A stretch of 64,000 bases of DNA from Treponema sp. (GTDB lineage Bacteria; Spirochaetota; Spirochaetia; Treponematales; Breznakiellaceae). The number at the start of each line of letters is the position of its first letter. Position 1 is the first letter of the stretch. Shown piece after piece: positions 1 to 64,000 of the stretch. Under the pieces are notes generated by a model that saw only the letters and a program-made list of their open reading frames with translations, searched no databases and was not told where the DNA came from. The position numbers and the translations under genes were made by a program. Location of the stretch: contig JAIRRJ010000075.1 of the NCBI GenBank assembly GCA_031256035.1, forward strand, positions 1 through 64,000, given 5' to 3'.

Positions 1-1
1 C

Positions 2-199
2 GGTGATAATCTTGATGCAACAGTCGAAGCTTCGTATCGCGCAGTTATCGACAAACGCTGGTCGCAAACGCCGGCAATTGAACGGGTTGAACGTTTTGCA
101 TTTTATGAGCGGGCAAAAAAAGCGTTTGCCGTGGTTATGACCGGTGAAACCGTAAAATACGGAAATATTATGATAAAGAAAGGAGTTATTCCGGTATGA
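2..199 (+). CDS. fucU: L-fucose mutarotase FucU, C-terminal part
   Basis: The open frame enters from the left edge and ends with TGA at 197-199. The 65 visible residues contain [19 protein letters not shown] and [11 protein letters not shown], which match the conserved C-terminus of the RbsD/FucU family as I recall it from E. coli FucU. FucU interconverts the alpha and beta anomers of L-fucose in the cytoplasm, supplying the isomerase. The stop overlaps the start of fucI as ATGA, so the two genes are probably translationally coupled. The N-terminal half lies outside the window. Confidence 0.9.
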
Positions 200-1986
200 A
201 AAATCGTTATAGCGGGAGCTATCCAAAAATCGGCATACGCCCAACCATTGATGGGCGGCAGGGGCCTTTGAATGTGCGCGCGGCGTTGGAAGATCAAACC
301 ATGAATATGGCGCGGGCAGCCAAAACATTGCTGGAAAAAAATCTGCGCTATTCCAACGGCGAGCCGGTGCAGGTAATCATAGCCGATACCACTATCGGCA
401 GAGTACCGGAAACGGCGGCATGTCAGGAAAAATTCCGCCGTGAAAGCGTGGACATTACGTTAACGGTAACGCCCTCATGGTGCTACGGCAGCGAGACAAT
501 GGACATGGACCCTTCCACGATAAAAGGCGTGTGGGGCTTTAACGGCACCGAGCGTCCAGGAGCTGTGTACCTTGCCGCTGTGCTGGCGGGGCATTCACAG
601 AAGGGGCTGCCCGCGTTCGGTATTTACGGGCACGATGTGCAGGACGCAAGCAGTACAGAAATCCCCGACGATGTGCAGGAAAAAATACTGCGTTTCGGCA
701 GGGCGGCGCTTGCCGCGGCGACCATGCGGGGCAAGAGTTATCTGCAAATCGGCTCGATCTGCATGGGCATTGCCGGTTCAATTATCAATCCCGAATTTTT
801 TGAAGAGTATCTGGGGATGCGGGTTGAAAGCGTTGATGAAATCGAGATTATCCGGCGCATGGAGGGCGGAATCTACAATGAAAATGAATTCCAGAAAGCC
901 CTTGCGTGGACGAAACAGTATTGCAAGGAAGGCTTTGATAAAAATCCGCCTGAACGCCAACGCTCCCGTGCCGAACAGGACAAGGCATGGGAATTCGTCG
1001 TCAAGATGATGTGCATTATCAAAGACTTATTTAACGGCAACCCCAACCTGCCCGCCGGCTGTGAAGAAGAACGCCTCGGGCATAATGCCATTGCGGGCGG
1101 CTTTCAGGGACAGCGCCAGTGGACGGATTTTTATCCCAATTGCGACTTCCCGGAATCTATGATGTGCTCCTCCTTTGACTGGGAAGGCGCGCGTGAACCG
1201 TACATCCTGGCAACAGAGAACGATACCTTAAACGCCGTGGGAATGTTATTTGGAAAACTGTTAAACGGCACAGCACAAATTTTCGCCGATGTGCGCACCT
1301 ACTGGAGTCCCGATGCGGTCAAACGCGCCACGGGTTATGACGTAACCGGACGCGCCAAAGAAGCAGGCGGCTTTATTCATTTGATCAATTCCGGCGCGGC
1401 CTGCGTGGACGCATCGGCTGAAATGAAAGACGCAAACGGTAAAGCCGTGATGAAACCATTCTGGGAAGTAAGCGATACTGACTGGAAAGCCTGCATTGGA
1501 GCGACAACGTGGAACGCCGCGGACTTCGGCTATTTCCGTGGAGGCGGTTTTTCCTCGCGCTTCATTACCCGCGCCGAAATGCCCGTTACCATGTCGAGGC
1601 TCAATATTGTGAAAGGCATCGGCCCTGTACTGCAAATCGCCGAAGGCTGGACGCTCAATCTGCCGGACAATGTTTCGGATATTCTCTGGAAACGCACCGA
1701 CTACACATGGCCCTGCACGTGGTTTGCCCCGCGCGTTACCGGCAAAGGGGCATTCAAATCCGCCTACGACGTGATGAATAACTGGGGCGCGAACCACGGC
1801 TCGATTTCCTACGGACACATCGGCGCAGACCTCATCTCCCTCTGCTCGATCCTGCGAATACCGGTCTGTATGCACAATGTGCCGGAAGAACAAATTTTCA
1901 GGCCGAGCTACTGGAACGCGTTTGGCATGGACAAGGAAGGCGCCGATTACCGCGCCTGCGCCACCCTGGGGCCGATGTACAGGTAG
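196..1986 (+). CDS. fucI: L-fucose isomerase
   Basis: The 596-residue protein is close to the usual length (591 in E. coli) and collinear with FucI throughout. It converts L-fucose (also D-arabinose) to the ketose using Mn2+. The active-site residues known from E. coli FucI are in place: Glu341 in ATEND, Asp365 in FADVRTYW and His534 in WGANHG. The start has an AGGAG sequence about 9 nt upstream and overlaps the fucU stop. No fuculokinase (fucK) or fuculose-phosphate aldolase (fucA) is nearby. The next sugar genes are of rhamnose type (rhaB, rhaD), so the pathway here may be mixed. FucI has no signal peptide and acts in the cytoplasm. Confidence 0.96.
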
Positions 1987-2000
1987 GGATGTTCTGAACA

Positions 2001-3257
2001 ATGACTGAAATATCCGTTTTCCTTGCCTTCGGCGCAGGAGTGCTGTCGTTTTTATCGCCTTGCGTGTTGCCGCTTATCCCATCATGGTTGTGCATCATAG
2101 GCGGCGCGCCTCTGACCGGAAATTCGGATACCGCAGGAGAACTTAAGACAAAGCCGGTGGCAAGAACCGTAAGTTTCATTTTCGGTTTCAGCGCAGTCTT
2201 CATTGTATTGAGCATTGTTTTTTCTGCAACCTTCAGCCTGATAGGCGGGGTCTCCTTTTGGATCAATCTTATCTCAGGGATTGTTGTCATCGTTCTGGGG
2301 CTTAACATCATTTTCAATTTTTTGTCTTTTTTGAATTATGAAAAGCGTTTTCATCTGAATAATAAACCGCGTGGCATTATCGGGGCGTTTCTTGCCGGCG
2401 GAGCGTTTGGCGCAGGCTGGACACCGTGCGTTGGGCCGGTACTGGGAGGCATCCTGCTTTTAGCAGCTAACTCAGGCGGTATTCCGCGCGCGGCGCTTTA
2501 CCTTGTTTTCTATTCCGCCGGATTGGGGCTTCCATTCCTGTTGGCAGCGTTCTCCTTAAACGCTTTCCTCAAAATCTCCGTAAAGCTGCGCGCACATCTA
2601 CCGCTAATTCAGCGTATCAGCGGGGCGCTGCTCATTGTAATCGGGGTTTTGATCGTTACGGGACGATATCAGGCTCTCAGCGTCATGGCGGCAGGATGGC
2701 AGGCTAAGCTTCAGGCAAAGACTCCCGCCGCTCTGTCTTACGAAGCCATTAACGTTGAAGCGTCCATTGCGGATAACAAAGTTCCCGCTGATGTAATACG
2801 CGCTTTCAGGGAAGCAGGAATTCCTGTTGCAGCCGAGGGAATAACTCCGGTTGATTTTTCGCTACCTCTGGTTAGCGGGAAAACCTTGAAGCTTTCAGAT
2901 TTGAAGGGTAAGGTGATATTCCTGAACTTTTGGGCGACATGGTGCGGGCCGTGCCGCGCTGAAATGCCGTCCATGGAAGAAGTTTACAAGGAATTAAAAC
3001 ACAGGGACTTTGAGATTCTGTCCGTGAACCTTAGGGAGTCAAAGGACATGGTATCGGCATTCATGCTGGAAAACAAACTCACCTTTCCGGCGGTGTTGGA
3101 TGAAAGGGGCGTTACCGGCTCTTATTACAATGTGCAGGCGATTCCCACCACTTATATCATTGACAAGCGCGGACTTGTTGTCGCGCGCCTTGTGGGTTCT
3201 ATTGACTGGAACACGCCGAAAATAATATCAGCCCTTGAAATACTTTTAAATAATTAA
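2001..3257 (+). CDS. CcdA-TlpA fusion: membrane thiol transporter with C-terminal thioredoxin domain
   Basis: The first ~235 residues form a CcdA/DsbD-beta-like membrane domain of about six helices with its two redox cysteines: Cys21 in LSPCVLPLIP and Cys143 in GWTPCVGPVLGG. After a linker, residues ~290-418 form a TlpA/ResA thioredoxin fold with the active site WCGPC at ~313-317 and the family phrase VIFLNFWATWCGPC. CcdA moves electrons from cytoplasmic thioredoxin across the membrane, and TlpA-type domains reduce disulfides outside. The fusion puts donor and acceptor on one chain, as in DsbD but without the N-terminal DsbD domain. It lies 14 bp after fucI with only a weak GGGA ribosome site. 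Its 3' end overlaps rhaB tail to tail by 4 bp. No cytochrome c maturation genes are visible, so the target protein is unknown. Confidence 0.9.
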   Translation: MTEISVFLAFGAGVLSFLSPCVLPLIPSWLCIIGGAPLTGNSDTAGELKTKPVARTVSFIFGFSAVFIVLSIVFSATFSLIGGVSFWINLISGIVVIVLGLNIIFNFLSFLNYEKRFHLNNKPRGIIGAFLAGGAFGAGWTPCVGPVLGGILLLAANSGGIPRAALYLVFYSAGLGLPFLLAAFSLNAFLKISVKLRAHLPLIQRISGALLIVIGVLIVTGRYQALSVMAAGWQAKLQAKTPAALSYEAINVEASIADNKVPADVIRAFREAGIPVAAEGITPVDFSLPLVSGKTLKLSDLKGKVIFLNFWATWCGPCRAEMPSMEEVYKELKHRDFEILSVNLRESKDMVSAFMLENKLTFPAVLDERGVTGSYYNVQAIPTTYIIDKRGLVVARLVGSIDWNTPKIISALEILLNN

Positions 3258-4720
3258 GAAATCTGCACAAGCGCAGAATACTTCCGGCGTTTCTCGCTCC
3301 AAATTGTTTCATCCTTAGGCATATAATTTACAACGCCGGTGATTGCGGCGCGCGCGTCCTGTACACTTTTGATTACTCCGGCTGAAATCAACTGAACAAT
3401 AATGTTGCCCATCGCGGTGGCTTCCACAGGGCCTGCGATTACTTTTTTACCGGCGGCATTTGCCGTGTACTGCATAAGGTTTGTGTCCTGCGCGCCGCCG
3501 CCGATTACGTTAATAGCTGAGAAATTTCTCCCGGTAATCTGCTCAAGCTGCCTGATACGGTAATCGTAATTTAAGGCAAGGCTTTCAAAAATACATTGGG
3601 CAAGATCGATTTTATCGTTTAACTGCCGCTGACCGGTTGCCGCAAAAAAATTGCTAAACAAAGCTGGAAGATCGCCGGGAGAGCCGAACTCGCCGCGTTC
3701 AACATCAAGATACACATCAGGTGAAACATTTTTTGCCATAGCCGCCTCTATCTCCGCAAAACTTAAATTTGTTCCCTCTTTTTTCCATTGCCTGCGGCTC
3801 TCCTGTAACAGCCATAAGCCTGAAATATTTTTAAGGAAGCGGATGGTATCGTTATAGCCGCCTTCGTTTGTAAAGTTACATTCAAATGCGGCGTTACTCG
3901 TAATGGGAGAAAAACTTTCCACGCCCAACAGCGACCATGTTCCGCAGGAAATGTAACACGCATCGCCGCTTTCAGCGCCCGCAAGCGGAGCAGCGATTAC
4001 AGCGTCAGCCGTATCATGCCCCGCGCCGGTTATAATTTTTATTTCGGGTACGCTAAGTTCAAGCGCAAGTTCAGGTTTTAGCGTTCCAAGCGCGGTGCCG
4101 GGTTTGCACACTTGCGGAAACAGCGATTGCCTGATACCTAGTTTATTCAGCATATTTGCATCGGGCTGTTTTGTTTTCAGGTTGAGTAAACCGCTTGTGG
4201 ACGCGATTGTGTACTCGCAGGCGGTTTTTCCCGTGAGCAAAAAGGCGAACAGGTCGGGCATGAAAAGCAGTTTATCGGCTTTTTCAAAAATTTCAGGCTG
4301 CCATTTTTTGAGAGCGTAAAGCTGAAAGATTGTGTTAAAACGCATGAATTCAATACCCGCGCTGTTGTACATTGTTTCTTTGGGCATTATTTCAAATACT
4401 TCGTCCATCACGTCTTCTGTCAGTTTGTCGCGGTAACAAAGCGGGGAATGAACAATGGCGCCGTTTGCGCCGATGAGGGCGAAGTCGCATCCCCATGTGT
4501 CAATACTGATGCTGTTAATATCAGAATGAGCCTGTGCGCACTTTTTGATGCCTGTCTTTATCTCAGTAAAAAGCGCGTCTATGTTCCAATACAAATGACC
4601 GCTTCTCTCCACAGGCACATTTTCAAAGCGATGAATTTCAGCAAGTGAAATACCATTGTTGTACTCCCCTAAAATAGCGCGCCCGCTTGACGCGCCCAAA
4701 TCAAACGCAAGAACCTTCAT
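3254..4720 (-). CDS. rhaB: Rhamnulokinase
   Basis: The protein has 488 residues (489 in E. coli) and belongs to the FGGY kinase family. It opens with the phosphate-binding DLGASSGRAILGEY and carries IDTWGCDFALI, GAGHDTADAVIA and SCGTWSLLGVES, typical of RhaB rather than FucK or XylB. It phosphorylates L-rhamnulose to the 1-phosphate with ATP. The ATG at 4720 is chosen because homology begins there; an in-frame extension to 5032 would run antisense through rhaD and is rejected. There is no Shine-Dalgarno. A consensus promoter ends 6 nt before the ATG, so the mRNA is probably leaderless. It is divergent from rhaD. No rhamnose isomerase (rhaA) is present in the window. Confidence 0.95.
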   Translation of the reverse strand: MKVLAFDLGASSGRAILGEYNNGISLAEIHRFENVPVERSGHLYWNIDALFTEIKTGIKKCAQAHSDINSISIDTWGCDFALIGANGAIVHSPLCYRDKLTEDVMDEVFEIMPKETMYNSAGIEFMRFNTIFQLYALKKWQPEIFEKADKLLFMPDLFAFLLTGKTACEYTIASTSGLLNLKTKQPDANMLNKLGIRQSLFPQVCKPGTALGTLKPELALELSVPEIKIITGAGHDTADAVIAAPLAGAESGDACYISCGTWSLLGVESFSPITSNAAFECNFTNEGGYNDTIRFLKNISGLWLLQESRRQWKKEGTNLSFAEIEAAMAKNVSPDVYLDVERGEFGSPGDLPALFSNFFAATGQRQLNDKIDLAQCIFESLALNYDYRIRQLEQITGRNFSAINVIGGGAQDTNLMQYTANAAGKKVIAGPVEATAMGNIIVQLISAGVIKSVQDARAAITGVVNYMPKDETIWSEKRRKYSALVQIS

Positions 4721-4726
4721 GTCAAT

Positions 4727-4755
4727 AGTATAATTTAACTTCAGGATACTGTCAA
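4727..4755 (-). promoter_or_regulatory. rhaB promoter, leaderless
   Basis: On the minus strand a perfect -35 TTGACA (4750-4755) is followed by a 17-bp spacer and the -10 TATACT (4727-4732). The expected transcription start is at about 4720-4721, the A of the rhaB ATG, which leaves no room for a ribosome binding site. Confidence 0.75.
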
Positions 4756-4761
4756 AAGTTT

Positions 4762-4767
4762 TATAAT
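4762..4767 (+). promoter_or_regulatory. -10 element for rhaD
   Basis: A perfect TATAAT lies 16 nt before the rhaD ATG, which would give a leader of only about 10 nt. No convincing -35 is seen at 16-18 bp spacing. The rhaB -35 lies just upstream in the same 63-bp divergent region, so the two promoters overlap and could share a regulator. Confidence 0.5.
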
Positions 4768-4783
4768 GTGATAGAATAAGCCT

Positions 4784-5596
4784 ATGAAAAACATTTTGGA
4801 AGCGCCGTTTATGATTGAAATGAAGCGCATAACAGAAAACATGTACCGTTTGGGATGGGATGAGCGCAATGCCGGCAACATCAGCTATCTGCTTACTGAA
4901 AAAGAAGCGGAAGCGTATCTTGATCTGAATGTGTGTGTCAGGACATTCCCCTTGAGCATTGATGCGAAAGCTCTGGCAGGGAAAACATTCATCGTAACAG
5001 GCACAGGAAAATATTTTAAGAATGTTCAGCATGAGCCGGAAGAAAATCTGGGCATTGTGCGCATATCAGATGACGGTAAATCGACGCGGCTGTTATGGGG
5101 TTTTTCAGGCGGCGGAAGCCCGACCTCGGAATTCTCCGTTCATCTTATGTGCCACAGTGCGCGGCTTAAGGCAAACCCCGCAAACAGGATCATCATGCAC
5201 GCACATCCTACAAACCTGCTTGCCATGACCTTTGTTCATTCCATTGACGAAAAAGAATTTACCCGCACTCTCTGGCAGTTGTGCATCGAAGGCATTGTTG
5301 TTTTCCCGGAGGGAATCGCCGTGCTTCCGTGGATGCTCTGTGGAACAAACGAAATTGCTGAGGCGACCGCAAAAAAAATGGATGAGCATAGGCTCGTGAT
5401 GTGGGCGCAGCACGGCGTATTCGGCGCGGGAAACACATTTGACGAAGCGTTCGGGCTTATCGAAACTGCCGAAAAAGCGGCGGAAACCCACATTAAAACC
5501 ATGCATGTACCCCGGATCAATATTCCGACCGATGCTCAAATAGCGGCGTTGGCTGAAAAATGGAATGTCAACTACCGCAAGGATTGGCTGAGTTAG
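4784..5596 (+). CDS. rhaD: Rhamnulose-1-phosphate aldolase
   Basis: The 270-residue class II aldolase (274 in E. coli) cleaves L-rhamnulose 1-phosphate into dihydroxyacetone phosphate and L-lactaldehyde. The zinc-binding histidines are His139 and His141 in IIMHAHPTNL and His210 in AQHGVFGAG, offset by two from the E. coli positions I recall. The N-terminal GWDERNAGNISYLL and the FIVTGTGKYFKNVQ segment are characteristic of RhaD rather than FucA or AraD. There is no Shine-Dalgarno before the ATG, and the leader is predicted to be very short. The stop overlaps the convergent 2-epimerase gene by 4 bp. Confidence 0.95.
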   Translation: MKNILEAPFMIEMKRITENMYRLGWDERNAGNISYLLTEKEAEAYLDLNVCVRTFPLSIDAKALAGKTFIVTGTGKYFKNVQHEPEENLGIVRISDDGKSTRLLWGFSGGGSPTSEFSVHLMCHSARLKANPANRIIMHAHPTNLLAMTFVHSIDEKEFTRTLWQLCIEGIVVFPEGIAVLPWMLCGTNEIAEATAKKMDEHRLVMWAQHGVFGAGNTFDEAFGLIETAEKAAETHIKTMHVPRINIPTDAQIAALAEKWNVNYRKDWLS

Positions 5597-6756
5597 CTGC
5601 AACGTTTGATTATTTCCAGACACATTCTGCCGTTGTGATACGGGCATTTCCAGGGGTCAACGATAGCTTTACTTTTGTCGGGTCTGCCCGATTCATCTAC
5701 GCGCGCAAACCACTCCGAGCCATGTCTTGTATCGACCAAATATTTCTGTATGTACGACATTATGCTGTTTGCCGCGTCAAGGTATTCTTTCTTTTCAGGA
5801 TGTTTTTGATACTCGTTGAGAAACCCTATCAGCGCTTCAGCCTGCGCCCACCATTCACGGTACACGGCATTTTCACCTTTTTCACACTCATACCAAATTG
5901 AGTGATCATGATACGCTGTTTCAAGAATTTTTTTGGCAAGATCGCTCCCTATGGCTGATATTTTTCCGGTAAGCGCATCGTCACATAACATTGGTGTTCC
6001 CCAATCCAAAAGCCACGATGCTTCAATGTCATGACCATACGAATGTAGATCGATAATACTGTTCATGTCTTCATCAAAAAAAACTTCCAACCTGTTTTTT
6101 TGCGGATTGTACACTTTTCCGGCAAAAATATTTAAAATCCGGCGCAAACTTTTTTCTACAACGGTATTTTTTTTGGCTTGATACAAACCGGAATATGCCT
6201 CGAACAGATGAAGCAGTGTATTCATTGTTTTGGATGCCATCACGCCGTTTTCAGAAAGTTTTTCGTTAGGGACAGGTTTGAATGTTTTGTCAAATGCTTC
6301 GAGGTATCCCGCATTATCGGTACATTTGCTTTCGATAAGCCGGAAAATCTCCATAGCCAATTCAATGGCTTCGTTATCCCCCGATGCTTCATAATATGCC
6401 GCAAGCGCATATACTGCGAATGCCTGATTATAGGTGTGCTTTGACGAGTCGGCGGTACTTCCGTCATGGTTGAGCGACCAGTACACGCCGCCATTTTCCC
6501 GGTCAACACAATGATCCCGCAAAAACTGATACGCATGCCGCGCGTCATCCAGCAGGGAATCGCCGCCCAGTGTTAGATGTGCACTCGAAAAAAACCACAA
6601 AATGCGGCTGTTCAGTATGCAGCCCTTTACCGCTTTTTTGTCAACTGATAAATCGAAGCTGACCAATCCGTAAAAACCGCCGTGTTCGCTGTCTCTTAAC
6701 TCATGCCAGAACGGTATAATTGAACCGGACAGCATTTCTTTCGCTTGTGATACCAT
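5593..6756 (-). CDS. Cellobiose/mannobiose 2-epimerase (AGE family)
   Basis: The 387-residue protein belongs to the N-acylglucosamine 2-epimerase superfamily, an (alpha/alpha)6 barrel. Its closest remembered match is Ruminococcus albus cellobiose 2-epimerase: IIPFWHELRDSEHGGFYG, LHSYGHDIEASWLLDWG, WWAQAEALIGF and a C-terminal CPYHNGRMCLEII. Such enzymes epimerise the reducing-end sugar of cellobiose, lactose or beta-1,4-mannobiose. Given the GH26/GH27 cluster at 25-28 kb, mannobiose is a plausible substrate (inference). I start at Met 6756, where homology begins and a TATAAT sits 6 nt upstream. An alternative ATG at 6840 overlaps the XRE stop as ATGA and would add 28 hydrophobic residues. Confidence 0.88.
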   Translation of the reverse strand: MVSQAKEMLSGSIIPFWHELRDSEHGGFYGLVSFDLSVDKKAVKGCILNSRILWFFSSAHLTLGGDSLLDDARHAYQFLRDHCVDRENGGVYWSLNHDGSTADSSKHTYNQAFAVYALAAYYEASGDNEAIELAMEIFRLIESKCTDNAGYLEAFDKTFKPVPNEKLSENGVMASKTMNTLLHLFEAYSGLYQAKKNTVVEKSLRRILNIFAGKVYNPQKNRLEVFFDEDMNSIIDLHSYGHDIEASWLLDWGTPMLCDDALTGKISAIGSDLAKKILETAYHDHSIWYECEKGENAVYREWWAQAEALIGFLNEYQKHPEKKEYLDAANSIMSYIQKYLVDTRHGSEWFARVDESGRPDKSKAIVDPWKCPYHNGRMCLEIIKRCS

Positions 6757-6836
6757 ACGGATATTATAATTGATTTTAGAAAAAATAGCAGTGATCAAGA
6801 TGATAAAATGGTACATACTGAAAAATACGATAACAC

Positions 6837-7169
6837 TCATTTTCTATATTTCTTAAAGCCGGTTTCTATTGCCAGATTTACCTTTTGAGTTATATCTTTT
6901 GAAATACGATCAATCAATTTCTTCTTGCCATTTACTGCAGCTTTGGGCATAAAGTTCGATTTAAAAAGCTCGTAAACTTCCACATCAAGACTTTCCGCTA
7001 TTTGTGATATAATGGCTGGTTTTGGGAATTTCTTCCCTCTTTCTATATTACTTAAATAAATAATGGAAATATCCGATTTTTCGGCTAATTCTGCCTGGGA
7101 ATATTGCCTGTGAGACCTTAAATTTTTGATATTTTGCCCTAAAGCAACCTTTATTTCCTGCCCATCCAT
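6837..7169 (-). CDS. XRE-family DNA-binding regulator
   Basis: This small (110 aa) Cro/CI-type protein has a helix-turn-helix at residues ~10-65 (LGQNIKNLRSHRQYSQAEL, then SIIYLSNIERGKKFPKP). A basic tail (KKKLIDRISKDITQKV) has no recognised domain. It lies immediately upstream of the 2-epimerase on the same strand and probably controls it. The ATG at 7169 has an AAAGG about 9 nt upstream. A second possible ATG at 7226 has a TATATT 5 nt before it and would add 19 residues; it fits the leaderless pattern seen elsewhere, so the start is uncertain. Confidence 0.85.
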   Translation of the reverse strand: MDGQEIKVALGQNIKNLRSHRQYSQAELAEKSDISIIYLSNIERGKKFPKPAIISQIAESLDVEVYELFKSNFMPKAAVNGKKKLIDRISKDITQKVNLAIETGFKKYRK

Positions 7170-7212
7170 GTCTATATGCCTTTGTTTTTTATTAAACACT
7201 ACGGTTAACCTA

Positions 7213-7241
7213 TTGACAAAAATCATTTCGGAATATATACA
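7213..7241 (+). promoter_or_regulatory. Promoter of a short secreted-peptide ORF
   Basis: A perfect TTGACA (7213-7218) is followed after 17 bp by TATACA (7236-7241). It points right, toward the small ORF at 7284, and overlaps the start region of the divergent XRE gene. Confidence 0.55.
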
Positions 7242-7283
7242 GTATATTACGATATGAATAACTGTAATTTTAAGGAGAGTTTT

Positions 7284-7382
7284 ATGAACAAGAAGTATTT
7301 TCTTTTGATATTGCTGATTTTCGCGTTTGCGGTTTCTGTCAGCGCGCAGGATGTAATCGTTTTAACCGGGTATATTTTTTAG
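7284..7382 (+). CDS. Very short ORF: signal peptide plus about 11 residues (possible truncated gene)
   Basis: A strong ribosome site (AAGGAGAG, 7272-7279) and the promoter above precede a 32-codon frame. It starts MNKKYFLLILLIFAFAVSV and reaches a likely signal peptidase site (VSA, then QD) before ending in QDVIVLTGYIF. If processed, only an 11-residue peptide would be released. The frame stops just after a run of six T. In the neighbouring frame the next bases read SRDAEGNLLFDSPLYL, which looks protein-like, so this may be the frameshifted front of a lost secreted-protein gene. The first 22 residues are clearly signal-like; everything beyond that is inference. Confidence 0.45.
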   Translation: MNKKYFLLILLIFAFAVSVSAQDVIVLTGYIF

Positions 7383-7419
7383 CAGAGATGCGGAAGGCAA
7401 TCTCCTTTTTGACAGCCCC

Positions 7420-8346
7420 TTATACCTTACGCTTAACAGCTTCGTCAATATTCCACTTGATGTGATCCCGCAGATCATTCCGGCTGTCAAAAGAAAGCCC
7501 AAAATCACGTTCCATTTTTTTGACGCCATACAGGCTTGGGTCAGCGCCCCAGCCCAGATCGTTCAGCTTTATTTCCGATTTCGATTTTGGATAACACTCA
7601 AGGGCAATTTGTGCAATGCGTTCCCAGGTGGTGAACACATTTCCCAACGCGAGATAGGTTTCTCCGTTTTTATCGCTTTCGATTAGTTTTATATACAACT
7701 GTGCAATTTCACCGGAAGAAATAAACTGCGTGCCGTCGTGCTTGGTAAGCGTTACCGGCTTATCGTTCACCACCGCATCGGCAATGTCGCGGAACCGCGT
7801 GTCAGATTGCGATGAACCATCGGGAAACGGCGGATTAGAATAGGTGTACCCCGGACGGATAATATTGCGTTTCATACTAACTTCTTTATTGCTTCCGTAA
7901 TATTTGGTGAAACCCAACACGTATGCTTCCGAAGCCGACTTGGTGCTGCCGTACAGATCAAGGGGAAGGTTCATCACCGTCTCGTCCATGCCGCTTCGCA
8001 TATGCCCCATCGCGGCAGTACTACTGGTATAAATGAATTTCTTGACACCCGCTTTTTCCGCAATTTCCAGAAGATTTACAGTTGCGGCGGTGTCATTGGT
8101 GAACATTGAAACCGGCTCATTGCCCCAGCCAAGTGCGATGTGTATAACCGCATCGCAGCCTTTCACATAATCCGCAAGAAGATCATAATCAGTTATCGTG
8201 CCTTTAACGAGCTTTGTCTTTTTTGCAAGAGACGGATACTTTTCCGGGTTGCGCGAAAGTACAATTGCCTCATGTCCGTTTTTGAGCGCCGCCAGCGTAA
8301 CATACTGTCCGATGTTTCCGGTGCCTCCGGTAATAAAAATCTTCAT
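7420..8346 (-). CDS. NAD(P)-dependent epimerase/dehydratase (extended SDR)
   Basis: The 308-residue protein begins with the Rossmann motif ITGGTGNIGQYV. It has the SDR catalytic YGSTK pattern (Tyr, three residues, Lys) after a TSSTAAMG strand. It resembles nucleoside-diphosphate-sugar epimerases, but the substrate cannot be read from the sequence. AAGGAGG precedes the ATG. It is the last gene of the five-gene unit headed by the sigma factor at 14.4 kb, overlapping the flavoprotein gene by 4 bp. It is therefore probably under the repeated ECF promoter. Confidence 0.85.
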   Translation of the reverse strand: MKIFITGGTGNIGQYVTLAALKNGHEAIVLSRNPEKYPSLAKKTKLVKGTITDYDLLADYVKGCDAVIHIALGWGNEPVSMFTNDTAATVNLLEIAEKAGVKKFIYTSSTAAMGHMRSGMDETVMNLPLDLYGSTKSASEAYVLGFTKYYGSNKEVSMKRNIIRPGYTYSNPPFPDGSSQSDTRFRDIADAVVNDKPVTLTKHDGTQFISSGEIAQLYIKLIESDKNGETYLALGNVFTTWERIAQIALECYPKSKSEIKLNDLGWGADPSLYGVKKMERDFGLSFDSRNDLRDHIKWNIDEAVKRKV

Positions 8347-8957
8347 GCTATTGCCTCCTTATCAAAATTATTCACAAGCGAACTTACCGCAGCAATAAGC
8401 GCTTCCCGCTTGTAATCCTTATTCCAGCGATTCACCGCGATATAGTCATATATGCCGCTCTTGTCGCGGGGCCAGGCATCGCCGCCCATGTGAGTAATCG
8501 CCCGTTCCATCTGCTGCAGAGTGGTGACAATTCCACCGCCGCCGCCCCCCGCTGAAGCGACAAGAATGCTGGGTTTACCGATCATGAAAGACTGACCGAC
8601 ATCGTTTTTATTCCATTGTTTGGTAGCCTGACTGCGCCTCAGTTTGTCAAAAAAGTTTTTAAGTTCCTCGCTTACCTCACCCCAGTACACGGGCGTGATA
8701 AACACAAACGCATCGGCATCGCGAAACTTGTTTTGCAGATCGTTAAAACCGTCTTTATCGCCGAATTCGCAGCGGTGTTCGCTGAAACAGATTCCCCAGC
8801 CATCGGCGCACATTTGACAGCTTTTAAGTTTTAACTCGGCAATTTTGATAACCTGCGTATCTGCGCCGAGTTTTTGCGCAGTTTCAGCGGCGGCGGTAAC
8901 CAAAGAATGGCATATCCCATCCTGCTTGGGCGTGCCGGAAATGATAAGAAGTTTCAT
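8343..8957 (-). CDS. NADPH-dependent FMN reductase-like flavoprotein
   Basis: The 204-residue flavodoxin-like protein starts with the FMN phosphate-binding region IISGTPKQDGICHSLV. It has a cysteine cluster (SCQMCADGWGIC, then HRC) and the segment FITPVYWGEVSEELKNFFDK, typical of iron-sulfur flavoprotein and NAD(P)H quinone or azo reductase relatives. A run of six glycines (ASAGGGGGGIV) is unusual for the loop before the flavin ring. A clear AAGGAG precedes the ATG. It sits 14 bp after the second ABC exporter gene and overlaps the epimerase gene, so it belongs to the same operon. It may detoxify quinones or supply reduced flavin; the exact role is unknown. Confidence 0.8.
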   Translation of the reverse strand: MKLLIISGTPKQDGICHSLVTAAAETAQKLGADTQVIKIAELKLKSCQMCADGWGICFSEHRCEFGDKDGFNDLQNKFRDADAFVFITPVYWGEVSEELKNFFDKLRRSQATKQWNKNDVGQSFMIGKPSILVASAGGGGGGIVTTLQQMERAITHMGGDAWPRDKSGIYDYIAVNRWNKDYKREALIAAVSSLVNNFDKEAIA

Positions 8958-8971
8958 GTGATTTCTCCTTC

Positions 8972-10867
8972 TTACCTATCATACCACTGCGCCTGTGTAG
9001 AATACAATCTGGCATATTCGCCGTTTTCTGATAATAACTTTTCGTGGGAGCCATCCTCGACAATTTCGCCGTCTTTGAAAACCACAACCCTGTCAGCAAG
9101 GGAAGCGACGCTAATCCGGTGAGTAACCATGATGACGGTTTTACCTTCCGCAAGGGCGAGGAACTTTTTGAAGACTTCGGTTTCCGCAAGGGGGTCAAGG
9201 TTGCTGGTCGGCTCGTCAAGTACCATGAAATCCCTGCCGCGGTAATACACCCGCGCGATAGCGATTTTCTGCCACTGGCCGCCTGATAAATCCGTTCCGC
9301 CGATGTCCTTTCCCAACAGGGAATTTTTATCCGCACCGTCAAAGCCGGAAAATGTAAGGGCGGCGTCAATCTGTTCTTCGTTTCTTTCCCTGTCCACATC
9401 GCCCAGAAAAACATTGTCGGCGATGGTAAATGTATTAAACCGTGACGGCTCCTGAAATACGCACGCCAATGAATTGTATTTGCCGGAAAAATCTATATTC
9501 TTCACATTGTCATCATTTATGAAAATTTCGCCTCCCGACGGCTTCAGCATTCCGGTCAATAGTTTGATGAATGTTGTTTTTCCCGCTCCGTTCTCCCCGA
9601 CAAATGCCACCCTTTCGCCCTTTGTTATGGCAAAGTCTGTTTCTTTTATTCTGTATTCATCAGTGAGCGGATAACGATAAGAGATATTTTTCGCTTCCAT
9701 TTTGTTGATGCCGATTATGGACTTTTCGCGGGTGTCATGCTCTGGCTGCTCATTCAGATCGATTAGCTCAAAAAACTGCGCGGATTCATTTTTCTTTGAG
9801 ATAAAATTAGCGATTGAACCGAATAACTGCGATGTGCTTTCCATAAGCGTTGCAATGAGCGCCAGTACCGCGCCGAGCGCGCCGATTGACAGTTTTCCCT
9901 GCGTCAGTAAAAGTATTGCGAAAACGTTAGCCGCAATACCAGCCATATTCGCTATAAAGCCGCCGGTTGAACCCAGCACGTAAACGTTCATTTGATTTTT
10001 CTTTTCCCTGACGGTGTAGTCGTCCGCCAGCGCTTTCCATTTACCAAAAAAGAAATCAAACAAATTCAGGGCTTTCACCTCTTTTGCAGAACTGCCCAGC
10101 AACACCCCCTGATAATAATCGGCTTCGCGGAGAATTTTTCCGTTGTCCCGTGTAAATTTGAAATTCAGTTTGTTACCGATATAGGTCGTATACAGTGTCG
10201 GAATGGGAGCGGCAAGAACGATGAAGCACAGCATTGGATTGAAAATATACAGTGAAAAAGCGACCATAATGACGGATACAATTTTTGCGATTATAACATA
10301 GCCTTCGATGATAACGCCTTTTTGGAGCGAACTCCACTCGCCGCCCATAGCGTCAAAATTGCGGTTAATCATGTCGTTGATTTTCGGAACTTCCATGTAA
10401 TCGGGATACAGTTTCGATATTTTGGTAAATAACTTTGCCTGGAATTTTTCCTGCAAGCGGTGGTCCTGAACCTTACTTAAACGCTCAATATCCTCCCACC
10501 GGTAAAGATAACGGTTGATCAGGCTGCTTACAAAACCTATAAACCAGTACACCACCGCAAGTGCAAACAGCGAAATAAGTCCCGCAGTCTGCGGATCGAT
10601 AATGCTTGAATAAGCATTTGCGCTATCAATATATCTGCCCCAAATAAACGCTGTTATTGGCTGTAATACACTCAAAACAATAGCGAGACCCAAAAAGATG
10701 CCGCACATAAATTTCGCCGATGAAAAAACATAGTTAAACAGCCGCGTCAAATATGATAATTTTGGCGGATTTTCTTTTAGAATATTTTTTTCAAAGATTG
10801 CCGTATTATCTTCGAACTTTATTTCGTACTGAGGCTTTTTTTCTTCTATTATTTTATTTTTAGACAT
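8972..10867 (-). CDS. ABC exporter half-transporter, permease-ATPase fusion
   Basis: The 631-residue protein has a six-helix exporter domain (about residues 40-350) and an ATPase domain (about 390-625). Walker A is GENGAGKTTFIKL, the signature is LSGGQWQKIAIAR and Walker B is FMVLDEPTSNLD. All ATPase motifs are canonical. It lies 19 bp downstream of a second half-transporter of the same type, so the two probably form a heterodimer. There is no peptidase C39 domain. The substrate is unknown; lipid, peptide or antimicrobial export would fit the envelope-protein neighbours. The N-terminal ~40 residues are charged and cytoplasmic. Confidence 0.9.
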   Translation of the reverse strand: MSKNKIIEEKKPQYEIKFEDNTAIFEKNILKENPPKLSYLTRLFNYVFSSAKFMCGIFLGLAIVLSVLQPITAFIWGRYIDSANAYSSIIDPQTAGLISLFALAVVYWFIGFVSSLINRYLYRWEDIERLSKVQDHRLQEKFQAKLFTKISKLYPDYMEVPKINDMINRNFDAMGGEWSSLQKGVIIEGYVIIAKIVSVIMVAFSLYIFNPMLCFIVLAAPIPTLYTTYIGNKLNFKFTRDNGKILREADYYQGVLLGSSAKEVKALNLFDFFFGKWKALADDYTVREKKNQMNVYVLGSTGGFIANMAGIAANVFAILLLTQGKLSIGALGAVLALIATLMESTSQLFGSIANFISKKNESAQFFELIDLNEQPEHDTREKSIIGINKMEAKNISYRYPLTDEYRIKETDFAITKGERVAFVGENGAGKTTFIKLLTGMLKPSGGEIFINDDNVKNIDFSGKYNSLACVFQEPSRFNTFTIADNVFLGDVDRERNEEQIDAALTFSGFDGADKNSLLGKDIGGTDLSGGQWQKIAIARVYYRGRDFMVLDEPTSNLDPLAETEVFKKFLALAEGKTVIMVTHRISVASLADRVVVFKDGEIVEDGSHEKLLSENGEYARLYSTQAQWYDR

Positions 10868-10886
10868 TTTCCACCCCTGCTTTTGC

Positions 10887-12722
10887 TTACACGATGGCGG
10901 CTGAATAGCCGCTGTTCAATCTATCCTCTCGTGTACGACCCGAAGGGGCGTACCATTGTTTCTGCGCGTTAAACATTTTTGAATAAATGCCGTCTGTCTG
11001 CATCAGTTCATCGTGTGTTCCTGACTCTTCGATTTTGCCGCCGCTTATCACCAAAATTCTGTCGGTTATCATGGTCGAACCAAGGCGGTGGGTAATAAAA
11101 ACGGCAGTTTTGTTTTCGACCATTGCGGCGAATTCATTGTACAAATCAGCCTCCGCCATCGGGTCAAGCTGCGAAGTCGGCTCATCAAGGAGGAGCACGG
11201 GTTTGCCGCCCATGAACGCGCGCGCTATCGCTACACGCTGCCATTGCCCGCCTGAAATATCTACCCCACCTTCAAAGTCCCTGCCAAGCAATGTATCATA
11301 ACTCTTTTCAAACTTTTCAATAAACTGGTCAACCTTTCCTTTATTTGCCGCAGCATTGATCTTCTCATCATTGCCGGCTTCATCAATGTCGCCGATGCTG
11401 ATATTTTCTTTTACCGTGATGCTGTACCGGGGAAAATCCTGAAACACCGGGCCGAATATTTTTGTTCGCACACTCAACGGATACTCATCCAGATTTTTTC
11501 CGCCGACCGTTATTTCGCCTCTGTCCGGTGAAAAAAGCCCCAGCAGTAATTTTATCATGGTTGATTTGCCTTCGCCGTTTTCTCCTACAATAGACGCTTT
11601 TTCACCATTGTGTATCTTGAATGTCAAACCTTTCAATATGTCTTTTTCCGTACCCGGATACCTGAACCAGACATCTTTGAACTCAATATCGAATGACTCA
11701 GGCAGCTTTGTTTCAGTTCCGTTCGGTTCATCGGATAACCTGAAAAATTTGTCGTAATAGTCGAAAAAGTTGATGTGATACGGCGCCCATTTGAAAATAA
11801 ACATAGCGCCGTCCAGCATTTGCAAACCACCTGTGAATATCATGCCTGATATGGCGATGAATAAACCTACTGAAATTTGCCCGTTTATAAACAGGACAAG
11901 CAGGATAATCACATTCGCGATGTCGGCTAACTTCGCGAAATTACCTCCCAGAATAATTTTACGCAAATTCCTGAAAAAATATTTTTCGTATTCCCTGTTT
12001 CTTTCGTTTAGTCTGTTCTTGTACGTATCAATCAAATACCCTGCATTCCCGAACGCTTTTAATTCTTTTGAAAAATCCCTCGACCGTAAATACCAGCCGA
12101 GGGTGCTGTACCTGCGTTCTTTATTCCAGTATTTTTCCAGTTCGGTGTATATATTGTAATTCTGCCTGAAAGCTATGTAAGTGCCGACAGCCCAGGGGAG
12201 CAGCATGGTCAAAACAAGCCACCATCTGATACTTGCGATATAGGCTAAAGAACCAATGCTTGCGATGAGGGAAAACAGCCACCAATAGACAAAATTGGGC
12301 CACAAATGCCTTGCGGAATTTTCGGCTCTGTTATACGCTTTATCAATTATTTCTGTTGACGCTTCATTTTCATAATGTTCGTATTTCATGGTTTTAAGTT
12401 TTTTCAGCATACGAGCCTTATATGCGGTGCGTAAAATCACCAATGAGCGGGGTTCCGCATACCTCCAAATGTACCCTTCAAAAACATTAGGCAGAATTGC
12501 GCATACCGCGAACAACACCAGAAAAACCGGATAACCGCTAAACGTTCTCTCGCCCCTTGCGATTTCAAGGCCCAGGTCAAAAACATTCTGATTAACATAA
12601 ATACCAAACGGGGCTAATAGTCCGATTATAACGGCGCAGACAAAAACCAGTACGCCCATTACCGGAGCTTCTGCAAAAATAATGCGAAGCAGGTCTTTGT
12701 AAGCGGTAAGTATTCGCTTCAT
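10887..12722 (-). CDS. ABC exporter half-transporter, partner of the downstream gene
   Basis: The 611-residue permease-ATPase fusion has Walker A GENGEGKSTMIKLL, signature ISGGQWQRVAIAR and Walker B VLLLDEPTSQLD, all intact. The membrane domain occupies about residues 15-310. I choose the ATG at 12722 because AAAGGA lies 9 nt upstream; a start at 12752 would sit inside the sigma gene. Only two bases separate the sigma-factor stop (12725) from this ATG, indicating coupled translation. With the next gene it should form an exporter made together with the sigma factor. Confidence 0.9.
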   Translation of the reverse strand: MKRILTAYKDLLRIIFAEAPVMGVLVFVCAVIIGLLAPFGIYVNQNVFDLGLEIARGERTFSGYPVFLVLFAVCAILPNVFEGYIWRYAEPRSLVILRTAYKARMLKKLKTMKYEHYENEASTEIIDKAYNRAENSARHLWPNFVYWWLFSLIASIGSLAYIASIRWWLVLTMLLPWAVGTYIAFRQNYNIYTELEKYWNKERRYSTLGWYLRSRDFSKELKAFGNAGYLIDTYKNRLNERNREYEKYFFRNLRKIILGGNFAKLADIANVIILLVLFINGQISVGLFIAISGMIFTGGLQMLDGAMFIFKWAPYHINFFDYYDKFFRLSDEPNGTETKLPESFDIEFKDVWFRYPGTEKDILKGLTFKIHNGEKASIVGENGEGKSTMIKLLLGLFSPDRGEITVGGKNLDEYPLSVRTKIFGPVFQDFPRYSITVKENISIGDIDEAGNDEKINAAANKGKVDQFIEKFEKSYDTLLGRDFEGGVDISGGQWQRVAIARAFMGGKPVLLLDEPTSQLDPMAEADLYNEFAAMVENKTAVFITHRLGSTMITDRILVISGGKIEESGTHDELMQTDGIYSKMFNAQKQWYAPSGRTREDRLNSGYSAAIV

Positions 12723-12724
12723 CC

Positions 12725-14371
12725 TTATTGTTCCTTTGGCAGTACATTGCAAGACATAATTGTATTAACAGAGCGCTTTTGAGTGTCAGTAAGCGGCTTT
12801 AATGTACTGTTTGCAGCAAGCTGTTCCAATACGCGCGTCCGAATATTGTTACTCGACAGGCAATACTGGCACCATGCGGAGCACAAGTCCTGCATGTGCG
12901 CAGGGTATTGTGCTTTGTTTATTTTGTAAATCTCAGCGTCAAGTTCTTCGCCTATTGCCTTTAATTCTTCAGGTATGGCGGGGAGCATTCCGGTAAACTC
13001 AGTTTGGGACATTGTAGTGATTATCATGTTTACATATTCTGTACTGCCTTTACTCACTATATAGCCCTTATCATACAATCGTTTGAATTTGTCGGCATGA
13101 GACGGGTCTTTGGAAATTTTTCCCGTCATATACTCATACAGGTAAAGATAATCGTTAGTCTGATCATCTTTCCATCCGCCGCTTCTGTCATCGTAATAAG
13201 TGTTAAGCTGCCATGCATATACAGGATATGGTTCTCCTGCCGGTGATTCGATATAATCGGTCATATCGCCGCATGAGTTATACAATTCAGGATTAAAATT
13301 TAAGTCTTCCCAATTAAAGCCGCTTTCTGCGGTTGCAAATGCGATATACTCACCGCCGTCTTTGCGTTTAACATTGTACCGGGACAAGTCAGGATAATCA
13401 TCAGAAAAACGCAGTTTCTTTCCGCAGGCAAAAGTTACGGCAGACCACATCAGGAAGTTGAAATCATTTTCAGGTGAATAAATTCTTTTTTTGTCATAAG
13501 CTGCCATCCTTTCAAACACCAGCGGAACATATTTGTCGCAGACAATTTTGGCATATTTTGTGTATATTATTTGTTCCTGTTCCAGTATTTCCTTTGACGG
13601 CTCGTATATACGGATATTGGTCAGGTATCTGCCGCCTGCAATCTTGTCCATAAAACCGTTCTCTTCAAGATATGCGACTTCATCTTCGACAAATGCCGCC
13701 GGTACGCCAATGACGCCGGCGATTTCGGTTATGGTTCTGGCTTTATGATATGCGGCATACGCTATGTTTTGAGAAATGAGTTTTGAAAGATGATATGCCG
13801 TATCTTTACCATCAGGCCCGGCGTATCCGCTATGCCCCATTCCCGTAAATTTTACCGGCATCATGCCGAGAGTTCCTTTGTCGTGCATTTGTATGCCCTC
13901 CTTAATTTGATTTTTGGCATCATGAAGATGCCATTTTACCGTTCCCAGCGAGATTTTAAGCCGCTGCGCTATTTCATACAGTTTTAGTTTCTGAAAATAG
14001 TGCATAACAACAATCTCACGCTGGATTTTACCGAGATATGAAACTTCGCTTCGCAGGCGGATATAGGTTTCATCCTTTTCAAAGTCGAGGGTAAAATCGT
14101 TTTCACACGGTATTATCATTTCGTTAAATGACACGTGCCTGCCTCTCACCTCTTCATCAACAAACCTCGCATATACGTTACTGGCAACCCGGTATACATA
14201 ACCGTCAATGTTTTCTACTGAATCGCATTTCAAAAGCGACACATACAGATCAAAGGTTATTCTTGAAGCGAGTTCTTCCGCTTTTTCAGTGTTCATCGTT
14301 TTAGTGAGGGCGAAGCCAAATATTTTTTCCATATATTTGGCGGTAACTTTATCAACAAACTGCTTATCCAC
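12725..14371 (-). CDS. Large ECF-type sigma factor with C-terminal winged-helix and sensor-like region (copy A)
   Basis: The 548-residue protein carries an ECF core. Region 2 is at about residues 10-80 (FGFALTKTMNTEKAEELASR, DGYVYRVASNVYARF). Region 4 is at 110-160 (QREIVVMHYFQKLKLYEIAQ, SLGTVKWHLHDAKNQI). A normal ECF factor ends near 170-190; this one continues for ~370 residues. The extension begins with a winged-helix-like segment (205-255, ARTITEIAGVIGVPAAFVED) followed by an unrecognised region rich in Tyr, Trp and Cys. It starts with GTG, with AGGA upstream, 19 nt from a strong repeated promoter. No anti-sigma gene is adjacent, so the extension may itself sense a signal. Copy B (15.7-17.4 kb) is nearly identical outside two patches (about 340-430 and 505-525). 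Confidence 0.85.
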   Translation of the reverse strand: MDKQFVDKVTAKYMEKIFGFALTKTMNTEKAEELASRITFDLYVSLLKCDSVENIDGYVYRVASNVYARFVDEEVRGRHVSFNEMIIPCENDFTLDFEKDETYIRLRSEVSYLGKIQREIVVMHYFQKLKLYEIAQRLKISLGTVKWHLHDAKNQIKEGIQMHDKGTLGMMPVKFTGMGHSGYAGPDGKDTAYHLSKLISQNIAYAAYHKARTITEIAGVIGVPAAFVEDEVAYLEENGFMDKIAGGRYLTNIRIYEPSKEILEQEQIIYTKYAKIVCDKYVPLVFERMAAYDKKRIYSPENDFNFLMWSAVTFACGKKLRFSDDYPDLSRYNVKRKDGGEYIAFATAESGFNWEDLNFNPELYNSCGDMTDYIESPAGEPYPVYAWQLNTYYDDRSGGWKDDQTNDYLYLYEYMTGKISKDPSHADKFKRLYDKGYIVSKGSTEYVNMIITTMSQTEFTGMLPAIPEELKAIGEELDAEIYKINKAQYPAHMQDLCSAWCQYCLSSNNIRTRVLEQLAANSTLKPLTDTQKRSVNTIMSCNVLPKEQ

Positions 14372-14390
14372 TTGCTTTGCTTCCTGTCTA

Positions 14391-14429
14391 ATATATAGTG
14401 TAAGAAATCAGAAAAAGGTTGGTAAATTT
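14391..14429 (-). promoter_or_regulatory. Repeated ECF-type promoter, copy a (sigma A operon)
   Basis: On the minus strand ACCAACCTTTTTC and TTACACTATATAT form the two conserved boxes, with 16 nt between AACC and CACT. It lies 19 nt before the GTG of sigma copy A. AACC-type -35 boxes are characteristic of ECF promoters. Autoregulation is inferred. Confidence 0.75.
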
Positions 14430-15717
14430 ATGATTCTATTCCTTTTTTTATTTCATTTGCAACTTCCTGTCCAATTTCCTGTTCCACCATTTTTATGAAA
14501 TGTTCTGTGTCCTTCGTTTCCAAATCGGTAAAGCCTCTTACCATCTTTGTTACAACATCTTTACCGTGCTTTTTATATATTTCATAAAACAGGATTGTCC
14601 CTTTATCATGCACCCCTTCCGGCCTGCTTCCGTCTTTGGTTTTTATCGGAGGATAATTTCCCGCTTTTTTTATTTTTCCGTCAATAATTGACTGAAATAA
14701 CGCATCATTATTTTCATTGAGTGCGTATAATAAAACCGCCCATTCGGCAGTTGTTTCATTTAACCAGTCTTCCCATGTAAAAACACTGGCGCCTCCACAC
14801 CAATTATGAGCCGTCTCATGTGATAAAAACCATGTTAAATACAAATCATCATTGCCAAGATCAGTAGCAAACATCAGACCTTTTCGTTGATACCCTCCGC
14901 CGGTTTTTAATGCGGGAGAAACACAAGCGATATCAAGTATTGGCAATTCTTTTTTACCAAATAATGAACCATTAAAAAACTTCACAATATTTCTGTATAC
15001 TTCCTCAGCCTTTTGAGCGTATTTTTCAATGCTGTTGTCAACATAAAAGACATTAAAATAATCATTGGAAACCGTTTTTAGCGCGCTCTTTTTATATGCA
15101 ATTATATTAAACGGATCAAATCCATCTCCGTTTATCACATTTTTTTCATATAAAGCCAAATTAAAGGGATGAAACTCTTCCCCGCCATAATGCCAGGTAT
15201 TATTTTTTTCATCAAATGTTCCTTTAACAACAAATAAATCTTCGCCGTTTTCAATGAAAACCTCATCATGATTTATTTCAAAAGGAAATTCCTGCGGAAA
15301 CCAGACAGAATAAAAACTTAATGCTTTTATAGCTTCTGTTAATACATTATAATATGATGTTCCGGCTATTGACCCATGATAAGTCAAATTCAATTCTGTT
15401 ATTGGGTATTTACATGTCACTTTAATTCTTTGAGAATTTACCATAGATAAAAAATCAAATTCATCAATTTTTTTCCATTTTACCGGGTAATCATTGTTTT
15501 CAATTTTATCAATTATAAGCGAATTATTAAGAATAAAAGTTAATTCCTTTAACGGCTTATTGAATGAAAGTCTGGCATTTACCATTATTTCATTTCCGGC
15601 AAAATTCAGCCTTACTGACAATTCATTTTTTTCAGGAATGTTCATATTTTCTCCTTTTATGGTACAAGCCAACAAACTTGAACTAATTAATACAATCACG
15701 ATGATACAGTTTTTCAT
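14428..15717 (-). CDS. M1-like (gluzincin) metallopeptidase lipoprotein
   Basis: The 429-residue protein has a lipoprotein signal ending in SSSLLAC, so it should be anchored outside the inner membrane. The zinc motif HETAHNW is followed 16 residues later by a Glu in WLNETTAEW, an HEXXH-E arrangement like M1 aminopeptidases. The spacing is two shorter than usual, and no GAMEN exopeptidase motif is seen (GGGYQRKG occupies that place), so strict aminopeptidase activity is doubtful. The ATG overlaps the stop of sigma copy B (ATGA) and has GAGGTGA upstream, so it is co-expressed with that factor. The gene is strikingly AT-rich compared with the flanking chromosome. Confidence 0.85.
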   Translation of the reverse strand: MKNCIIVIVLISSSLLACTIKGENMNIPEKNELSVRLNFAGNEIMVNARLSFNKPLKELTFILNNSLIIDKIENNDYPVKWKKIDEFDFLSMVNSQRIKVTCKYPITELNLTYHGSIAGTSYYNVLTEAIKALSFYSVWFPQEFPFEINHDEVFIENGEDLFVVKGTFDEKNNTWHYGGEEFHPFNLALYEKNVINGDGFDPFNIIAYKKSALKTVSNDYFNVFYVDNSIEKYAQKAEEVYRNIVKFFNGSLFGKKELPILDIACVSPALKTGGGYQRKGLMFATDLGNDDLYLTWFLSHETAHNWCGGASVFTWEDWLNETTAEWAVLLYALNENNDALFQSIIDGKIKKAGNYPPIKTKDGSRPEGVHDKGTILFYEIYKKHGKDVVTKMVRGFTDLETKDTEHFIKMVEQEIGQEVANEIKKGIES

Positions 15718-17372
15718 AAAATCACCTCATTTTCTTTTGGCAGTACATCGCAGAACATAATGGTATTAACAGAGCGCTTTTGGGTGTCAGTGAGCGGTTT
15801 TAATGTACCGTTTGCAGCAAGCTGTTCCAATACGCGCGTCTGAGTGCCTTTTTTCGACAGACAATTTTGACATACTATGCGGCATAAATCCTGCATGTGC
15901 GCAGGGTATTGTGCTTTGTTTATTTTGTAAATCTCAGCGTCAAGTTCCTCGCCTATTGCCTTTAATTCTTCAGGTATGGCGGGGAGCATTCCGGAAAACT
16001 CAGATTCGGACATTGTAGTGATTATCATGTTCACATATTCTGTATTGCCTTTACTCACTATATAGCCCTTATCATACAATCGTTTGAATTTGTCGGCATG
16101 AGACGGGTCTTTGGAAATTTTTCCTGTCATATACTCATACAGATAACTGTAATCGTTATTCAGATTATCTCTCCAGTGGCCGCTTCTGTCATCGTAATAA
16201 GAGGAACACTGCCATGCATATACAGGATATGGTTTTCCTTCAGGTGAATAGCCGAATCTGTCCTCATCGCCGCAAGAATACATATTAGCATTAAAACTTA
16301 AATCCTCCCAATTAAAACCGTCTACGAGAGCGTATGCAACATACTCACCGCCGTCCTTGCGTTTTACACAATACCGCGACAGGTCGTTATAAAGATCAGA
16401 CACACGAAGCTCATGCCCGCGTCCGCAGGCATAGGTTACGGCAGACCACATCAGGAAGTTGAAATCATTTTCAGGTGAATAAATTCTTTTTTTGTCATAA
16501 GCTGCCATTCTTTCAAACACCAGCGGAACATATTTGTCGCAGACAATTTTGGCATATTTTGTGTATATTGTATGCTCCTGCTCCAGTCTTTCCTTTGACG
16601 GCTCGTGTATACGGATATTGGTCAGGTATCTGCCGCCTGCAATCTTATCCATAAAGCCGTTGTCTTCAAGATGTGCGACTTCATCTTCGACAAATGCCGC
16701 CGGCACTCCAATGACGCCGGCGATTTCGGTTATGGTTCTTGCTTTATGATATGCGGCATACGCTATGTTTTGAGAAATGAGTTTTGAAAGATAATATGCC
16801 GTATCTTTACCATCGGGACCCAGTCTTCCGCTATGCCCCATTTCCGAAAATCTTACCGGCATCAAGCCGAGAGTTCCTTTGTCGCGCATTTGAATGCCCT
16901 CCTTAATCTGATTCCTGGCGTCATGAAGATGCCATTTTACCGTTCCCAGCGAGATTTTAAGTTTCTGCGCTATTTCAAATAATTTTAACTTTTGAAAATA
17001 GTGCATTACGACAATCTCACGTTGGATTTTACCGAGATATGAAACTTCTCTTCGCAGGCGGATATATGTTTCATCCTTTTCAAAGTCGATGGTAAAATCG
17101 TTTTCGCACGGTATTACCATTTCGTCAAATGACAGGTGCCTGCCTCTCACCTCTTCATCTACAAACCTCGCGTATACATTACGGGCAACCCGGTACACAT
17201 AACCGTCAATGTTTTCCACTGCATTGCATTTCAAAAGCGATTGATATAAGTCAAAGGTTATTCTCGAAGCGAGTTCCTCCGCTTTTTCAGTGTTCATCGT
17301 TTTAGTGAGGGCGAAACCAAATATTTTTTCCATATATTTGGCGGTGATTTTATCAACAATCTGCTTATCCAC
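15714..17372 (-). CDS. Large ECF-type sigma factor with C-terminal sensor-like region (copy B)
   Basis: The 552-residue paralogue of copy A has the same architecture: ECF region 2 (~10-80), region 4 (~110-160), winged-helix-like segment (~205-255) and a long C-terminal region. The two proteins are almost identical up to about residue 335 and again at about 430-500. They differ strongly at about 340-430 (ACGRGHELRVSDLYNDLSR here) and around 505-525 (CRIVCQNCLSKKGTQ). Identical DNA-binding parts with different C-terminal patches suggest the same promoters but different signals. It has a GTG start and the same 5' leader and promoter as copy A. It is translationally coupled to the metallopeptidase. 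Confidence 0.85.
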   Translation of the reverse strand: MDKQIVDKITAKYMEKIFGFALTKTMNTEKAEELASRITFDLYQSLLKCNAVENIDGYVYRVARNVYARFVDEEVRGRHLSFDEMVIPCENDFTIDFEKDETYIRLRREVSYLGKIQREIVVMHYFQKLKLFEIAQKLKISLGTVKWHLHDARNQIKEGIQMRDKGTLGLMPVRFSEMGHSGRLGPDGKDTAYYLSKLISQNIAYAAYHKARTITEIAGVIGVPAAFVEDEVAHLEDNGFMDKIAGGRYLTNIRIHEPSKERLEQEHTIYTKYAKIVCDKYVPLVFERMAAYDKKRIYSPENDFNFLMWSAVTYACGRGHELRVSDLYNDLSRYCVKRKDGGEYVAYALVDGFNWEDLSFNANMYSCGDEDRFGYSPEGKPYPVYAWQCSSYYDDRSGHWRDNLNNDYSYLYEYMTGKISKDPSHADKFKRLYDKGYIVSKGNTEYVNMIITTMSESEFSGMLPAIPEELKAIGEELDAEIYKINKAQYPAHMQDLCRIVCQNCLSKKGTQTRVLEQLAANGTLKPLTDTQKRSVNTIMFCDVLPKENEVIL

Positions 17373-17391
17373 TTGTTTTGCTTCCTGTCTA

Positions 17392-17430
17392 ATATATAGT
17401 GTATGAAACCAGAAAAAGGTTGGTAAATTT
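17392..17430 (-). promoter_or_regulatory. Repeated ECF-type promoter, copy b (sigma B operon)
   Basis: The minus strand reads ACCAACCTTTTTCTG, then ATACACTATATAT, with 16 nt between AACC and CACT. It lies 19 nt before the sigma B GTG. It is nearly identical to copy a, and the leader between promoter and gene is duplicated too. Confidence 0.75.
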
Positions 17431-17505
17431 CCATGGAAGTTATTCGGAAACGCGAACCGCAGACTTTAGTCTGACAGTTCAACAATTTCCGAACAAGTCC
17501 AACAA

Positions 17506-18276
17506 TTATTCACTTCTGATTTTTCCCGAACCGGAACCATTGAAATTTATTTTTGGCATTCCGCGGTATTTTATACTACCGGAACCGGAAACATTTGCAT
17601 CTATACTTTCTAAAGCCCAAATGTTCATATTCCCGGAACCGCTGATACGAGCGGTTACATTATTCGTTTTAAATTCAATGCCATTAAAATTTCCGGACCC
17701 GGAAATCCTGATATTGGAACTATTCCCGGTTCCGGTAATAGCTATGTTGCCGGAACCGGAAATATCTGCCGAAAAACTATCACAAATAATATTTGTGTTT
17801 ATTTTTCCCGAACCGGAAATACCGGCAGAAAAATTATTACATTCAATATTCCCATTTATATTCCCGGAGCCGGAAATATTTGATTCAAATGTTGATGTGG
17901 TTATTTTATCATTACTGCTAAAACTTCCTGAACCGGATATGGAAATACCGGTCAAATTAGGGCAATAAACGTCAATCAGAAGCTTTGAAAATGAATAATT
18001 CCCATTTTTAGTCCCAATACGCAGGGTATTACCGGCTACATCAGTTGTAACAACTTCCAAAAGATTAGAATCGGTAGTAACTACTACCCTATACTTTTCA
18101 CTGGCATAAAAACGCACCTCAGCACTGCCGCCGCTGTTGACTTTTTCAAAAGAAGAAACATTTCTTTCAGAAGTGACTATATCGCGGTTTCCTCTTACAG
18201 GGAAAAGTACACATGATACACAAATCATAATAATTCCAATGACAATCATCGTTCCAACAAAATCCATTTTTTTCAT
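17506..18276 (-). CDS. GIN/DUF2807-domain lipoprotein with SGSG repeats
   Basis: The 256-residue protein has an N-terminal hydrophobic segment and a relaxed lipobox (MICVSC). The rest matches the head GIN domain (DUF2807) of putative adhesins: NVSSFEKVNSGGSAEVRFY, then at least eight ISGSG-type turns spaced about 20 residues apart, as in a right-handed beta-helix. In the DNA these appear as CCGGAACCGGAAAT-like repeats on the plus strand. It is likely a surface or periplasmic stress protein; in other bacteria such genes often accompany envelope-stress regulators. AAGGAGTGATGT precedes the ATG. The repeated ECF promoter lies 94 nt upstream. Confidence 0.85.
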   Translation of the reverse strand: MKKMDFVGTMIVIGIIMICVSCVLFPVRGNRDIVTSERNVSSFEKVNSGGSAEVRFYASEKYRVVVTTDSNLLEVVTTDVAGNTLRIGTKNGNYSFSKLLIDVYCPNLTGISISGSGSFSSNDKITTSTFESNISGSGNINGNIECNNFSAGISGSGKINTNIICDSFSADISGSGNIAITGTGNSSNIRISGSGNFNGIEFKTNNVTARISGSGNMNIWALESIDANVSGSGSIKYRGMPKINFNGSGSGKIRSE

Positions 18277-18370
18277 ACATCACTCCTTAAATGTTTCTTT
18301 TGACATCATGGATATTCCATCACAAAATGTCAAGTTTTTGGCCAATATAGCCGCAATTTCGCCTGCCTGT

Positions 18371-18409
18371 ATATATAGTGTATGAAAGCAGAAAAAGGTT
18401 GGTAAATTT
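18371..18409 (-). promoter_or_regulatory. Repeated ECF-type promoter, copy c (GIN lipoprotein)
   Basis: The minus strand has ACCAACCTTTTTCTG and ATACACTATATAT, differing from copy b by one base. It lies 94 nt before the DUF2807 gene. The surrounding sequence is unrelated to copies a and b, so the conservation is specific to the promoter. Confidence 0.75.
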
Positions 18410-18428
18410 CTGAAGGTTTTGCTTCACA

Positions 18429-19331
18429 CTACTTTTCTTTCCACCAAGTTGATGACGCATAGGGCCTAAAACCAATGCTGTAGTAAAACTGCTGTGAAGA
18501 GCCGACTAAAGCCCTTGTTGCGCCAAGCTCGCCGCAGCGTTTTATTCCTTCCAACACAGCCGCTTTCCCCAATCCCATTTTACGGTACGCCGGTTCAGTT
18601 GCTACAGGCTCAACCAAAGCGCTTTTGGATTTTTGATCATACCACATTCCGCAATGGGAAACATAATCCCCGTTAGGTGCCACTACCGAAATTTTCAGGC
18701 TAAAGTCAACATTCGGTCTGTCCCATTCCTTTTTACTTTCTTCCGAACATTTTTCCCAATCCAAATAAAAAGGGCCTTCCGCGTTCATTTCATGATCAAA
18801 ACCTCGCCATAAACATTGCCCATCTTTGAATAGATCAAAATCTTCCTTGAGGCAGGTTATTTTGAATCTGTCAGGCAAAGTATACTTTATGCTTTCAGGG
18901 TTTATCGGTAAAACCGCGTCTAATTCCCTATCCTGAGTAGGGAAAAAACAATTTTTAGCAGCTATGTTCTGCAATTCTGCATCGCCGTCAAGAATAAGCA
19001 CACGGAATTGTCCGTCTTTTGCCAAATTTATTTTAGCATATAGGAACATTTCCTCTTTGAGATGTTCATACCCATTTAACAACAACAAAAAAGCAGAACC
19101 GAGTCTGGTATCAAAGGTTGCAACGGCAATAATTTTGCCGTTTTCTTCCCAAATCCCAATTTTCTCAACTTTGTCAACGTCAGCCCATTCGTGTTTCAAA
19201 AACGTAAGCATCCAATCCCAACGACCAAAATGATAGTTGGAGCTGTCAAGTTCGATTAAGAAATCCCGAACACGATTATAATCATCACCATACAAAGTGA
19301 TGTTTTGATAAGGTCTAAATTTAACAGACAT
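18429..19331 (-). CDS. GNAT-family N-acetyltransferase
   Basis: The 300-residue protein has a C-terminal GNAT domain (about 190-300) with the acetyl-CoA loop region PAYRKMGLGKAAVLEGIKRC and a typical end GFRPYASSTWWKEK. The N-terminal half (RDFLIELDSSNYHFGRWDWM) is another GNAT-like or partner region. The substrate is unknown. TTAGGAG lies 5 nt before the ATG. It follows the unknown gene at 19379-20389 by 47 bp and is probably transcribed with it from promoter copy d. Confidence 0.82.
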   Translation of the reverse strand: MSVKFRPYQNITLYGDDYNRVRDFLIELDSSNYHFGRWDWMLTFLKHEWADVDKVEKIGIWEENGKIIAVATFDTRLGSAFLLLLNGYEHLKEEMFLYAKINLAKDGQFRVLILDGDAELQNIAAKNCFFPTQDRELDAVLPINPESIKYTLPDRFKITCLKEDFDLFKDGQCLWRGFDHEMNAEGPFYLDWEKCSEESKKEWDRPNVDFSLKISVVAPNGDYVSHCGMWYDQKSKSALVEPVATEPAYRKMGLGKAAVLEGIKRCGELGATRALVGSSQQFYYSIGFRPYASSTWWKEK

Positions 19332-19378
19332 AAATACTCCTAAAATAGTAAATTTTCGAATGGATTATCATAGCATTA

Positions 19379-20389
19379 TCATCTTGGTTTCCACCATTCA
19401 TAAGTGGCGCCCGAACATCCGTGCAATTTGATTAGCGTATCGGAGACACTGGACACTGACCAGTAAACACTGTTGTTATTCCATGCGCAAACATCCGGGT
19501 TGAATAAACTCTCATCATAATTTAGTTCGTCCATTGCCTTTCGGTTGTCCTCAATCATAGACGTATCAGAACTTTGAAGATAAATTTGTTGACGAAAATT
19601 CTGGTCAAAGACCACGCCTTTATCGCACGTCATATATCTTGCCGCACGGCAATAAACTAAATCTTGCGTTATTTGAAAAATGTACATGTGTTTTCCGGTA
19701 TTAACCTGAAGTCCGTCGAAACGATCTTCAGAGGTCATTTCTGTATATCCAACGCTCCATAATTGCAGGCATTTTCCGACACCGGCCTCGCCCGGTAACG
19801 GGCAAGGCGGCATCAAATCTTCCATTGTAAACGATTCATGCATTTCTGCGGCATAAGATACGTTGTCATTAAACATAATCTGCAACGCTTTATTGCCGTC
19901 AACATCAATGGTCAGCATTTGTTTTCCCAACAAGTCTTTCATTTCACCGTCGTTTGCAAAATCATTTGCCAATAGAGCATACTTAAAATCTGCTCCTTCT
20001 GATGCGGGAAATCTGCGTTCACTTCCATCGGCATAATGGACGACTGTTGAGTTATCCCTTAGCGAGAATCTTTTGATTTTTCCGTTTAACAAATCATTTT
20101 CAATATCTGACCAAACGATAGTGCTTTCAGATTTATCCTCAAAAATGATAGTCAGCGTGTCGTCTTGTTGTTTTACGACAGAGCTAATATCTTTATCAAG
20201 CAAATCAAGCACTATTTGCTTAATTCCCCCAGGCATTGTACGGCAAATGCCAACACATTCCAGTTCTCTATTGAACAAAAGCGCTTCCAGTTTTTGATTA
20301 TCCGGGTATCTTCTGTATACGATTACAAACTGTCCGGCAGATACTACCTCTATATCCTTACCGATGTATACTCCATAAGGAACAGTCAT
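19379..20389 (-). CDS. Unknown protein of the sigma regulon
   Basis: I do not recognise the family of this 336-residue protein. It has no signal peptide or membrane helix and starts MTVPYGVYIGKDIEVVSAG. The first half contains several short beta-rich phrases ending in acidic turns (LTIIFEDKSESTIVW, VVHYADGSERRFP). The C-terminal half has several Cys and Trp residues (CLQLWSVGYTEM, YCRAARYMTCDKG, CSGATYEWW). A GGAGG lies 8 nt before the ATG. It is the first gene behind promoter copy d and is followed by the GNAT gene. Confidence 0.75.
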   Translation of the reverse strand: MTVPYGVYIGKDIEVVSAGQFVIVYRRYPDNQKLEALLFNRELECVGICRTMPGGIKQIVLDLLDKDISSVVKQQDDTLTIIFEDKSESTIVWSDIENDLLNGKIKRFSLRDNSTVVHYADGSERRFPASEGADFKYALLANDFANDGEMKDLLGKQMLTIDVDGNKALQIMFNDNVSYAAEMHESFTMEDLMPPCPLPGEAGVGKCLQLWSVGYTEMTSEDRFDGLQVNTGKHMYIFQITQDLVYCRAARYMTCDKGVVFDQNFRQQIYLQSSDTSMIEDNRKAMDELNYDESLFNPDVCAWNNNSVYWSVSSVSDTLIKLHGCSGATYEWWKPR

Positions 20390-20423
20390 ACATTTACCTC
20401 CAAAATTGAACTAAAATATCTGT

Positions 20424-20462
20424 ATATATAGTGAATGAAATCAGGGAAAGGTTGGAAAATTG
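20424..20462 (-). promoter_or_regulatory. Repeated ECF-type promoter, copy d
   Basis: The minus strand reads TCCAACCTTTCCCTG and ATTCACTATATAT with the conserved 16-nt spacing from AACC to CACT. It lies 34 nt before the ATG of the unknown gene ending at 20389. Confidence 0.7.
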
Positions 20463-20515
20463 CTGCGCAAGCGACTTCTTTTCATATACGCCCTGTTAGG
20501 CAGCATTAGGGCATT

Positions 20516-20968
20516 TTATTCCCGAATTATTAGCTTCTCTGCCCAGCTATCAATGAAATCTGTACCTTTTTCTTTAATAATCAAACCATTTTTATAAATC
20601 CTTTCTTCATATGTAATATTTTCATCGACTTGTTCTCTTCTTAATATTAATAATTCATCATCTACATTATAAATAGTAGAATTTAAATGTTTATTTCCAG
20701 CTTCTATTGAATATGATTTAATATCATCTTCAAGTAAATTTGCTGTTGTACTAAAATTATTACTATCATTTATAGAATAACTAATAATTGCTCCATCACT
20801 GCTGAAATTTATACTTACTCTTTCAATATTATTTTTATCAAATAATTTTACAGAATGGAATCCATTATTATCCTGTTCCATTCTATATCCAACAGTATCT
20901 TTTTTAACCCCGCAAGAAAATAAAGATATTAGAGCTAAACCAAAAAAGAAAAACCTAATCATATTCAT
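20516..20968 (-). CDS. Small lipoprotein, unknown function
   Basis: The ~150-residue lipoprotein has signal MNMIRFFFFGLALISLFSC. The start at 20968 is preferred because GGAGG lies 5 nt upstream; an ATG 12 nt earlier has no such site. The mature part is beta-rich (VKLFDKNNIERVSINFSSDG, TYEERIYKNGLIIKEKG), resembling the repeat pattern of MORN or YD-type antitoxin-like and lipid-contact proteins, but no family is assigned. It follows the S41 peptidase gene by about 40 bp and is probably in the same transcript. Low GC. Confidence 0.7.
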   Translation of the reverse strand: MNMIRFFFFGLALISLFSCGVKKDTVGYRMEQDNNGFHSVKLFDKNNIERVSINFSSDGAIISYSINDSNNFSTTANLLEDDIKSYSIEAGNKHLNSTIYNVDDELLILRREQVDENITYEERIYKNGLIIKEKGTDFIDSWAEKLIIRE

Positions 20969-21009
20969 AAATGCCTCCATAAAAACAATAATTATTTATT
21001 AGTCTATTG

Positions 21010-22305
21010 TCAATCCATTTTATTGATTTTTTCCCGCAGGACATCAATCCCTTTCCTGAAAACACGGTCATAATTATTTTTGTAGTCATCAATAGAAGGT
21101 ACGGCATATATATCAGGCTGAACACCAATGTTAATAAATTCCTTGCCATTTGGGTAAAGAGACCACTTGGTGCATATTCTAAAACTCCCCCCTCCGGGTA
21201 AATCAAAAAAAACAGCCTGTCCTGTCGAACCAGCACTTGCTGTTCCGACGATTGTAGCCCGTTTTATATTATCGAAAGCCACTAAAAAATCTTCCGCCGC
21301 CGATCCTGTATTATGATTTGCAAGAATAACCAATGGCTGATCCAGATATACTTGGCTGTAAGTTCCTGAAAGGTATACAAATTCTTCATTATCCTTTGAT
21401 CTGATCCTGAGAGCTTCAAAATTGTGATCTTTAATGAATTTTTGTGCTACACTATACCCATAACCCGACATACCTCCGCTGTTATTTCTTACATCAATTA
21501 TATACCCGCTGCAATTTTCTATTTCAGGTAGAATCCTGTTGAATTCAGTTCGCAAATAATCATACATAAAAGTTGGAATTGTTATTACCGCGATGTTGTC
21601 ATTGGTCAGTTCAACTTTTAGTCCTTCCGATTCAAACAGAACAATCAACGGTTCATCCTTGACCAATGGATTTATTGCACCTTTCCAATTAATTTTTTTT
21701 ATTGTAGCCTTAACTTTATATGTCTTTTTTTCAGTCGTTATTTCCAGTTCTTTCCCGTATTCTACAATAGGTAAAAAATAATTTACCAGCTCATATGCGC
21801 CGTCCAATTTTTCGTGCCAAAAATACGGATACATATTTTCTGTCAAATAATCATTAACATCCATTTGATTTATGTTGATAACTTCACTGAATAACTCAAT
21901 ATCCATTTTTTTATCACAGGCCGAAATATAGTGTTTGCCATCCAAGTACATAAACCAAATGGGAAATCTGCCCCAGTCTTTATACCCTTCGGGAAAAGAA
22001 GCGATACCCGTATGCCCGTCACGCAGAAGGGTTATAAACCTTGACAATTCCAGATAGTATTTTCGGGTATCATCCTCTTTTGATATGTTGATAAGTGCCT
22101 CATTATAAGCGGCATCCCAATCCAAATCGGTCAGATTCATCCAAAACGGGAAATTGTTTCGCGCTTCATTCCAAATCATGGACAAACCAGCAACTCTTTC
22201 TTCCTCGGTCAAGGTCGGCATACTGTTTTGAAGATTATTAGTACCGCATGAACTCAGAGCCAAATGAATAAACACTAAAAAAAGACAGTTAATTTTTGTT
22301 TTCAA
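21010..22305 (-). CDS. S41-family (C-terminal processing-type) peptidase lipoprotein
   Basis: The ~431-residue protein has a lipoprotein signal (LFLVFIHLALSSC) and an S41 catalytic domain. The segment YIIDVRNNSGGMSGYGYSVA is followed by LANHNTGSAAEDFLVAFDN, which carries the nucleophilic Ser. GTASAGSTGQAVFFDLPGGG and GVQPDIYAV complete the fold. I choose a TTG start at 22305 because AAAGGAG sits 8 nt upstream and the signal begins there (KTKINCLFL); an upstream ATG at 22338 falls almost at the transcription start. It should be an envelope-anchored serine peptidase, so this regulon holds two anchored peptidases. Confidence 0.85.
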   Translation of the reverse strand: MKTKINCLFLVFIHLALSSCGTNNLQNSMPTLTEEERVAGLSMIWNEARNNFPFWMNLTDLDWDAAYNEALINISKEDDTRKYYLELSRFITLLRDGHTGIASFPEGYKDWGRFPIWFMYLDGKHYISACDKKMDIELFSEVININQMDVNDYLTENMYPYFWHEKLDGAYELVNYFLPIVEYGKELEITTEKKTYKVKATIKKINWKGAINPLVKDEPLIVLFESEGLKVELTNDNIAVITIPTFMYDYLRTEFNRILPEIENCSGYIIDVRNNSGGMSGYGYSVAQKFIKDHNFEALRIRSKDNEEFVYLSGTYSQVYLDQPLVILANHNTGSAAEDFLVAFDNIKRATIVGTASAGSTGQAVFFDLPGGGSFRICTKWSLYPNGKEFINIGVQPDIYAVPSIDDYKNNYDRVFRKGIDVLREKINKMD

Positions 22306-22346
22306 TTGTCGAGCTCCTTTGTTATTCAACATTACCAATCCAGCTA

Positions 22347-22385
22347 ATATATAGTGAATAAAATCAGGGGAAGGTTGGTAAATTT
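22347..22385 (-). promoter_or_regulatory. Repeated ECF-type promoter, copy e (S41 peptidase)
   Basis: The minus strand reads ACCAACCTTCCCCTG and ATTCACTATATAT with 16 nt between AACC and CACT. It lies 41 nt before the TTG start of the S41 peptidase gene. Confidence 0.72.
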
Positions 22386-22401
22386 ATGCAAAAATGCACT
22401 C

Positions 22402-23022
22402 TTATGTTTTCTTATTTTCGTAAATAACATTATCCCCGGCAATTACGGCGCCATGAGCAATTTCGCAAGTGACACTATCTCCGGCGTTTACACTGCCCCC
22501 GACATTCCCGCAAGTAACACTGTCGCCTGCATTTACATCACCCTCGACATTCCCACAATTAACACCATCGCCGGCGTTTACACTACCCACGACATTGGTG
22601 CAATTTACAGTATCGCCTGCATTTACATCACCCTTAACATTACCGCAGTTTACATTACAGCCTGCTTCTACATTCAGGACATCACCTTCAATGGTAAGCG
22701 TAAATTTTGACATATCGTCACATTCTTTAAGAATCTTCCTGCCCTTGTAAATCACCCCGCGGATGGTATCATCATCGTCCCAATCCACGGAACATACAGT
22801 TTGAGGTTTTCTGCCGAAAAGCGTGTCAATGCTGACCGCAAAAAGCTGCGCAAGCATCGGAAGCATGATAATGTCAGGCGAAGTCTGAGCGTTTTCCCAT
22901 TTACTCACCGCCTGAAACGAAATATTCAGTTTTTCCGCAAGGCCTTCCTGTGTTAAACCCATCTTCTTTCTTAATTTGAGAATATTCTCCGCCAATGTTT
23001 GCAAATAATCAGAACCATTCAT
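22402..23022 (-). CDS. XRE regulator with C-terminal 15-residue repeats
   Basis: The ~206-residue protein joins a Cro/CI helix-turn-helix (about residues 8-65: LRKKMGLTQEGLAEKLNIS, FQAVSKWENAQTSPD) to a C-terminal solenoid. The solenoid has five copies of a 15-residue unit of the form V-N-C-G-N-V-x-G-D/S-V-N-A-G-D-x. Such GDVNAGD units are typical of polymer-forming or beta-helix modules. Most repeats place a Cys at the same position, giving a Cys ladder that could bind metal or sense redox. I prefer the Met at 23022; another Met lies at 23034 with its AAGG too close. The upstream region does not carry the repeated ECF promoter. Confidence 0.82.
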   Translation of the reverse strand: MNGSDYLQTLAENILKLRKKMGLTQEGLAEKLNISFQAVSKWENAQTSPDIIMLPMLAQLFAVSIDTLFGRKPQTVCSVDWDDDDTIRGVIYKGRKILKECDDMSKFTLTIEGDVLNVEAGCNVNCGNVKGDVNAGDTVNCTNVVGSVNAGDGVNCGNVEGDVNAGDSVTCGNVGGSVNAGDSVTCEIAHGAVIAGDNVIYENKKT

Positions 23023-23082
23023 CGTTTTACCCATCCTTATTAGTTTTTGATACTTATATAGTACCCAAATTTTTAACCGGAG

Positions 23083-23328
23083 TTAATAACTTGTTTGTTG
23101 AATATACTCAACCGGCAGTTGAATTACTGATTCTTTCCCATTAATATATAGATACCTCAAATAAGATTTAAGCCATCTATAAAGATGATACGATTTTTTC
23201 TTACATTCAATTACTCCGCCGTCAAAAATGAAATCAGTTTTACGGCAATGAGGACATCTGCATTTTTCCAAGGCAGCCCTTCTGAGACAGTGTTTACATT
23301 TTTTTGTTTCCACAATTTCCTTTTTCAT
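23083..23328 (-). CDS. Small zinc-ribbon-like protein
   Basis: The 81-residue basic protein has the cysteine pattern CKHCLRRAALEKCRCPHC, likely one zinc site, followed by an aromatic-rich tail (HLYRWLKSYLRYLYI). AAGGAAC precedes the ATG. It is directly behind promoter copy f, so it is a member of the sigma regulon. The family is not recognised; DNA or protein binding is only a guess. Confidence 0.65.
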   Translation of the reverse strand: MKKEIVETKKCKHCLRRAALEKCRCPHCRKTDFIFDGGVIECKKKSYHLYRWLKSYLRYLYINGKESVIQLPVEYIQQTSY

Positions 23329-23362
23329 TTCATTGTTCCTTATCTGTTTATTTTCTTTGCAT

Positions 23363-23401
23363 ATATACAGTGAAAGGAATCAGAAAAAGGTTTGTAAATT
23401 G
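23363..23401 (-). promoter_or_regulatory. Repeated ECF-type promoter, copy f
   Basis: The minus strand reads ACAAACCTTTTTCTG and TTTCACTGTATAT, the most divergent of the six good copies but with the same 16-nt AACC to CACT spacing. It lies 34 nt before the zinc-ribbon gene. Confidence 0.65.
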
Positions 23402-23438
23402 TTGAGTTACTGATTTTTATATATTAGGATTATACTGA

Positions 23439-23466
23439 TTGACAAAATAAAAATATTAGTTATACT
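23439..23466 (+). promoter_or_regulatory. Housekeeping promoter
   Basis: TTGACA (23439-23444), a 16-bp spacer and TATACT (23461-23466) point to the small membrane protein at 23486, and possibly on to the SDR/PfkB genes. Confidence 0.65.
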
Positions 23467-23485
23467 TAAAACAGGAGTGTAGAAT

Positions 23486-23704
23486 ATGGGATTGGGATAT
23501 ATCGGAGTTTTTATACCTTTTGTTGCATTGTCTATTCCTATTTTGGCAATTGCGCTTTCCTTCAGGCGAAAAACTCAAGAGCATAAATTAAGGGAACTTG
23601 AACTGCAAAAAGAAATTTTGGAATTAGAAATTAGAAAACAAAATAATACGATAATATTACTGGAAGAGGAAAATAAAAAGCTTGATAAAATAATAAATAC
23701 ATGA
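23486..23704 (+). CDS. Small membrane protein with coiled coil
   Basis: The 72-residue protein has one N-terminal membrane helix (about 5-27, IGVFIPFVALSIPILAIAL). A highly charged coiled-coil tail follows, rich in Glu, Lys and Leu (LRELELQKEILELEIRKQ, LLEEENKKLDKI). AGGAGTG lies before the ATG and a near-consensus promoter is just upstream, so it is very likely real. No family is recognised. Its topology recalls small membrane-anchored scaffold or phage-shock-type proteins, without detectable sequence motifs. Confidence 0.7.
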   Translation: MGLGYIGVFIPFVALSIPILAIALSFRRKTQEHKLRELELQKEILELEIRKQNNTIILLEEENKKLDKIINT

Positions 23705-23732
23705 ACATTCATTTTAGAGGGAGCTTTGAAAT

Positions 23733-24488
23733 ATGGAAATCAACCTGAAAGGAAAAATTGCACTCGTTACCGGCGCGACCGGGCAGTTAGGGCGTGTAAT
23801 GGTGCGGACGCTCGCTTCCTGCGGAGCAGATGTCGTGGTGCATTACCACAATAACAAATCAATGGCGGATTCGCTCGTGGGCGAAATTACCGCGATAGGC
23901 AGCCGCGCTGTTGCGGTGCAGGCGGACATAACCGATGCAGCATCGGTAAACCAAATGCGCGATACAATAAAATCCGCGTTAGGTGAACCTGACATTATCG
24001 TGAACAACGCGATGATTCAGTTTGTCTGGACATCGGTAATAGAACAGGACATCGCGGATTTTCAAAGGCAGTTTGATGCCTGTGTAATGCAGAGCGTGCT
24101 TACGGCAAAAGCGTTTCTCCCCGCAATGTACGCGAAGGGCAGCGGGCGCTTTATCGGCATAAATACCGAATGTTCCGCCCAGTGCAACGCGAACGCGTCG
24201 GCGTATTCATTGGCGAAACGCGGCATGGACGGCCTGTACCGCGCGCTTGCCAAGGAAGCCGGTCCCAACGGCGTTAATGTCAATCAGGTCGCACCGGGTT
24301 GGACAATCAGCGACAAGGACAGGGAAGAGCATACGGAAGTCGTCCCGGCATATTCAGCTAACGTGCCGCTCCGGCGCCGGGGAACCGATCAGGAAATAGC
24401 CAATGTGGTGTTGTTTCTGGCGTCTGAACTTTCTTCGTTTATCACCGGCGTGTGTATTCCCGTCAGCGGCGGCAATGTGATGGTATAA
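23733..24488 (+). CDS. SDR-family oxidoreductase (FabG-like)
   Basis: The 251-residue classical short-chain dehydrogenase has a TGATGQLG cofactor loop, VNNAM in place of NNAG, and the catalytic SAYSLAKRG (Tyr-x-x-x-Lys). The C-terminus FITGVCIPVSGG is typical. AGGGAG precedes the ATG. It is followed 6 nt later by a PfkB kinase, suggesting a polyol or sugar-alcohol oxidation step before phosphorylation. The substrate cannot be read. Confidence 0.88.
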   Translation: MEINLKGKIALVTGATGQLGRVMVRTLASCGADVVVHYHNNKSMADSLVGEITAIGSRAVAVQADITDAASVNQMRDTIKSALGEPDIIVNNAMIQFVWTSVIEQDIADFQRQFDACVMQSVLTAKAFLPAMYAKGSGRFIGINTECSAQCNANASAYSLAKRGMDGLYRALAKEAGPNGVNVNQVAPGWTISDKDREEHTEVVPAYSANVPLRRRGTDQEIANVVLFLASELSSFITGVCIPVSGGNVMV

Positions 24489-24494
24489 TTTCTC

Positions 24495-25493
24495 ATGGAC
24501 AGAAAAGGGATTTGCGTTGCGGGCAATCTGGTCGTTGATATTCTGTATCCGGTAACGGGGCTGCCTAAACCCGGAGAGCTTACCACCATACAGGAAGGGA
24601 TCACCCGAAGCACCGGCGGGGCTGTCTGCAATGTCATCGGAGACCTCGCCCGCATGGATCCGCTGCTGCCCCTTACCGCGCTGGGAAGGGTTGGCGATGA
24701 TGCTGAAGGCGATTATGTTCTTGGGACACTGCGCCCGTTTAAAAATGTTGATCTTTCCATGATCAAGCGTGATGGGAAAACCGCTTTTACGGCTGTCATG
24801 GCGGACAGCGTTTCAAAGGAGCGGACTTTTTTTCACTACCGCGGCGCCAATGCGCAATTCTGCGAAGACGACATCGACTGGGAGAAAATCACTTCAAGTT
24901 TCCTGCACATTGGCTATATTCTGATTCTTGACGCGCTTGATGAAGAGGATTCGCAATACGGAACCAAAATGGCGCGCCTCCTCTGTCACGCGCAGGAACG
25001 TGGTATAAAAACATCGCTGGATGTGGTCAGCGAAGCCGGAGAGCGCTCCAAACGCCTTGCGCCGCCTAGCCTTAAATATGCCGATTACTGCATCATTAAC
25101 GAAGTCGAAGCCGGCCAGATTACCGGCATCAATCTGCGGGATGACGCGGGAATGTTGATAGCTTCCGATATACCCAAAGCGCTTGAGGCAATCAAAAAAA
25201 TGGGCGTTTCCCAATGGGTAGTGATCCACAGTCCCGAAGGCGGCTTCGGTATTGATCATCGAAGGTTTGTGTATTCCCCCGCGTTTAATCTTCCCGCAGA
25301 TTACATCAAGGGAAAAGTCGGCGCTGGAGACGCTTTCTGCGCCGGGGTTATCTACGTCGCTTCCAATGGCGGAAGTCTTGAGGAAGCGCTTGAACTTGGG
25401 AACGCGGCTGCGGCGGCTTCCCTTTCAACGCCCGAATCCACCGTGGGTATGCTTCCCGCTGCGGAACTTAAAAATTTACGGAAACAGTTTTAA
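24495..25493 (+). CDS. PfkB-family carbohydrate kinase
   Basis: The 332-residue ribokinase-like protein has the N-terminal signature region GGAVCNVIGDLARM and the C-terminal PfkB motif VKGKVGAGDAFCAGVIY with the catalytic Asp in GAGDAF. It phosphorylates a sugar or nucleoside with ATP; the substrate is not predictable. There is no Shine-Dalgarno. An extended -10 (TGGTATAAT, 24481-24489) overlaps the stop of the SDR gene and ends 5 nt before the ATG, so a leaderless transcript may start at the gene inside the operon. It overlaps the GH26 gene tail to tail by 4 bp. Confidence 0.9.
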   Translation: MDRKGICVAGNLVVDILYPVTGLPKPGELTTIQEGITRSTGGAVCNVIGDLARMDPLLPLTALGRVGDDAEGDYVLGTLRPFKNVDLSMIKRDGKTAFTAVMADSVSKERTFFHYRGANAQFCEDDIDWEKITSSFLHIGYILILDALDEEDSQYGTKMARLLCHAQERGIKTSLDVVSEAGERSKRLAPPSLKYADYCIINEVEAGQITGINLRDDAGMLIASDIPKALEAIKKMGVSQWVVIHSPEGGFGIDHRRFVYSPAFNLPADYIKGKVGAGDAFCAGVIYVASNGGSLEEALELGNAAAAASLSTPESTVGMLPAAELKNLRKQF

Positions 25494-26449
25494 TACAACG
25501 CCGGAAGTTTGTCCAGCGTTATGCCGTAGTCGCTGTTATATGCAAAACGCAGCTCATCATGGCTTGTCGCTTCTTCGCTGCACCTGCCCTTGCTCCATGT
25601 CATAAACCAAGTCCACGGAACGCGAGTTTTTGCAAGGGTCGCAAGGCCGGGAATGGGTCCGTTTTCGCCTAACGCCGTGAGTTTATCAGCGGATGTAATT
25701 TTTACAAGCTCGTCATGGGCTTCTTTGTAATCGCTGTGGGTATGATCCGGCAGATACATATCGCGCGAGATCACATCGCAGTAACTGTCGCCCACATAAC
25801 CTTCCGGCAGCGGAGAGTTCCACACCCAGATTAAATTATTTAACTCGTGCACTTTTGTATAACGCTCGTACATATCCCGAAACAACGCACGCGCCGTTTC
25901 CGGCCCGCGGTTTCCCCACCAGAACCAGTTTCCCTCTGATTCATGGAAAGGCCTCCACAAAACCGGCACGCGCATTTGGCAAAAGGATTTGAGCAATTCC
26001 GCCATCGCGTCCATGTCGTTAATAAAAGCCGCTCTTTCGACTGTCCCATCTTTCAGCGCAAGCCGCGCGTCAAAGGGCGTGTTTTTCTGATAGAATGCCT
26101 TGTCCGCGCCGTACAACGGCGAAAACCAGTGCCACGTAAAAGTGATCAACCCCTTGCGTTCAGCCCAGGCATACGCTTTTTCCAGCGTGTGCTTGTTTTC
26201 TTCCACCTCGGTCAGACATTCGGGACTGCTGTCCTTGTAGTTGATGTTAGGTGAATATGCCAGCAGTTCAAATCCGCATAAAGCAGGCTCTTTTCCCGTT
26301 ACCGTGCGGATATACGCAAGTTCTTCCTGCGCCATCGTCTGTGTGTGCTGCCCCAGCACAATTCCCCGCCCGCGCAGATCGGCAAGATAATCCAATAAAT
26401 TCCGCGCTTCCGCAGTTGCGTTGGGGTTGCAAGGTTCGTATCTTTTCAT
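25490..26449 (-). CDS. Glycoside hydrolase family 26, beta-mannanase-like, intracellular
   Basis: The 319-residue enzyme has the GH26 acid/base Glu in VLWRPFHESEGNWFWWG and the probable nucleophile Glu in LTALGENGPIP. The aromatic TWHWFSP segment is also typical. No signal peptide is present, so it would act on imported manno-oligosaccharides. The -10 TGCTATAAT (26456-26464 on the minus strand) ends 6 nt before the ATG and no Shine-Dalgarno is seen, again suggesting a leaderless mRNA. It is divergent from the ThuA/GH27 pair, which has a normal ribosome site. Exact activity (mannanase or exo-mannobiohydrolase) is not resolved. Confidence 0.88.
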   Translation of the reverse strand: MKRYEPCNPNATAEARNLLDYLADLRGRGIVLGQHTQTMAQEELAYIRTVTGKEPALCGFELLAYSPNINYKDSSPECLTEVEENKHTLEKAYAWAERKGLITFTWHWFSPLYGADKAFYQKNTPFDARLALKDGTVERAAFINDMDAMAELLKSFCQMRVPVLWRPFHESEGNWFWWGNRGPETARALFRDMYERYTKVHELNNLIWVWNSPLPEGYVGDSYCDVISRDMYLPDHTHSDYKEAHDELVKITSADKLTALGENGPIPGLATLAKTRVPWTWFMTWSKGRCSEEATSHDELRFAYNSDYGITLDKLPALY

Positions 26450-26486
26450 GGTACAATTATAGCATAAATTTATTTAGGAGAAAACC

Positions 26487-27185
26487 ATGTGCGGGAAAAT
26501 GCGCGTTTTATTACTGTGCGATGACTACTGGCATCCGGGACAGGTTCCCATTGACGGCATAACGCCGCTTGCGGAAAGGGGCTTTGGATTCGACATCATC
26601 ACCAATGCGGACGATTTTTCCCTTGATATGCTGGCGAAATACCCCCTTATCCTCCTGAGTAAATGCGATGAGGTATCGCAGGCGGACAAGCGGAGCTGGA
26701 AAACGGATGCGGTTCAAAAGGCGTTCATTGCCTATGTTGAAAACGGCGGCGGCCTTTTGGTTGTTCATACCGGAACGGTCTCCGGCGAACACACCCAAGC
26801 CCTTGACCTGTTGATCGGCTGCCGGTTTTTGTATCACCCCCACGACTGCCCCGTAACCGTACAGCCGGTTAAGCCGCACCCGGTAACCGAAGGCGTGGGG
26901 ATGTTCTGCGAAACCGATGAGCATTATCGTCTTGAGATGCTTGCTCCCGATGCCGACATTTTGATCGCGTCGTACTCCCCGCCGCAGGGAGAAGAAAGCA
27001 AGTACAAAGAAGACCCCTATCACAATACGCCGGCATGGGTCTGCCCCGCAGGGTATGTACGTACTCAAGGCAAAGGGCGCGTCTGCGTACTCACACCGGG
27101 GCATCATCTTGCCGTTTGGCGCAATCCCCATTTTCAACTAACGCTGGAGAACGCTCTTCGCTGGTGTTCAGGAATAAAAAAATGA
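26487..27185 (+). CDS. ThuA-like domain protein
   Basis: The 232-residue protein resembles the trehalose-utilisation ThuA family (class I amidotransferase-like fold): MRVLLLCDDYWHPGQ, GGGLLVVHTGTVSGEH, VTVQPVKPHPVTEGV, DEHYRLEML and KGRVCVLTPGHHLAVW. ThuA proteins accompany disaccharide catabolism and are linked to keto-sugar interconversion; the precise reaction is unsettled. AGGAG precedes the ATG. The stop overlaps the GH27 start (ATGA), so the two are coupled and probably share a substrate. Confidence 0.85.
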   Translation: MCGKMRVLLLCDDYWHPGQVPIDGITPLAERGFGFDIITNADDFSLDMLAKYPLILLSKCDEVSQADKRSWKTDAVQKAFIAYVENGGGLLVVHTGTVSGEHTQALDLLIGCRFLYHPHDCPVTVQPVKPHPVTEGVGMFCETDEHYRLEMLAPDADILIASYSPPQGEESKYKEDPYHNTPAWVCPAGYVRTQGKGRVCVLTPGHHLAVWRNPHFQLTLENALRWCSGIKK

Positions 27186-28534
27186 AAAACAATTATTATT
27201 GCGATCAACCGCCGATGGGCTGGAACAGTTGGGATTGTTATGCCGCAACGGTAACGGAAGCGCAGCTTTTGGAAAATGCCGAATATATGCAAAAAAATCT
27301 TTTGCCGTTTGGCTGGGAACATATCGTATGTGACATTCAATGGTATGAACCGTTAGCCGGAACCGGCGAAGGGGAATACCGTCCGTTTGCCGAACTCTGC
27401 ATGGATGATTTTTCCCGGCTCATGCCGGCGGAAAACCGTTTTCCATCAAGCATCGGTGGCAAGGGGTTTGCTCTCATCGCGGAAAAAATACACGGCATGG
27501 GTTTGAAATTCGGCGTTCACTATATGCGGGGCATACCGCGTCAGGCTGTCCACCGGCGGACTGCGATAAAAAATACTAAAACCACCGCCGATAAAATTGC
27601 AAATCCATTTTCAATCTGCAAATGGAATTCCGATATGTACGGAGTCGATGTTTCAAAATCCGGCGCACAGGAATACTATAATTCAATTTTTGAACAGTTC
27701 GCTTCGTGGGGTGTGGATTATGTGAAGATCGATGACATCTGCAATACCAATATGTACCCCCATGCCCCGTATTCAGGACGGGGAGAGATTGAAATGATTC
27801 GCCGCGCCATTGACGCCAGCGGGCGGCACATGGTCTTGAGCCTGTCGCCGGGGCCTGCGCTGATCGAAGAAGCATGGCATCTTTCCCAATACGCAAACAT
27901 GTGGCGCATAACGGATGACTTTTGGGATCGCTGGGACCTTTTGAAAGATATGTTCCGCCGCTGCGAGCTGTGGCAGGCGCATGTACGTCCGGGCTGCTGG
28001 CCGGATTGCGACATGCTTCCACTCGGTCTTATCGGCGCAGGTTTCAAAAAGCCCCGTCAGACAAGTTTTACCCGCGATGAACAGCGGACAATGATGACCC
28101 TCTGGTGCATTTTCCGTTCCCCTTTAATGATGGGCGGAATCCTGCCCAAAAACGATGAGTGGACTCTCACCCTGCTGACAAATCCCGAAGTCCTAGATGT
28201 AAATCAGCATGGCTCAAACCCCGTTCAGATCAGTCGAAACGACAATGAAGCGATCTGGATGAATGATGCCGGAGACGGAGCCTTTAATCTCGCCCTTTTT
28301 AACCTTTCCGATGAAAAGCGCACAGTGCGCTGCCCTCTTACGGGTTTTCAAAAAGCGGCGCTGCGTGATTGTACGCGAAGGGTACGTATGTACCCTGAGA
28401 CAAATACCTTACCAAATCAACAACCCTTCGGGGTTGTTGATTTATGGAACAGGCAGGACATGGGAACTGTGGAGAAAGAAGTTGCCGCTGTGATTCCTCC
28501 TCACGGAGCGGCGCTGTACAGGGTTGTTTCCTAG
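27182..28534 (+). CDS. Glycoside hydrolase family 27, alpha-galactosidase-like, intracellular
   Basis: The 450-residue enzyme has the GH27 opening PPMGWNSWDCY. The nucleophile Asp lies in VDYVKIDDICN and the probable acid/base Asp in WRITDDFWDRWDL. The cysteines and Trp-rich substrate pocket are typical. It has no signal peptide and would remove galactose side groups from imported galactomannan pieces. The start at 27182 overlaps the ThuA stop; an upstream in-frame extension is rejected because homology begins here. Near the C-terminus about 24 residues (28372-28443) between ALRD and LWNRQDMG are encoded by two strong DNA palindromes and look like an insertion. Confidence 0.9.
   Translation: MKNNYYCDQPPMGWNSWDCYAATVTEAQLLENAEYMQKNLLPFGWEHIVCDIQWYEPLAGTGEGEYRPFAELCMDDFSRLMPAENRFPSSIGGKGFALIAEKIHGMGLKFGVHYMRGIPRQAVHRRTAIKNTKTTADKIANPFSICKWNSDMYGVDVSKSGAQEYYNSIFEQFASWGVDYVKIDDICNTNMYPHAPYSGRGEIEMIRRAIDASGRHMVLSLSPGPALIEEAWHLSQYANMWRITDDFWDRWDLLKDMFRRCELWQAHVRPGCWPDCDMLPLGLIGAGFKKPRQTSFTRDEQRTMMTLWCIFRSPLMMGGILPKNDEWTLTLLTNPEVLDVNQHGSNPVQISRNDNEAIWMNDAGDGAFNLALFNLSDEKRTVRCPLTGFQKAALRDCTRRVRMYPETNTLPNQQPFGVVDLWNRQDMGTVEKEVAAVIPPHGAALYRVVS
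28379..28443. repeat. Double palindrome inside the GH27 gene (likely inserted element)
   Basis: Hairpin 1 is AGGGTAC-GTAT-GTACCCT (28379-28396). After 17 nt, hairpin 2 has a perfect 13-bp stem, AAATCAACAACCC (28414-28426), with TTCG as the loop and its complement at 28431-28443. TGATT is found on both sides of the segment, as expected for a target duplication. The frame stays open through it. Confidence 0.6.
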
Positions 28535-28660
28535 AAAAGTAATTGCTAGAAAAAGGCCAAGATTTTTACCATGGAGTAACACGGAGTTTTAATAGACTTT
28601 TTACTCTATTTATGCTATGCGCCTACGGCGCACTAGGCATGGATTATCTGTAAATATATT

Positions 28661-29416
28661 TTAATCATTAAGCCCTTTTACCCGTTTCATTTGACCACGA
28701 TAAAAAGCAGATGTTCCGTTACGACAGTCAATTTCCCGTTGCATTTTTTGACGTACCGTTTCGGCAAATATTTTCACCGTTTCTGAAATAATTTCACCCT
28801 TTTCATCACGCTTGACATAATCGAAAGGGTATACCGGATCAAGAACAATCAATGTCTCTTTTGGCAGAGAACGACCCCAAAAAGACCACGGTTTGAAAAT
28901 ACCGTTACTAAAAACAGTTACCAGCGGAATCACCGGAATATTAAGTTCCGCAGCAATTCTGAAAGCGCCAGCCTTGAATTCCCTAATCTGTTGATTGTAT
29001 AGAAAACACTCTCCCTCTGGATAAAAATGCAGATAACGGCGATACTTAAAAGCCTTTTCGCATATTTCAAGAATTTTCCGGTAGGCAGTTTTTCCTCTTG
29101 GAACAGGGACACCACCCAAAAGTCTGATATATGTTCCCAGAAATGGAAATTCTACAGACCCTTCAAGTAAAGTCTGATAAATAAGGCGTGGTATCATAAG
29201 TCCGGTCATTTTCACCGGATCAAAAAAAGTTGTGTGATTTGAAACGGTAATTGCCTTGCGGATACCTTTGAGCCTCCAACGGTGTTTGTAACTGGTAAAA
29301 TGTTGCATATAATTAATCAACATTGCAATAGGAAATATTGAAAAAAAAGTCAATGCGGATGCAAGTCTGAAAGGCAAAGACAGGTCTATGACCGGACGAC
29401 CGTGTTTGTAAGGCAT
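28661..29416 (-). CDS. 1-acylglycerol-3-phosphate acyltransferase-like (PlsC family)
   Basis: The ~251-residue protein has a membrane segment (about 12-33) and the acyltransferase motifs: VSNHTTFFD (H-x4-D), GGVPVPRGK, HFYPEGECF and IPVIPLVTVF. The start at 29416 makes TAATG with the stop of the glycosyltransferase gene. The in-frame extension to 29689 is only a shadow of that gene. The pair glycosyltransferase plus acyltransferase suggests synthesis of an acylated glycolipid or glycosyl-carotenoid-type lipid. The ribosome site is weak, in line with coupled translation. Confidence 0.88.
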   Translation of the reverse strand: MPYKHGRPVIDLSLPFRLASALTFFSIFPIAMLINYMQHFTSYKHRWRLKGIRKAITVSNHTTFFDPVKMTGLMIPRLIYQTLLEGSVEFPFLGTYIRLLGGVPVPRGKTAYRKILEICEKAFKYRRYLHFYPEGECFLYNQQIREFKAGAFRIAAELNIPVIPLVTVFSNGIFKPWSFWGRSLPKETLIVLDPVYPFDYVKRDEKGEIISETVKIFAETVRQKMQREIDCRNGTSAFYRGQMKRVKGLND

Positions 29417-30564
29417 TAACTTACAATCCGATCCTTCCAGAGAAACCCCCTGCCCGATACCGTTCTGAACCAAGACCACGCAGACATATACAGAAGATTC
29501 AGAAACAAGAGTGGCCAAAGGAATCCGTACCACCAATTCAGCCGTTGACCGAGAAACATAAACAGCCAGGTAAGGGTATACAGCACAACCACACAGATGA
29601 TATGCGAAGTCCAGACACTTCCGGTAATGATACAACCGACAAGCAGGGGGAAAGGAAAAAACAGAAAAAAGAATTCCGTTATCATACAAAGAAAAAGCAG
29701 AATGGTATTTTTTCCCATAAAGTCAAATATGTTTTTCCCGATGCCTGCTACTGCGGAATGATAACCCTTGTACATTCGGCATTTAACATGTTCGGCAATG
29801 TTGAGGAAGCGGGTACTGTAACCTTTACTTCTGATATACCGGCACATATAAATATCTTCGCTCGTTTTTTTCTTGAATGATTCACAACCGCCGATTGCAT
29901 CAAAAACTTCACGTTTGACAGCGATAAATTGACCAATCGCAGCGGAAAACCAATGTACATTGACAAAGCGATTCAAAAACAAGGGGATCACAAAACCAGT
30001 AAGGAAAAACATCATAGGAACGGTTATCACCTCACCAAACGTTTTGAAAATCTGCCCAACGTAACCGGAAATTAAATCGGCTTTAAGCCCCTGCATATTG
30101 GTAACCGCCCACGCAATGCTGGTAGGAGAATGTACGGTGTCCGCATCGGTGAAGATTAAAATTTCGCCACGGGCTTGCTGCGTAAGTTGATGCAGTGCAA
30201 AGGGTTTGCCGAACCAGTCTTCCGGCAAAGGCTTGCCGTCAAAAACCCGCACACGGCTATCGGCAACAGCGATTCGGTTTATGATCTCCCAAGTCTTGTC
30301 AGTCGAATTATCATTTAACGCCACAATTTCGTAGTTTTTGTAAAACTGTTTCCGCAATGAATTAAGACAGCGTTCAATATGCTCTTCTTCGTTTCGTGCG
30401 GGAACTAAAACCGATACCATTTGCCCCTCATCTATTTCCGGCGACAAGGTGAAACGCCACATTTCGTAATGGTTCGCCAGCGACAAAATGAAAAAATACG
30501 CAGCTACCACCACCAAAGCGGGATAATAAAACGGGCTTAACAGCCCAGCAAGGTACGTGAACAC
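29416..30564 (-). CDS. Membrane glycosyltransferase, family 2
   Basis: The ~382-residue GT2 enzyme has an N-terminal membrane helix, a catalytic domain (VSVLVPARNEEEHIERCLNS, NDNSTD, FTDADTVH with the DxD motif, FKKKTSEDIYMCRYI) and three or four C-terminal helices. The layout resembles CruC/CrtQ-type or hopanoid/carotenoid glucosyltransferases as well as diglycosyl-lipid synthases. I choose a GTG start at 30564 because GAGGAGG lies 5 nt upstream. An upstream TTG (30600) and ATG (30585) lack a well-spaced site. It is directly linked to the PlsC-type gene. Confidence 0.86.
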   Translation of the reverse strand: MFTYLAGLLSPFYYPALVVVAAYFFILSLANHYEMWRFTLSPEIDEGQMVSVLVPARNEEEHIERCLNSLRKQFYKNYEIVALNDNSTDKTWEIINRIAVADSRVRVFDGKPLPEDWFGKPFALHQLTQQARGEILIFTDADTVHSPTSIAWAVTNMQGLKADLISGYVGQIFKTFGEVITVPMMFFLTGFVIPLFLNRFVNVHWFSAAIGQFIAVKREVFDAIGGCESFKKKTSEDIYMCRYIRSKGYSTRFLNIAEHVKCRMYKGYHSAVAGIGKNIFDFMGKNTILLFLCMITEFFFLFFPFPLLVGCIITGSVWTSHIICVVVLYTLTWLFMFLGQRLNWWYGFLWPLLFLNLLYMSAWSWFRTVSGRGFLWKDRIVS

Positions 30565-30754
30565 CGATTCCTCCTCAAAAAGCATTTCCTTATACCTCAA
30601 CCGAGCGGTAAAGCCGCGAAGGTTCCCCTCTTGATAGCGTCAACAAGTTATTCTGAAGACACCCATCGGCAAAGCCACAAAATTGGTATGTTAGACAAAT
30701 CTCTTATTTTGTCTATTTACTATAACTATATCACATATTATTCTAATAACTATA

Positions 30755-30783
30755 TTGACAAGACGAATTCGTCTAATTATGAT
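30755..30783 (+). promoter_or_regulatory. Promoter with a palindromic operator in its spacer
   Basis: TTGACA (30755-30760), a 17-bp spacer and TATGAT (30778-30783) form a near-consensus promoter. The first 14 bases of the spacer are the perfect palindrome AGACGAATTCGTCT (30761-30774), an obvious site for a dimeric repressor. A second inverted repeat, AGACAAA with 8-nt loop and TTTGTCT (30693-30714), lies 40 bp upstream. No protein gene with a ribosome site follows. Confidence 0.55.
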
Positions 30784-30789
30784 GAAATA

Positions 30790-30866
30790 TTAAGACATAA
30801 AAGTGGCTGGTGTATGATATTAGATACTAAAAATGCACTTTTTGGCGTTTTTGGGGCATTTTTCTC
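30790..30866 (+). ncRNA. Possible small RNA in the gene-free region 30565-30965
   Basis: Transcription from the promoter at 30755-30783 would start near 30790. It would meet an inverted repeat AAAAATGC (30829-30836) and GCATTTTT (30856-30863) that continues into a T-rich tract, a weak terminator. The product would be about 75 nt. Short frames inside have no ribosome site. The rest of this 400-bp AT-rich gap shows nothing else. Confidence 0.3.
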
Positions 30867-30965
30867 TTTTTGAGGGAAAAGGAGAGGAATACACCTTCAA
30901 TAATGACATACATATTCTTTATTTTGGGATTGGTTAGTATATACCGTTTCGTAAAAAATAGTGTT

Positions 30966-32369
30966 CTAAACCAACGCTCCGACAAACGCCTTGTAATCCG
31001 CCGGAATGGTTTTGGCTTTAACGGTTCTTTCCATTGCCGCGGCAAGGGAAGACGGAACCGGCACGGAGCCAATTAATGGTTTTACGATTTCGGAAAATTT
31101 ATACGGATGGGCTGTGGCAAGTATCCCAACCTGCCCATCGCCTGTTTTATTTTCCGCGCGGAGTTTATCCACTCCCTTCCAGCCAACTGCGCTGTGAGGA
31201 TCAATATAGTAACCGGCTTCCCGGTACACGCGCTCAATTGTATCCCTTGTCTCATCATCTGAAACTGAAACGCCCAGAATGATTCGCCGCATTTCCTCAT
31301 GGGAAAAGTGAGCTGACATCCTCTCAAAATTGCTGGGCGCGCCCACATCCATTGCGTTGGAGATGGTGGCTTTTGAATCGCGGGGGAGATATTCGCCGGA
31401 TGCAAGGTAATCGGGAACGGTTTTGTTGACATTTGTGGCGGCGATAAACTGCAAAATAGGCGCGCCCATTTTCATGGCATAAAGCCCCGCGGTAAGGTTT
31501 CCGAAATTGCCGGAAGGAACGCAAAGGGTGATGGGTGTTCCCTTGTTGAGGCTCACGCTTCTGTATCTCTTGCCGTCAACACCGTATGTGCCTGATTCAT
31601 CCGCTGTCGCGATAAAACCGAACACCCGCGGAGTAGCTTTGTTGTCAAGATTAATTTTTCCCGCAAACGCCATACCAGCGGCAGACGCGTAATAAACTGC
31701 CTGTGGAATGAGTCTTGCGATATTAATTGAATTTGCGGAAGAAAGGGTAAATTTCTTTTTCAGGTCTTTATCCGCAAGAGCCGTCTTCGCAAGTTTCTGA
31801 CAATCGTCAAAACTGCCTTCCACTGCCAGCGCGGAAATATTTTTTCCAAGCCCGGCAATTTGTTTTTCCTGCAGGGGTGTTATCCTTCCCTTTGGGTACA
31901 ATACGGTTACTGAAATACCGGGTATGTCAAAAAAACCGTCCGCTACCGCGCCGCCGGTATCGCCCGATGTGGCGGTTAAAATCCGCAGGGGTTTGGTTTC
32001 GCCACGGCGCAGCCAGGAAAAAGCCTGAGCCATAAACCGCGCCCCAAAATCCTTGAAAGCGGCTGTCGGGCCGTGGAATAATTCCAAAATAAGCCTGTCG
32101 CCGGCGGGAACAAGCGGCGCCGAAAACGGATATGCCGAACTTACAATGTCCCGGAGAGTCGAATCCGGTATTTCATCATGGACATAGGGTTTGATGGTTT
32201 CAAAGGCAATGTCGCGGAAATCCATTTTTCCAAGGGAAGATTTTACCGCCTGTGAATAGGGAGGTATCTCCTCTGGTACATAAAGCCCGCCATCGGGGGC
32301 AAGACCGTTAAATACCGCCGAGCGAAAATTGACAGCTTCGCCGCGGTTTCGGGTACTATAATAACGCAT
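30966..32369 (-). CDS. thrC: Threonine synthase
   Basis: The 467-residue protein is of the longer ThrC class, starting MRYYSTRNRGEAVNFRSAV. It binds pyridoxal phosphate through the Lys in FHGPTAAFKDFGARF. Phosphate-binding glycines follow in ATSGDTGGAVADGF, and the late VPSGNFGNLTAGLYA and ATAHPYKFSE segments are typical. It converts O-phosphohomoserine to threonine. There is no Shine-Dalgarno. A minus-strand extended -10 TGCTATAAT (32375-32383) ends 5 nt before the ATG, so the mRNA is predicted to be leaderless. Confidence 0.95.
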   Translation of the reverse strand: MRYYSTRNRGEAVNFRSAVFNGLAPDGGLYVPEEIPPYSQAVKSSLGKMDFRDIAFETIKPYVHDEIPDSTLRDIVSSAYPFSAPLVPAGDRLILELFHGPTAAFKDFGARFMAQAFSWLRRGETKPLRILTATSGDTGGAVADGFFDIPGISVTVLYPKGRITPLQEKQIAGLGKNISALAVEGSFDDCQKLAKTALADKDLKKKFTLSSANSINIARLIPQAVYYASAAGMAFAGKINLDNKATPRVFGFIATADESGTYGVDGKRYRSVSLNKGTPITLCVPSGNFGNLTAGLYAMKMGAPILQFIAATNVNKTVPDYLASGEYLPRDSKATISNAMDVGAPSNFERMSAHFSHEEMRRIILGVSVSDDETRDTIERVYREAGYYIDPHSAVGWKGVDKLRAENKTGDGQVGILATAHPYKFSEIVKPLIGSVPVPSSLAAAMERTVKAKTIPADYKAFVGALV

Positions 32370-32411
32370 GAAATATTATAGCATAATGGCAAAAAAAAGC
32401 CATATACGTTT

Positions 32412-33428
32412 CTAGGAAGCCCCGTTCAATTCCTTCAATTCCCTCAATGAACGGAGTTTCCAGATAGCTTTTTCCTGAATTTGACGCACACGTTCACGGG
32501 TAATGCCAAGGAATTTTCCTGTTTCTTCAAGGGTAAGCGGGCCTTCTCCGGTAAGGCCGAAACGGAGCTGAATGATTTTTATTTCCCTGTCGGATAACTG
32601 CGAAAGTATGTCGCCCATTGTTTCCTGCAAGGTCATCGAAAAAACCATTTCAAACGGCTCCGCCATTGTATCGTCCTTAATCAGATCGGCAAGGCGCGTC
32701 ATATTTCCGTCATCTACGATGGTGTCAAGGCTGGTGGTTTCCTGCGATAGTTTCACTATCTCTTTTACTTTGGAAACAGGAACTCCAAGATAATCAGACA
32801 GTTCTTCATCGCTGGGATCGCGTCCCAAATCCTGAGTAAGCTGCTTCGCGACAAAATAGCACTTCTTTATCGTATTGAGCATATGGATGGGTATGCGGAT
32901 AACCCGCCCCTTATCGGCGATGCTTTTGATGATCGCCTGCCTGATCCACCATGTACCATAAGTTGAAAAGCGGCAGCCCCGCGTGTAGTCAAAACGATCG
33001 ACAGCTTCAATCAGGCCGATGTTTCCCTCATCAATAAGATCCAAAAGGGAAAGGCCGCGGTGCTGGTAATTTTTCGCTATCGAAACAACAAGGCGTAAAT
33101 TGGAATTGATCATTCTGTTTTTATAATGTAGAAGGTCTCTGTCAAGGGTGGCTTTTTCATTCACGTAATCAACAGCACTATCGCCCTTTTTCCCGGATTC
33201 AAGCCCTTTCATTTTTGCCCTGAGGCTAACTATCTTTTCGCCAATGCTCTGCTCTTCCTGAACCGTCAACAGCGGAAACCTTGAAATCTGCCTGAAATAC
33301 AGCGCGAGCGGATCGGATTCCTTAAGGATTTTGACTTTCTTCGGATTTTTCAACGAAGGCTTTCTTGGACGTTTTACGAGTTTTTGAAATCCTGCTTCCG
33401 TTGAATTCTTCAAAACGACATCAGACAT
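32412..33428 (-). CDS. rpoS: RpoS/RpoD-type (sigma-70 family) RNA polymerase sigma factor
   Basis: The 338-residue factor has region 1.2 (DPLALYFRQISRFPLLTVQEE), region 2 with the RpoD-box type NLRLVVSIAKNYQHRGLSLL and STYGTWWIRQAI, region 3 and a complete region 4 (TLEETGKFLGITRERVRQIQ). Its short length and lack of region 1.1 make it a group 2 (stationary phase or stress) factor rather than the main RpoD. The gene lies directly downstream of an NlpD-like LysM gene, the same order as nlpD-rpoS in Proteobacteria, which supports the rpoS name. GAGGTGGAG precedes the ATG. A name of alternative RpoD would also be defensible. Confidence 0.85.
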   Translation of the reverse strand: MSDVVLKNSTEAGFQKLVKRPRKPSLKNPKKVKILKESDPLALYFRQISRFPLLTVQEEQSIGEKIVSLRAKMKGLESGKKGDSAVDYVNEKATLDRDLLHYKNRMINSNLRLVVSIAKNYQHRGLSLLDLIDEGNIGLIEAVDRFDYTRGCRFSTYGTWWIRQAIIKSIADKGRVIRIPIHMLNTIKKCYFVAKQLTQDLGRDPSDEELSDYLGVPVSKVKEIVKLSQETTSLDTIVDDGNMTRLADLIKDDTMAEPFEMVFSMTLQETMGDILSQLSDREIKIIQLRFGLTGEGPLTLEETGKFLGITRERVRQIQEKAIWKLRSLRELKELNGAS

Positions 33429-33438
33429 ACTCCACCTC

Positions 33439-34260
33439 TTATGTTTTTACATTTCCCCCGGCTCTGGGAGCTTTCGCGGGATCGATAGGGGTGTTACTCT
33501 TAAAAACCATAAAAAAGAGCTGAGGTTTCTCTGAACCTGAGTTAATCCCCAATTTTCCAAGCTCTGTCCCCGGACCTATTTTATCGCCGACTTTTACGGA
33601 CAGGCTTTCGCAGCCGCCGTACATATAGAGGTATCCTCCCGAAACCTCAACAATTGCCACTTTACCGAATTTCCGCCACGGCCCTGCGGAAATCACCTTC
33701 CCCTGAGTCAGGCTCTTTACCGGCTCCAATTGTTCACCCTGAACAATCACGCCAAGTTGTCCTGTCATGTAGGAAATTTCTTTTGGATTTACAGGCCAGC
33801 GGATTGAAGCGTCTATTGCCTTTTCCGGTGCATTTTGAACGGTTTTAACAGGTTCATTTTTTGCGGGGACTTTAATTATGTCTCCCGCCTTTATCACATG
33901 ATCGGAGGAGAATTTGTTTATTTCCTGCAAGGTTTTCAGGCTAATATCATAATTCCGTGAGATGCTGAAAAGAGTATCTCCTTTTGCAACTCGGTAATCA
34001 GTTAATGATTGAGGATTTGCAATGGCAGCCGTTGTAATTACTGTGGGTATCACAATCCGTTTACCCACTTGGAGTTTTGAAGGATCGGTTATACCGTTGG
34101 TCTTCATAAGTTCCTCAGGGCTTACCCTGTAAAAGCGGGAAATCGAATAAATCGTTTCCCCTTTTCCCACTATATGAAACAATTCCTCCGCGCTAAGATT
34201 TACAGAAAATGTGACAGCAACAACAGCGATAAGAAGGAATGTGACCCGTAAATACTTCAC
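33439..34260 (-). CDS. NlpD-like LysM protein with degenerate M23 domain
   Basis: The 273-residue exported protein has a signal peptide (about 1-25), two LysM domains (HIVGKGETIYSISRFYRVSP; YRVAKGDTLFSISRNYDIS) and a C-terminal M23/LytM-like fold. The zinc ligands are missing: the usual HLHF-type motif reads PQLFFMVF, and the YAHL-type motif reads LYMYGG. It should bind peptidoglycan without cutting it, like E. coli NlpD, which activates amidases for cell separation. It starts with GTG. It lies 10 bp upstream of the rpoS-like gene and is probably co-transcribed with it. Confidence 0.87.
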   Translation of the reverse strand: MKYLRVTFLLIAVVAVTFSVNLSAEELFHIVGKGETIYSISRFYRVSPEELMKTNGITDPSKLQVGKRIVIPTVITTAAIANPQSLTDYRVAKGDTLFSISRNYDISLKTLQEINKFSSDHVIKAGDIIKVPAKNEPVKTVQNAPEKAIDASIRWPVNPKEISYMTGQLGVIVQGEQLEPVKSLTQGKVISAGPWRKFGKVAIVEVSGGYLYMYGGCESLSVKVGDKIGPGTELGKLGINSGSEKPQLFFMVFKSNTPIDPAKAPRAGGNVKT

Positions 34261-34346
34261 AGCTCTTCATTATCGGCATATTACCCCTATAATATCACAC
34301 TTTTTTACCGTTTTCTGGTATTATTGTTAAAAAACAGGAGGGAATC

Positions 34347-34832
34347 ATGTCTGACTATCAGCGGCCAAGCTGGGATGAGTATTTTATGGAGGTTTGCGAA
34401 GCCATATCAAAACGGGCAACCTGCGACAGGGGGCGTTCCGGCTGCGTTATCGCAAAAGACAAGCAGCTTCTTGTAACCGGCTATGTCGGCGCCCCTTCAG
34501 GGCTTCCCCATTGCGATGAAATAGGGCATCAGTACAAAAAAATGCTGCACGAAGACGGGAACGTTACCACCCACTGCGTCAGAACCGTCCATGCGGAACA
34601 AAACGCGATTTGCCAGGCCGCCAAGCGGGGAATCCCAATAGACGGAAGCACCCTCTATTGCCGCATGACTCCGTGCAGAACCTGCGCCATGCTGATAATA
34701 AACTGCGGCATAAAGCGGGTTGTGTGCCAGCGGCGTTACCATGACGGCGAAGATTCGGAAGCCATGTTTCAAAAAGCGGGCATCACGCTGGAGTATGTGC
34801 TTAACGAAGTACAGCAATATAAAGATCAGTAA
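34347..34832 (+). CDS. Deoxycytidylate (dCMP) deaminase, ComEB-like
   Basis: The 161-residue zinc deaminase has the ligands and catalytic Glu in VHAEQNAIC and TPCRTCAML. It begins RPSWDEYFMEVCEAISKRAT, typical of dCMP deaminases of the ComEB type. It forms dUMP for thymidylate synthesis. AGGAGGG lies 5 nt before the ATG. The gene is divergent from nlpD/rpoS and convergent with the unknown gene at 35307. Confidence 0.92.
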   Translation: MSDYQRPSWDEYFMEVCEAISKRATCDRGRSGCVIAKDKQLLVTGYVGAPSGLPHCDEIGHQYKKMLHEDGNVTTHCVRTVHAEQNAICQAAKRGIPIDGSTLYCRMTPCRTCAMLIINCGIKRVVCQRRYHDGEDSEAMFQKAGITLEYVLNEVQQYKDQ

Positions 34833-34891
34833 AAACAACAACCCCGCCCTAAAAGGCTGAACTTGACCCAGAGAATACCATAATCTGTTCC

Positions 34892-35055
34892 GTGGCGGCT
34901 GCGTCCAGAGGCATATTGAAGGTACGCTGCCTAACGATTTTCCTTGGGGGCCTGTCAGAGGCTAAAAGCACCGCACGGGGGCGGTACTTTTGCCTCTGCC
35001 ACCCCTCAAATTATTTATTGGGCAGCGTACCTTCACAAGTGTGCACACAGCCCAC
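34892..35055. ncRNA. Long imperfect palindrome, possible 6S-like structured RNA
   Basis: Nested complementary arms form one long rod: GTGG(CG)GCTG (34892-34901) with CAGCCCAC (35048-35055); GAAGGTACGCTGCC (34918-34931) with its perfect complement (35021-35034); a bulge with AT-rich sides (34932-34945 and 35005-35020); GGGG/CCCC; and an apical stem (34957-34974 with 34981-34997). Closing stem, central open bubble and apical stem in ~165 nt recall 6S RNA, but I cannot identify its conserved bases or a clear promoter, and the strand is undetermined. The 10-mer CCAGAGGCAT occurs at 34905-34914 and at 35056-35065, which could also mark an inserted mobile element. No protein gene is in the 474-bp gap 34833-35306. 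Confidence 0.35.
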
Positions 35056-35158
35056 CCAGAGGCATTTTACTGTTTTTTGCAGGGCAGTTTATCCATATGT
35101 AGAGAGATTGTCTTCACTACTTAAGGTAAAACTTAATCCGCAGTCAGTATATTTCTCA

Positions 35159-35277
35159 TGGGTAGCGGGGCTGCAGGGCTGGGAAAGTTTACTTGAGTTC
35201 ACCGCCGCAGAAGACCTGCAAGGGCTTCGCAGGCGGACTCATCAAGAACTTTCCAAGTCCCTGCTGCCCAGCACCCA
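35159..35277. repeat. Second long near-perfect palindrome
   Basis: About 50 bp on each side are complementary with few mismatches: TGGGT/ACCCA ends, GCAGGG/CCCTGC, GGAAAGTT/AACTTTCC, CCGCC/GGCGG, and a short loop around 35210-35225. It would fold into a single 119-nt hairpin. Its sequence is unrelated to the first palindrome. It lies after the stop of the convergent minus-strand gene and before a small CCGGATT/AATCCGG repeat (35311-35331). It could be an RNA, a miniature element or a boundary structure. Confidence 0.5.
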
Positions 35278-35306
35278 AAAGATATATATTTATTTGTGGG
35301 TTATGT

Positions 35307-36287
35307 TTAGCCGGATTCCAGAATAATCCGGTACTTTAAATAAATTTCTTCAAGTGTGTGCAGAGGACCTAGGGCGGAAACTCTTTTGCGCAGCATGCAG
35401 GCATCCTTGCGCTCGACAAAAAAATCGTATATTGCCCGCGGATCATGGCCATTTACCTCAGAATATGCCGGTTTTGAATCCAGATAAGAGCGCACTTCAG
35501 CATAGCTGACTGCCGAAACGCCGTAACGATTCAATCTGGCGCGAACCTGTTTGATCTCTTCAAAGGAAAGGCCGAAAAGAAATTCTTCCAGCGCCCATCT
35601 GGTTTCATCATTGGTGGATTCTTCCTTAAGAAACTCCTCCCAGTCGCTGTCCAAGTCAATGGAAATCCTTATCAGCTCGGTGTTGCCGTCCATCGTCCCA
35701 AAGCTTGGCGGCGCCGAGTCTCTGGCGCTCCAAAGTGAAGAAAGCGCCGTCAGATGGCGGATACTGCGGGGGTCTGTGCCGGAGTCCCAAAGGGCAATCA
35801 AATCATCAGCAAGCCTTGATTTGGTGTTGGTGGAAAATCCGGGATCATCAAGGCACGAAAAATAAACGTCTTCCGCCATCAGGGTACAGACTACTGAAAA
35901 GATGATGTTCTTTATGTGATTATGGAGAACGTCATTGCCTGCGGTTACCTGAGAAAGCAGGGAAAAGGCATGAAATTTAGCGACCAAAAAACTGCGCAAA
36001 GCTACCACCTTGGTTGGAGTTCTAAGCAAATGGGATGCCGTTGAAAAAGCAAGCAAAGATTCAGTCATCTGTTTTTCATTTCTGAGGACGCCTTTCAGGA
36101 ACTGGGTGTTTCTGATTGACGGATAGTCAAAGACCGCGACCCCAAGGTTTCTTAGCCGGTGAAACCTTTCCTTGACAATGGCATAATCCTGAGGGTTATT
36201 TTTACCGAGCCAATCCTCGGTTTTTTTGATTATCTTTTCTTCATCATCTGACAGAATTTTCCCTGAAAACGCCGAAGCTGAAAACAT
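35307..36287 (-). CDS. Conserved-looking protein of unknown function
   Basis: The 326-residue protein has no signal peptide or clear membrane helix and is largely alpha-helical and acidic (DDEEKIIKKTEDWLGK, DLDSDWEEFLKEES, FGLSFEEIKQVRARLNRYG). I do not recognise the family; it reads like a spirochaete-specific cytoplasmic protein. The promoter is TTGTTA, 17 bp, TATTCT on the minus strand (36297-36325), whose -10 ends 9 nt before the ATG with no Shine-Dalgarno. That promoter is part of a 32-bp repeat found again at 38261. Confidence 0.7.
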   Translation of the reverse strand: MFSASAFSGKILSDDEEKIIKKTEDWLGKNNPQDYAIVKERFHRLRNLGVAVFDYPSIRNTQFLKGVLRNEKQMTESLLAFSTASHLLRTPTKVVALRSFLVAKFHAFSLLSQVTAGNDVLHNHIKNIIFSVVCTLMAEDVYFSCLDDPGFSTNTKSRLADDLIALWDSGTDPRSIRHLTALSSLWSARDSAPPSFGTMDGNTELIRISIDLDSDWEEFLKEESTNDETRWALEEFLFGLSFEEIKQVRARLNRYGVSAVSYAEVRSYLDSKPAYSEVNGHDPRAIYDFFVERKDACMLRKRVSALGPLHTLEEIYLKYRIILESG

Positions 36288-36294
36288 GATATTT

Positions 36295-36326
36295 ATAGAA
36301 TAATCTTAAAATCAGGAATTAACAAG
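36295..36326. repeat. Promoter-bearing 32-bp direct repeat, copy 1
   Basis: The segment contains AAAATCAGGAATTAACAAG and matches 38261-38292 at 29 of 32 positions. On the minus strand it carries TTGTTA and TATTCT at 17-bp spacing. Together the copies flank the leucine-rich gene pair. Confidence 0.7.
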
Positions 36327-36431
36327 TAAAAACCCTCCGTGTTTTACCCAAAGCTCTTTTCTTACGCGCAGGATAAGGAAGTTTAGAAACAAATTTCTCT
36401 AAAAAAGTACGAATTTTCTTGCCGAGCGTCA

Positions 36432-37238
36432 TCATTTCATGCTCCACTGCCCGTCGTTAAAAACGTATGTACCAGCTTGCTTGCCGTTGTCGTTGTAGAA
36501 ATCGCTGAAATTATTGTCAAATGCAGGGCTTTGCCTTACATCGTCTTCCCAATTATTGATATATCCAAAAGACCTCAATTCATCAAATTATACATCGGCT
36601 CCAATAGTAATACTCGTAATCGGGTTGTCAGAAAAAGCTCTTGCGCTGATTTTTCTAACGCTGCCGGGTATGACAACAGCGGTTAGTTGGTTGGTGTTAA
36701 ATGCCCATGAATCAATTTCAGCAAGATTGCTGGATAGAACAACAGCGGCAAGCTGATTATTAGAAAACGCTGCAGTTCCAATATAAGAAACACCCTCCGG
36801 TATAATAACAGAACTTAATTGGTTGCGACCAAAGGCATTATTACTAATTACTGTAACGGTGTCGGGTATAATAACGTAGGCAAGTTGATTATCGAAAAAC
36901 GCGCTTCTTCCAATATATGTAACGCCTTCAGGTATGGTAAGGCTTGTCAGTCCTTTATCCCGGAATACACCTAAAACTGGAGTTGGATCCGTTATGCTAG
37001 TTACCTTCACGCCGTTTATACTTGGTGGAATAACCAATGGAATATTGCGCGGGCCAATGTACTTGGTAATGCCCCCGTTTTCGTCAATTTCAAACCATGC
37101 CTCGCTAACATGTATGGGTTCGATCCGCTTGTTTTGAGCAACCGGTTTGTCTTCACTATGGACGGTGCTTGTGTTTTTGCTTTTTCCTGCACACCCCAGA
37201 AGCAGGCACAGCAGTATGATTACTATTGCTTTTTTCAT
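36432..37238 (-). pseudogene. BspA-type leucine-rich lipoprotein gene with internal nonsense codon
   Basis: The intact part (36588-37238, 216 codons) encodes a lipoprotein signal (IILLCLLLGC) and LRR_5/BspA repeats such as YIGRSAFFDNQLAYVIIPD. A TAA at 36588-36590 stops it right after TIGADV. In the same frame the sequence continues for 51 codons to a TGA at 36432-36434, and its end (FDNNFSDFYNDNGKQAG, then FNDGQWSM) matches the C-terminus of the intact paralogue next door. A single-base change (for example TAT to TAA) explains it. The truncated protein would lack the C-terminal domain; readthrough cannot be excluded. The 5' region is duplicated with the neighbour. Confidence 0.8.
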
Positions 37239-37289
37239 ATTACTCCTTCCTTATGCGGTAGAACCTGACCTGGTTTTCAAGCAGTGCTG

Positions 37290-38138
37290 TTATTCCATGC
37301 TCCACTGCCCGTCGTTGAAAACGTATGCACCAGCTTGCTTGCCGTTGTCGTTGTAGAAATCGCTGAAATTGTTGTCAAATACAGTGAAGGCCACGGTTAT
37401 GTATTCCAAGCCAGCGTAGGACGCAGTTTCTGTGTAGCTATATTCAAATAGTTCTACATTAGCTCCAATGGTAATACTGGTAATTGGGTTGTCTTTAAAA
37501 GCATCGGGGTAAATTATGGTAACGCTGTCAGGTATAACAACGGATGTTAGCCGGTTGTTGCTAAATGTATCAGGCCGAATTTCGGTAATGCTGCCGGGTA
37601 TGACAACTGATGTAAGCTGATTAAATGTAAACGCGCTATTTCCGATGTAAGAAACGCTGCCGGGTATGACAACGGAGGATAGTTGATTACCGGAAAATGC
37701 CGCCTCCCCAATATAAGAAACACTGCCGGGTATGGCAACAGAGGTTAGCTTGTTATTGGAAAATGTCGTACTTCCAATGTAAGAAACGGTGTCAGGTATG
37801 GCAACGCTTGTCAACTCCATATTTCGGAATACACCACTGAAACTATTTATCGAAGAAATGCCATTTATGGCTGTTACTGGCACGCCTCTTATGCTGGGCG
37901 GGATGACCAGCGGAACATTGTGCGGGCCGCTGTACTTGGTAATAACCCCGTTTTCGTCGATTCTAAAATGCGCCTCGCGAATTTGCATGGTGTCGATATG
38001 ATTGTTTTGAACAGGCTGATCTTGATAAACAAAATGATTTTTCTCTTTGCTTTCACTAAAGGCGGCGCTTGTGTTTTTGCTTTTTTCCGCGCATCCCAAA
38101 AGCAAGCACAGCAGCATGACTGCCATTGTTCTTTTCAT
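37290..38138 (-). CDS. BspA-type leucine-rich repeat lipoprotein
   Basis: The 282-residue lipoprotein has signal MKRTMAVMLLCLLLGC, a short acidic linker and about five LRR_5 repeats of ~23 residues (SYIGEAAFSGNQLSSVVIPG type). A C-terminal domain ends FNDGQWSME. Such proteins in treponemes (LrrA/BspA-like) sit on the surface and bind host or bacterial partners. GGAAGGA precedes the ATG. It is a tandem duplicate of the broken copy downstream, including some 50 bp of 5' flank. Its promoter is likely the TTGTTA/TATTCT repeat at 38261-38292. Confidence 0.85.
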   Translation of the reverse strand: MKRTMAVMLLCLLLGCAEKSKNTSAAFSESKEKNHFVYQDQPVQNNHIDTMQIREAHFRIDENGVITKYSGPHNVPLVIPPSIRGVPVTAINGISSINSFSGVFRNMELTSVAIPDTVSYIGSTTFSNNKLTSVAIPGSVSYIGEAAFSGNQLSSVVIPGSVSYIGNSAFTFNQLTSVVIPGSITEIRPDTFSNNRLTSVVIPDSVTIIYPDAFKDNPITSITIGANVELFEYSYTETASYAGLEYITVAFTVFDNNFSDFYNDNGKQAGAYVFNDGQWSME

Positions 38139-38260
38139 CTTATTCCTTCCTTATGCGGTAGAACCTGACTTGGTTTGTAAGCAGTGTTTTCTTATTGTTA
38201 GGATTGTCAGGAGGGTTAATCCAGCCGTTTAGCCCCCAGACGACTTGGACAACCCCGAAA

Positions 38261-38292
38261 ATAGAATACTCCCAAAATCAGGAATTAACAAG
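38261..38292. repeat. Promoter-bearing 32-bp direct repeat, copy 2
   Basis: It is the partner of 36295-36326, with the -35 TTGTTA and -10 TATTCT at 17-bp spacing kept on the minus strand. It lies 122 bp upstream of the intact leucine-rich gene. Confidence 0.7.
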
Positions 38293-38305
38293 CATAATTT
38301 TTCCC

Positions 38306-38334
38306 TTGAAAAATTATGCACGCTGTGTTATATT
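38306..38334 (+). promoter_or_regulatory. Promoter upstream of the ssrA region
   Basis: TTGAAA (38306-38311), a 17-bp spacer and TATATT (38329-38334). A second, weaker set lies closer to ssrA (TTTACT 38507-38512, TAAATT 38529-38534). Either could give a tmRNA precursor. Confidence 0.5.
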
Positions 38335-38355
38335 TATGGAAACATCATGCGGCGC

Positions 38356-38541
38356 CTGCTGCTCTTGCTAAAGCAAGAGCGCATTTTTGGGGCATAAGGC
38401 TTTTATTTAGCGCTAGGCTGTGTCGCATTTGTGAAGCAACAGTTGTGCGCTTAGCGGCGCGCGCTGCTCAGGCTAAAGCCCTCGCGCGTTTTCCGGGCGT
38501 AAGGCTTTTACTGAGCGCTACGCTGTGTTAAATTAGTGATC
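38356..38541. repeat. Imperfect ~105-bp tandem repeat upstream of ssrA
   Basis: Two ~80-bp segments (about 38356-38435 and 38462-38541) share CTGCTC, GCTAAAGC, GGCTTTTA, GAGCGCTA/TAGCGCTA and CGCTGTGT in the same order. A third partial CGCTGTGTTA lies at 38321-38330. The first copy contains the perfect hairpin GCTCTTGC-TAAA-GCAAGAGC. A CACGGC-TTC-GCCGTG hairpin (38544-38558) precedes ssrA. No protein or tRNA is recognisable in the 430-bp gap 38139-38570. Confidence 0.6.
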
Positions 38542-38570
38542 TACACGGCTTCGCCGTGCGTTTAGATAGC

Positions 38571-38913
38571 GGGGGTGTCCCGGTTTCGACCGGTACGTCT
38601 CGGGGTATAAGCTGCAGATGGAGCGCTCATCTCCTGATTGGGCAAAAATTTAACTGCCAACAACGACAGTTACGATTACGCCTTAGCTGCGTAACCGCGT
38701 GGAACTGTTCCGCCGCTCTGAGGGACAGCTTCCGCGTTGCAATCAGAGCTGGTCATGCCGCCGCTTCCGGAGGCTGTATGGCAAGATTTCCCGGAATACG
38801 GACAGGCCGCGCGCCGTTTAGCCAAGCCTGTCCCGACAATTAGATAAACGGCTAAATCTGTAGACGCTTATGTTTCGCGTATTGGGACGCGGGTTCAACT
38901 CCCGCCACCTCCA
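38571..38913 (+). ncRNA. ssrA: Transfer-messenger RNA (tmRNA)
   Basis: The RNA begins GGGGGTGTCCCGGTTTCGAC and ends in a T-arm (GCGGG-TTCAACT-CCCGC) and CACCTCC plus a discriminator A. The 5' GGGGGTG pairs with CACCTCC to give the tRNA-like acceptor stem with one G-U pair. CCA is not encoded. The tag frame reads ANNDSYDYALAA with a TAA stop (38656-38694), the usual ALAA protease signal. It rescues stalled ribosomes with SmpB. The tag is nearly that recalled for T. pallidum, supporting a treponeme origin. Confidence 0.97.
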
Positions 38914-38924
38914 AAAAGACGGTA

Positions 38925-38961
38925 TCCGAAAAGTTAAAAACTTGTTCGGACATTTTTCTTT
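38925..38961 (+). terminator. ssrA terminator
   Basis: TCCGAAAAGTT (38925-38935) pairs with AACTT-G-TTCGGA (38939-38950) around an AAA loop and is followed by CATTTTTCTTT, a rho-independent terminator 11 nt after the tmRNA end. Confidence 0.8.
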
Positions 38962-38978
38962 AAAAAATGGGAGGAAAC

Positions 38979-39158
38979 ATGAATTTGGAAAAACTAAAGG
39001 AACACATTGATTCTACTGACGTTGTAGAAGAATTGATTGCATTATCAAGAAAGGTTTTGGGTAAAAACAGTGATGATGTAAAAACTGTAATTGAAATGTT
39101 TATTACAAAATCATATTTGATGGGAAAGAAGAACATGGTAAAAACATTTGACGAATAA
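38979..39158 (+). CDS. Small helical protein, unknown function
   Basis: The 59-residue acidic and helical protein (MNLEKLKEHIDSTDVVEELI, VIEMFITKSYLMGKKN) has no recognised family. The ATG at 38979 has GGGAGG 6 nt upstream; an earlier in-frame ATG at 38967 has none. It is followed 11 bp later by the VOC-family gene, so they form a small operon after the ssrA terminator. Its size and spacing to the next gene suggest a real protein. Confidence 0.65.
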   Translation: MNLEKLKEHIDSTDVVEELIALSRKVLGKNSDDVKTVIEMFITKSYLMGKKNMVKTFDE

Positions 39159-39169
39159 AAGGAGTTTTT

Positions 39170-39637
39170 ATGGCAGGGCTTGTTAATACAAATGCGATCA
39201 TTCAGGTCGGTCTCATTGTAAAAAATGTAGAAAAAACAAAACAGAAATGGGCGTCTTTTTTTGGCGTTCCCGTTCCTCCGACAGTAGGCGCCGGGGATTA
39301 TGAAATTACGCAAACTAAATACAAGGGCAAGGCGGCTCCCAAAGCAAAATGCCTGATGGCTTTTTTTGACGCGGGACCAAATATGCAGTTGGAACTAATT
39401 CAGCCCAACGGCGAAAAAAGCACATGGCAGGATTTTCTGGATAAAAACGGCGAGGGGATACATCACATTGCCTTCCTTGTAAACGGAACAGAAAAAATTC
39501 TTGAAACATGCGCGGAAGCTGGGATTAAATGCGTTCAGCGGGGAAAATACGGCGATGCCAGCGGGGAATACGCATACCTTGACACTGCCAAAGACTTTAA
39601 GTGCATCATTGAGCTTCTGGAAAGTTACAAGAAGTAG
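39170..39637 (+). CDS. VOC-family protein, methylmalonyl-CoA epimerase/glyoxalase-like
   Basis: The 155-residue protein has two beta-alpha-beta-beta-beta modules of the vicinal oxygen chelate fold. Likely metal ligands are the first His of GIHHIAFLV and Glu residues in MQLELIQP and CIIELLE. The arrangement resembles methylmalonyl-CoA epimerase, but no mutase or carboxylase gene is nearby, so another glyoxalase-type reaction is equally possible. AGGAG lies 7 nt before the ATG. It is convergent with the ABC-2 operon. Confidence 0.78.
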   Translation: MAGLVNTNAIIQVGLIVKNVEKTKQKWASFFGVPVPPTVGAGDYEITQTKYKGKAAPKAKCLMAFFDAGPNMQLELIQPNGEKSTWQDFLDKNGEGIHHIAFLVNGTEKILETCAEAGIKCVQRGKYGDASGEYAYLDTAKDFKCIIELLESYKK

Positions 39638-39653
39638 TCTTCAAAAGTACGCT

Positions 39654-40652
39654 CTATGATACATTCTCTTTTTTGTTTTCATTGTAGATCTGTGTGATTA
39701 TTTCTTCCATTGGCAGTTCTTTGACGGCAATATCGGAGAAGCTGACTTTGCGCGAAAGATTTTCAATAAAATCGGCGATAGCCGTTTTTGACGTATCGAC
39801 TTCCAGAGTTATTTCCAGCGGCGATTTTTGTTCGATAACTCTAACAGCGCCCGCGAAACCGTTTTTCACATCCAGCGGCTCGTCAAGGGTCAGTTCGACA
39901 ATTTTCTTTTCACCGAGGTTAAGCTGCAAATTGTTGAGGGTGTCATCAAACACCTTTGCCCCGTGGTTGATGATTATCACATGGTTCGCCAACTGTTTGA
40001 CATCTTCCAAGTCGTGAGTGGTGAGGATAAACGTTGTTCCCGCATTGTTAAGTTTTTGAATAAACTCGCGGATTTTCGCTTTTGCAATAACGTCTAACCC
40101 GATGGTCGGCTCGTCAAGGAATACGATTTTCGGCTTGTGGAGCATCGCCATAATAAATTCACACTTCATCCGTTCGCCAAGCGACAATACCCGCGTGGGT
40201 TTGTGCATCACTTCCTGTATTTCAAACAATTCGGCAAGCTCATCCAACCGTGTTTTGTAATCGGCGGCTTCTATTCCGTAAATGGCGCGGTTCATGTTGA
40301 AACTATCTACCGGCGGAATATCCCACACCAACTGGGAACGCTGCCCGAATACTGCGCCGATTTCGCGCACGTACTTTTTTCTGTCCGCGCTAGGCGAATA
40401 TCCCATAACGTCAATTTTCCCCGAAGTGGGAAAAAGCGCGCCGCAGAGCATCTTTATCGTAGTTGACTTACCCGCACCGTTGGGACCGAGTACGCCGCAT
40501 ATTTCACCTTGTTCAACGTTAAACGAAATATTGTCAACGGCATTGACGATTACCTTTTCCCGTTTGAAAAAACTTTTTACCGTTTCGCGAAATCCGCTTC
40601 CCCGCTGGTATGTTGTGTATGTTTTTACCAGATTCTGTACCTGAATTATCAT
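39654..40652 (-). CDS. ABC-2-type exporter ATPase
   Basis: The 332-residue ATP-binding protein has Walker A GPNGAGKSTTIKML, a Q-loop region, the signature region LSLGERMKCEFIMAML and Walker B KIVFLDEPTIGLD. The C-terminal ~90 residues are the usual extension of drug and DUF990-linked ATPases. AAGGAG precedes the ATG, which overlaps the stop of the upstream permease by 4 bp. With the two permeases it forms one exporter of unknown substrate. Confidence 0.9.
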   Translation of the reverse strand: MIIQVQNLVKTYTTYQRGSGFRETVKSFFKREKVIVNAVDNISFNVEQGEICGVLGPNGAGKSTTIKMLCGALFPTSGKIDVMGYSPSADRKKYVREIGAVFGQRSQLVWDIPPVDSFNMNRAIYGIEAADYKTRLDELAELFEIQEVMHKPTRVLSLGERMKCEFIMAMLHKPKIVFLDEPTIGLDVIAKAKIREFIQKLNNAGTTFILTTHDLEDVKQLANHVIIINHGAKVFDDTLNNLQLNLGEKKIVELTLDEPLDVKNGFAGAVRVIEQKSPLEITLEVDTSKTAIADFIENLSRKVSFSDIAVKELPMEEIITQIYNENKKENVS

Positions 40653-41431
40653 CCGCCCACTCCTTCGTATAATCTAACCATATAGTGATACAACCAAATC
40701 CCGAACAGCATGAACAACCCGCAGGGGATTACCGCAAACAGCGCTGTGGTCTCAAGCCGCCCCAAGAGCGCGCTTGCGGGAAAAAATCCAATCATGCTGA
40801 CGGGAATCACAAATGTCGTGATACCTTTTACCACATTGGGGAAAATCGTAACCGGATATTTTCCGAATGTCATGATGCTGTCGAAAATTTCCGGTATGCG
40901 CGAGTTTCCCACCCACTTGAACGATGTCGCCGCCATTATCATCTGCAATCCTGCCATAACGGCGAAGCCCCCGGCAAACAACAGCAAAAACTGCGGTATC
41001 GCGATAATTGACACAAGACCGGTATGGGCAAGCGAAAACCCGAACAATACGCCGCCGCCTATTATTAACCCGAAGCTTCCCATATCAAAATTGGATGCGA
41101 TAAGGAAAAACAGCGGGTTCAGCGGTTTGAGCAGCACCACTTCAAAACTCCCTTCGCGTATATGCTGCATAGTTGCCCATAACACACTGCTGAACATGAT
41201 GCAGGCAAAACCAAGCGATAGCGTATAAACCGATTGTATCAGCAGCACTTCGTAAAAAGTCCATCCGGGGAAGCTTGCCCCTGCGCCATAGATGAGTATG
41301 GTAACCAGCGGAAACAGAATGTTAAAACCGAGCGTGATGAGCAATGACAGCACAAAATTGAGCCGGTAACTTAATGCCTGCGCCACCGCGATTGTTACGC
41401 AAGTTTTGTAAATACTAAAAAGTTTTTTCAT
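40649..41431 (-). CDS. ABC-2-type permease (DUF990/ABC2_membrane_6)
   Basis: The 260-residue membrane protein has about six helices (TLGFNILFPLVTILIYGAG, AVMAGLQMIMAATSFKWVG and others). It belongs to the DUF990 group that occurs as pairs beside a dedicated ATPase. GGGGAG precedes the ATG. It is one half of a permease heterodimer with the gene upstream. Confidence 0.85.
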   Translation of the reverse strand: MKKLFSIYKTCVTIAVAQALSYRLNFVLSLLITLGFNILFPLVTILIYGAGASFPGWTFYEVLLIQSVYTLSLGFACIMFSSVLWATMQHIREGSFEVVLLKPLNPLFFLIASNFDMGSFGLIIGGGVLFGFSLAHTGLVSIIAIPQFLLLFAGGFAVMAGLQMIMAATSFKWVGNSRIPEIFDSIMTFGKYPVTIFPNVVKGITTFVIPVSMIGFFPASALLGRLETTALFAVIPCGLFMLFGIWLYHYMVRLYEGVGG

Positions 41432-41444
41432 TCCTACTCCCCAT

Positions 41445-42263
41445 TCAAGCGCCTACTGCTGTGAAACGCTTTATAGCGGCGTTATACATTAACTCAGACA
41501 CAATGAATACCGCCAATACAGCCGCTGCCTGAATTGCCACAATCACGGGAATTGCCAGTTCCATGCCGCCTAACGAATACTTCCCCAAAAACACCATTGC
41601 CGGAACATACGCGGTATACTGAAACGGCAGAAAAAACTGAAGTATTTGCAATGGCTTGGGGAAAAATACAAGCGGTATCAGCATACCTGAAAATACTGCG
41701 CCTGCAAGCGAGTATACCGACCTTATACCGTCCGATTGCACAATCCAGAATGATGCCATGCCGAGGCAGTAATTGACAAAGAAATTCATCAGATACGCCA
41801 GCATGATCGACACTAACAGCCAGCCAACATACGCGGGGCGCATATCAATCCTGAAAAGCAGGATGAAAATTAATGTACACGGCACAAACTCTACAATAAA
41901 GCCAAGTATGCGATGCCCCACCTTTTGCGAAAAAGCGAAGAACCGGTGGTTCATCGGTCTGAGCGCGAAGGTAAGATATTTGCCGGTGCGTATCAGCATA
42001 TCCAGATTCCAGTCGGCGAAATCCATAGTAAGGTAGCCAATCAGGGCTGTTGCACCAAAGTAGCGTATCATCTGTGAAAGTTCTATGCCGCCTAACGTTC
42101 CGCTCCCGCCGTACACGGCAGTCCAGATAAAGTACTGCACGATAAAGTACACGGGTCCGACAAAAATCGACACCATTGAGTGGGTGCGGTAGGCGCCCCA
42201 CTCTTTGAATGTAACGAACGCCACCGCTTTGCAAACATCGAGTCTTTGTTTAATTGGATTCAT
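41445..42263 (-). CDS. ABC-2-type permease (DUF990/ABC2_membrane_6), partner
   Basis: The 272-residue protein has about six helices (GPVYFIVQYFIWTAVYGGSG, RILGFIVEFVPCTLIFILL). It is the first permease of the DUF990 pair. The ribosome site is weak. It starts 28 bp after the beta-lactamase-like gene and is probably expressed with it. Confidence 0.85.
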   Translation of the reverse strand: MNPIKQRLDVCKAVAFVTFKEWGAYRTHSMVSIFVGPVYFIVQYFIWTAVYGGSGTLGGIELSQMIRYFGATALIGYLTMDFADWNLDMLIRTGKYLTFALRPMNHRFFAFSQKVGHRILGFIVEFVPCTLIFILLFRIDMRPAYVGWLLVSIMLAYLMNFFVNYCLGMASFWIVQSDGIRSVYSLAGAVFSGMLIPLVFFPKPLQILQFFLPFQYTAYVPAMVFLGKYSLGGMELAIPVIVAIQAAAVLAVFIVSELMYNAAIKRFTAVGA

Positions 42264-42291
42264 TTCGCTGACCGTTATCCGTTAACCATGA

Positions 42292-43521
42292 CTACACAAT
42301 TCCCGACCAGATGATGCTCTGCACATTGTACAGCGCCCTTGAAAACCAGCCTTCTTTGGAGAATGGCACAAACCATGCCGCAACAAATTCCTCTTTCGGG
42401 TCAATATTCATTGAGCAGGCGCCCGCCCCCTCATGCATGAACGTATTCTGCGAGTAGGTATACGCAGGGCCGTTTCGCATATCAAAACCTATACCGTAAC
42501 CACGGTCAGGCTCATTTGAACCCCAGCAATAATCGGGCTTGTTATGTATTGCCATAGTTGTCATTTTCTCAACGGCTTTCCTGCCCAGAATGCGCGCTCC
42601 GTCAAATGTTCCGCCTGAAAGCATCATGTTTCCGAAACGGACCAGGTCATAAGCCGTTCCGTTTAAGCCGCCGCCTGTCGAAGGGATTTTAAGTTTTTCT
42701 CCAATCCACTCGGGTTCATTGGTGCCGTTTATGACACTATTTAAGTAATTTTCAAAACCCTCGTCAGTAATTATATAGCGTTTCGCCATATCAGGGCTCA
42801 AGTCAAAAATAGTATCCTTCATGCCAAGCGGTTTGGAAATGTTGTCTTCGATATATTTGTGAGCTGACATTCCGGTCAGTTTTTCAATAACCGCGCCAAG
42901 CAAAACAAAACCGAAACTGCAATACGCCCCTTCACTTCCCGGTTTAACACGCAAACCGTTTCCTATTGTTCCCAGCGCTGCGCTTATCCAGTCAAATTCT
43001 CCGTTTTTGTCGCGATCATGCAGTTTATACGCATCGTCAATCATCTTCCAGTAATCGGTCTGATACTTATTCTCAAAACAGCCGCCATCCGCGTGCATTC
43101 CCGATGTGTGGGTGAGCAGGTGGAACAAGGTTATGCTTGCGTGTATGGTTTTCTGATACTGCGGCATGGTAAACGGGATGGTGTTGAATTGCGGCAGAAT
43201 CTCGCCAATGGGTACATCCAGCCGCGTAATGCCGTCTTCTACCAGTTTCATAATCGCCACGGCGGTAAATACCTTGGTAATTGAGGCGATATAGCGGACA
43301 GAATCCGGCTGGACGGGCGTATTATCATCTTTGCGGAATGATTTTTTCCCGACTGCGCCATGCGCGAAAACCTTGCCCTTGCGGGAAAGGCAGTATGTGG
43401 CGCATTGGATTTCGCCGTCATCAATAAGCCCCTGCAAATGCTTGTTCAGCACCTCAAGCCGCTTTCCGTTGTAGCCCACCTCGGCGGGTTTTACTTCTGT
43501 TTTTCCTTCTGTGTACAACAT
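42292..43521 (-). CDS. Serine beta-lactamase/esterase-like hydrolase (S12 family)
   Basis: The 409-residue protein has the penicillin-binding-type motif Ser80-Ile-Thr-Lys83 (YIASITKVFTAV), a Tyr motif in GAYCSFGFVLLG and a late HEGAGACSM in place of the KTG or HxG box. It resembles class C beta-lactamase-like D-aminopeptidases and esterases. No signal peptide is seen, so it may be cytoplasmic and act on small esters or peptides. AAGGAGA precedes the ATG. It heads the ABC-2 exporter operon. A degenerate form of the repeated ECF promoter lies 14 nt upstream. Confidence 0.85.
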   Translation of the reverse strand: MLYTEGKTEVKPAEVGYNGKRLEVLNKHLQGLIDDGEIQCATYCLSRKGKVFAHGAVGKKSFRKDDNTPVQPDSVRYIASITKVFTAVAIMKLVEDGITRLDVPIGEILPQFNTIPFTMPQYQKTIHASITLFHLLTHTSGMHADGGCFENKYQTDYWKMIDDAYKLHDRDKNGEFDWISAALGTIGNGLRVKPGSEGAYCSFGFVLLGAVIEKLTGMSAHKYIEDNISKPLGMKDTIFDLSPDMAKRYIITDEGFENYLNSVINGTNEPEWIGEKLKIPSTGGGLNGTAYDLVRFGNMMLSGGTFDGARILGRKAVEKMTTMAIHNKPDYCWGSNEPDRGYGIGFDMRNGPAYTYSQNTFMHEGAGACSMNIDPKEEFVAAWFVPFSKEGWFSRALYNVQSIIWSGIV

Positions 43522-43535
43522 TTTTGTCTCCTTAA

Positions 43536-43572
43536 ATATATAGTGTAAGAAATTGAAAAAAAGATATGAACA
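43536..43572 (-). promoter_or_regulatory. Degenerate copy of the repeated ECF-type promoter (copy g)
   Basis: The minus-strand downstream half TTTCTTACACTATATAT is identical to copy a, but the upstream box reads CATATC instead of CAACC and the spacing is one longer. It could be read by a different sigma factor, or weakly by the 14-17 kb pair. It precedes the beta-lactamase/ABC-2 operon. Confidence 0.45.
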
Positions 43573-43604
43573 TTTTTGATCATTTTTTTTGAAAAGACGA
43601 CCAG

Positions 43605-45119
43605 TTATTGCCGGCTTTTATTAACCATTTCCATATCCGCCAATAACTGACGGTCATCGGGGAATTCCAACAGCCCGTCTTTCAAAATACCCTCCGCTTC
43701 ATCAATGTTTTTACTGTTCCATGCCTTCACAAAACGGTTATGGTAATCGGCTGCTATGTTGCTGCGGTAAATTTGCAGGGCTTTTTCAAATTCCCGGTTT
43801 GTTCCGAAGCTGGCGATAGCGGTTTCCATGTATTTCGCCGCCGTACGCCAGTCCCTTGCCGGGGCTGCGCTTAGGGCTTCCGCTGTTTTTTGGATTGCGG
43901 CGGTGAGCATTTCGCCCACACGTTTTTCACTGACCTTACTGTTTGAACGCGCCTGATTAATCGCGTTGATAACGGCCTCTCCTTCGGCGGCGGTTTTTAT
44001 GCTGTTTATTTTCTGCGCTAATTCTTTATCAATCTGCGCCAACTCAATATCACTAAGCGTTGAATCAAGCGCTGCATAGTTAGCCTGGCTTAACAGTGTT
44101 TTTTTGCCGGCAAGGAAAACCCTCGCATCCTCCAGCTTTCCCGCTTTTGTGTATTTCATTAAACGGTTATTTGCCGCAGCCAGAATTATTTCCTGCCACC
44201 GCTCGTCATCTGGATACAAAGGAAAAGCGGTTTCCGCCCAGCGCAGGCAATCATCTTCTTTTCCGGCTCTAAGCAGCGCTGAACCGAAATTTAAAAGCCG
44301 GTCAAGCAGGTCCTTCTGCGGGTCTGTAAAAATCGCTCCCGGAGAATTCGCGCTTGTCCGGGCTGACAATGAATTACCGGTGAGCAAAGCAGCCCTGTCT
44401 GCCGCAATGGGAACAGATTCGGCGAATTTATTGCTTTTCTCAAGTTCGCCAATTCTGTTGTTCATGATGACGGAAATTAATTCTATCTGGTTGATTGTTT
44501 GGCGGTCGCGGTAATTACGGGCAGGCACATAAGCGAACCCTGTTACTCTGCCGAATCGATCGTTATAATCTTTACGGCTTCCCGGATCAAAACCGTACGG
44601 ATTAGTGGTTTCAACATCAACATCCAATTCGCCGATATGCACTGTGATAAAAGCGTGTTCTTTGGTTATCACTCCGCTTGTATAAATGCCTGCGGAAGTG
44701 CAGAGGATCATGTACAGTACAGCCGAGGAGACACAGTTGAATCTGCCGTTTGAAAAAATAGTGTCAACTCTGGTTTGAGTAAGAGAATAGGACTTCAGGA
44801 AATTCTTATGCATGAAACCGAGGATATATTCCGCCTTTTCTCTGTCTGAAACGGGGAGTTCGGCGGATTTTTTTAATGTTTCGGCTGCCGCACGGATTTT
44901 CTCAAGATTTGAAGCGCCGGAATCCCCCGATGCCCACAGGCTTATTTCCGCCAGTTCCGCCCATGAATAGCTGTTATCCCGCCCCCCGAGAGAATGGAAC
45001 TTCAGCGCTTTTGGATCAGGTTCAAAGCGGGGAAATGTCTGGGCAAATAACGCTGTCTGTAATAACAGAAACAACAATAAAAATCTGGTCTTTCTACTGA
45101 TTGACGGTTTATTGTCCAC
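43605..45119 (-). CDS. Exported transglutaminase-like protein with helical C-terminus
   Basis: The 504-residue protein has a signal peptide (about 10-27, TRFLLLFLLLQTALFAQ). A papain-like/transglutaminase-type core lies at about 95-200, where Cys in GRFNCVSSAVLYMIL, His in KEHAFITVHIG and Asp in VDVETTNPYGFDPG could form a catalytic triad. The C-terminal half is helical and may form TPR-like hairpins. It starts with GTG and has no Shine-Dalgarno; a TATCAT -10 ends 5 nt before it. I infer a periplasmic cysteine protease or transglutaminase fold; the exact family is not recognised. Confidence 0.72.
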   Translation of the reverse strand: MDNKPSISRKTRFLLLFLLLQTALFAQTFPRFEPDPKALKFHSLGGRDNSYSWAELAEISLWASGDSGASNLEKIRAAAETLKKSAELPVSDREKAEYILGFMHKNFLKSYSLTQTRVDTIFSNGRFNCVSSAVLYMILCTSAGIYTSGVITKEHAFITVHIGELDVDVETTNPYGFDPGSRKDYNDRFGRVTGFAYVPARNYRDRQTINQIELISVIMNNRIGELEKSNKFAESVPIAADRAALLTGNSLSARTSANSPGAIFTDPQKDLLDRLLNFGSALLRAGKEDDCLRWAETAFPLYPDDERWQEIILAAANNRLMKYTKAGKLEDARVFLAGKKTLLSQANYAALDSTLSDIELAQIDKELAQKINSIKTAAEGEAVINAINQARSNSKVSEKRVGEMLTAAIQKTAEALSAAPARDWRTAAKYMETAIASFGTNREFEKALQIYRSNIAADYHNRFVKAWNSKNIDEAEGILKDGLLEFPDDRQLLADMEMVNKSRQ

Positions 45120-45153
45120 AAATTATGATACATAAAACAATGAATAATAACAA
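45101..45153. promoter_or_regulatory. Divergent overlapping promoters, trxB and transglutaminase-like gene
   Basis: Plus strand: TTGACG (45101-45106), 17 bp, TATGAT (45124-45129). Minus strand: TTGTTA (45148-45153), 17 bp, TATCAT (45125-45130). The two -10 boxes share five bases, so polymerase can occupy only one at a time. Predicted starts fall at or within a few nt of both start codons, and neither gene has a Shine-Dalgarno. Confidence 0.65.
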
Positions 45154-46117
45154 CGATGTGATAATTATAGGCGCCGGTCCAGCGGGGCTTACCGCCGCTC
45201 AATATTGCGCCAGGGCAAATCTAAAGGTTCTGGTTATTGAACAGCTTTCTGTAGGAGGGCAGGTTCTTTTAATCGACATCCTTGAAAATTACCCGGGAAA
45301 CGTTGGGCAGATCGACGCGGCGGGCAAAACAATTTCCGCTCCAAAAAACGGTTATGAATTCTCTCAGGATTTACACCGGCAGGCTGAAGCTTTCGGCGCA
45401 TCCTTTCTTTCCGCCTCGGTGTGTTCCCTAAAAAAAGAAGACGGTATTTTCACAGCCGGTCTTTCTGACGGCAAAACGCTTAAGGCAAAAGCGGTAATTA
45501 TCGCAACTGGCGCCGCTCACCGGCTTCTGGGCATACCGGGTGAAAAAGAGTTCGCAGGAAAGGGAGTTTCCTACTGCGCCACCTGCGACGGCCCTTTTTT
45601 CAGAAACAAAAAAATATTTGTTGTCGGCGGAGGAGACGCCGCCTGTGATGAAGCGCAGTATCTTTCCCGGCTGACAAATAAAGTTACGCTGATTCACCGC
45701 CGCGATAGTTTTCGTGCGCAGAAAGCCCTCGCAGAACGGACGCTTAACAATCCGAACATAGAAGTCCGTCTTAATACCATAATGAAAGAGATCAAGGGCG
45801 AACAGAAAGTAAAATCAGTAATGCTGGAAGATGTCAAAACCGGCGGCGTATACGAAGAAGCCGCCGATGCAGTTTTTATTTTTGCCGGAACTATCCCCCA
45901 GTCGTCTCTGGTAACAGGAGACGGGCTAAACGCCGAGTTGGATGATAACGGCTATATCATCACAGATCAAAAGATGGCGGCAAATGTACCGGGATTGTTC
46001 GCGGCAGGTGATGTGCGTGCAAGTTCCTTCCGCCAGGTGGTAGTGGCGGCGGGGGAAGGCGCGGTCGCAGCCCACAGCGCCGCAGAATATGTTGAATCAA
46101 TAATTACAGGGCAATAA
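45140..46117 (+). CDS. trxB: Thioredoxin reductase
   Basis: The ~325-residue flavoprotein has FAD-binding GAGPAGLTAAQYCARA, the redox-active CATC (SYCATCDGPFF), NADPH-binding GGGDAACDEAQYL with HRRDSFRAQ, and the C-terminal FAD motif GLFAAGDVR. It reduces thioredoxin with NADPH and could feed the CcdA-TlpA protein. The Met at 45140 fits homology; an upstream ATG at 45101 lies inside the divergent promoter. It is followed 1 bp later by the NagZ-type gene. Confidence 0.93.
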   Translation: MNNNNDVIIIGAGPAGLTAAQYCARANLKVLVIEQLSVGGQVLLIDILENYPGNVGQIDAAGKTISAPKNGYEFSQDLHRQAEAFGASFLSASVCSLKKEDGIFTAGLSDGKTLKAKAVIIATGAAHRLLGIPGEKEFAGKGVSYCATCDGPFFRNKKIFVVGGGDAACDEAQYLSRLTNKVTLIHRRDSFRAQKALAERTLNNPNIEVRLNTIMKEIKGEQKVKSVMLEDVKTGGVYEEAADAVFIFAGTIPQSSLVTGDGLNAELDDNGYIITDQKMAANVPGLFAAGDVRASSFRQVVVAAGEGAVAAHSAAEYVESIITGQ

Positions 46118-46118
46118 A

Positions 46119-47771
46119 TTGAGTATATTTTTCAGACGGTTGTTATGCGCAATCGGTATTGTAATTGCATTCCCGCTTTATCCGTTGAACTTTTTCGACG
46201 CCGGTTCTGCGGAAGAACTGGCTGCCAAAATAGAAACAGCAATGACAGATGAGCAGGCTCTTGCTCAGACCTTTATGCTCGGCTGGGTGGGGGCAGAACC
46301 GTCTCCGCTTATCATGGAGTGGATACGCAGCAGAAATATCGGCGGGGTAAAAATATTCGGCTGGAATACCGCCGACACCCGGCTGCTTGCCAGAGCGGTC
46401 GGCTCGCTGCAGGAAATTAGTTTGGCGGGGGCGTTTAACATTCCGCTCCTTGTAGCCACCGATCAGGAGGGCGGCTGGGTTCGCCATGTCAAGGGAAACA
46501 CCAGCGAAACTCCGGGAAATATGGCTATCGGCGCTTCCGGCTATCCAAGGGATGCGTATCTTGCAGGTTTATACATAGGAAAAGAACTTGCCCTTCTTGG
46601 GATCAATATGAACTTTGCCCCCACTGTCGATCTGTTCACCAACCGCGGTTCCACGCTGATAGGCCCGCGGGCTTTTGGCAGTGATCCTGTCAAAGCCGGG
46701 ATTTTGGGAGCCGCATTCATGAAGGGGCAGCTGGCAGCCGGTGTGATTCCTACTGCGAAACATTATCCCGGTCACGGAGACACTGACCTTGACTCCCACG
46801 GCGTGCTGCCAAAAATCGAAATTTCCTTTGACAAGCTCTGGGAAAGAGAACTGGTACCCTACAGGATGCTCGCTTCCGAAGGCCTGCCCGCTGTAATGAG
46901 CGGTCATCTTGCTTTCCCGATGACAGAAGCCGCATCCATGCCGGCATCCCTGTCGCCGTGGTTTTTGAAAGATGTGTTACGCACAAAAATAGGATATAAG
47001 GGAGTTGTAGTAACCGACGATCTTATGATGAACGGAGCCACTTCCTGGGCAGGTACGCTTTCAAGAACTGCAAGACAGGCTCTGCATGCGGGCAATGACA
47101 TTATTATGCTTTCCACTACTCCGTTTCTTTTTGATCCGGTGTGGACTTACTTGGTAAATTCCATGAAAGAGGATGAAGAATTCCGCATAAATGTCAGGGC
47201 AGCAGCACGCAGAATCCTCGAACTAAAATTGAAATATCTGCGCGGCGCATCAAGTGTTCCTTATATTCCCGATCCTGAAAAGGTGGAAACCGAACTTACC
47301 GATCCCGAAGGTTCCGCGTTTTTTCTTAACCTTGCTGCACGCAGCGTCACCATTGTAAAACCAACTCCTGCGGAATCTGTTTTCCCTGTAACGAAAGAAA
47401 ATGCAGGGCGTGTTCTTCTGGCGGGAAGGTACGGAGATTTTTTTACATCAGGCAGAGCGGCATTTCCCAATGCCGCCGTTTACCGGTACTGGAACGCGGA
47501 CGAAGCCTCCGAAATAGTTAATTATGCGCGTAACGCCGACACGATCATTTTCTGCCTTTCCGATTTTCTGGATGTACGTGTATTGCGCAGCCTTGAAAGA
47601 ATGGGCAAAAAAATAATAATACTTTCTGTTTTAAGCCCTGTTCACATTGAAAGAGTTTCCTGGGCAGACGGTATTGTCGTTGTATACAGTTATGCCCCCG
47701 AATCATTTGCTGCCGGATTTTCCGCCATAATCGGCAGAATTCCCGCACATGGCGTCCTTCCCTATGAGTGA
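46119..47771 (+). CDS. GH3 beta-N-acetylhexosaminidase (NagZ-like), exported
   Basis: The 550-residue protein has an N-terminal signal or anchor (LLCAIGIVIAFPLYPL) and a GH3 barrel. It carries the NagZ-specific loop AKHYPGHGDTDLDSH (acid/base His-Asp) and the nucleophile Asp in VVTDDLMMNGA. A C-terminal GH3 second domain (~370-550) is present, unlike short NagZ. It cleaves GlcNAc from muropeptides or chitin-like chains, probably outside the inner membrane. It starts with TTG, preceded by AGGG. It is tightly packed between trxB and the GNAT gene, which it overlaps. Confidence 0.88.
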   Translation: MSIFFRRLLCAIGIVIAFPLYPLNFFDAGSAEELAAKIETAMTDEQALAQTFMLGWVGAEPSPLIMEWIRSRNIGGVKIFGWNTADTRLLARAVGSLQEISLAGAFNIPLLVATDQEGGWVRHVKGNTSETPGNMAIGASGYPRDAYLAGLYIGKELALLGINMNFAPTVDLFTNRGSTLIGPRAFGSDPVKAGILGAAFMKGQLAAGVIPTAKHYPGHGDTDLDSHGVLPKIEISFDKLWERELVPYRMLASEGLPAVMSGHLAFPMTEAASMPASLSPWFLKDVLRTKIGYKGVVVTDDLMMNGATSWAGTLSRTARQALHAGNDIIMLSTTPFLFDPVWTYLVNSMKEDEEFRINVRAAARRILELKLKYLRGASSVPYIPDPEKVETELTDPEGSAFFLNLAARSVTIVKPTPAESVFPVTKENAGRVLLAGRYGDFFTSGRAAFPNAAVYRYWNADEASEIVNYARNADTIIFCLSDFLDVRVLRSLERMGKKIIILSVLSPVHIERVSWADGIVVVYSYAPESFAAGFSAIIGRIPAHGVLPYE

Positions 47772-48609
47772 ATTCCGCTGGCGAAAAATGAAGGAAAATG
47801 ACGCATCCGGCACCGAAGCGTTGTTACGTGCCAGAGAAGATTTCTGTGTGGGCGCATGCGGAAGATTTTTGACCCGCGATTCTTCAAAGGGTCATATTTG
47901 GACGCTGCGCGGCGAAGAAGGAAAACCTTCAGCACTGATACTCCATTCAAAAAGTATGCTGATACCTGTATTGTGCGGGGTAAATGAAATCCCTAAACCC
48001 CGTTTCCTTGGCGGTTTTTTGCGCAAAATAAAAATCCATTCGGTGCAGGGGATAAAAGAAGAGGCTATCATTCTGGAAAATGCGATAGAGCAAATGGGTA
48101 AAAAACCCAGAGAAATCATTGATTATGACCTTATGAGCATTGACAGATCGCCTAACATGGATGGTTTTGCATCGGGACCTTCAACCCTGACATTGCGCGT
48201 GCCTAAATTGACCGACTTAAACGAGATCGCTCCTCTACAGGCAGCGTACGAACAGGAAGAGGTGTTGGCAAAGAGTTCGGTATTCAGTCCTGCGGCAAGC
48301 AGGGTAAACATCGCGAATATAATTATGAGAGAGCATATTCTGGCAGCGGAACTGGGAGGACGGCTGGTAGGAAAAATCAACATAAGCGCCGTTTCATTTA
48401 CAAGGTATCAGGTGGGCGGTGTCTATGTTCACCCGGATTTTCGCAGGTTGGGAATTGCCCGCCGCATGGCGTCGGAGTTTGTCGGTTCCCTTGTTGCTCA
48501 GGGTATGGGTGTAACCCTGTTTGTGAAAAAAACAAACCTTGCCGCGCACAGGCTTTATACCGGTCTTGGGTTTTCGGCAAGGGAAGATTACAGGATCAGC
48601 TACTATTGA
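47764..48609 (+). CDS. GNAT-family N-acetyltransferase
   Basis: The ~281-residue protein has a C-terminal GNAT domain (about 140-280) with the acetyl-CoA loop VHPDFRRLGIARRMASEFV and the late motif NLAAHRLYTGLGFSARED. The N-terminal part resembles a second, degenerate acetyltransferase half. The start is uncertain between 47749 and 47764; both lie in the end of the GH3 gene, so translation is coupled. It may modify sugars released by the GH3 enzyme, or its neighbours' products. Confidence 0.8.
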   Translation: MSEFRWRKMKENDASGTEALLRAREDFCVGACGRFLTRDSSKGHIWTLRGEEGKPSALILHSKSMLIPVLCGVNEIPKPRFLGGFLRKIKIHSVQGIKEEAIILENAIEQMGKKPREIIDYDLMSIDRSPNMDGFASGPSTLTLRVPKLTDLNEIAPLQAAYEQEEVLAKSSVFSPAASRVNIANIIMREHILAAELGGRLVGKINISAVSFTRYQVGGVYVHPDFRRLGIARRMASEFVGSLVAQGMGVTLFVKKTNLAAHRLYTGLGFSAREDYRISYY

Positions 48610-49433
48610 GCAATACTATGAATTATCTTTATGAAACCCATCTTCATACTGCCGGAGTCAGCGCCTGCGCGGTTTCCGGTGGGGCGGATTATATCAAAGG
48701 TTACAAGGAAAAAGGTTACTCAGGTATCATCGTAACAGATCATTTTTATAACGGAAATTCCGCTTTGCCGAAAAACCTTCCGTGGAAAGAATGGGTAAAC
48801 AATTTTTGCCGTGGTTACGAAGAAGCAAAGGAAGAAGGCGAGCGCAGGGGGCTTGATGTTTTTTTTGGATGGGAAGAAACATTTGATGGCTGCGATGATT
48901 ATCTTATATACGGACTGGATAAAGCATGGCTTTTGGAACACCCTGAGTGCCGGTACTGGACAAGGGGCGAACAGTACCGCGTGGTAAAAGCTGCCGGAGG
49001 CTGCGTGGTGCAGGCTCATCCTTTCAGACAGCATCATTGGATCAGAAAAGTTGTTCTGTCCGCCGGTTGCGTGGATGGAATAGAAGCGGCCAACAGCGGG
49101 AATGATGATCCGTCCTATGATGCTCTTGCCTGCCGTTATGCAAAAAAACTCGGTAAACCATTGACCGCCGGAACCGATATTCACGACGCTTCGGAGATTT
49201 ATCAGAAAGAACCTTTTGGAGTATATTTGAAAAGAAAACTAAATAAAATCACAGACTATGTGGAAATGATCTGTAATAATGAAGTTGCCGGTATCAAAAC
49301 CGACCCGTCCCGTTGTGTTTTTCGCGGACACGAAACCGTCCGTCTTCCTGTGGATATACGGGATGAAAATGACAGGGTTACCGGTAAACATTGGAAGGAG
49401 TATTGTCAAGCCTCTGGCTTGACTTCCGATTAA
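48606..49433 (+). CDS. PHP-domain phosphoesterase
   Basis: The ~275-residue protein has the PHP metal motif ETHLHTAGVSAC near the N-terminus, IIVTDHFYNG, GWEETFDGCDDYLIYG, QAHPFRQHHW and the late TAGTDIHDASE. All are metal-ligand segments of the histidinol-phosphatase and polymerase PHP family. The substrate is unknown. The TTG at 48606 overlaps the GNAT stop; an ATG at 48618 is an alternative. The last codons (ASGLTSD) are encoded by a strong palindrome. Confidence 0.82.
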   Translation: MSNTMNYLYETHLHTAGVSACAVSGGADYIKGYKEKGYSGIIVTDHFYNGNSALPKNLPWKEWVNNFCRGYEEAKEEGERRGLDVFFGWEETFDGCDDYLIYGLDKAWLLEHPECRYWTRGEQYRVVKAAGGCVVQAHPFRQHHWIRKVVLSAGCVDGIEAANSGNDDPSYDALACRYAKKLGKPLTAGTDIHDASEIYQKEPFGVYLKRKLNKITDYVEMICNNEVAGIKTDPSRCVFRGHETVRLPVDIRDENDRVTGKHWKEYCQASGLTSD

Positions 49434-49454
49434 CATTGTTTGCCCGAGGCAAAC
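49405..49454. repeat. Two adjacent hairpins at the PHP/XRE gene junction
   Basis: GTCAAGCC-TCT-GGCTTGAC (49405-49423) covers the end of the PHP gene. After 14 nt, GTTTGCC-CGA-GGCAAAC (49438-49454) lies in the leader of the XRE-cupin gene. There is no T-run, so it is not a classical terminator. The paired layout recalls the element at 28379-28443. Confidence 0.6.
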
Positions 49455-49471
49455 TAAATGTAGGAGTACAT

Positions 49472-50020
49472 ATGAGTAATGATCCATCCCAGATACCCGG
49501 ACGCATAAAAGAACTAAGAGAAATTTTGGAAGTAAGCAGTTTTGACATGGCAAAGGATACAGACATTCCATTTGAAACTTACACTCAATATGAAAGCGGA
49601 AAGCTGGATATACCCATCAGCGTTTTGTACACCATCGCCAACCGGCTGGGCACTGACGTTACGGTGCTAATCACGGGAGAAGAAGCGAGAATGGACAGCG
49701 CCGCAGTGTGCCGCAGCGGAAAGGGCGTTCAGATTGAACGTTACCCCGGCTATGAATTTTCAAGTCTTGCGTATAACTTCAGGCACAGAACCATGGAGCC
49801 GCTGCTGGTATATCTCGACTCTTCAAAGCCGCCGGCTGCTCAGGTATCCCATTCGGGACAGGAGTTCAACTATGTACTCGAAGGTCAGGTCAGGGTAACC
49901 GTAGGAAAAACTGAACATGTACTGTCAACCGGGGATTCAATTTATTTTGACGCTCACTTGCCTCACTCACAAATTGCGGTGAACGGAACCGCCCAATTTA
50001 TCACCATCATACAGGAATAG
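49472..50020 (+). CDS. XRE-cupin regulator
   Basis: The 182-residue regulator has an N-terminal helix-turn-helix (IPGRIKELREILEVSSFDMA, QYESGKLDIPISVLY). A C-terminal cupin domain follows (SHSGQEFNYVLEGQVRVTVG, DSIYFDAHLPHSQIA) that likely binds a small ligand. The ATG at 49472 has TAGGAG 7 nt upstream; an in-frame ATG at 49391 inside the PHP gene is rejected. Such regulators usually sit beside an acyl-CoA ligase, as here, and respond to the acid or CoA ester. The stop is 2 nt from the ligase ATG. Confidence 0.88.
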   Translation: MSNDPSQIPGRIKELREILEVSSFDMAKDTDIPFETYTQYESGKLDIPISVLYTIANRLGTDVTVLITGEEARMDSAAVCRSGKGVQIERYPGYEFSSLAYNFRHRTMEPLLVYLDSSKPPAAQVSHSGQEFNYVLEGQVRVTVGKTEHVLSTGDSIYFDAHLPHSQIAVNGTAQFITIIQE

Positions 50021-50022
50021 TA

Positions 50023-51771
50023 ATGAACGACATAATATCACGCTACTGTCCGCGGACAGAATTTGAAAATTACGATGATTTCTACGAAAACTACCGCTGC
50101 AATGTGCCGGAGGATTTTAATTTTGCCTACGATGTGGTAGACGAGTGGGCTGCCCTTCAGCCTGAAAAACCTGCCCTTTTGTGGACGGATGATACGGAAG
50201 TAATGAAATTATTCACCTTTGCTGACATCAAGCGCCTTTCCGACAAGGCGGCAAACGCGCTGACCGCGTTAGGTGTCAAAAAAGGAGACGTGGTCATGCT
50301 GATACTGAAACAGCGCCCCGGAGTGTGGATGCTCATGTGCGCCCTTTCAAAAATCGGCGCGATATGTATCCCCGGTTCTTATCAATTAACCGCCAAAGAT
50401 TTGGAATACCGCTGCAATATCGCCGATGTAAAACTATTAATCACTGTTGATGATACCGATGTGCTTGAAAGCATCGCAGCCGCCGCGCCGAGCTGCCCAA
50501 ATCTAAAAAAAATCGCCGTTGTAGGAACAATCGTACCTTCAGGTACGTTTCCCTCCGGTTACATTGATATGCGCGCTGAAATTGAAAAGGCATCCGACAG
50601 TTTTACGCGAATCCCGACTGCAACCAAAGACCCGATGCTCATTTATTTTTCATCCGGCACCACAGGAATGCCAAAGATGGTGCTTCACAATCATAGCCTG
50701 CCTCTGGGGCATATTGTAACAGCTAAATATTGGCACTGCGTTGAAGACGGAGGCGTTCACCTGACACAGACTGATTCCGGCTGGGCGAAATTCGCATGGG
50801 GTAAAATCTACGGACAGTGGCTATGCGGCGCAGTAATCGGCGTTTATGACACCAAAAAAGTTACACCCAAGGGAATGTTAGACGCAATCCAGCGGCTTAA
50901 GCCCGTAACATTCTGCGCCCCCGCCACAATATTCCGCTATCTTATCAAAGAAGACCTAAGCGGTTATGACTTCAGTTTTATCCGACATACGTCAGTGGCG
51001 GGCGAGCCTTTAAGCCCTGAGGTTTACCATAAACTGACAGAACTTACCGGTCTTGAAGTCCGGGAAGGATTCGGTCAATCTGAGACTTCGGTAATGGCGG
51101 CAGTGTTCAAGTGGCTGCCGGTGAAACCCGGATCAATGGGCAAACCCGCGCCGCTGTTCGGCATTAAACTGTTAGACGAAAACGGCGTAGTCTGCGATGA
51201 GGGCATTGTCGGTAATATGAGCATCACCTGCGCGGGTAAAAATATGTACGAAATAGAAGGCGCCGCCATCCAAAGCAGCACGTTGCAAGGCAGTTTGCCG
51301 GTAATCGGCCTGTCAGATTCACCCGGCCTGTTCCGGGGCTACTGGAAAGACAAGGCGACTACCGGCAGTTCATGGAACAACGGGACATATCAAACAGGCG
51401 ACATGGCGTGGCGCGATGATGACGGCTATCTGTGGTTTGTGGGGCGCAATGACGATGTGATTAAATGTTCAGGCTACCGCATAGGCCCCTTTGAAATAGA
51501 AAGCGCCCTGATGGAACATCCTTCGGTGCTTGAGTGCGCCGTAACCGCTGCCCCCGATCCGATGCGCGGCCAGGTCGTAAAAGCGACAGTTGTACTTGCG
51601 CGGGGTTACGCCGCTTCGGATGAATTAATCCGCGAACTTCAAAACCACGTCAAGCGGGTTACAGCCCCTTACAAATACCCGCGTATTGTCGAGTTTGTGC
51701 CGGAGCTTCCCAAGACCATAAGCGGCAAAATTCAGCGGACTGTTATACGGAAAAAGGATTTCACCCCCTGA
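50023..51771 (+). CDS. AMP-dependent acyl-CoA synthetase (acetyl/medium-chain type)
   Basis: The 582-residue ANL-family ligase has the P-loop YFSSGTTGMPKMVLH, A5-type EGFGQSETS, the hinge region GYLWFVGRNDDVIKCSGYRI and the catalytic Lys in PKTISGKIQRTVIRKKD. It activates a carboxylic acid with ATP and CoA; the resemblance is to medium-chain/acetyl ligases (MACS group). About 25 residues between MYEIEGAAIQ and GLFRGYW look longer than in relatives I recall. It is the last gene of the tight operon that starts at trxB, next to its XRE-cupin regulator. Confidence 0.88.
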   Translation: MNDIISRYCPRTEFENYDDFYENYRCNVPEDFNFAYDVVDEWAALQPEKPALLWTDDTEVMKLFTFADIKRLSDKAANALTALGVKKGDVVMLILKQRPGVWMLMCALSKIGAICIPGSYQLTAKDLEYRCNIADVKLLITVDDTDVLESIAAAAPSCPNLKKIAVVGTIVPSGTFPSGYIDMRAEIEKASDSFTRIPTATKDPMLIYFSSGTTGMPKMVLHNHSLPLGHIVTAKYWHCVEDGGVHLTQTDSGWAKFAWGKIYGQWLCGAVIGVYDTKKVTPKGMLDAIQRLKPVTFCAPATIFRYLIKEDLSGYDFSFIRHTSVAGEPLSPEVYHKLTELTGLEVREGFGQSETSVMAAVFKWLPVKPGSMGKPAPLFGIKLLDENGVVCDEGIVGNMSITCAGKNMYEIEGAAIQSSTLQGSLPVIGLSDSPGLFRGYWKDKATTGSSWNNGTYQTGDMAWRDDDGYLWFVGRNDDVIKCSGYRIGPFEIESALMEHPSVLECAVTAAPDPMRGQVVKATVVLARGYAASDELIRELQNHVKRVTAPYKYPRIVEFVPELPKTISGKIQRTVIRKKDFTP

Positions 51772-51853
51772 TTATTTGAGATTGCCAGGAACAAAATACC
51801 CTTGTATACTATGACATTATATATAGTACGCCGTAAGGCAAGGTTAAAAAGTT

Positions 51854-52486
51854 GTGAGTAATAGCCAGGATAAAGTCTCGACAAGAGAAAAAATCATAAC
51901 ATGCGCAGCAGGTTTGTTCGCGAAAAAGGGCTTTACCGAAACGACTATCCGCGATTTGGCGGCTGCTGTGGGAATAAAGGGAGCTTCATTGTACAATCAT
52001 TTCCCTTCCAAAAATGCCATATTGGATTATATCCTGGATGATTACACGACACAAAACACAGATGTCTTCCTGACCAGAGACATTCCCTCTATACTCCGAA
52101 ACAATCCGACACCGGACGGTATCCTTGAATGTATGCAGCTTTCTTTTCCTGAAGGCCGTGTGGACTATTATTTAAATGTGCTTTGCGTATTGATGCAGGA
52201 ACAGCATCGTAACCCTGTCATCCGCGGCTTTGTGACAGGGCAGTTCATCACCCAAGTGGAAAAAAATATCAAAACAGTGATGGACGCCCTGAAAATGCAC
52301 AATATTATTCGTAAAGACGCCGATCCTGATTATTGGGTGAAAACATGTTCCAGCCTGATGTATACATTTGCCAGCCGTCTGGTGCTGGGCGTCGGCGACG
52401 GCTCTCAGGGTTTTACCGGCAGAGGCATGATAGACATGCTCAGATCTACTTTTGAACTGATGCTAAAAACATGCAAGTCCGGTTAG
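51854..52486 (+). CDS. TetR/AcrR-family regulator
   Basis: The 210-residue regulator has the TetR helix-turn-helix at about 12-60 (REKIITCAAGLFAKKGFTET, GASLYNHFPSKNAILDYIL) and a ligand-binding C-terminal helical domain. It starts with GTG, preceded by AAGGT. It lies 82 bp after the acyl-CoA ligase, so it may control fatty-acid or ligase genes. It is convergent with mgtA at 4-bp spacing. Confidence 0.88.
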   Translation: MSNSQDKVSTREKIITCAAGLFAKKGFTETTIRDLAAAVGIKGASLYNHFPSKNAILDYILDDYTTQNTDVFLTRDIPSILRNNPTPDGILECMQLSFPEGRVDYYLNVLCVLMQEQHRNPVIRGFVTGQFITQVEKNIKTVMDALKMHNIIRKDADPDYWVKTCSSLMYTFASRLVLGVGDGSQGFTGRGMIDMLRSTFELMLKTCKSG

Positions 52487-52490
52487 CTGT

Positions 52491-55211
52491 CTATAATAAC
52501 TCCCCGTATTTCCACACAAAGACCTTCTTCATTGCGGTAGCCAGCAGCATATACGCCAGAATAATAGCCAGCAGATATGGGAAGTAATATAAAGGCAGAT
52601 GAGTCATATTCAACTGACTACCAAGCCATGTATATGGAAGAATCGTTCCGGCAGCAATTCCCAAAGTTGTGAGCAATGCAAGCTGAATCGATGCTCTGCT
52701 TTGAATGAAAGGAATCTTCGGCGTGCGAATCATGTGGACGACAAGGGTCTGCGACCAGAGAGATTCCACAAACCAGCCAGTATGGAAAAGCATGGCAAAG
52801 GCAATTCTTCCGCTTTCGTCAAGCTCGGCAAAGTGTCCGCCTATAAAGCGCGGGCAGATTATGAAGAACATCAGCAAGTAAGTAGATATGTCAAACACAG
52901 AACTTGTCGGCCCTATCCAGAACATAAAGCGGCTGATTGATGACGCGTCCCATTTGCGCGGCTTGCGCAGATAATCATGATCAACATTGTCCCAGGGGAT
53001 GGCAATACATGAAAAGTCGTAGATCAGGTTCAGTACCAGTATCTGAATTGGCAGCATCGGAAGGAAGGGCAGGAAGGCTGAGGCAGCCAAAACCGAGAAC
53101 ATATTGCCGAAGTTGGAACTTGCCGTCATTTTGATATACTTGATGATGTTGGCATAAATCTTTCTGCCTTCTATCACGCCTTCTTCCAGCACCATCAAAT
53201 CTTTTTCAAGCAGAATGATATTGGCTGACTCTTTGGCGATGTCAACCGCCGTGTCAACCGAAATACCGACATCTGCCGCTTTCATGGCGGCGGCGTCATT
53301 GATACCGTCCCCCATGAACCCTACAGTGTGACCGTTGTTCCGCAGGGCGGTAACGATGCGCGCCTTTTGAACAGGAGAGAGCTTCGCGAAAATATCGGTT
53401 TCTTCCACAGCCTTTGCCAGTTTTTCATCGTTCATGGCTTCGACTTCCGAACCGAGCAGAATGTTCTGCGCGTCTATGCCTACCGAGCGGCATACAGTCT
53501 TCGTAACGCCGTCATTGTCTCCGGTAAGCACCTTCACCCTGACGCCGTATTCACCGAGGGCTTTAATCGCGCCGCCGGCGCTTTCCTTCGGCGGATCGAG
53601 GAAGGCGAGGTAGCCGATAAACGTCATGCTTCCTTCGTCTGCGGCGGAAAGCGCGCCGTTGGTAAGGCTGACCTGCTTTACCGCCAGCCCCAGCACCCTC
53701 ATACCCTTGTCGTTGAGCCTGTGGCAGGCGGCAAGAATTCCCTCTTTTAGTTTTCCGGTCAGAAGTTCCGTGGTACCGTTGTAGCCGGCGTTAGATGAAA
53801 TCGCCAGCATTTCTTCAATGGCGCCCTTCGTGATAAGCTCAACCTGCCCTGCGGAATTTTCCACCGCTACGCTCATGCGGCGGCGGTTGAAATCGAAAGG
53901 AATCTCATCGACCTTTTTGTAATCTTCCCACAAGTTATGAAGTTCCGCGTTACGGGCAAATTCAATAATCGAAAAGTCCATCAGGTTTTTCAGTCCCGTT
54001 TGATAATGACTGTTAAGGAAGGCATGGCGCAGAACATCAATACTGTCGTTGCCGTGAATATCAAGATGCAGTTCCAGAATGACCTTGTCCTGTGTTATCG
54101 TGCCTGTCTTGTCGGTACACAGCACATCCATCGCGCCGAAGTTTTGAATTGAATTGAGGCTTTTGACGATGACGCGCTTCTTCGACATGGATACCGCGCC
54201 CTTGGCAAGGTTAGCTGATACGATCATCGGGAGCATCTCCGGCGTTAAACCGACCGCAACCGACAGGGCAAAGAGGAATGCCTCGATCCAGTTGCCTTTG
54301 GTAAAACCATTCACCAAGAGTACCACCGGCACCATTACCAGCATGAAGCGGATCAGAACCCATGAGACTGAGTTGACTCCCTTTTCAAAACTGGTGGGCG
54401 GCGCCTTTGTCTGGAGCTGCTGGGAGATAGACCCCAGGATTGTGTCGTCTCCGACAGTGATGGCAATCGCCGTTGCCGAACCGGAAATTACGTTCGTTCC
54501 CATAAACGCAAGATTATTCAGTTCAAGCGGGTTGCGCCCCGCGTTTTTTTCCGTTTGCGCGAATTTCTCTACCGGCTCGCTTTCGCCGGTAAGCGCGGAC
54601 TGGCTTATGAACAAGTCTTTCGCAGAGATGATCCTTACATCTGCCGGAACCATGTCCCCCGCCGCGAGGTAGATCACATCCCCAACAACAATTTCGTCCA
54701 TGGGGATTTCTTTTTTTTGCGAATAAACCTCTTCTGTTTCTTCGTCTTCGTACTTGCGGGCGGCGCAAACGGTGGTTTCTACCATTTCCGACAGGTGTTT
54801 GGCGGCGTTGCCGCTTCTCAGTTCCTGAATGAAGCGTAACATTCCCGAAACGCCTACCATTGTCAGTATGATGATAACGGCAGTGGGATCGGCTTCTCCC
54901 GGAGCCGCCCAGAATATATCGGTGAAAAATGATACGGTTGCCAGTGCAAGCAAAACGATGGTAAAGGGATTAATAAATGCGCTAAAAAAACGCTTGAAGA
55001 GAGGCTCTTCGCTTTGTTTGGTGATTTTGTTTACGCCGTACTCTTCCCGCATCTCCTCGACATCATCTTCGTCGAAGCCTGCAATTGTATTCTCGTATTG
55101 AATGAGCAGAGTATCGCCTTCCCTGTTCGCCGCCCTGAGCAGCCGCCTGCGCGCCCGCTCCGACTTGGTCAAAGGAACATTGCCCTTTATCTGTGTATTT
55201 TTTTTTGTCAT
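52491..55211 (-). CDS. mgtA: Magnesium-transporting P-type ATPase
   Basis: The 906-residue P3B ATPase has an N-terminal basic region, the TGES loop ([13 protein letters not shown]), the phosphorylation motif [27 protein letters not shown] and the hinge [20 protein letters not shown]. About ten membrane helices are seen, including the MgtA-type C-terminal ones. It imports Mg2+ when external Mg2+ is low. AGGAGGGG lies before the ATG. The 5' leader holds a small upstream ORF and strong hairpins, pointing to translational or attenuation control as in enteric mgtA. Confidence 0.94.
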
Positions 55212-55271
55212 TTCAACCCCTCCTGATTTCGTAAACTAGCGGAGAGTTGAACTGTCAGGAATTGTTAAAGA

Positions 55272-55343
55272 CTATTCGATAGACAGTCCGCGGTTCCGCT
55301 TGCCGGACAATAAGTTTCTAAGACTACCGCCATCATCGTCCAT
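55272..55343 (-). CDS. Candidate mgtA leader peptide (upstream ORF)
   Basis: A 23-codon ORF begins MDDDGGSLRNLL with a perfect GGAGG 6 nt before the ATG (55350-55354) and ends with TAG 60 nt before the mgtA ATG. Its first residues are three Asp in a row, the kind of N-terminal acidic run known in enteric MgtL to make translating ribosomes fall off when Mg2+ is low. The ORF overlaps a GTCC/GGAC hairpin and a CTAT-TCG-ATAG hairpin. The role is inferred from position and composition only. Confidence 0.5.
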   Translation of the reverse strand: MDDDGGSLRNLLSGKRNRGLSIE

Positions 55344-55483
55344 AGACTGCCTCCGTATACAATGAGATAAGAGCGCTTTCCGCACCCACTGTCATTTGAG
55401 CATTTTTATCAATTTGTTGCAAGGGCAAAGGGAACGCAGCCTCAACTCCCGCCGTGCTGTCAACAAGGGCTTTAGTGAACAGT

Positions 55484-55800
55484 GAAAAGTGAGCAGTGTG
55501 TGTGAGACAAAACTTTCGGACACCAACACTGCTCACTGGACACTGATAACTGCTCACTGATAACCGCTCCAGTAAGGACGGGGAGACAAATTTAGCTAAA
55601 TTCGTACAGGAATCTAGCCTAAATTCGTACACAAATTTAGCCTAAATTTGTGTTGGAATTTAGCTAAATTTGCCTGTACGGCTACGGAAGGATGACAACC
55701 CGGACTAAACCGGCGCTGGGCAGCATTTGAAGCTTCACTGGGAGCGTGCCTGTAGCGATGATCGAGTACCGGTAATGCGGGTATTCACTGTTCACTGCTC
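55484..55800. repeat. Cluster of short repeats upstream of mgtA and at the end of the DUF1015 gene
   Basis: The plus strand has GAACAGTGAAAAGTGAGCAG (55484-55503), then ACTGCTCACTGGACACTGAT and ACTGCTCACTGATAAC, and the inverted CACTGTTCACTGCTC at 55786-55800. Between them are about three ~22-bp units of the form AATTTAGCCTAAATTCGTAC, one with the perfect palindrome AATTTAGCTAAATT. The repeat supplies the last codons and the stop of the DUF1015 gene. No gene is seen in the 441-bp gap 55344-55784. Confidence 0.65.
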
Positions 55801-57092
55801 AGCCGCCTGCACTCTAGGTAAAACCGCTTTTCGGCGGAATGTCCCATGGAGAAACTTTTGCGGGGCAGGGGGCCAAGGCGGGCTATGGTATCAAAGAGTC
55901 CGGTTTTTTGAACAGGCGGAAGCAGTATGCCCGCTGCGGGGCGCTCTGCGGAAGAAGCAAGCCGGAACAGTTCCTCATTATCATGGATGTATTCGATTAC
56001 CCTGCCGGTACTGTCCAGCAGGGGCTGAAGGCAGGCGGTTGCTATTCCCGCGGCAGATGTTTCAATCAGCGCATAACGCCCACGGGAGATTATGCCGAAA
56101 CGGCTGCCCTGCGATGGCTGCGTACTGAGCCGCGCAAGTTCATCCGTGTTATCGACATCCCGGCGCGAGAAATCCGGCAGCCCGGAAAGCAGGGAAACAG
56201 CCTCGTCAAACCCCATGCCGAAAACAAGGCGGTGTATCGGCTCAAACTGAATAGCGGGATCATAGATATTCTCAATCTCTACCAGCGCGTAACGGCACGG
56301 ATGTTCCGTATCGGCGGGATGGGACTTTTTGTACTCTTCCCGGATGCCTTTTGCCGCCGCAAGGGAATGGTTGCCGTCCCCCACGGCAAACAGGAATGGC
56401 TGCCCGCACCCGTAACGGTTTTCACTGCGGCATTTTAGCTCTTCCAGTTTTCCTGCGATAAATGCAAAGTCGTCTTCATCATCAACAAGCCAGCCGCTCA
56501 AGCTGCCTGAATCCATCATCAAGCCTGTTTTGTAAATGGGGGCTTTCCTCTTCGCCCGTTCGCCAAGGTCAGGCAGCAAACTGTTTGTCTCATCATCAAT
56601 TAAAAGCAGCACATGGGGAAGTTCCAGAAGCGCGCCGCGGCGTATGTCCATTCTGGGAGGCAGCCGGTCTTCAACAGTTCCCTCGGTACTGCGGATCAAT
56701 GGGCGCGCTTCGGGTTTCCAGTCATATTGTTCCAGATCAATGGCAGCCACAAGGCCGCGGCGTTTTTTTTGAAAAGGAGTGTCCCGCTCAATGTAAATAA
56801 CGCCGCGCTTCGGTTCTGCGAAAATCCCTTCCATCAGATAACGTTTCATTGTTGAGTGAATGTCCGCAATTCTTTGCGCCGCATCTCCGTCTGAAAGATA
56901 AACCTCAGGGAATATTAAATCCAGCGTAGAGGACGCGCCGGATGCCGCAGCTTTTACTTTTTCCCAATAGCCGCGATCCTGCGTGTATTGATCGCAAGCA
57001 ATCACAGACCACTTTTGCAAATCAATCTTTTTTGGCAGAAGTATTTCCGGTATTTCAACACCAAGTGAATTGAGTTTCAGGCGGCAGTCCAT
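55785..57092 (-). CDS. DUF1015-family protein
   Basis: The ~435-residue protein matches the DUF1015 family I know from its central motifs: WSVIACDQYTQDRGYW, YIERDTPFQKKRRGLVAAID, LFAVGDGNHSLAAAKGI and FEPIHRLVFGM. The GDGNHS segment recalls ParB/Srx-like kinases, and an archaeal relative is a serine kinase; the function here is unknown. The Met at 57092 is chosen for homology; a TACAAT -10 ends 7 nt upstream and there is no Shine-Dalgarno. The C-terminal SSEQ and stop are encoded by a repeat, so the natural end may have been replaced. Confidence 0.8.
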   Translation of the reverse strand: MDCRLKLNSLGVEIPEILLPKKIDLQKWSVIACDQYTQDRGYWEKVKAAASGASSTLDLIFPEVYLSDGDAAQRIADIHSTMKRYLMEGIFAEPKRGVIYIERDTPFQKKRRGLVAAIDLEQYDWKPEARPLIRSTEGTVEDRLPPRMDIRRGALLELPHVLLLIDDETNSLLPDLGERAKRKAPIYKTGLMMDSGSLSGWLVDDEDDFAFIAGKLEELKCRSENRYGCGQPFLFAVGDGNHSLAAAKGIREEYKKSHPADTEHPCRYALVEIENIYDPAIQFEPIHRLVFGMGFDEAVSLLSGLPDFSRRDVDNTDELARLSTQPSQGSRFGIISRGRYALIETSAAGIATACLQPLLDSTGRVIEYIHDNEELFRLASSAERPAAGILLPPVQKTGLFDTIARLGPLPRKSFSMGHSAEKRFYLECRRLSSEQ

Positions 57093-57099
57093 CTGATTT

Positions 57100-57148
57100 A
57101 TTGTACTGTATCTTTTCAATTGCGGAAAGCCTTCCTGCGGGTTACAAT
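57100..57148. promoter_or_regulatory. Divergent promoters of DUF1015 and rpoN
   Basis: Plus: TTGCGG (57120-57125), 17 bp, TACAAT (57143-57148), 5 nt before the rpoN ATG. Minus: TTTCCG (57123-57128), 17 bp, TACAAT (57100-57105), 7 nt before the DUF1015 ATG. The -35 boxes are weak and overlap. Both genes would be leaderless. Confidence 0.5.
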
Positions 57149-57153
57149 CAATC

Positions 57154-58503
57154 ATGCAGTTGCAGCGCCCGTCCCTTGTTCAGGAACAGCGGCTTAAAAT
57201 GAATCCTCAGTTGCTTCAATCCATCAAATTGATGGAAATGCCGCTGATCGATCTGCGCGAAAGAATTGAACAGGAACTGGAACGCAATCCCGCGCTGGAA
57301 GTAATTGAAGATCACAGCACAGTGCCCCTGAATGACACTGATGTTCCTCAAAAAGAAGACGATGATTATTTTGATACTGGCTCGTATTCGGCGCGTTCAA
57401 GTGAAGCTGCCGATGAACACAGGCGTTTTATCGAAGGCGTGCTTTCAAGACCGGAAACATTACAGGAACATCTTTTGCGGCAGTTGCAGCTTGAGCCGGT
57501 TGATGACGAGTTAAGGTCTATTGCGGAAACACTTATTCAGAATCTTGATAACGACGGTTTCCATAAAGTAAAGCCTGAAACATTATTCAAATCCGTTTCA
57601 TCACCGCTGCTTGCGGAAGCGATAAAATTGGTAAGAACACTTGAGCCTGCGGGAACCTGCACCGCCGATTACCATGAGTCGCTCAGGGTTCAGGTGAGCC
57701 TTGTTCAGGATGCGCCGCCCGGAATCGAAAAGGCTCTTGATAACCTTGAATTGCTTGAACGCGGGAAGTTTTCCGCGCTTGCAAAGAAAATCCGCCTGAG
57801 CGAGGATGAGGTTCGCCTCATCTGTGATTTCATAAAAAAACTTTCTCCCTTTCCCGGCAGGGCTTTTTCATCAGCCGAAGTGAGATATGTCATCCCCGAT
57901 GTCAAGGTAACGCAGGACAATGGCGAGTATACCATCAACCTGAATGACGATGCGTTCCCGGTGCTTGGGCTTAATCCGTTTCTGGAAGAATTGGGCGATT
58001 CCGGCGCTCAGGCGGCTGCAAGGGATTTTGCAAAGCAGAATGTAAGGGAGGCGAGGCTCTTTATCCAGCATTTGAATCAGCGCAACAAAACGCTTATCAG
58101 GGTGGTTAACGCAATTTTGGAGTTTCAGAGGTCTTTCTTTGCGAACGGCCCGAAATACCTCGCCCCGCTTACGCTCGGCGATATTGCAAGGGAGCTGGAT
58201 GTTCATGAAACCACGGTTTCCCGCACCGCAAACGGAAAATATATTCAAACCGAGTGGGGAATCTTTGAAATTCGCCACTTTTTTACCAATTCCATAAGCG
58301 GCACCGGTTCAACTGGTTCAAAATTTTCAAAAGAAGGCGTAAAAGAAATCATCCGGGAGATTATTACCATGGAAAACCGCGGACTTTCGGATCAGGATAT
58401 TTCCGAACTTTTGAACCAAAAAGGAATTGCCCTCGCGCGCCGAACTGTGGCAAAATACAGAAAAGAGCTTGATATGGGGTCTTCATATACTCGAAGAGTG
58501 TAG
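57154..58503 (+). CDS. rpoN: RNA polymerase sigma-54 factor
   Basis: The 449-residue protein has the N-terminal activator-interacting region (LVQEQRLKMNPQLLQSIKLM), an acidic linker, the core-binding domain, and DNA-binding domain DIARELDVHETTVSRTANGK. The RpoN box is present as ARRTVAKYRKEL near the C-terminus. It needs AAA+ activators, none of which are in the window. The start is fixed by the conserved N-terminus and lies 5 nt after a TACAAT, with no Shine-Dalgarno. Confidence 0.95.
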   Translation: MQLQRPSLVQEQRLKMNPQLLQSIKLMEMPLIDLRERIEQELERNPALEVIEDHSTVPLNDTDVPQKEDDDYFDTGSYSARSSEAADEHRRFIEGVLSRPETLQEHLLRQLQLEPVDDELRSIAETLIQNLDNDGFHKVKPETLFKSVSSPLLAEAIKLVRTLEPAGTCTADYHESLRVQVSLVQDAPPGIEKALDNLELLERGKFSALAKKIRLSEDEVRLICDFIKKLSPFPGRAFSSAEVRYVIPDVKVTQDNGEYTINLNDDAFPVLGLNPFLEELGDSGAQAAARDFAKQNVREARLFIQHLNQRNKTLIRVVNAILEFQRSFFANGPKYLAPLTLGDIARELDVHETTVSRTANGKYIQTEWGIFEIRHFFTNSISGTGSTGSKFSKEGVKEIIREIITMENRGLSDQDISELLNQKGIALARRTVAKYRKELDMGSSYTRRV

Positions 58504-58551
58504 AAGGTAAATTCCGCGAGGCTCTTTAATTATTTTTAGGAGGTCAAAAAA

Positions 58552-58842
58552 ATGAACACTGAAATTAAAGCACTGCATTTTACACTGCATGATGACGCGA
58601 AGGAGTATCTCAATAAAAAAATTGAAAGGATACACAATGCCGAGAACATGATAGTTGATTTGATTATTACCCTGAAAAAAGAAAAAGATTTTGATGTGGA
58701 AGCAATGGTGAATTTCCGCTGGGGAGTTTCAATCCATGTCAAGGAAGAAAGTTTTGAACTGACTACCGCCATCGACAAAATGATGGATAAACTGGAAACA
58801 AAGATAACCAAAGAAAAAGAAAAGGTAAAGGAAAAACGATAG
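58552..58842 (+). CDS. hpf: Ribosome hibernation promoting factor
   Basis: The 96-residue short HPF/RaiA-type protein has the beta-alpha-beta-beta-beta-alpha fold (IKALHFTLHDDAKEYLNKKI, MVNFRWGVSIHVKEES, TAIDKMMDKLETKITK). It binds the ribosome decoding region in stationary phase. The rpoN-hpf order is widely conserved. TAGGAGG lies before the ATG. Confidence 0.92.
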   Translation: MNTEIKALHFTLHDDAKEYLNKKIERIHNAENMIVDLIITLKKEKDFDVEAMVNFRWGVSIHVKEESFELTTAIDKMMDKLETKITKEKEKVKEKR

Positions 58843-58843
58843 G

Positions 58844-59872
58844 TTGATTGACATAAGGAGCGACACCGTTACCCTGCCTACTGAAGCCATGCGCAAAGCT
58901 ATGGCGGATGCGGAGGTCGGGGACGATGTCTACGGCGATGACCCTACCGTAAAGCGCCTGGAAACTCTGGGCGCGCAAATGCTGGGAAAAGAAGCATCCC
59001 TCTTTGTTCCGTCAGGAACATTCGGGAATCAACTGGCGCTCTTTACATGGTGCAGGCGCGGGACGGAAGTGATCCTTGGGGAAGAGAGCCACATTGTAGT
59101 TCACGAAGCGGGCGCTCCTTCTGTAATTGCGGGAGTGCAGCTTCGCTGCATGAATGATCCCGGCGGCATTATGTGTCCGGCTGAACTGCGCAAACGGATA
59201 CGCAAAAGCGATCTTCACGCACCTGCCACTTCTTTGATCTGTACGGAGAATGCTCACTCATCGGGGAGAGTTGCAGCTTTAGCTGATATGGACGCAGTAA
59301 AATCAATCGCCGCCGAGCATAAGCTCCCCGTACATTTGGACGGTGCGCGCATTTTTAATGCTGCCGCTACGCTTAATTGCACCGCAAAGGACATTGCTTC
59401 AAAAGCGGATTCTGTTATGTTCTGTTTATCCAAAGGTTTGTGCGCGCCTGTCGGTTCACTGCTTGCGGGAACTGCTGAATTTATAGATGCAGCCCGTATG
59501 AAACGGAAGATCATGGGCGGCGGAATGAGGCAGGCAGGCGTTCTTGCCGCAGCGGGAATCCTTGCGTTGACGGAGCATACGCCCCTGCTTGCTTCTGATC
59601 AAGAACGGGCAAAAAAACTTGCGCAGGGGCTTGCGAAAATAAAAGGGATTCAGGTTGACATTGACGCGGTTCAAATTAACATGATCTTTTTTAATTACAA
59701 TGCAGGCGTACAGGCAGCTGAAAAAATTGTTGATGGTTTTGCCGGACGCGGCATCCTGATAAATCCGCCTGAAGGCGGCGAATTCCGTTTTGTTACCCAT
59801 TACTGGATTGGCGACAAAGAGATAGACGCCATTTTGACCGCCGCCGCAGAAGTGTTTGAAGAAACAAAATGA
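58844..59872 (+). CDS. ltaE: Low-specificity L-threonine aldolase
   Basis: The 342-residue pyridoxal-phosphate enzyme of the beta-eliminating lyase fold opens IDIRSDTVTLPTEAMRKAMA with GDDVYGDDPTV. The cofactor Lys lies in VMFCLSKGLCAPVGS, and LDGARIFNAA is another signature. It cleaves threonine or allo-threonine to glycine and acetaldehyde. It starts with TTG directly after hpf, with AAAGGA upstream. The end overlaps the start region of the Xaa-Pro peptidase gene. Confidence 0.92.
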   Translation: MIDIRSDTVTLPTEAMRKAMADAEVGDDVYGDDPTVKRLETLGAQMLGKEASLFVPSGTFGNQLALFTWCRRGTEVILGEESHIVVHEAGAPSVIAGVQLRCMNDPGGIMCPAELRKRIRKSDLHAPATSLICTENAHSSGRVAALADMDAVKSIAAEHKLPVHLDGARIFNAAATLNCTAKDIASKADSVMFCLSKGLCAPVGSLLAGTAEFIDAARMKRKIMGGGMRQAGVLAAAGILALTEHTPLLASDQERAKKLAQGLAKIKGIQVDIDAVQINMIFFNYNAGVQAAEKIVDGFAGRGILINPPEGGEFRFVTHYWIGDKEIDAILTAAAEVFEETK

Positions 59873-59889
59873 CAGGTAAGGACAAACTC

Positions 59890-61011
59890 ATGGAAAACTA
59901 TACAGCGCGCCTTGAAAAAATATGGGACTGGATGACTCAGGAAGGTATAGCCCTTGTAATGCTGGAGGATGCCGAAGGCAGGAGGGACAAAAATATCCGC
60001 TGGCTTACGGGGCATCCCGGCGATGCGCTTCTTTTTCTTTCGGCAGAAAGAAAAGCCGTTTTGGCGGCATGGGATTTAAACCTTGCGAAAATCTGCGCCG
60101 GACGATCTCCTGTTACAATCGTTTCGTACAATGATTTTGACCGCCAGCCGCGCAAGGCAATTGTTGCGGCAGCGAAAAAACTTGGTATTCCCGCAGGCTC
60201 AAAAATAGAGATACCTCCAATAACGCCGTATCCCGTGTTTCTTGATTATGTGGGAGAGTTAATTGATTTTGATGTTCTGTGCCGTGAGAGGTGCGCAGCC
60301 GCAGAATTGATGAAATTACGTGCGGTTAAGGACGATTATGAAATTGCCGTTTACCGGAGAGCCGCCGCCATCACCAATGAATTGATTGACCTCATTGAAA
60401 AAAATGTGCGTAACGGAAAGATAAAAACCGAAGCAGACGCTGCCCTGATGATCGAAGTTGAGGCGCGCAGGCGCGGCTGTGAAGGAACAAGTTTCGGAAT
60501 TCTGGCTGCAGGACCGGAACGGAGTTTTGCCATTCACGCTTTTCCCGGCTGGACCTGCGCTCCCTTTGGCGGCCCCGGTCTTTCAATACTGGACTTCGGC
60601 GTGAAGCTCGATTCTTACTGCACCGATGTAACCCTCACCTTTGCCCGCGATATTAACCCCAAGCAAGAGAGACTCATAAACCTTGTTGAAAAAGCTGCAA
60701 AGCTCGCCCTGTCAATGACAGATAACGGAAAGCCCGCAAAGGAAATTGCGGCGGCGGTGGATGCTTTTTTTGCAAAATCAAAAAAGCAAATGCCCCACGG
60801 TCTTGGCCACGGCATCGGCCTTGATGAACACGAGAACCCCGTTATCAGAAACCGCAGTGATAACGAATGGATAATTGAACCGCGCATGCTTTTTACAATT
60901 GAACCGGGGCTTTATGACACCTTGCACGGCGGCTGCCGCCTTGAAAATGATATTCTTATGACCGAATCAGGCGCAGAGGTTTTGACCACGGCGCGCATTA
61001 TTCATCTTTGA
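59890..61011 (+). CDS. Xaa-Pro aminopeptidase/creatinase-family (M24) hydrolase
   Basis: The ~373-residue protein has an N-terminal creatinase-like domain and a C-terminal pita-bread domain with the metal ligands of M24B enzymes: LDFGVKLDSYCTDVTLTF (two Asp), GLGHGIGLDEHENP (His), FTIEPGLYD (Glu) and GCRLENDILM (Glu). It removes an N-terminal residue before proline or acts as a dipeptidase. The ATG at 59890 has AAGGA 7 nt upstream; an ATG at 59869 overlapping the ltaE stop is an alternative. Confidence 0.9.
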   Translation: MENYTARLEKIWDWMTQEGIALVMLEDAEGRRDKNIRWLTGHPGDALLFLSAERKAVLAAWDLNLAKICAGRSPVTIVSYNDFDRQPRKAIVAAAKKLGIPAGSKIEIPPITPYPVFLDYVGELIDFDVLCRERCAAAELMKLRAVKDDYEIAVYRRAAAITNELIDLIEKNVRNGKIKTEADAALMIEVEARRRGCEGTSFGILAAGPERSFAIHAFPGWTCAPFGGPGLSILDFGVKLDSYCTDVTLTFARDINPKQERLINLVEKAAKLALSMTDNGKPAKEIAAAVDAFFAKSKKQMPHGLGHGIGLDEHENPVIRNRSDNEWIIEPRMLFTIEPGLYDTLHGGCRLENDILMTESGAEVLTTARIIHL

Positions 61012-61021
61012 ATGAGGTGCA

Positions 61022-62080
61022 TCAATGCCGCTGCGCCGTTTCAAAGTCGGCGGCGGCGCTTTCGTGGTGTCCCAGAAGCCGCAGAATGTTCCCACGGCTG
61101 TTATACGCTCCCGAAAAAGACGGATTCAGAGCAATGGCGCGGTTAAGATCGGCGAGCGCCTTGTCAGGCTCGCCCTTGTTGTACCATGCGTTTCCCCGGT
61201 TATGATAAGCGAGAGCATAATCGCTCCGTATTCTGATCGCCTCGGTAAAATCCTTTATTGCCATGTCGTCATTTTCCTTGCGGTACCACGCGCTGCCGCG
61301 CCTGTTCCATATCGAAGCGTTACGCGGTTCAAGTCTTAAAATACGTCCGCAATCCTCAATTACTTTGTCATATTCGCCGGTTTCGTATAACGCATGGGCG
61401 CGGTTGATGAGCGCATCGGCGTAATTGCCGTTGAGCGCGATTGCCCGCGAAAAATCCTCTATTGCGAAAATGGTTTCACCCTGCTCCAGCTTGGCATACC
61501 CCCGGTAATTGAACAGTTCCGCCCTTCCGCCGTCCAGCCTGATTGAACGGGAATAATCATCAATGGCGCGGGCATGCTCTCCTTTTTTCTGCCATGTCTT
61601 TCCGCGCGCAGTCAAAGCCTCAATAAAAGAACCGTTGTGATTTATCGAGAGCGTGTATTCCGCAAGGGCTTTATCATAATCGCCCGCGCGGTAGAATTGC
61701 TCACCGGATAAAAATGAAATCATGGATGTATCCATCCCTGCCTGCCTCAGAATTGCCGGGTCAGGATTTACATAGTTTACCGGATTGATCTCATGGACAT
61801 TAACACCTAATGCCGGCAGTCTTCTGCTTAAATCGGATAATGACCGCTGAGTCTGAAAAGAGACCGATATGCCGCCGGGCTTTTCAGTTGCCGGTATATT
61901 TACAGAAGATTGATCCTCTTCTAAATCATGCGTTTCAATTGTTGGTTGTTCTGCCTCTACAGGCAGATTATAAGTCAACTCGCTGACAGGCTGCTTGCCC
62001 TTGCATCCAAAAAAAATAACGCATAATAGCAGCAACAGAAAACAATTACGGGCCAATGTTTTCATCTGCTCCATCTTCAT
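61022..62080 (-). CDS. TPR-repeat lipoprotein
   Basis: The 352-residue lipoprotein has lipobox VIFFGC, then a low-complexity spacer to about residue 110 and six or more 34-residue TPR units (YDKALAEYTLSINHNGSFIE, DKALADLNRAIALNPSFSG). TPR arrays mediate protein-protein contacts; here the location is the envelope. It overlaps the upstream gene by 35 nt, so translation is coupled. The start may be 62080 or 62065. Confidence 0.88.
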   Translation of the reverse strand: MKMEQMKTLARNCFLLLLLCVIFFGCKGKQPVSELTYNLPVEAEQPTIETHDLEEDQSSVNIPATEKPGGISVSFQTQRSLSDLSRRLPALGVNVHEINPVNYVNPDPAILRQAGMDTSMISFLSGEQFYRAGDYDKALAEYTLSINHNGSFIEALTARGKTWQKKGEHARAIDDYSRSIRLDGGRAELFNYRGYAKLEQGETIFAIEDFSRAIALNGNYADALINRAHALYETGEYDKVIEDCGRILRLEPRNASIWNRRGSAWYRKENDDMAIKDFTEAIRIRSDYALAYHNRGNAWYNKGEPDKALADLNRAIALNPSFSGAYNSRGNILRLLGHHESAAADFETAQRH

Positions 62081-63854
62081 TGATGATTACAGGCGGCCTT
62101 TCTGCTCTGTAAAATATTCTCACAGTTTCGGTTGCGGCGCGGTGTTTAAGTTTTACCACCAGTGCCTGATCCTGTGGATAATATACCCAGCCCGATGAAT
62201 CGTAGCGTTCAAACTGGGGGTCCGAGCGAAAATCAATATCGTGAATCTGTATTTTAACAAACGGCCTTACGCCGCGAATTATCACAAAATGGCTCATATC
62301 TACAGGGAAGGAAACGGCAATATTAATATTACCGTCCTGAGTTGCCGCACTTACTGAAGGTGAAACAGTCCATGCCCAAAAACCGCTCGCCGAACCGGCA
62401 GCCGGAAGACCGGCAGCAGAAAGCAAAGCTGCTCTGGGATAATAATCGCCGGGACGCAGAACGCTGTAAAGTTCCCCCGAAGCGCCGTCGGTGCCGCCAA
62501 CGGCACCGGACAAAGCCGACAACACAAGAGAGCGTCCGACCGCAGCCCATTCGGGGTTTTCAGAGGCCTCTGCCCAATTCAAAAGCGATTTTCCCAGCCT
62601 TACGCCAAAACGTAAATCAGCAGTGTCATTATACAAAATATATACCAAATCTTTTTCGGCATCGCGGTGAATATTTTCAGACACAAGCGATAGTATATGA
62701 TCTGTCAGCCGATCAACCGGATTTACCGCCTGTGGGCGCAGCCGTCTGAAATCAGAGAAAAATTCCAAAAGGCCGGGGCTATGCTCAAAAAGCAGTTCTT
62801 CGGGATCAATACCCTGTATAAAGGCAATCGCATTGTTTGCGATGGCTGTATTGTTTCGGGTCAGGAGAAATTCAAGAATATGTTCTTCCGCAAGAAAATC
62901 AATATTGACACTGTTAATAAGGCGCGTAACGGCATCCATTTTTGTTTTTTCCGATTCGGTGAACATACGAAAAGCCCTCGCCATTCCGCCGAGATATCCG
63001 GAAGACCTGTAACCGTGCCTAATGCCGCCTGTAAATTCTTCCGGGACTGACGCAACCGCTGTTTTATAATTACCCTGATACAGCGCTTCAGCGCAGAATG
63101 CAACTACATCATCTTCTTCCCGCAGGGCGGAGAGGTTTCGATTCCATAAAATAAAACTCTGCTCCCTCAATTTGTTAAGGGCACTTTCGTAACTCTGCGG
63201 ACTGTGCGCATGGGCGATGACGTAATCGGCGGGATCAAAGACTTTTTGCTTTCCGGTGGCTCGATATAAGGCGGCGGTATTTTCGGCAGAAAGAACCACT
63301 CTGCCGGTTTCCAGTTCCTGACCTGAACGGCTAAACAAAAAACGTGAACCGTTATACAAAATGCCAAGCTGTCCGTTTTCACGGACAACAGAAGACCGCC
63401 GCGGCATTATTGGGATAACCGCTTCCGTTACATCATCCGCAAACTCGGCGCTGATTCGTAGTTCGCCGCCCCGCGCCGAATTAAATGCACTGAAGATAAG
63501 GAAGTTTCCGCCGGGCAGTTCAAACCGCGCTGAATCTTCCGATAAAACCATGTACACAGGACTAACCGCCGCAAAGATGCCGTCTGTGCCGGACAACAAA
63601 AGGCCTTTTTCGTTATCACCCTTGAGGCCAAATTCAAGACCGCCAAAAAAAACTTTAACTCCGCCGGTCAGCGTTTGATCCTGCGCGCTGACATTCTTTT
63701 CCGGAGATTGAAGATAGCGTCCCCTAATAGTCATTTCGCCGGCGGTGAAGGTAAAGTTTCCTTTGTTGGAAAACTGGATAACGACAACAAGGAAAAATAC
63801 CGCACCGTACAAAAGGGTAAAGCCAAATATGCGTGATGCCAATGGTTTTCTCAA
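62046..63854 (-). CDS. Large membrane-anchored protein, unknown function
   Basis: The 602-residue protein has one N-terminal membrane helix (about 8-27, IFGFTLLYGAVFFLVVVIQF) and a long extracytoplasmic part. The first third is beta-rich (GNFTFTAGEMTIRGRY, FFGGLEFGLKGDNEKG), the middle is helical, and the C-terminal ~150 residues are beta-rich with aromatic pairs (SGWVYYPQDQALVVKLKHR). I recognise no family; it reads like a spirochaete-specific envelope protein. It starts with TTG, with AAAGG upstream. Overlap with the TPR lipoprotein gene suggests the two proteins form a complex. Confidence 0.75.
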   Translation of the reverse strand: MRKPLASRIFGFTLLYGAVFFLVVVIQFSNKGNFTFTAGEMTIRGRYLQSPEKNVSAQDQTLTGGVKVFFGGLEFGLKGDNEKGLLLSGTDGIFAAVSPVYMVLSEDSARFELPGGNFLIFSAFNSARGGELRISAEFADDVTEAVIPIMPRRSSVVRENGQLGILYNGSRFLFSRSGQELETGRVVLSAENTAALYRATGKQKVFDPADYVIAHAHSPQSYESALNKLREQSFILWNRNLSALREEDDVVAFCAEALYQGNYKTAVASVPEEFTGGIRHGYRSSGYLGGMARAFRMFTESEKTKMDAVTRLINSVNIDFLAEEHILEFLLTRNNTAIANNAIAFIQGIDPEELLFEHSPGLLEFFSDFRRLRPQAVNPVDRLTDHILSLVSENIHRDAEKDLVYILYNDTADLRFGVRLGKSLLNWAEASENPEWAAVGRSLVLSALSGAVGGTDGASGELYSVLRPGDYYPRAALLSAAGLPAAGSASGFWAWTVSPSVSAATQDGNINIAVSFPVDMSHFVIIRGVRPFVKIQIHDIDFRSDPQFERYDSSGWVYYPQDQALVVKLKHRAATETVRIFYRAERPPVIINEDGADENIGP

Positions 63855-63921
63855 AATAAATCGCCTTTTAATACCCGGCTAACTTGCCGGTTTACATAAT
63901 ATTGTATACGATAATAATAAC

Positions 63922-64000
63922 ATGATCACAGGCTCTAATGGAAGCAGCTTCCTGCACAGGGCAGGGTTGAAGGGCTGTATATCCGTTTTTTTATTGTTTT
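63922..64000 (+). CDS. Start of a gene running off the right edge
   Basis: An open frame starts at ATG 63922 (MITGSNGSSFLHRAGLKGCI, becoming hydrophobic) and continues to the window end. GATAAT ends 6 nt before the ATG and no Shine-Dalgarno is seen, as in the other leaderless candidates here. Only 26 codons are visible, so the product is unknown and the call is tentative. Confidence 0.35.
   Translation, partial: MITGSNGSSFLHRAGLKGCISVFLLF

Follow-up and report, generated by a model that had tools for sequence, protein, structure and literature searches.

A promoter recognised by an ECF sigma factor usually has a -35 box with AAC and a -10 box with CGT (PMC3426412). ECF41 factors, known from Bacillus licheniformis and Rhodobacter sphaeroides, feature a fused C-terminal regulatory extension, lack an anti-sigma gene and recognise few targets through a promoter conserved in the group; their neighbours include oxidoreductase and epimerase genes (PMC3426412). 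In Myxococcus xanthus, the ECF sigma factor CorE (ECF238) is a one-component system that senses through a soluble extension (PMC8999054, section 3.5). ECF262, represented by SFB89493.1 of Ruminococcus albus, is listed among the ECF groups with regulatory extensions of unstudied mechanism (PMC8999054, Table 2). The locus described here shares the listed traits of ECF41 and, with a presumed sensing role, the one-component organization of ECF238. It lies in a 64-kb stretch of spirochaete DNA, the whole of which is referred to as the window. As originally predicted, no anti-sigma factor was found, none of the 15 window proteins scanned matching an anti-sigma family.

Organization of the locus

The motif AACC-N16-CACT(A/G)TATAT occurs in six copies in the window, all on the minus strand, one ahead of each of six genes. 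The promoter copies, with their weight matrix scores, and the genes are as follows.

14391..14420, minus strand: promoter copy 1, ahead of sigma-1 (36.0 bits)
17392..17421, minus strand: promoter copy 2, ahead of sigma-2 (30.9 bits)
18371..18400, minus strand: promoter copy 3, ahead of the GIN-domain lipoprotein (32.1 bits)
20424..20453, minus strand: promoter copy 4, ahead of the 336-aa protein and acetyltransferase (31.2 bits)
22347..22376, minus strand: promoter copy 5, ahead of the S41 peptidase (27.6 bits)
23363..23392, minus strand: promoter copy 6, ahead of the 81-aa CxxC protein (24.3 bits)
43535..43567, minus strand: weaker candidate seventh site, ahead of a 409-aa protein at 42292-43521 (12.7 bits)
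7420..8346, minus strand: NAD-dependent epimerase-like protein (PF01370, 4.9e-27; 4-nt overlap with the flavoprotein gene)
8343..8957, minus strand: FMN reductase-like flavoprotein (PF03358, 4e-27)
8972..10867, minus strand: ABC exporter half 2 (ABC domain)
10887..12722, minus strand: ABC exporter half 1 (ABC domain; start ATG 12722; directly after sigma-1)
12725..14371, minus strand: sigma-1, ECF sigma factor with a long C-terminal extension (Pfam and paralogue comparison)
14428..15717, minus strand: putative peptidase lipoprotein (weak PF01433, E 0.0018; 4-nt overlap with the end of sigma-2)
15714..17372, minus strand: sigma-2, paralogue of sigma-1 (86% identity; structure modelled)
17506..18276, minus strand: GIN-domain (DUF2807) lipoprotein (PF10988, 3.1e-48)
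18429..19331, minus strand: GNAT acetyltransferase (PF00583, 1.2e-08)
19379..20389, minus strand: 336-aa protein without Pfam match
20516..20980, minus strand: small lipoprotein after the S41 gene (ORF without Pfam match)
21010..22332, minus strand: S41 peptidase lipoprotein (PF03572, 1.3e-28; start 22332 or 22305)
23083..23328, minus strand: 81-aa protein with two CxxC motifs (ORF without Pfam match)

Pfam searches bore out the GIN (DUF2807), S41, GNAT, FMN_red, Epimerase and ABC domains named in the original prediction. The "metallopeptidase" has only a weak M1 match (E 0.0018) that does not reach the Pfam cut-off, and the "zinc ribbon" protein, which carries two CxxC motifs, is without a Pfam match. 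The 336-aa protein has no match in other genomes among the 389 genomes of the order searched.

Promoter copies in the window

A pattern search located the six sites exactly where they had been reported, and comparison of the 30-mers confirmed a gap of 16 nt between AACC and CACT in every copy. The -35 box is CCAACCTTTT and the -10 box CACTATAT; AAC is present in the -35 box of all six copies, and the CGT usual in ECF -10 boxes is absent. The weakest copy, at 23363, reads ACAAACC and CACTGTAT. Sites were said to lie 19-94 nt from a start codon, which holds for the listed starts except that of the S41 gene, as 22326 is not a start codon; ATG 22332 (14 nt from the promoter) or TTG 22305 behind GGAG (41 nt) fit better.

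With a weight matrix derived without any site of the window, from 57 promoters of other species, the six copies score 24.3-36.0 bits over the 64 kb. The best score in five shuffles was 5.2 bits, and the next-best site, the candidate at 43535, has a -10 half unchanged over 18 nt and a poor -35 half. The host genome (3,122,661 bases in 120 contigs, about 95% complete) was also scanned, as the original prediction had proposed. A 30-mer search allowing up to three mismatches, which overlooks the copy at 22347, found five sites, all in the window (reversed control, 0). AACC-N15..17-CACTATA occurs in seven places, five in the window and two elsewhere with unrelated spacers (control, 1). The strong form is confined to the window cluster. 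A sigma-70 scan gave no excess (54 versus 48.3).

The sigma factors and their extension

The two sigma factors are paralogues with long extensions, as predicted, and are ECF factors by the ECF-type model TIGR02937 (48.2 bits; cut-off 42.9). In each protein a sigma-4 region is the best Pfam match (2.4e-09), the sigma-2 region is matched weakly (0.014) in one of the two, and residues 1-163 match solved ECF factors. The soluble extension is about 385 residues long, with a winged helix adjoining sigma-4 and a second lobe in which C366-G367, R395 and W399 are conserved. In fold searches with the modelled extension, the matches listed were winged-helix proteins covering parts only; none matched the whole extension, the best E being 0.006 and TM by query not exceeding 0.17 among the matches listed, which need not mean a new fold. 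An internal duplication, suggested by two helix-wing units, was not adopted at a profile comparison probability of 44.7% (E 0.00023, 63 columns). The genome encodes eight sigma-4 type proteins, another of which could read the sites.

Homologous sigma genes in relatives

Homologous ECF factors with the same long extension are found mostly in Clostridia. The best 80 of 338 relatives were kept; some of the others may share the sigma domain only. In 61 of these 80 loci, the same two boxes lie just upstream of the sigma gene. Leave-one-out matrices gave at least 15 bits for 67 of 78 relatives, compared with 4 of 755 other upstream regions, and 11 of the 78 fell under this threshold. No convincing promoter copy was seen at L029, L035, L038 (broken), L073 (149 nt upstream only) or L105. 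The alignment comprised 74 of the 80 loci (L035, L038, L039, L051, L064 and L073 were left out). The motif precedes sigma homologues in two phyla with fixed geometry and free spacers. Sigma subfamilies with different -35 and -10 letters have nearly the same layout (21, 22 and 21 nt versus 21).

The sigma sequence had no match in the phage records searched and no full-length relative in viral contigs or plasmid records; four plasmid records matched the sigma domain only, over at most 29% of the query. A literature search, mostly at listing level, found nothing recognised as describing this promoter.

The exact pattern was searched in 51 genomes drawn from 45 of the 80 loci plus seven further genomes, a set biased to motif-bearing loci, in which its presence in 41 of 51 is no measure of prevalence (53 matches; 15 in the reversed control). 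In 32 of the 41 genomes with an exact match in this chosen set, the single site is at the sigma gene, and each of the 35 matching genomes that were reached through loci has the sigma promoter among its sites. A longer pattern with up to one mismatch gave 38 matches in 24 genomes and one in the control. A second site in G590 is inside a reading frame and was taken as chance. Outside the window, the motif is mostly autoregulatory, almost purely so, and the six-site cluster is an outlier. Because most relatives show no target besides sigma, a regulon is not the rule of the family. It is conceivable, if doubtful, that in most species a sigma factor whose own promoter is the sole strong one forms a self-sustaining switch; the extension rather than any target gene would be the working part, and a true regulon would arise only where the promoter is copied ahead of other genes, as in this spirochaete.

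Putative targets and probable origin

Besides sigma itself, the paired ABC exporter is the best supported putative target. In G570, the closest relative, the orthologue of exporter half 1 (75.8% identity) has its own promoter copy on a contig other than that of sigma; the half 2 orthologue (80% identity) sits at a contig end. ABC pairs adjoin the sigma gene in 7 of the best 80 loci. Homologues of the flavoprotein and epimerase of the window operon were found in none of the 80 loci. The four units of the window without a sigma gene are assigned by their promoter alone, because they have no homologue in these loci except one HTH match.

In a quick tree, the window sigmas group with L026 and L027 (SH-aLRT 100) and with Oscillospiraceae sigmas; the pair was therefore probably acquired by transfer, apparently from Clostridia. 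The G+C content is lower at 12-24 kb of the window. Spacers are alike within the window (mean identity 0.73, versus 0.41 among relatives), which suggests that local copying of the promoter gave the six-site cluster. The Clostridia grouping, the mostly autoregulatory motif elsewhere and the apparent local copying were not part of the original prediction.

Alternative explanations and proposed mechanism

The six copies might be a dispersed short repeat or a mobile promoter fragment, not regulated in common by these sigmas. Their clustering in 9 kb and the spacer likeness, which is not seen outside the window and indicates copies probably related by descent, fit such an origin. We nevertheless regard it as highly improbable, as all six are on the coding strand, 14-94 nt ahead of a gene, the remaining genome lacks the strong form, and the boxes also stand, around different spacers, ahead of sigma genes of other species, as well as ahead of the unlinked exporter orthologue. 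A milder variant, in which the two sigma operons, exporter included, are the sole functional targets and the four remaining copies arose by recent duplication and have no selected role, appears rather unlikely. The four units indeed have no counterpart beside the sigma genes of the best 80 relatives, and the 336-aa protein was seen in no other genome searched in the order; against this, both boxes are kept in all four copies while spacers vary, and in copies 4 and 5 the differences are mostly in the -35 flank and spacer.

The motif could also be an operator for a DNA-binding protein, such as the winged helix of the extension or another regulator, with the genes read by a different sigma factor. 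The presence of that winged helix is compatible with this, as are the -10-like TATA letters and the absence of the usual ECF CGT. In many species the two boxes are fixed and the spacer between them varies in sequence but keeps its length; this arrangement, a position at promoter distance from the start and the lack of a palindrome by eye make an operator improbable, and letters varying by sigma subfamily at nearly the same layout are the pattern expected for sigma-2/sigma-4 contacts.

As a whole, the data are best explained by a local regulon under a one-component ECF sigma factor, a reading that we consider very probable from comparative sequence evidence. Its core was upheld: an ECF-type promoter precedes homologous sigma genes in two phyla, its letters vary by subfamily at nearly the same layout, and the exporter has its own copy elsewhere. 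The predicted ECF-type promoter is most likely read by factors of the sigma-1/sigma-2 type. Their sigma domains would recognise the -35 and -10 boxes across the 16-nt gap, and strong comparative evidence places the sigma gene behind its own promoter in what would be a positive loop. The soluble extension, for which we infer a sensing role, presumably restrains the sigma domains until a ligand or partner is met. A Clostridia-type sigma/exporter set would have been gained horizontally by this spirochaete, followed by duplication of the sigma gene, and copies of the promoter segment may then have come to precede four further units encoding envelope and modifying proteins. The most likely output, and the weakest step, would be export and envelope remodelling on meeting a toxic compound, in line with the presumed envelope or antimicrobial stress programme.

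The promoter of a common, unstudied Clostridia sigma family is now proposed from sequence alone, so that its targets can be searched for. What the window seems to show is a regulon in the making, through promoter copying within 9 kb, and regulon birth becomes directly testable. Genomes with one site pose the question of what role a sigma factor has that apparently transcribes only itself.

Comparison with known ECF groups

The claim that no described system has this make-up was too strong, since known ECF factors include some with regulatory extensions. ECF41 differs from the window sigmas in its promoter, TGTCACA/CGTC (PMC3426412) versus CCAACCTTTT/CACTATAT. Its extension is SnoaL-like (PMC3426412); that of the window sigmas is longer and contains a winged helix, has no SnoaL match in Pfam and has no SnoaL protein among the structure matches listed, which may not be all. 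The C-terminal domain of ECF238 is Cys-rich, whereas the window extension has one near-invariant Cys, C366 (73 of 76 alignment rows), the only Cys beyond residue 165 conserved in at least 90% of the 76 rows. In ECF48, ECF52 and ECF53, which have fused membrane anti-sigma domains, the extension contains a transmembrane helix; none is present in the window extensions by a simple hydropathy scale (highest 19-residue means 1.34 and 1.24). ECF42 features TPR repeats, for which neither window sigma has a Pfam match up to E 0.1. The host group of ECF262 agrees with the relatives of the window sigmas, and by its description ECF262 may be this family.

Promoter copies in the window

Pattern searches recovered all six copies of the AACC-N16-CACT promoter that the original prediction had placed on the minus strand. 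They are listed with the neighbouring features discussed below:

14391 (-): copy 1, before the ECF sigma factor gene sigma-1 (12725..14371)
17392 (-): copy 2, before its paralogue sigma-2 (15714..17372)
18371 (-): copy 3
20424 (-): copy 4, before a 336-residue protein (19379..20389)
22347 (-): copy 5, before an S41 peptidase
23363 (-): copy 6, before an 81-residue CxxC protein
10887..12722 and 8972..10867: ABC exporter halves 1 and 2, after sigma-1
22402-23034 (-): HTH_3 regulator between copies 5 and 6
43535-43567 (-): candidate degenerate seventh site, 18 nt of the -10 half unchanged from copy 1, poor -35

Across the whole genome (3.12 Mb, 120 contigs), a 30-mer with up to three mismatches matched five times, always in the window; the reversed control gave 0 matches. 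The copy at 22347, which exceeds this mismatch limit, was picked up by a shorter pattern. A matrix derived from 57 promoters of other species, none of them from the window, selects exactly the six window sites (24.3 to 36.0 bits), followed by a gap to 12.7. Because spacers are on average 73% identical among the six copies, compared with 41% when relatives are compared with each other and 36% when they are compared with the window, the window copies probably descend from one another.

For the 18-nt identity of the seventh site, shuffles gave an expectation of 0; the site precedes a 409-residue protein (42292-43521). By eye, this protein is similar to serine beta-lactamase-like hydrolases. The protein behind copy 4 has no match in 389 other genomes of the order. 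The C-terminal half of the HTH_3 regulator consists of short repeats around VNAGDxVxCGNV and is possibly a beta-helix.

Conservation of the promoter upstream of sigma genes

The geometry of the promoter and its conservation before the sigma factor's own gene are both evident from sequence. The 80 best of at least 338 relatives are nearly all from Clostridia, and in 61 of these 80 loci AACC-N15..17-CACTAT or a close form occurs within 160 nt upstream of the sigma gene. With a leave-one-out matrix, 67 of 78 sigma upstream regions (two loci were too short) reach 15 bits, compared with 4 of 755 other upstream regions in the same loci. Of the four exceptions, three belong to a single GH5 gene shared by related species and one to L075. 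Eleven sigma upstream regions score lower: three (L036, L052, L083) have one extra base between the boxes, three (L028, L044, L047) have altered boxes, and no convincing copy was found before the sigma gene in L029, L035, L038, L073 and L105. Positions outside the selection pattern are also fixed in the 57 sites, namely CC before AACC (96% and 100%) and T after CACTATA (100%). L075 features two variant copies, in which TACTATATA replaces CACTATATA, one at 5564 before a short exporter-like frame and the other 185 nt before the sigma gene. In L009/L023, an in-frame TGA breaks the sigma gene of one relative, and the promoter is present.

Other sigma subfamilies of the same order feature the box pairs CCCAAC/CGACTATAAT, CACCGACC/CGACTACC and CTATCC/CACTATAATA, with layouts of 21, 22 and 21 nt, respectively, versus 21 for the window-type promoter. 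Loci with such subfamily-specific letters at nearly the same layout are L012, L013, L014, L016 and L017-L019; in one further member, L004, no such site was seen by eye. The exact CCCAAC/CGACTATAAT form was found in four of nine genomes searched, once in each, at its sigma gene; two extra matches with 2 mismatches (control, 0) look like chance. Changed letters at a near-constant layout would be the expected outcome of sigma-4 and sigma-2 contacts.

Number of sites per genome

The exact pattern occurs in 41 of 51 genomes (44 that contain the 45 chosen loci and 7 others), a set biased towards motif-bearing loci: once in 32, twice in 8 and five times in the window's genome, for a total of 53 matches versus 15 for the reversed control. 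In all 35 matching genomes reached through loci, a site lies at the sigma gene, as do all 27 single sites; judged by position, the five single sites in Treponema-order genomes are at the sigma gene too. A longer pattern with at most one mismatch, run on 24 of these genomes, gave 38 matches (control, 1), with one site in 14 genomes, two in 5, three in 3, five in the window's and none in one. At 2 mismatches in 12 genomes, control and true matches outside known sites were equal in number, so weak further targets may exist. The six-site window is the outlier among the genomes searched.

Second exact sites precede a GH5 glycosidase (G579, G587, G589), a 228/229-residue protein of no Pfam family (G604, G600), an ABC exporter (G570) and a 1838-residue frame (G575), or lie inside a frame (G590). 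Second copies within the analysed loci are as follows:

L037 6241, L051 5375, L053 6242: before a GH5 glycosidase upstream of the sigma gene
L109 6989, L110 4521: before the 229/228-residue protein; gene order is similar in the two genomes

The ABC exporter as a probable target

In G570, which carries the closest sigma factor, the promoter precedes an ABC protein that shares 75.8% identity with exporter half 1 across 591 residues, on a contig devoid of the sigma gene. The half 2 orthologue (80%) begins where a third contig breaks off, a position compatible with a split operon. Seven of the 80 loci have an ABC pair next to their sigma gene (L048, L052, L069, L075, L076 and L085; upstream in L094). 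Since the G570 orthologue has its own site and ABC pairs recur beside sigma genes, the exporter is, at the level of sequence, the one target supported by more than the promoter. Of the other window genes, two general HTH proteins alone were matched in the 80 loci, once each.

The sigma factors and their extension

Both window proteins are ECF sigma factors over residues 1–163 and are 86% identical; no third copy was found in the genome at E 0.01. In the C-terminal extension (~385 residues), Pfam revealed nothing beyond a weak, below-cut-off helix-turn-helix TrmB match (E 0.04 and 0.084). The full-length structure model has a mean pLDDT of 88.5 (pTM 0.71), and the extension modelled alone reaches 93.2 (pTM 0.90). 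The modelled extension comprises a winged helix adjoining sigma-4, followed by a strand-containing lobe with another helix-wing unit, and solved structures match its winged-helix parts. At least 90% of 76 aligned rows keep, among others, H179, G181, N201, Y207, C366, G367, M369, R395, W399, D406 and R430. In a Cloacimonadota bin (L035, 9581-10723), a free-standing extension copy comes directly after a full-length sigma gene and overlaps its end; the extension is therefore able to exist as a separate module.

No anti-sigma family was matched among 15 window proteins scanned, and a hydropathy scan found no strongly hydrophobic stretch in the extension. We infer that these sigma factors read the boxes and that the extension would act as the sensor, the signal presumably being a toxic compound or envelope damage. 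On the ECF41 model, the extension would hold back the sigma domains for as long as no ligand has altered its shape; alternatively or in addition, its wing could add DNA binding.

Relatives and origin

Sigma matches occur in 3 of 195 genomes of the window's family (its own and two distant ones at ~28%) and, at E 1e-30, in 10 of 392 genomes of the phylum, its own included. A scan of species genomes gave at least 338 relatives, some perhaps alike in the sigma domain alone, and the closest among the best 80 are two Oscillospiraceae bins (65% and 59%). The isolate codes of these bins look like those of termite-gut samples. A quick maximum-likelihood tree built on 76 rows places the window pair with the two bins (SH-aLRT 100), away from the three Treponema rows. 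The low G+C content from 12 to 24 kb (0.365-0.403 per 4-kb bin versus 0.437-0.522 in the other window bins) fits transfer.

Comparison with known systems

According to the review PMC8999054, at least 26 ECF groups carry extensions, 15 of them unstudied, and ECF262 of Ruminococcus albus is among those listed. As described in PMC3426412, ECF41 works in a way similar to the mechanism proposed here, but the window sites do not match the ECF41 promoter given there. If ECF262 is the family of the window sigma factors, the sigma part joins ECF262 as a new member, and the novelty lies in the promoter, in its occurrence almost exclusively at the sigma factor's own gene and in the cluster of copies.
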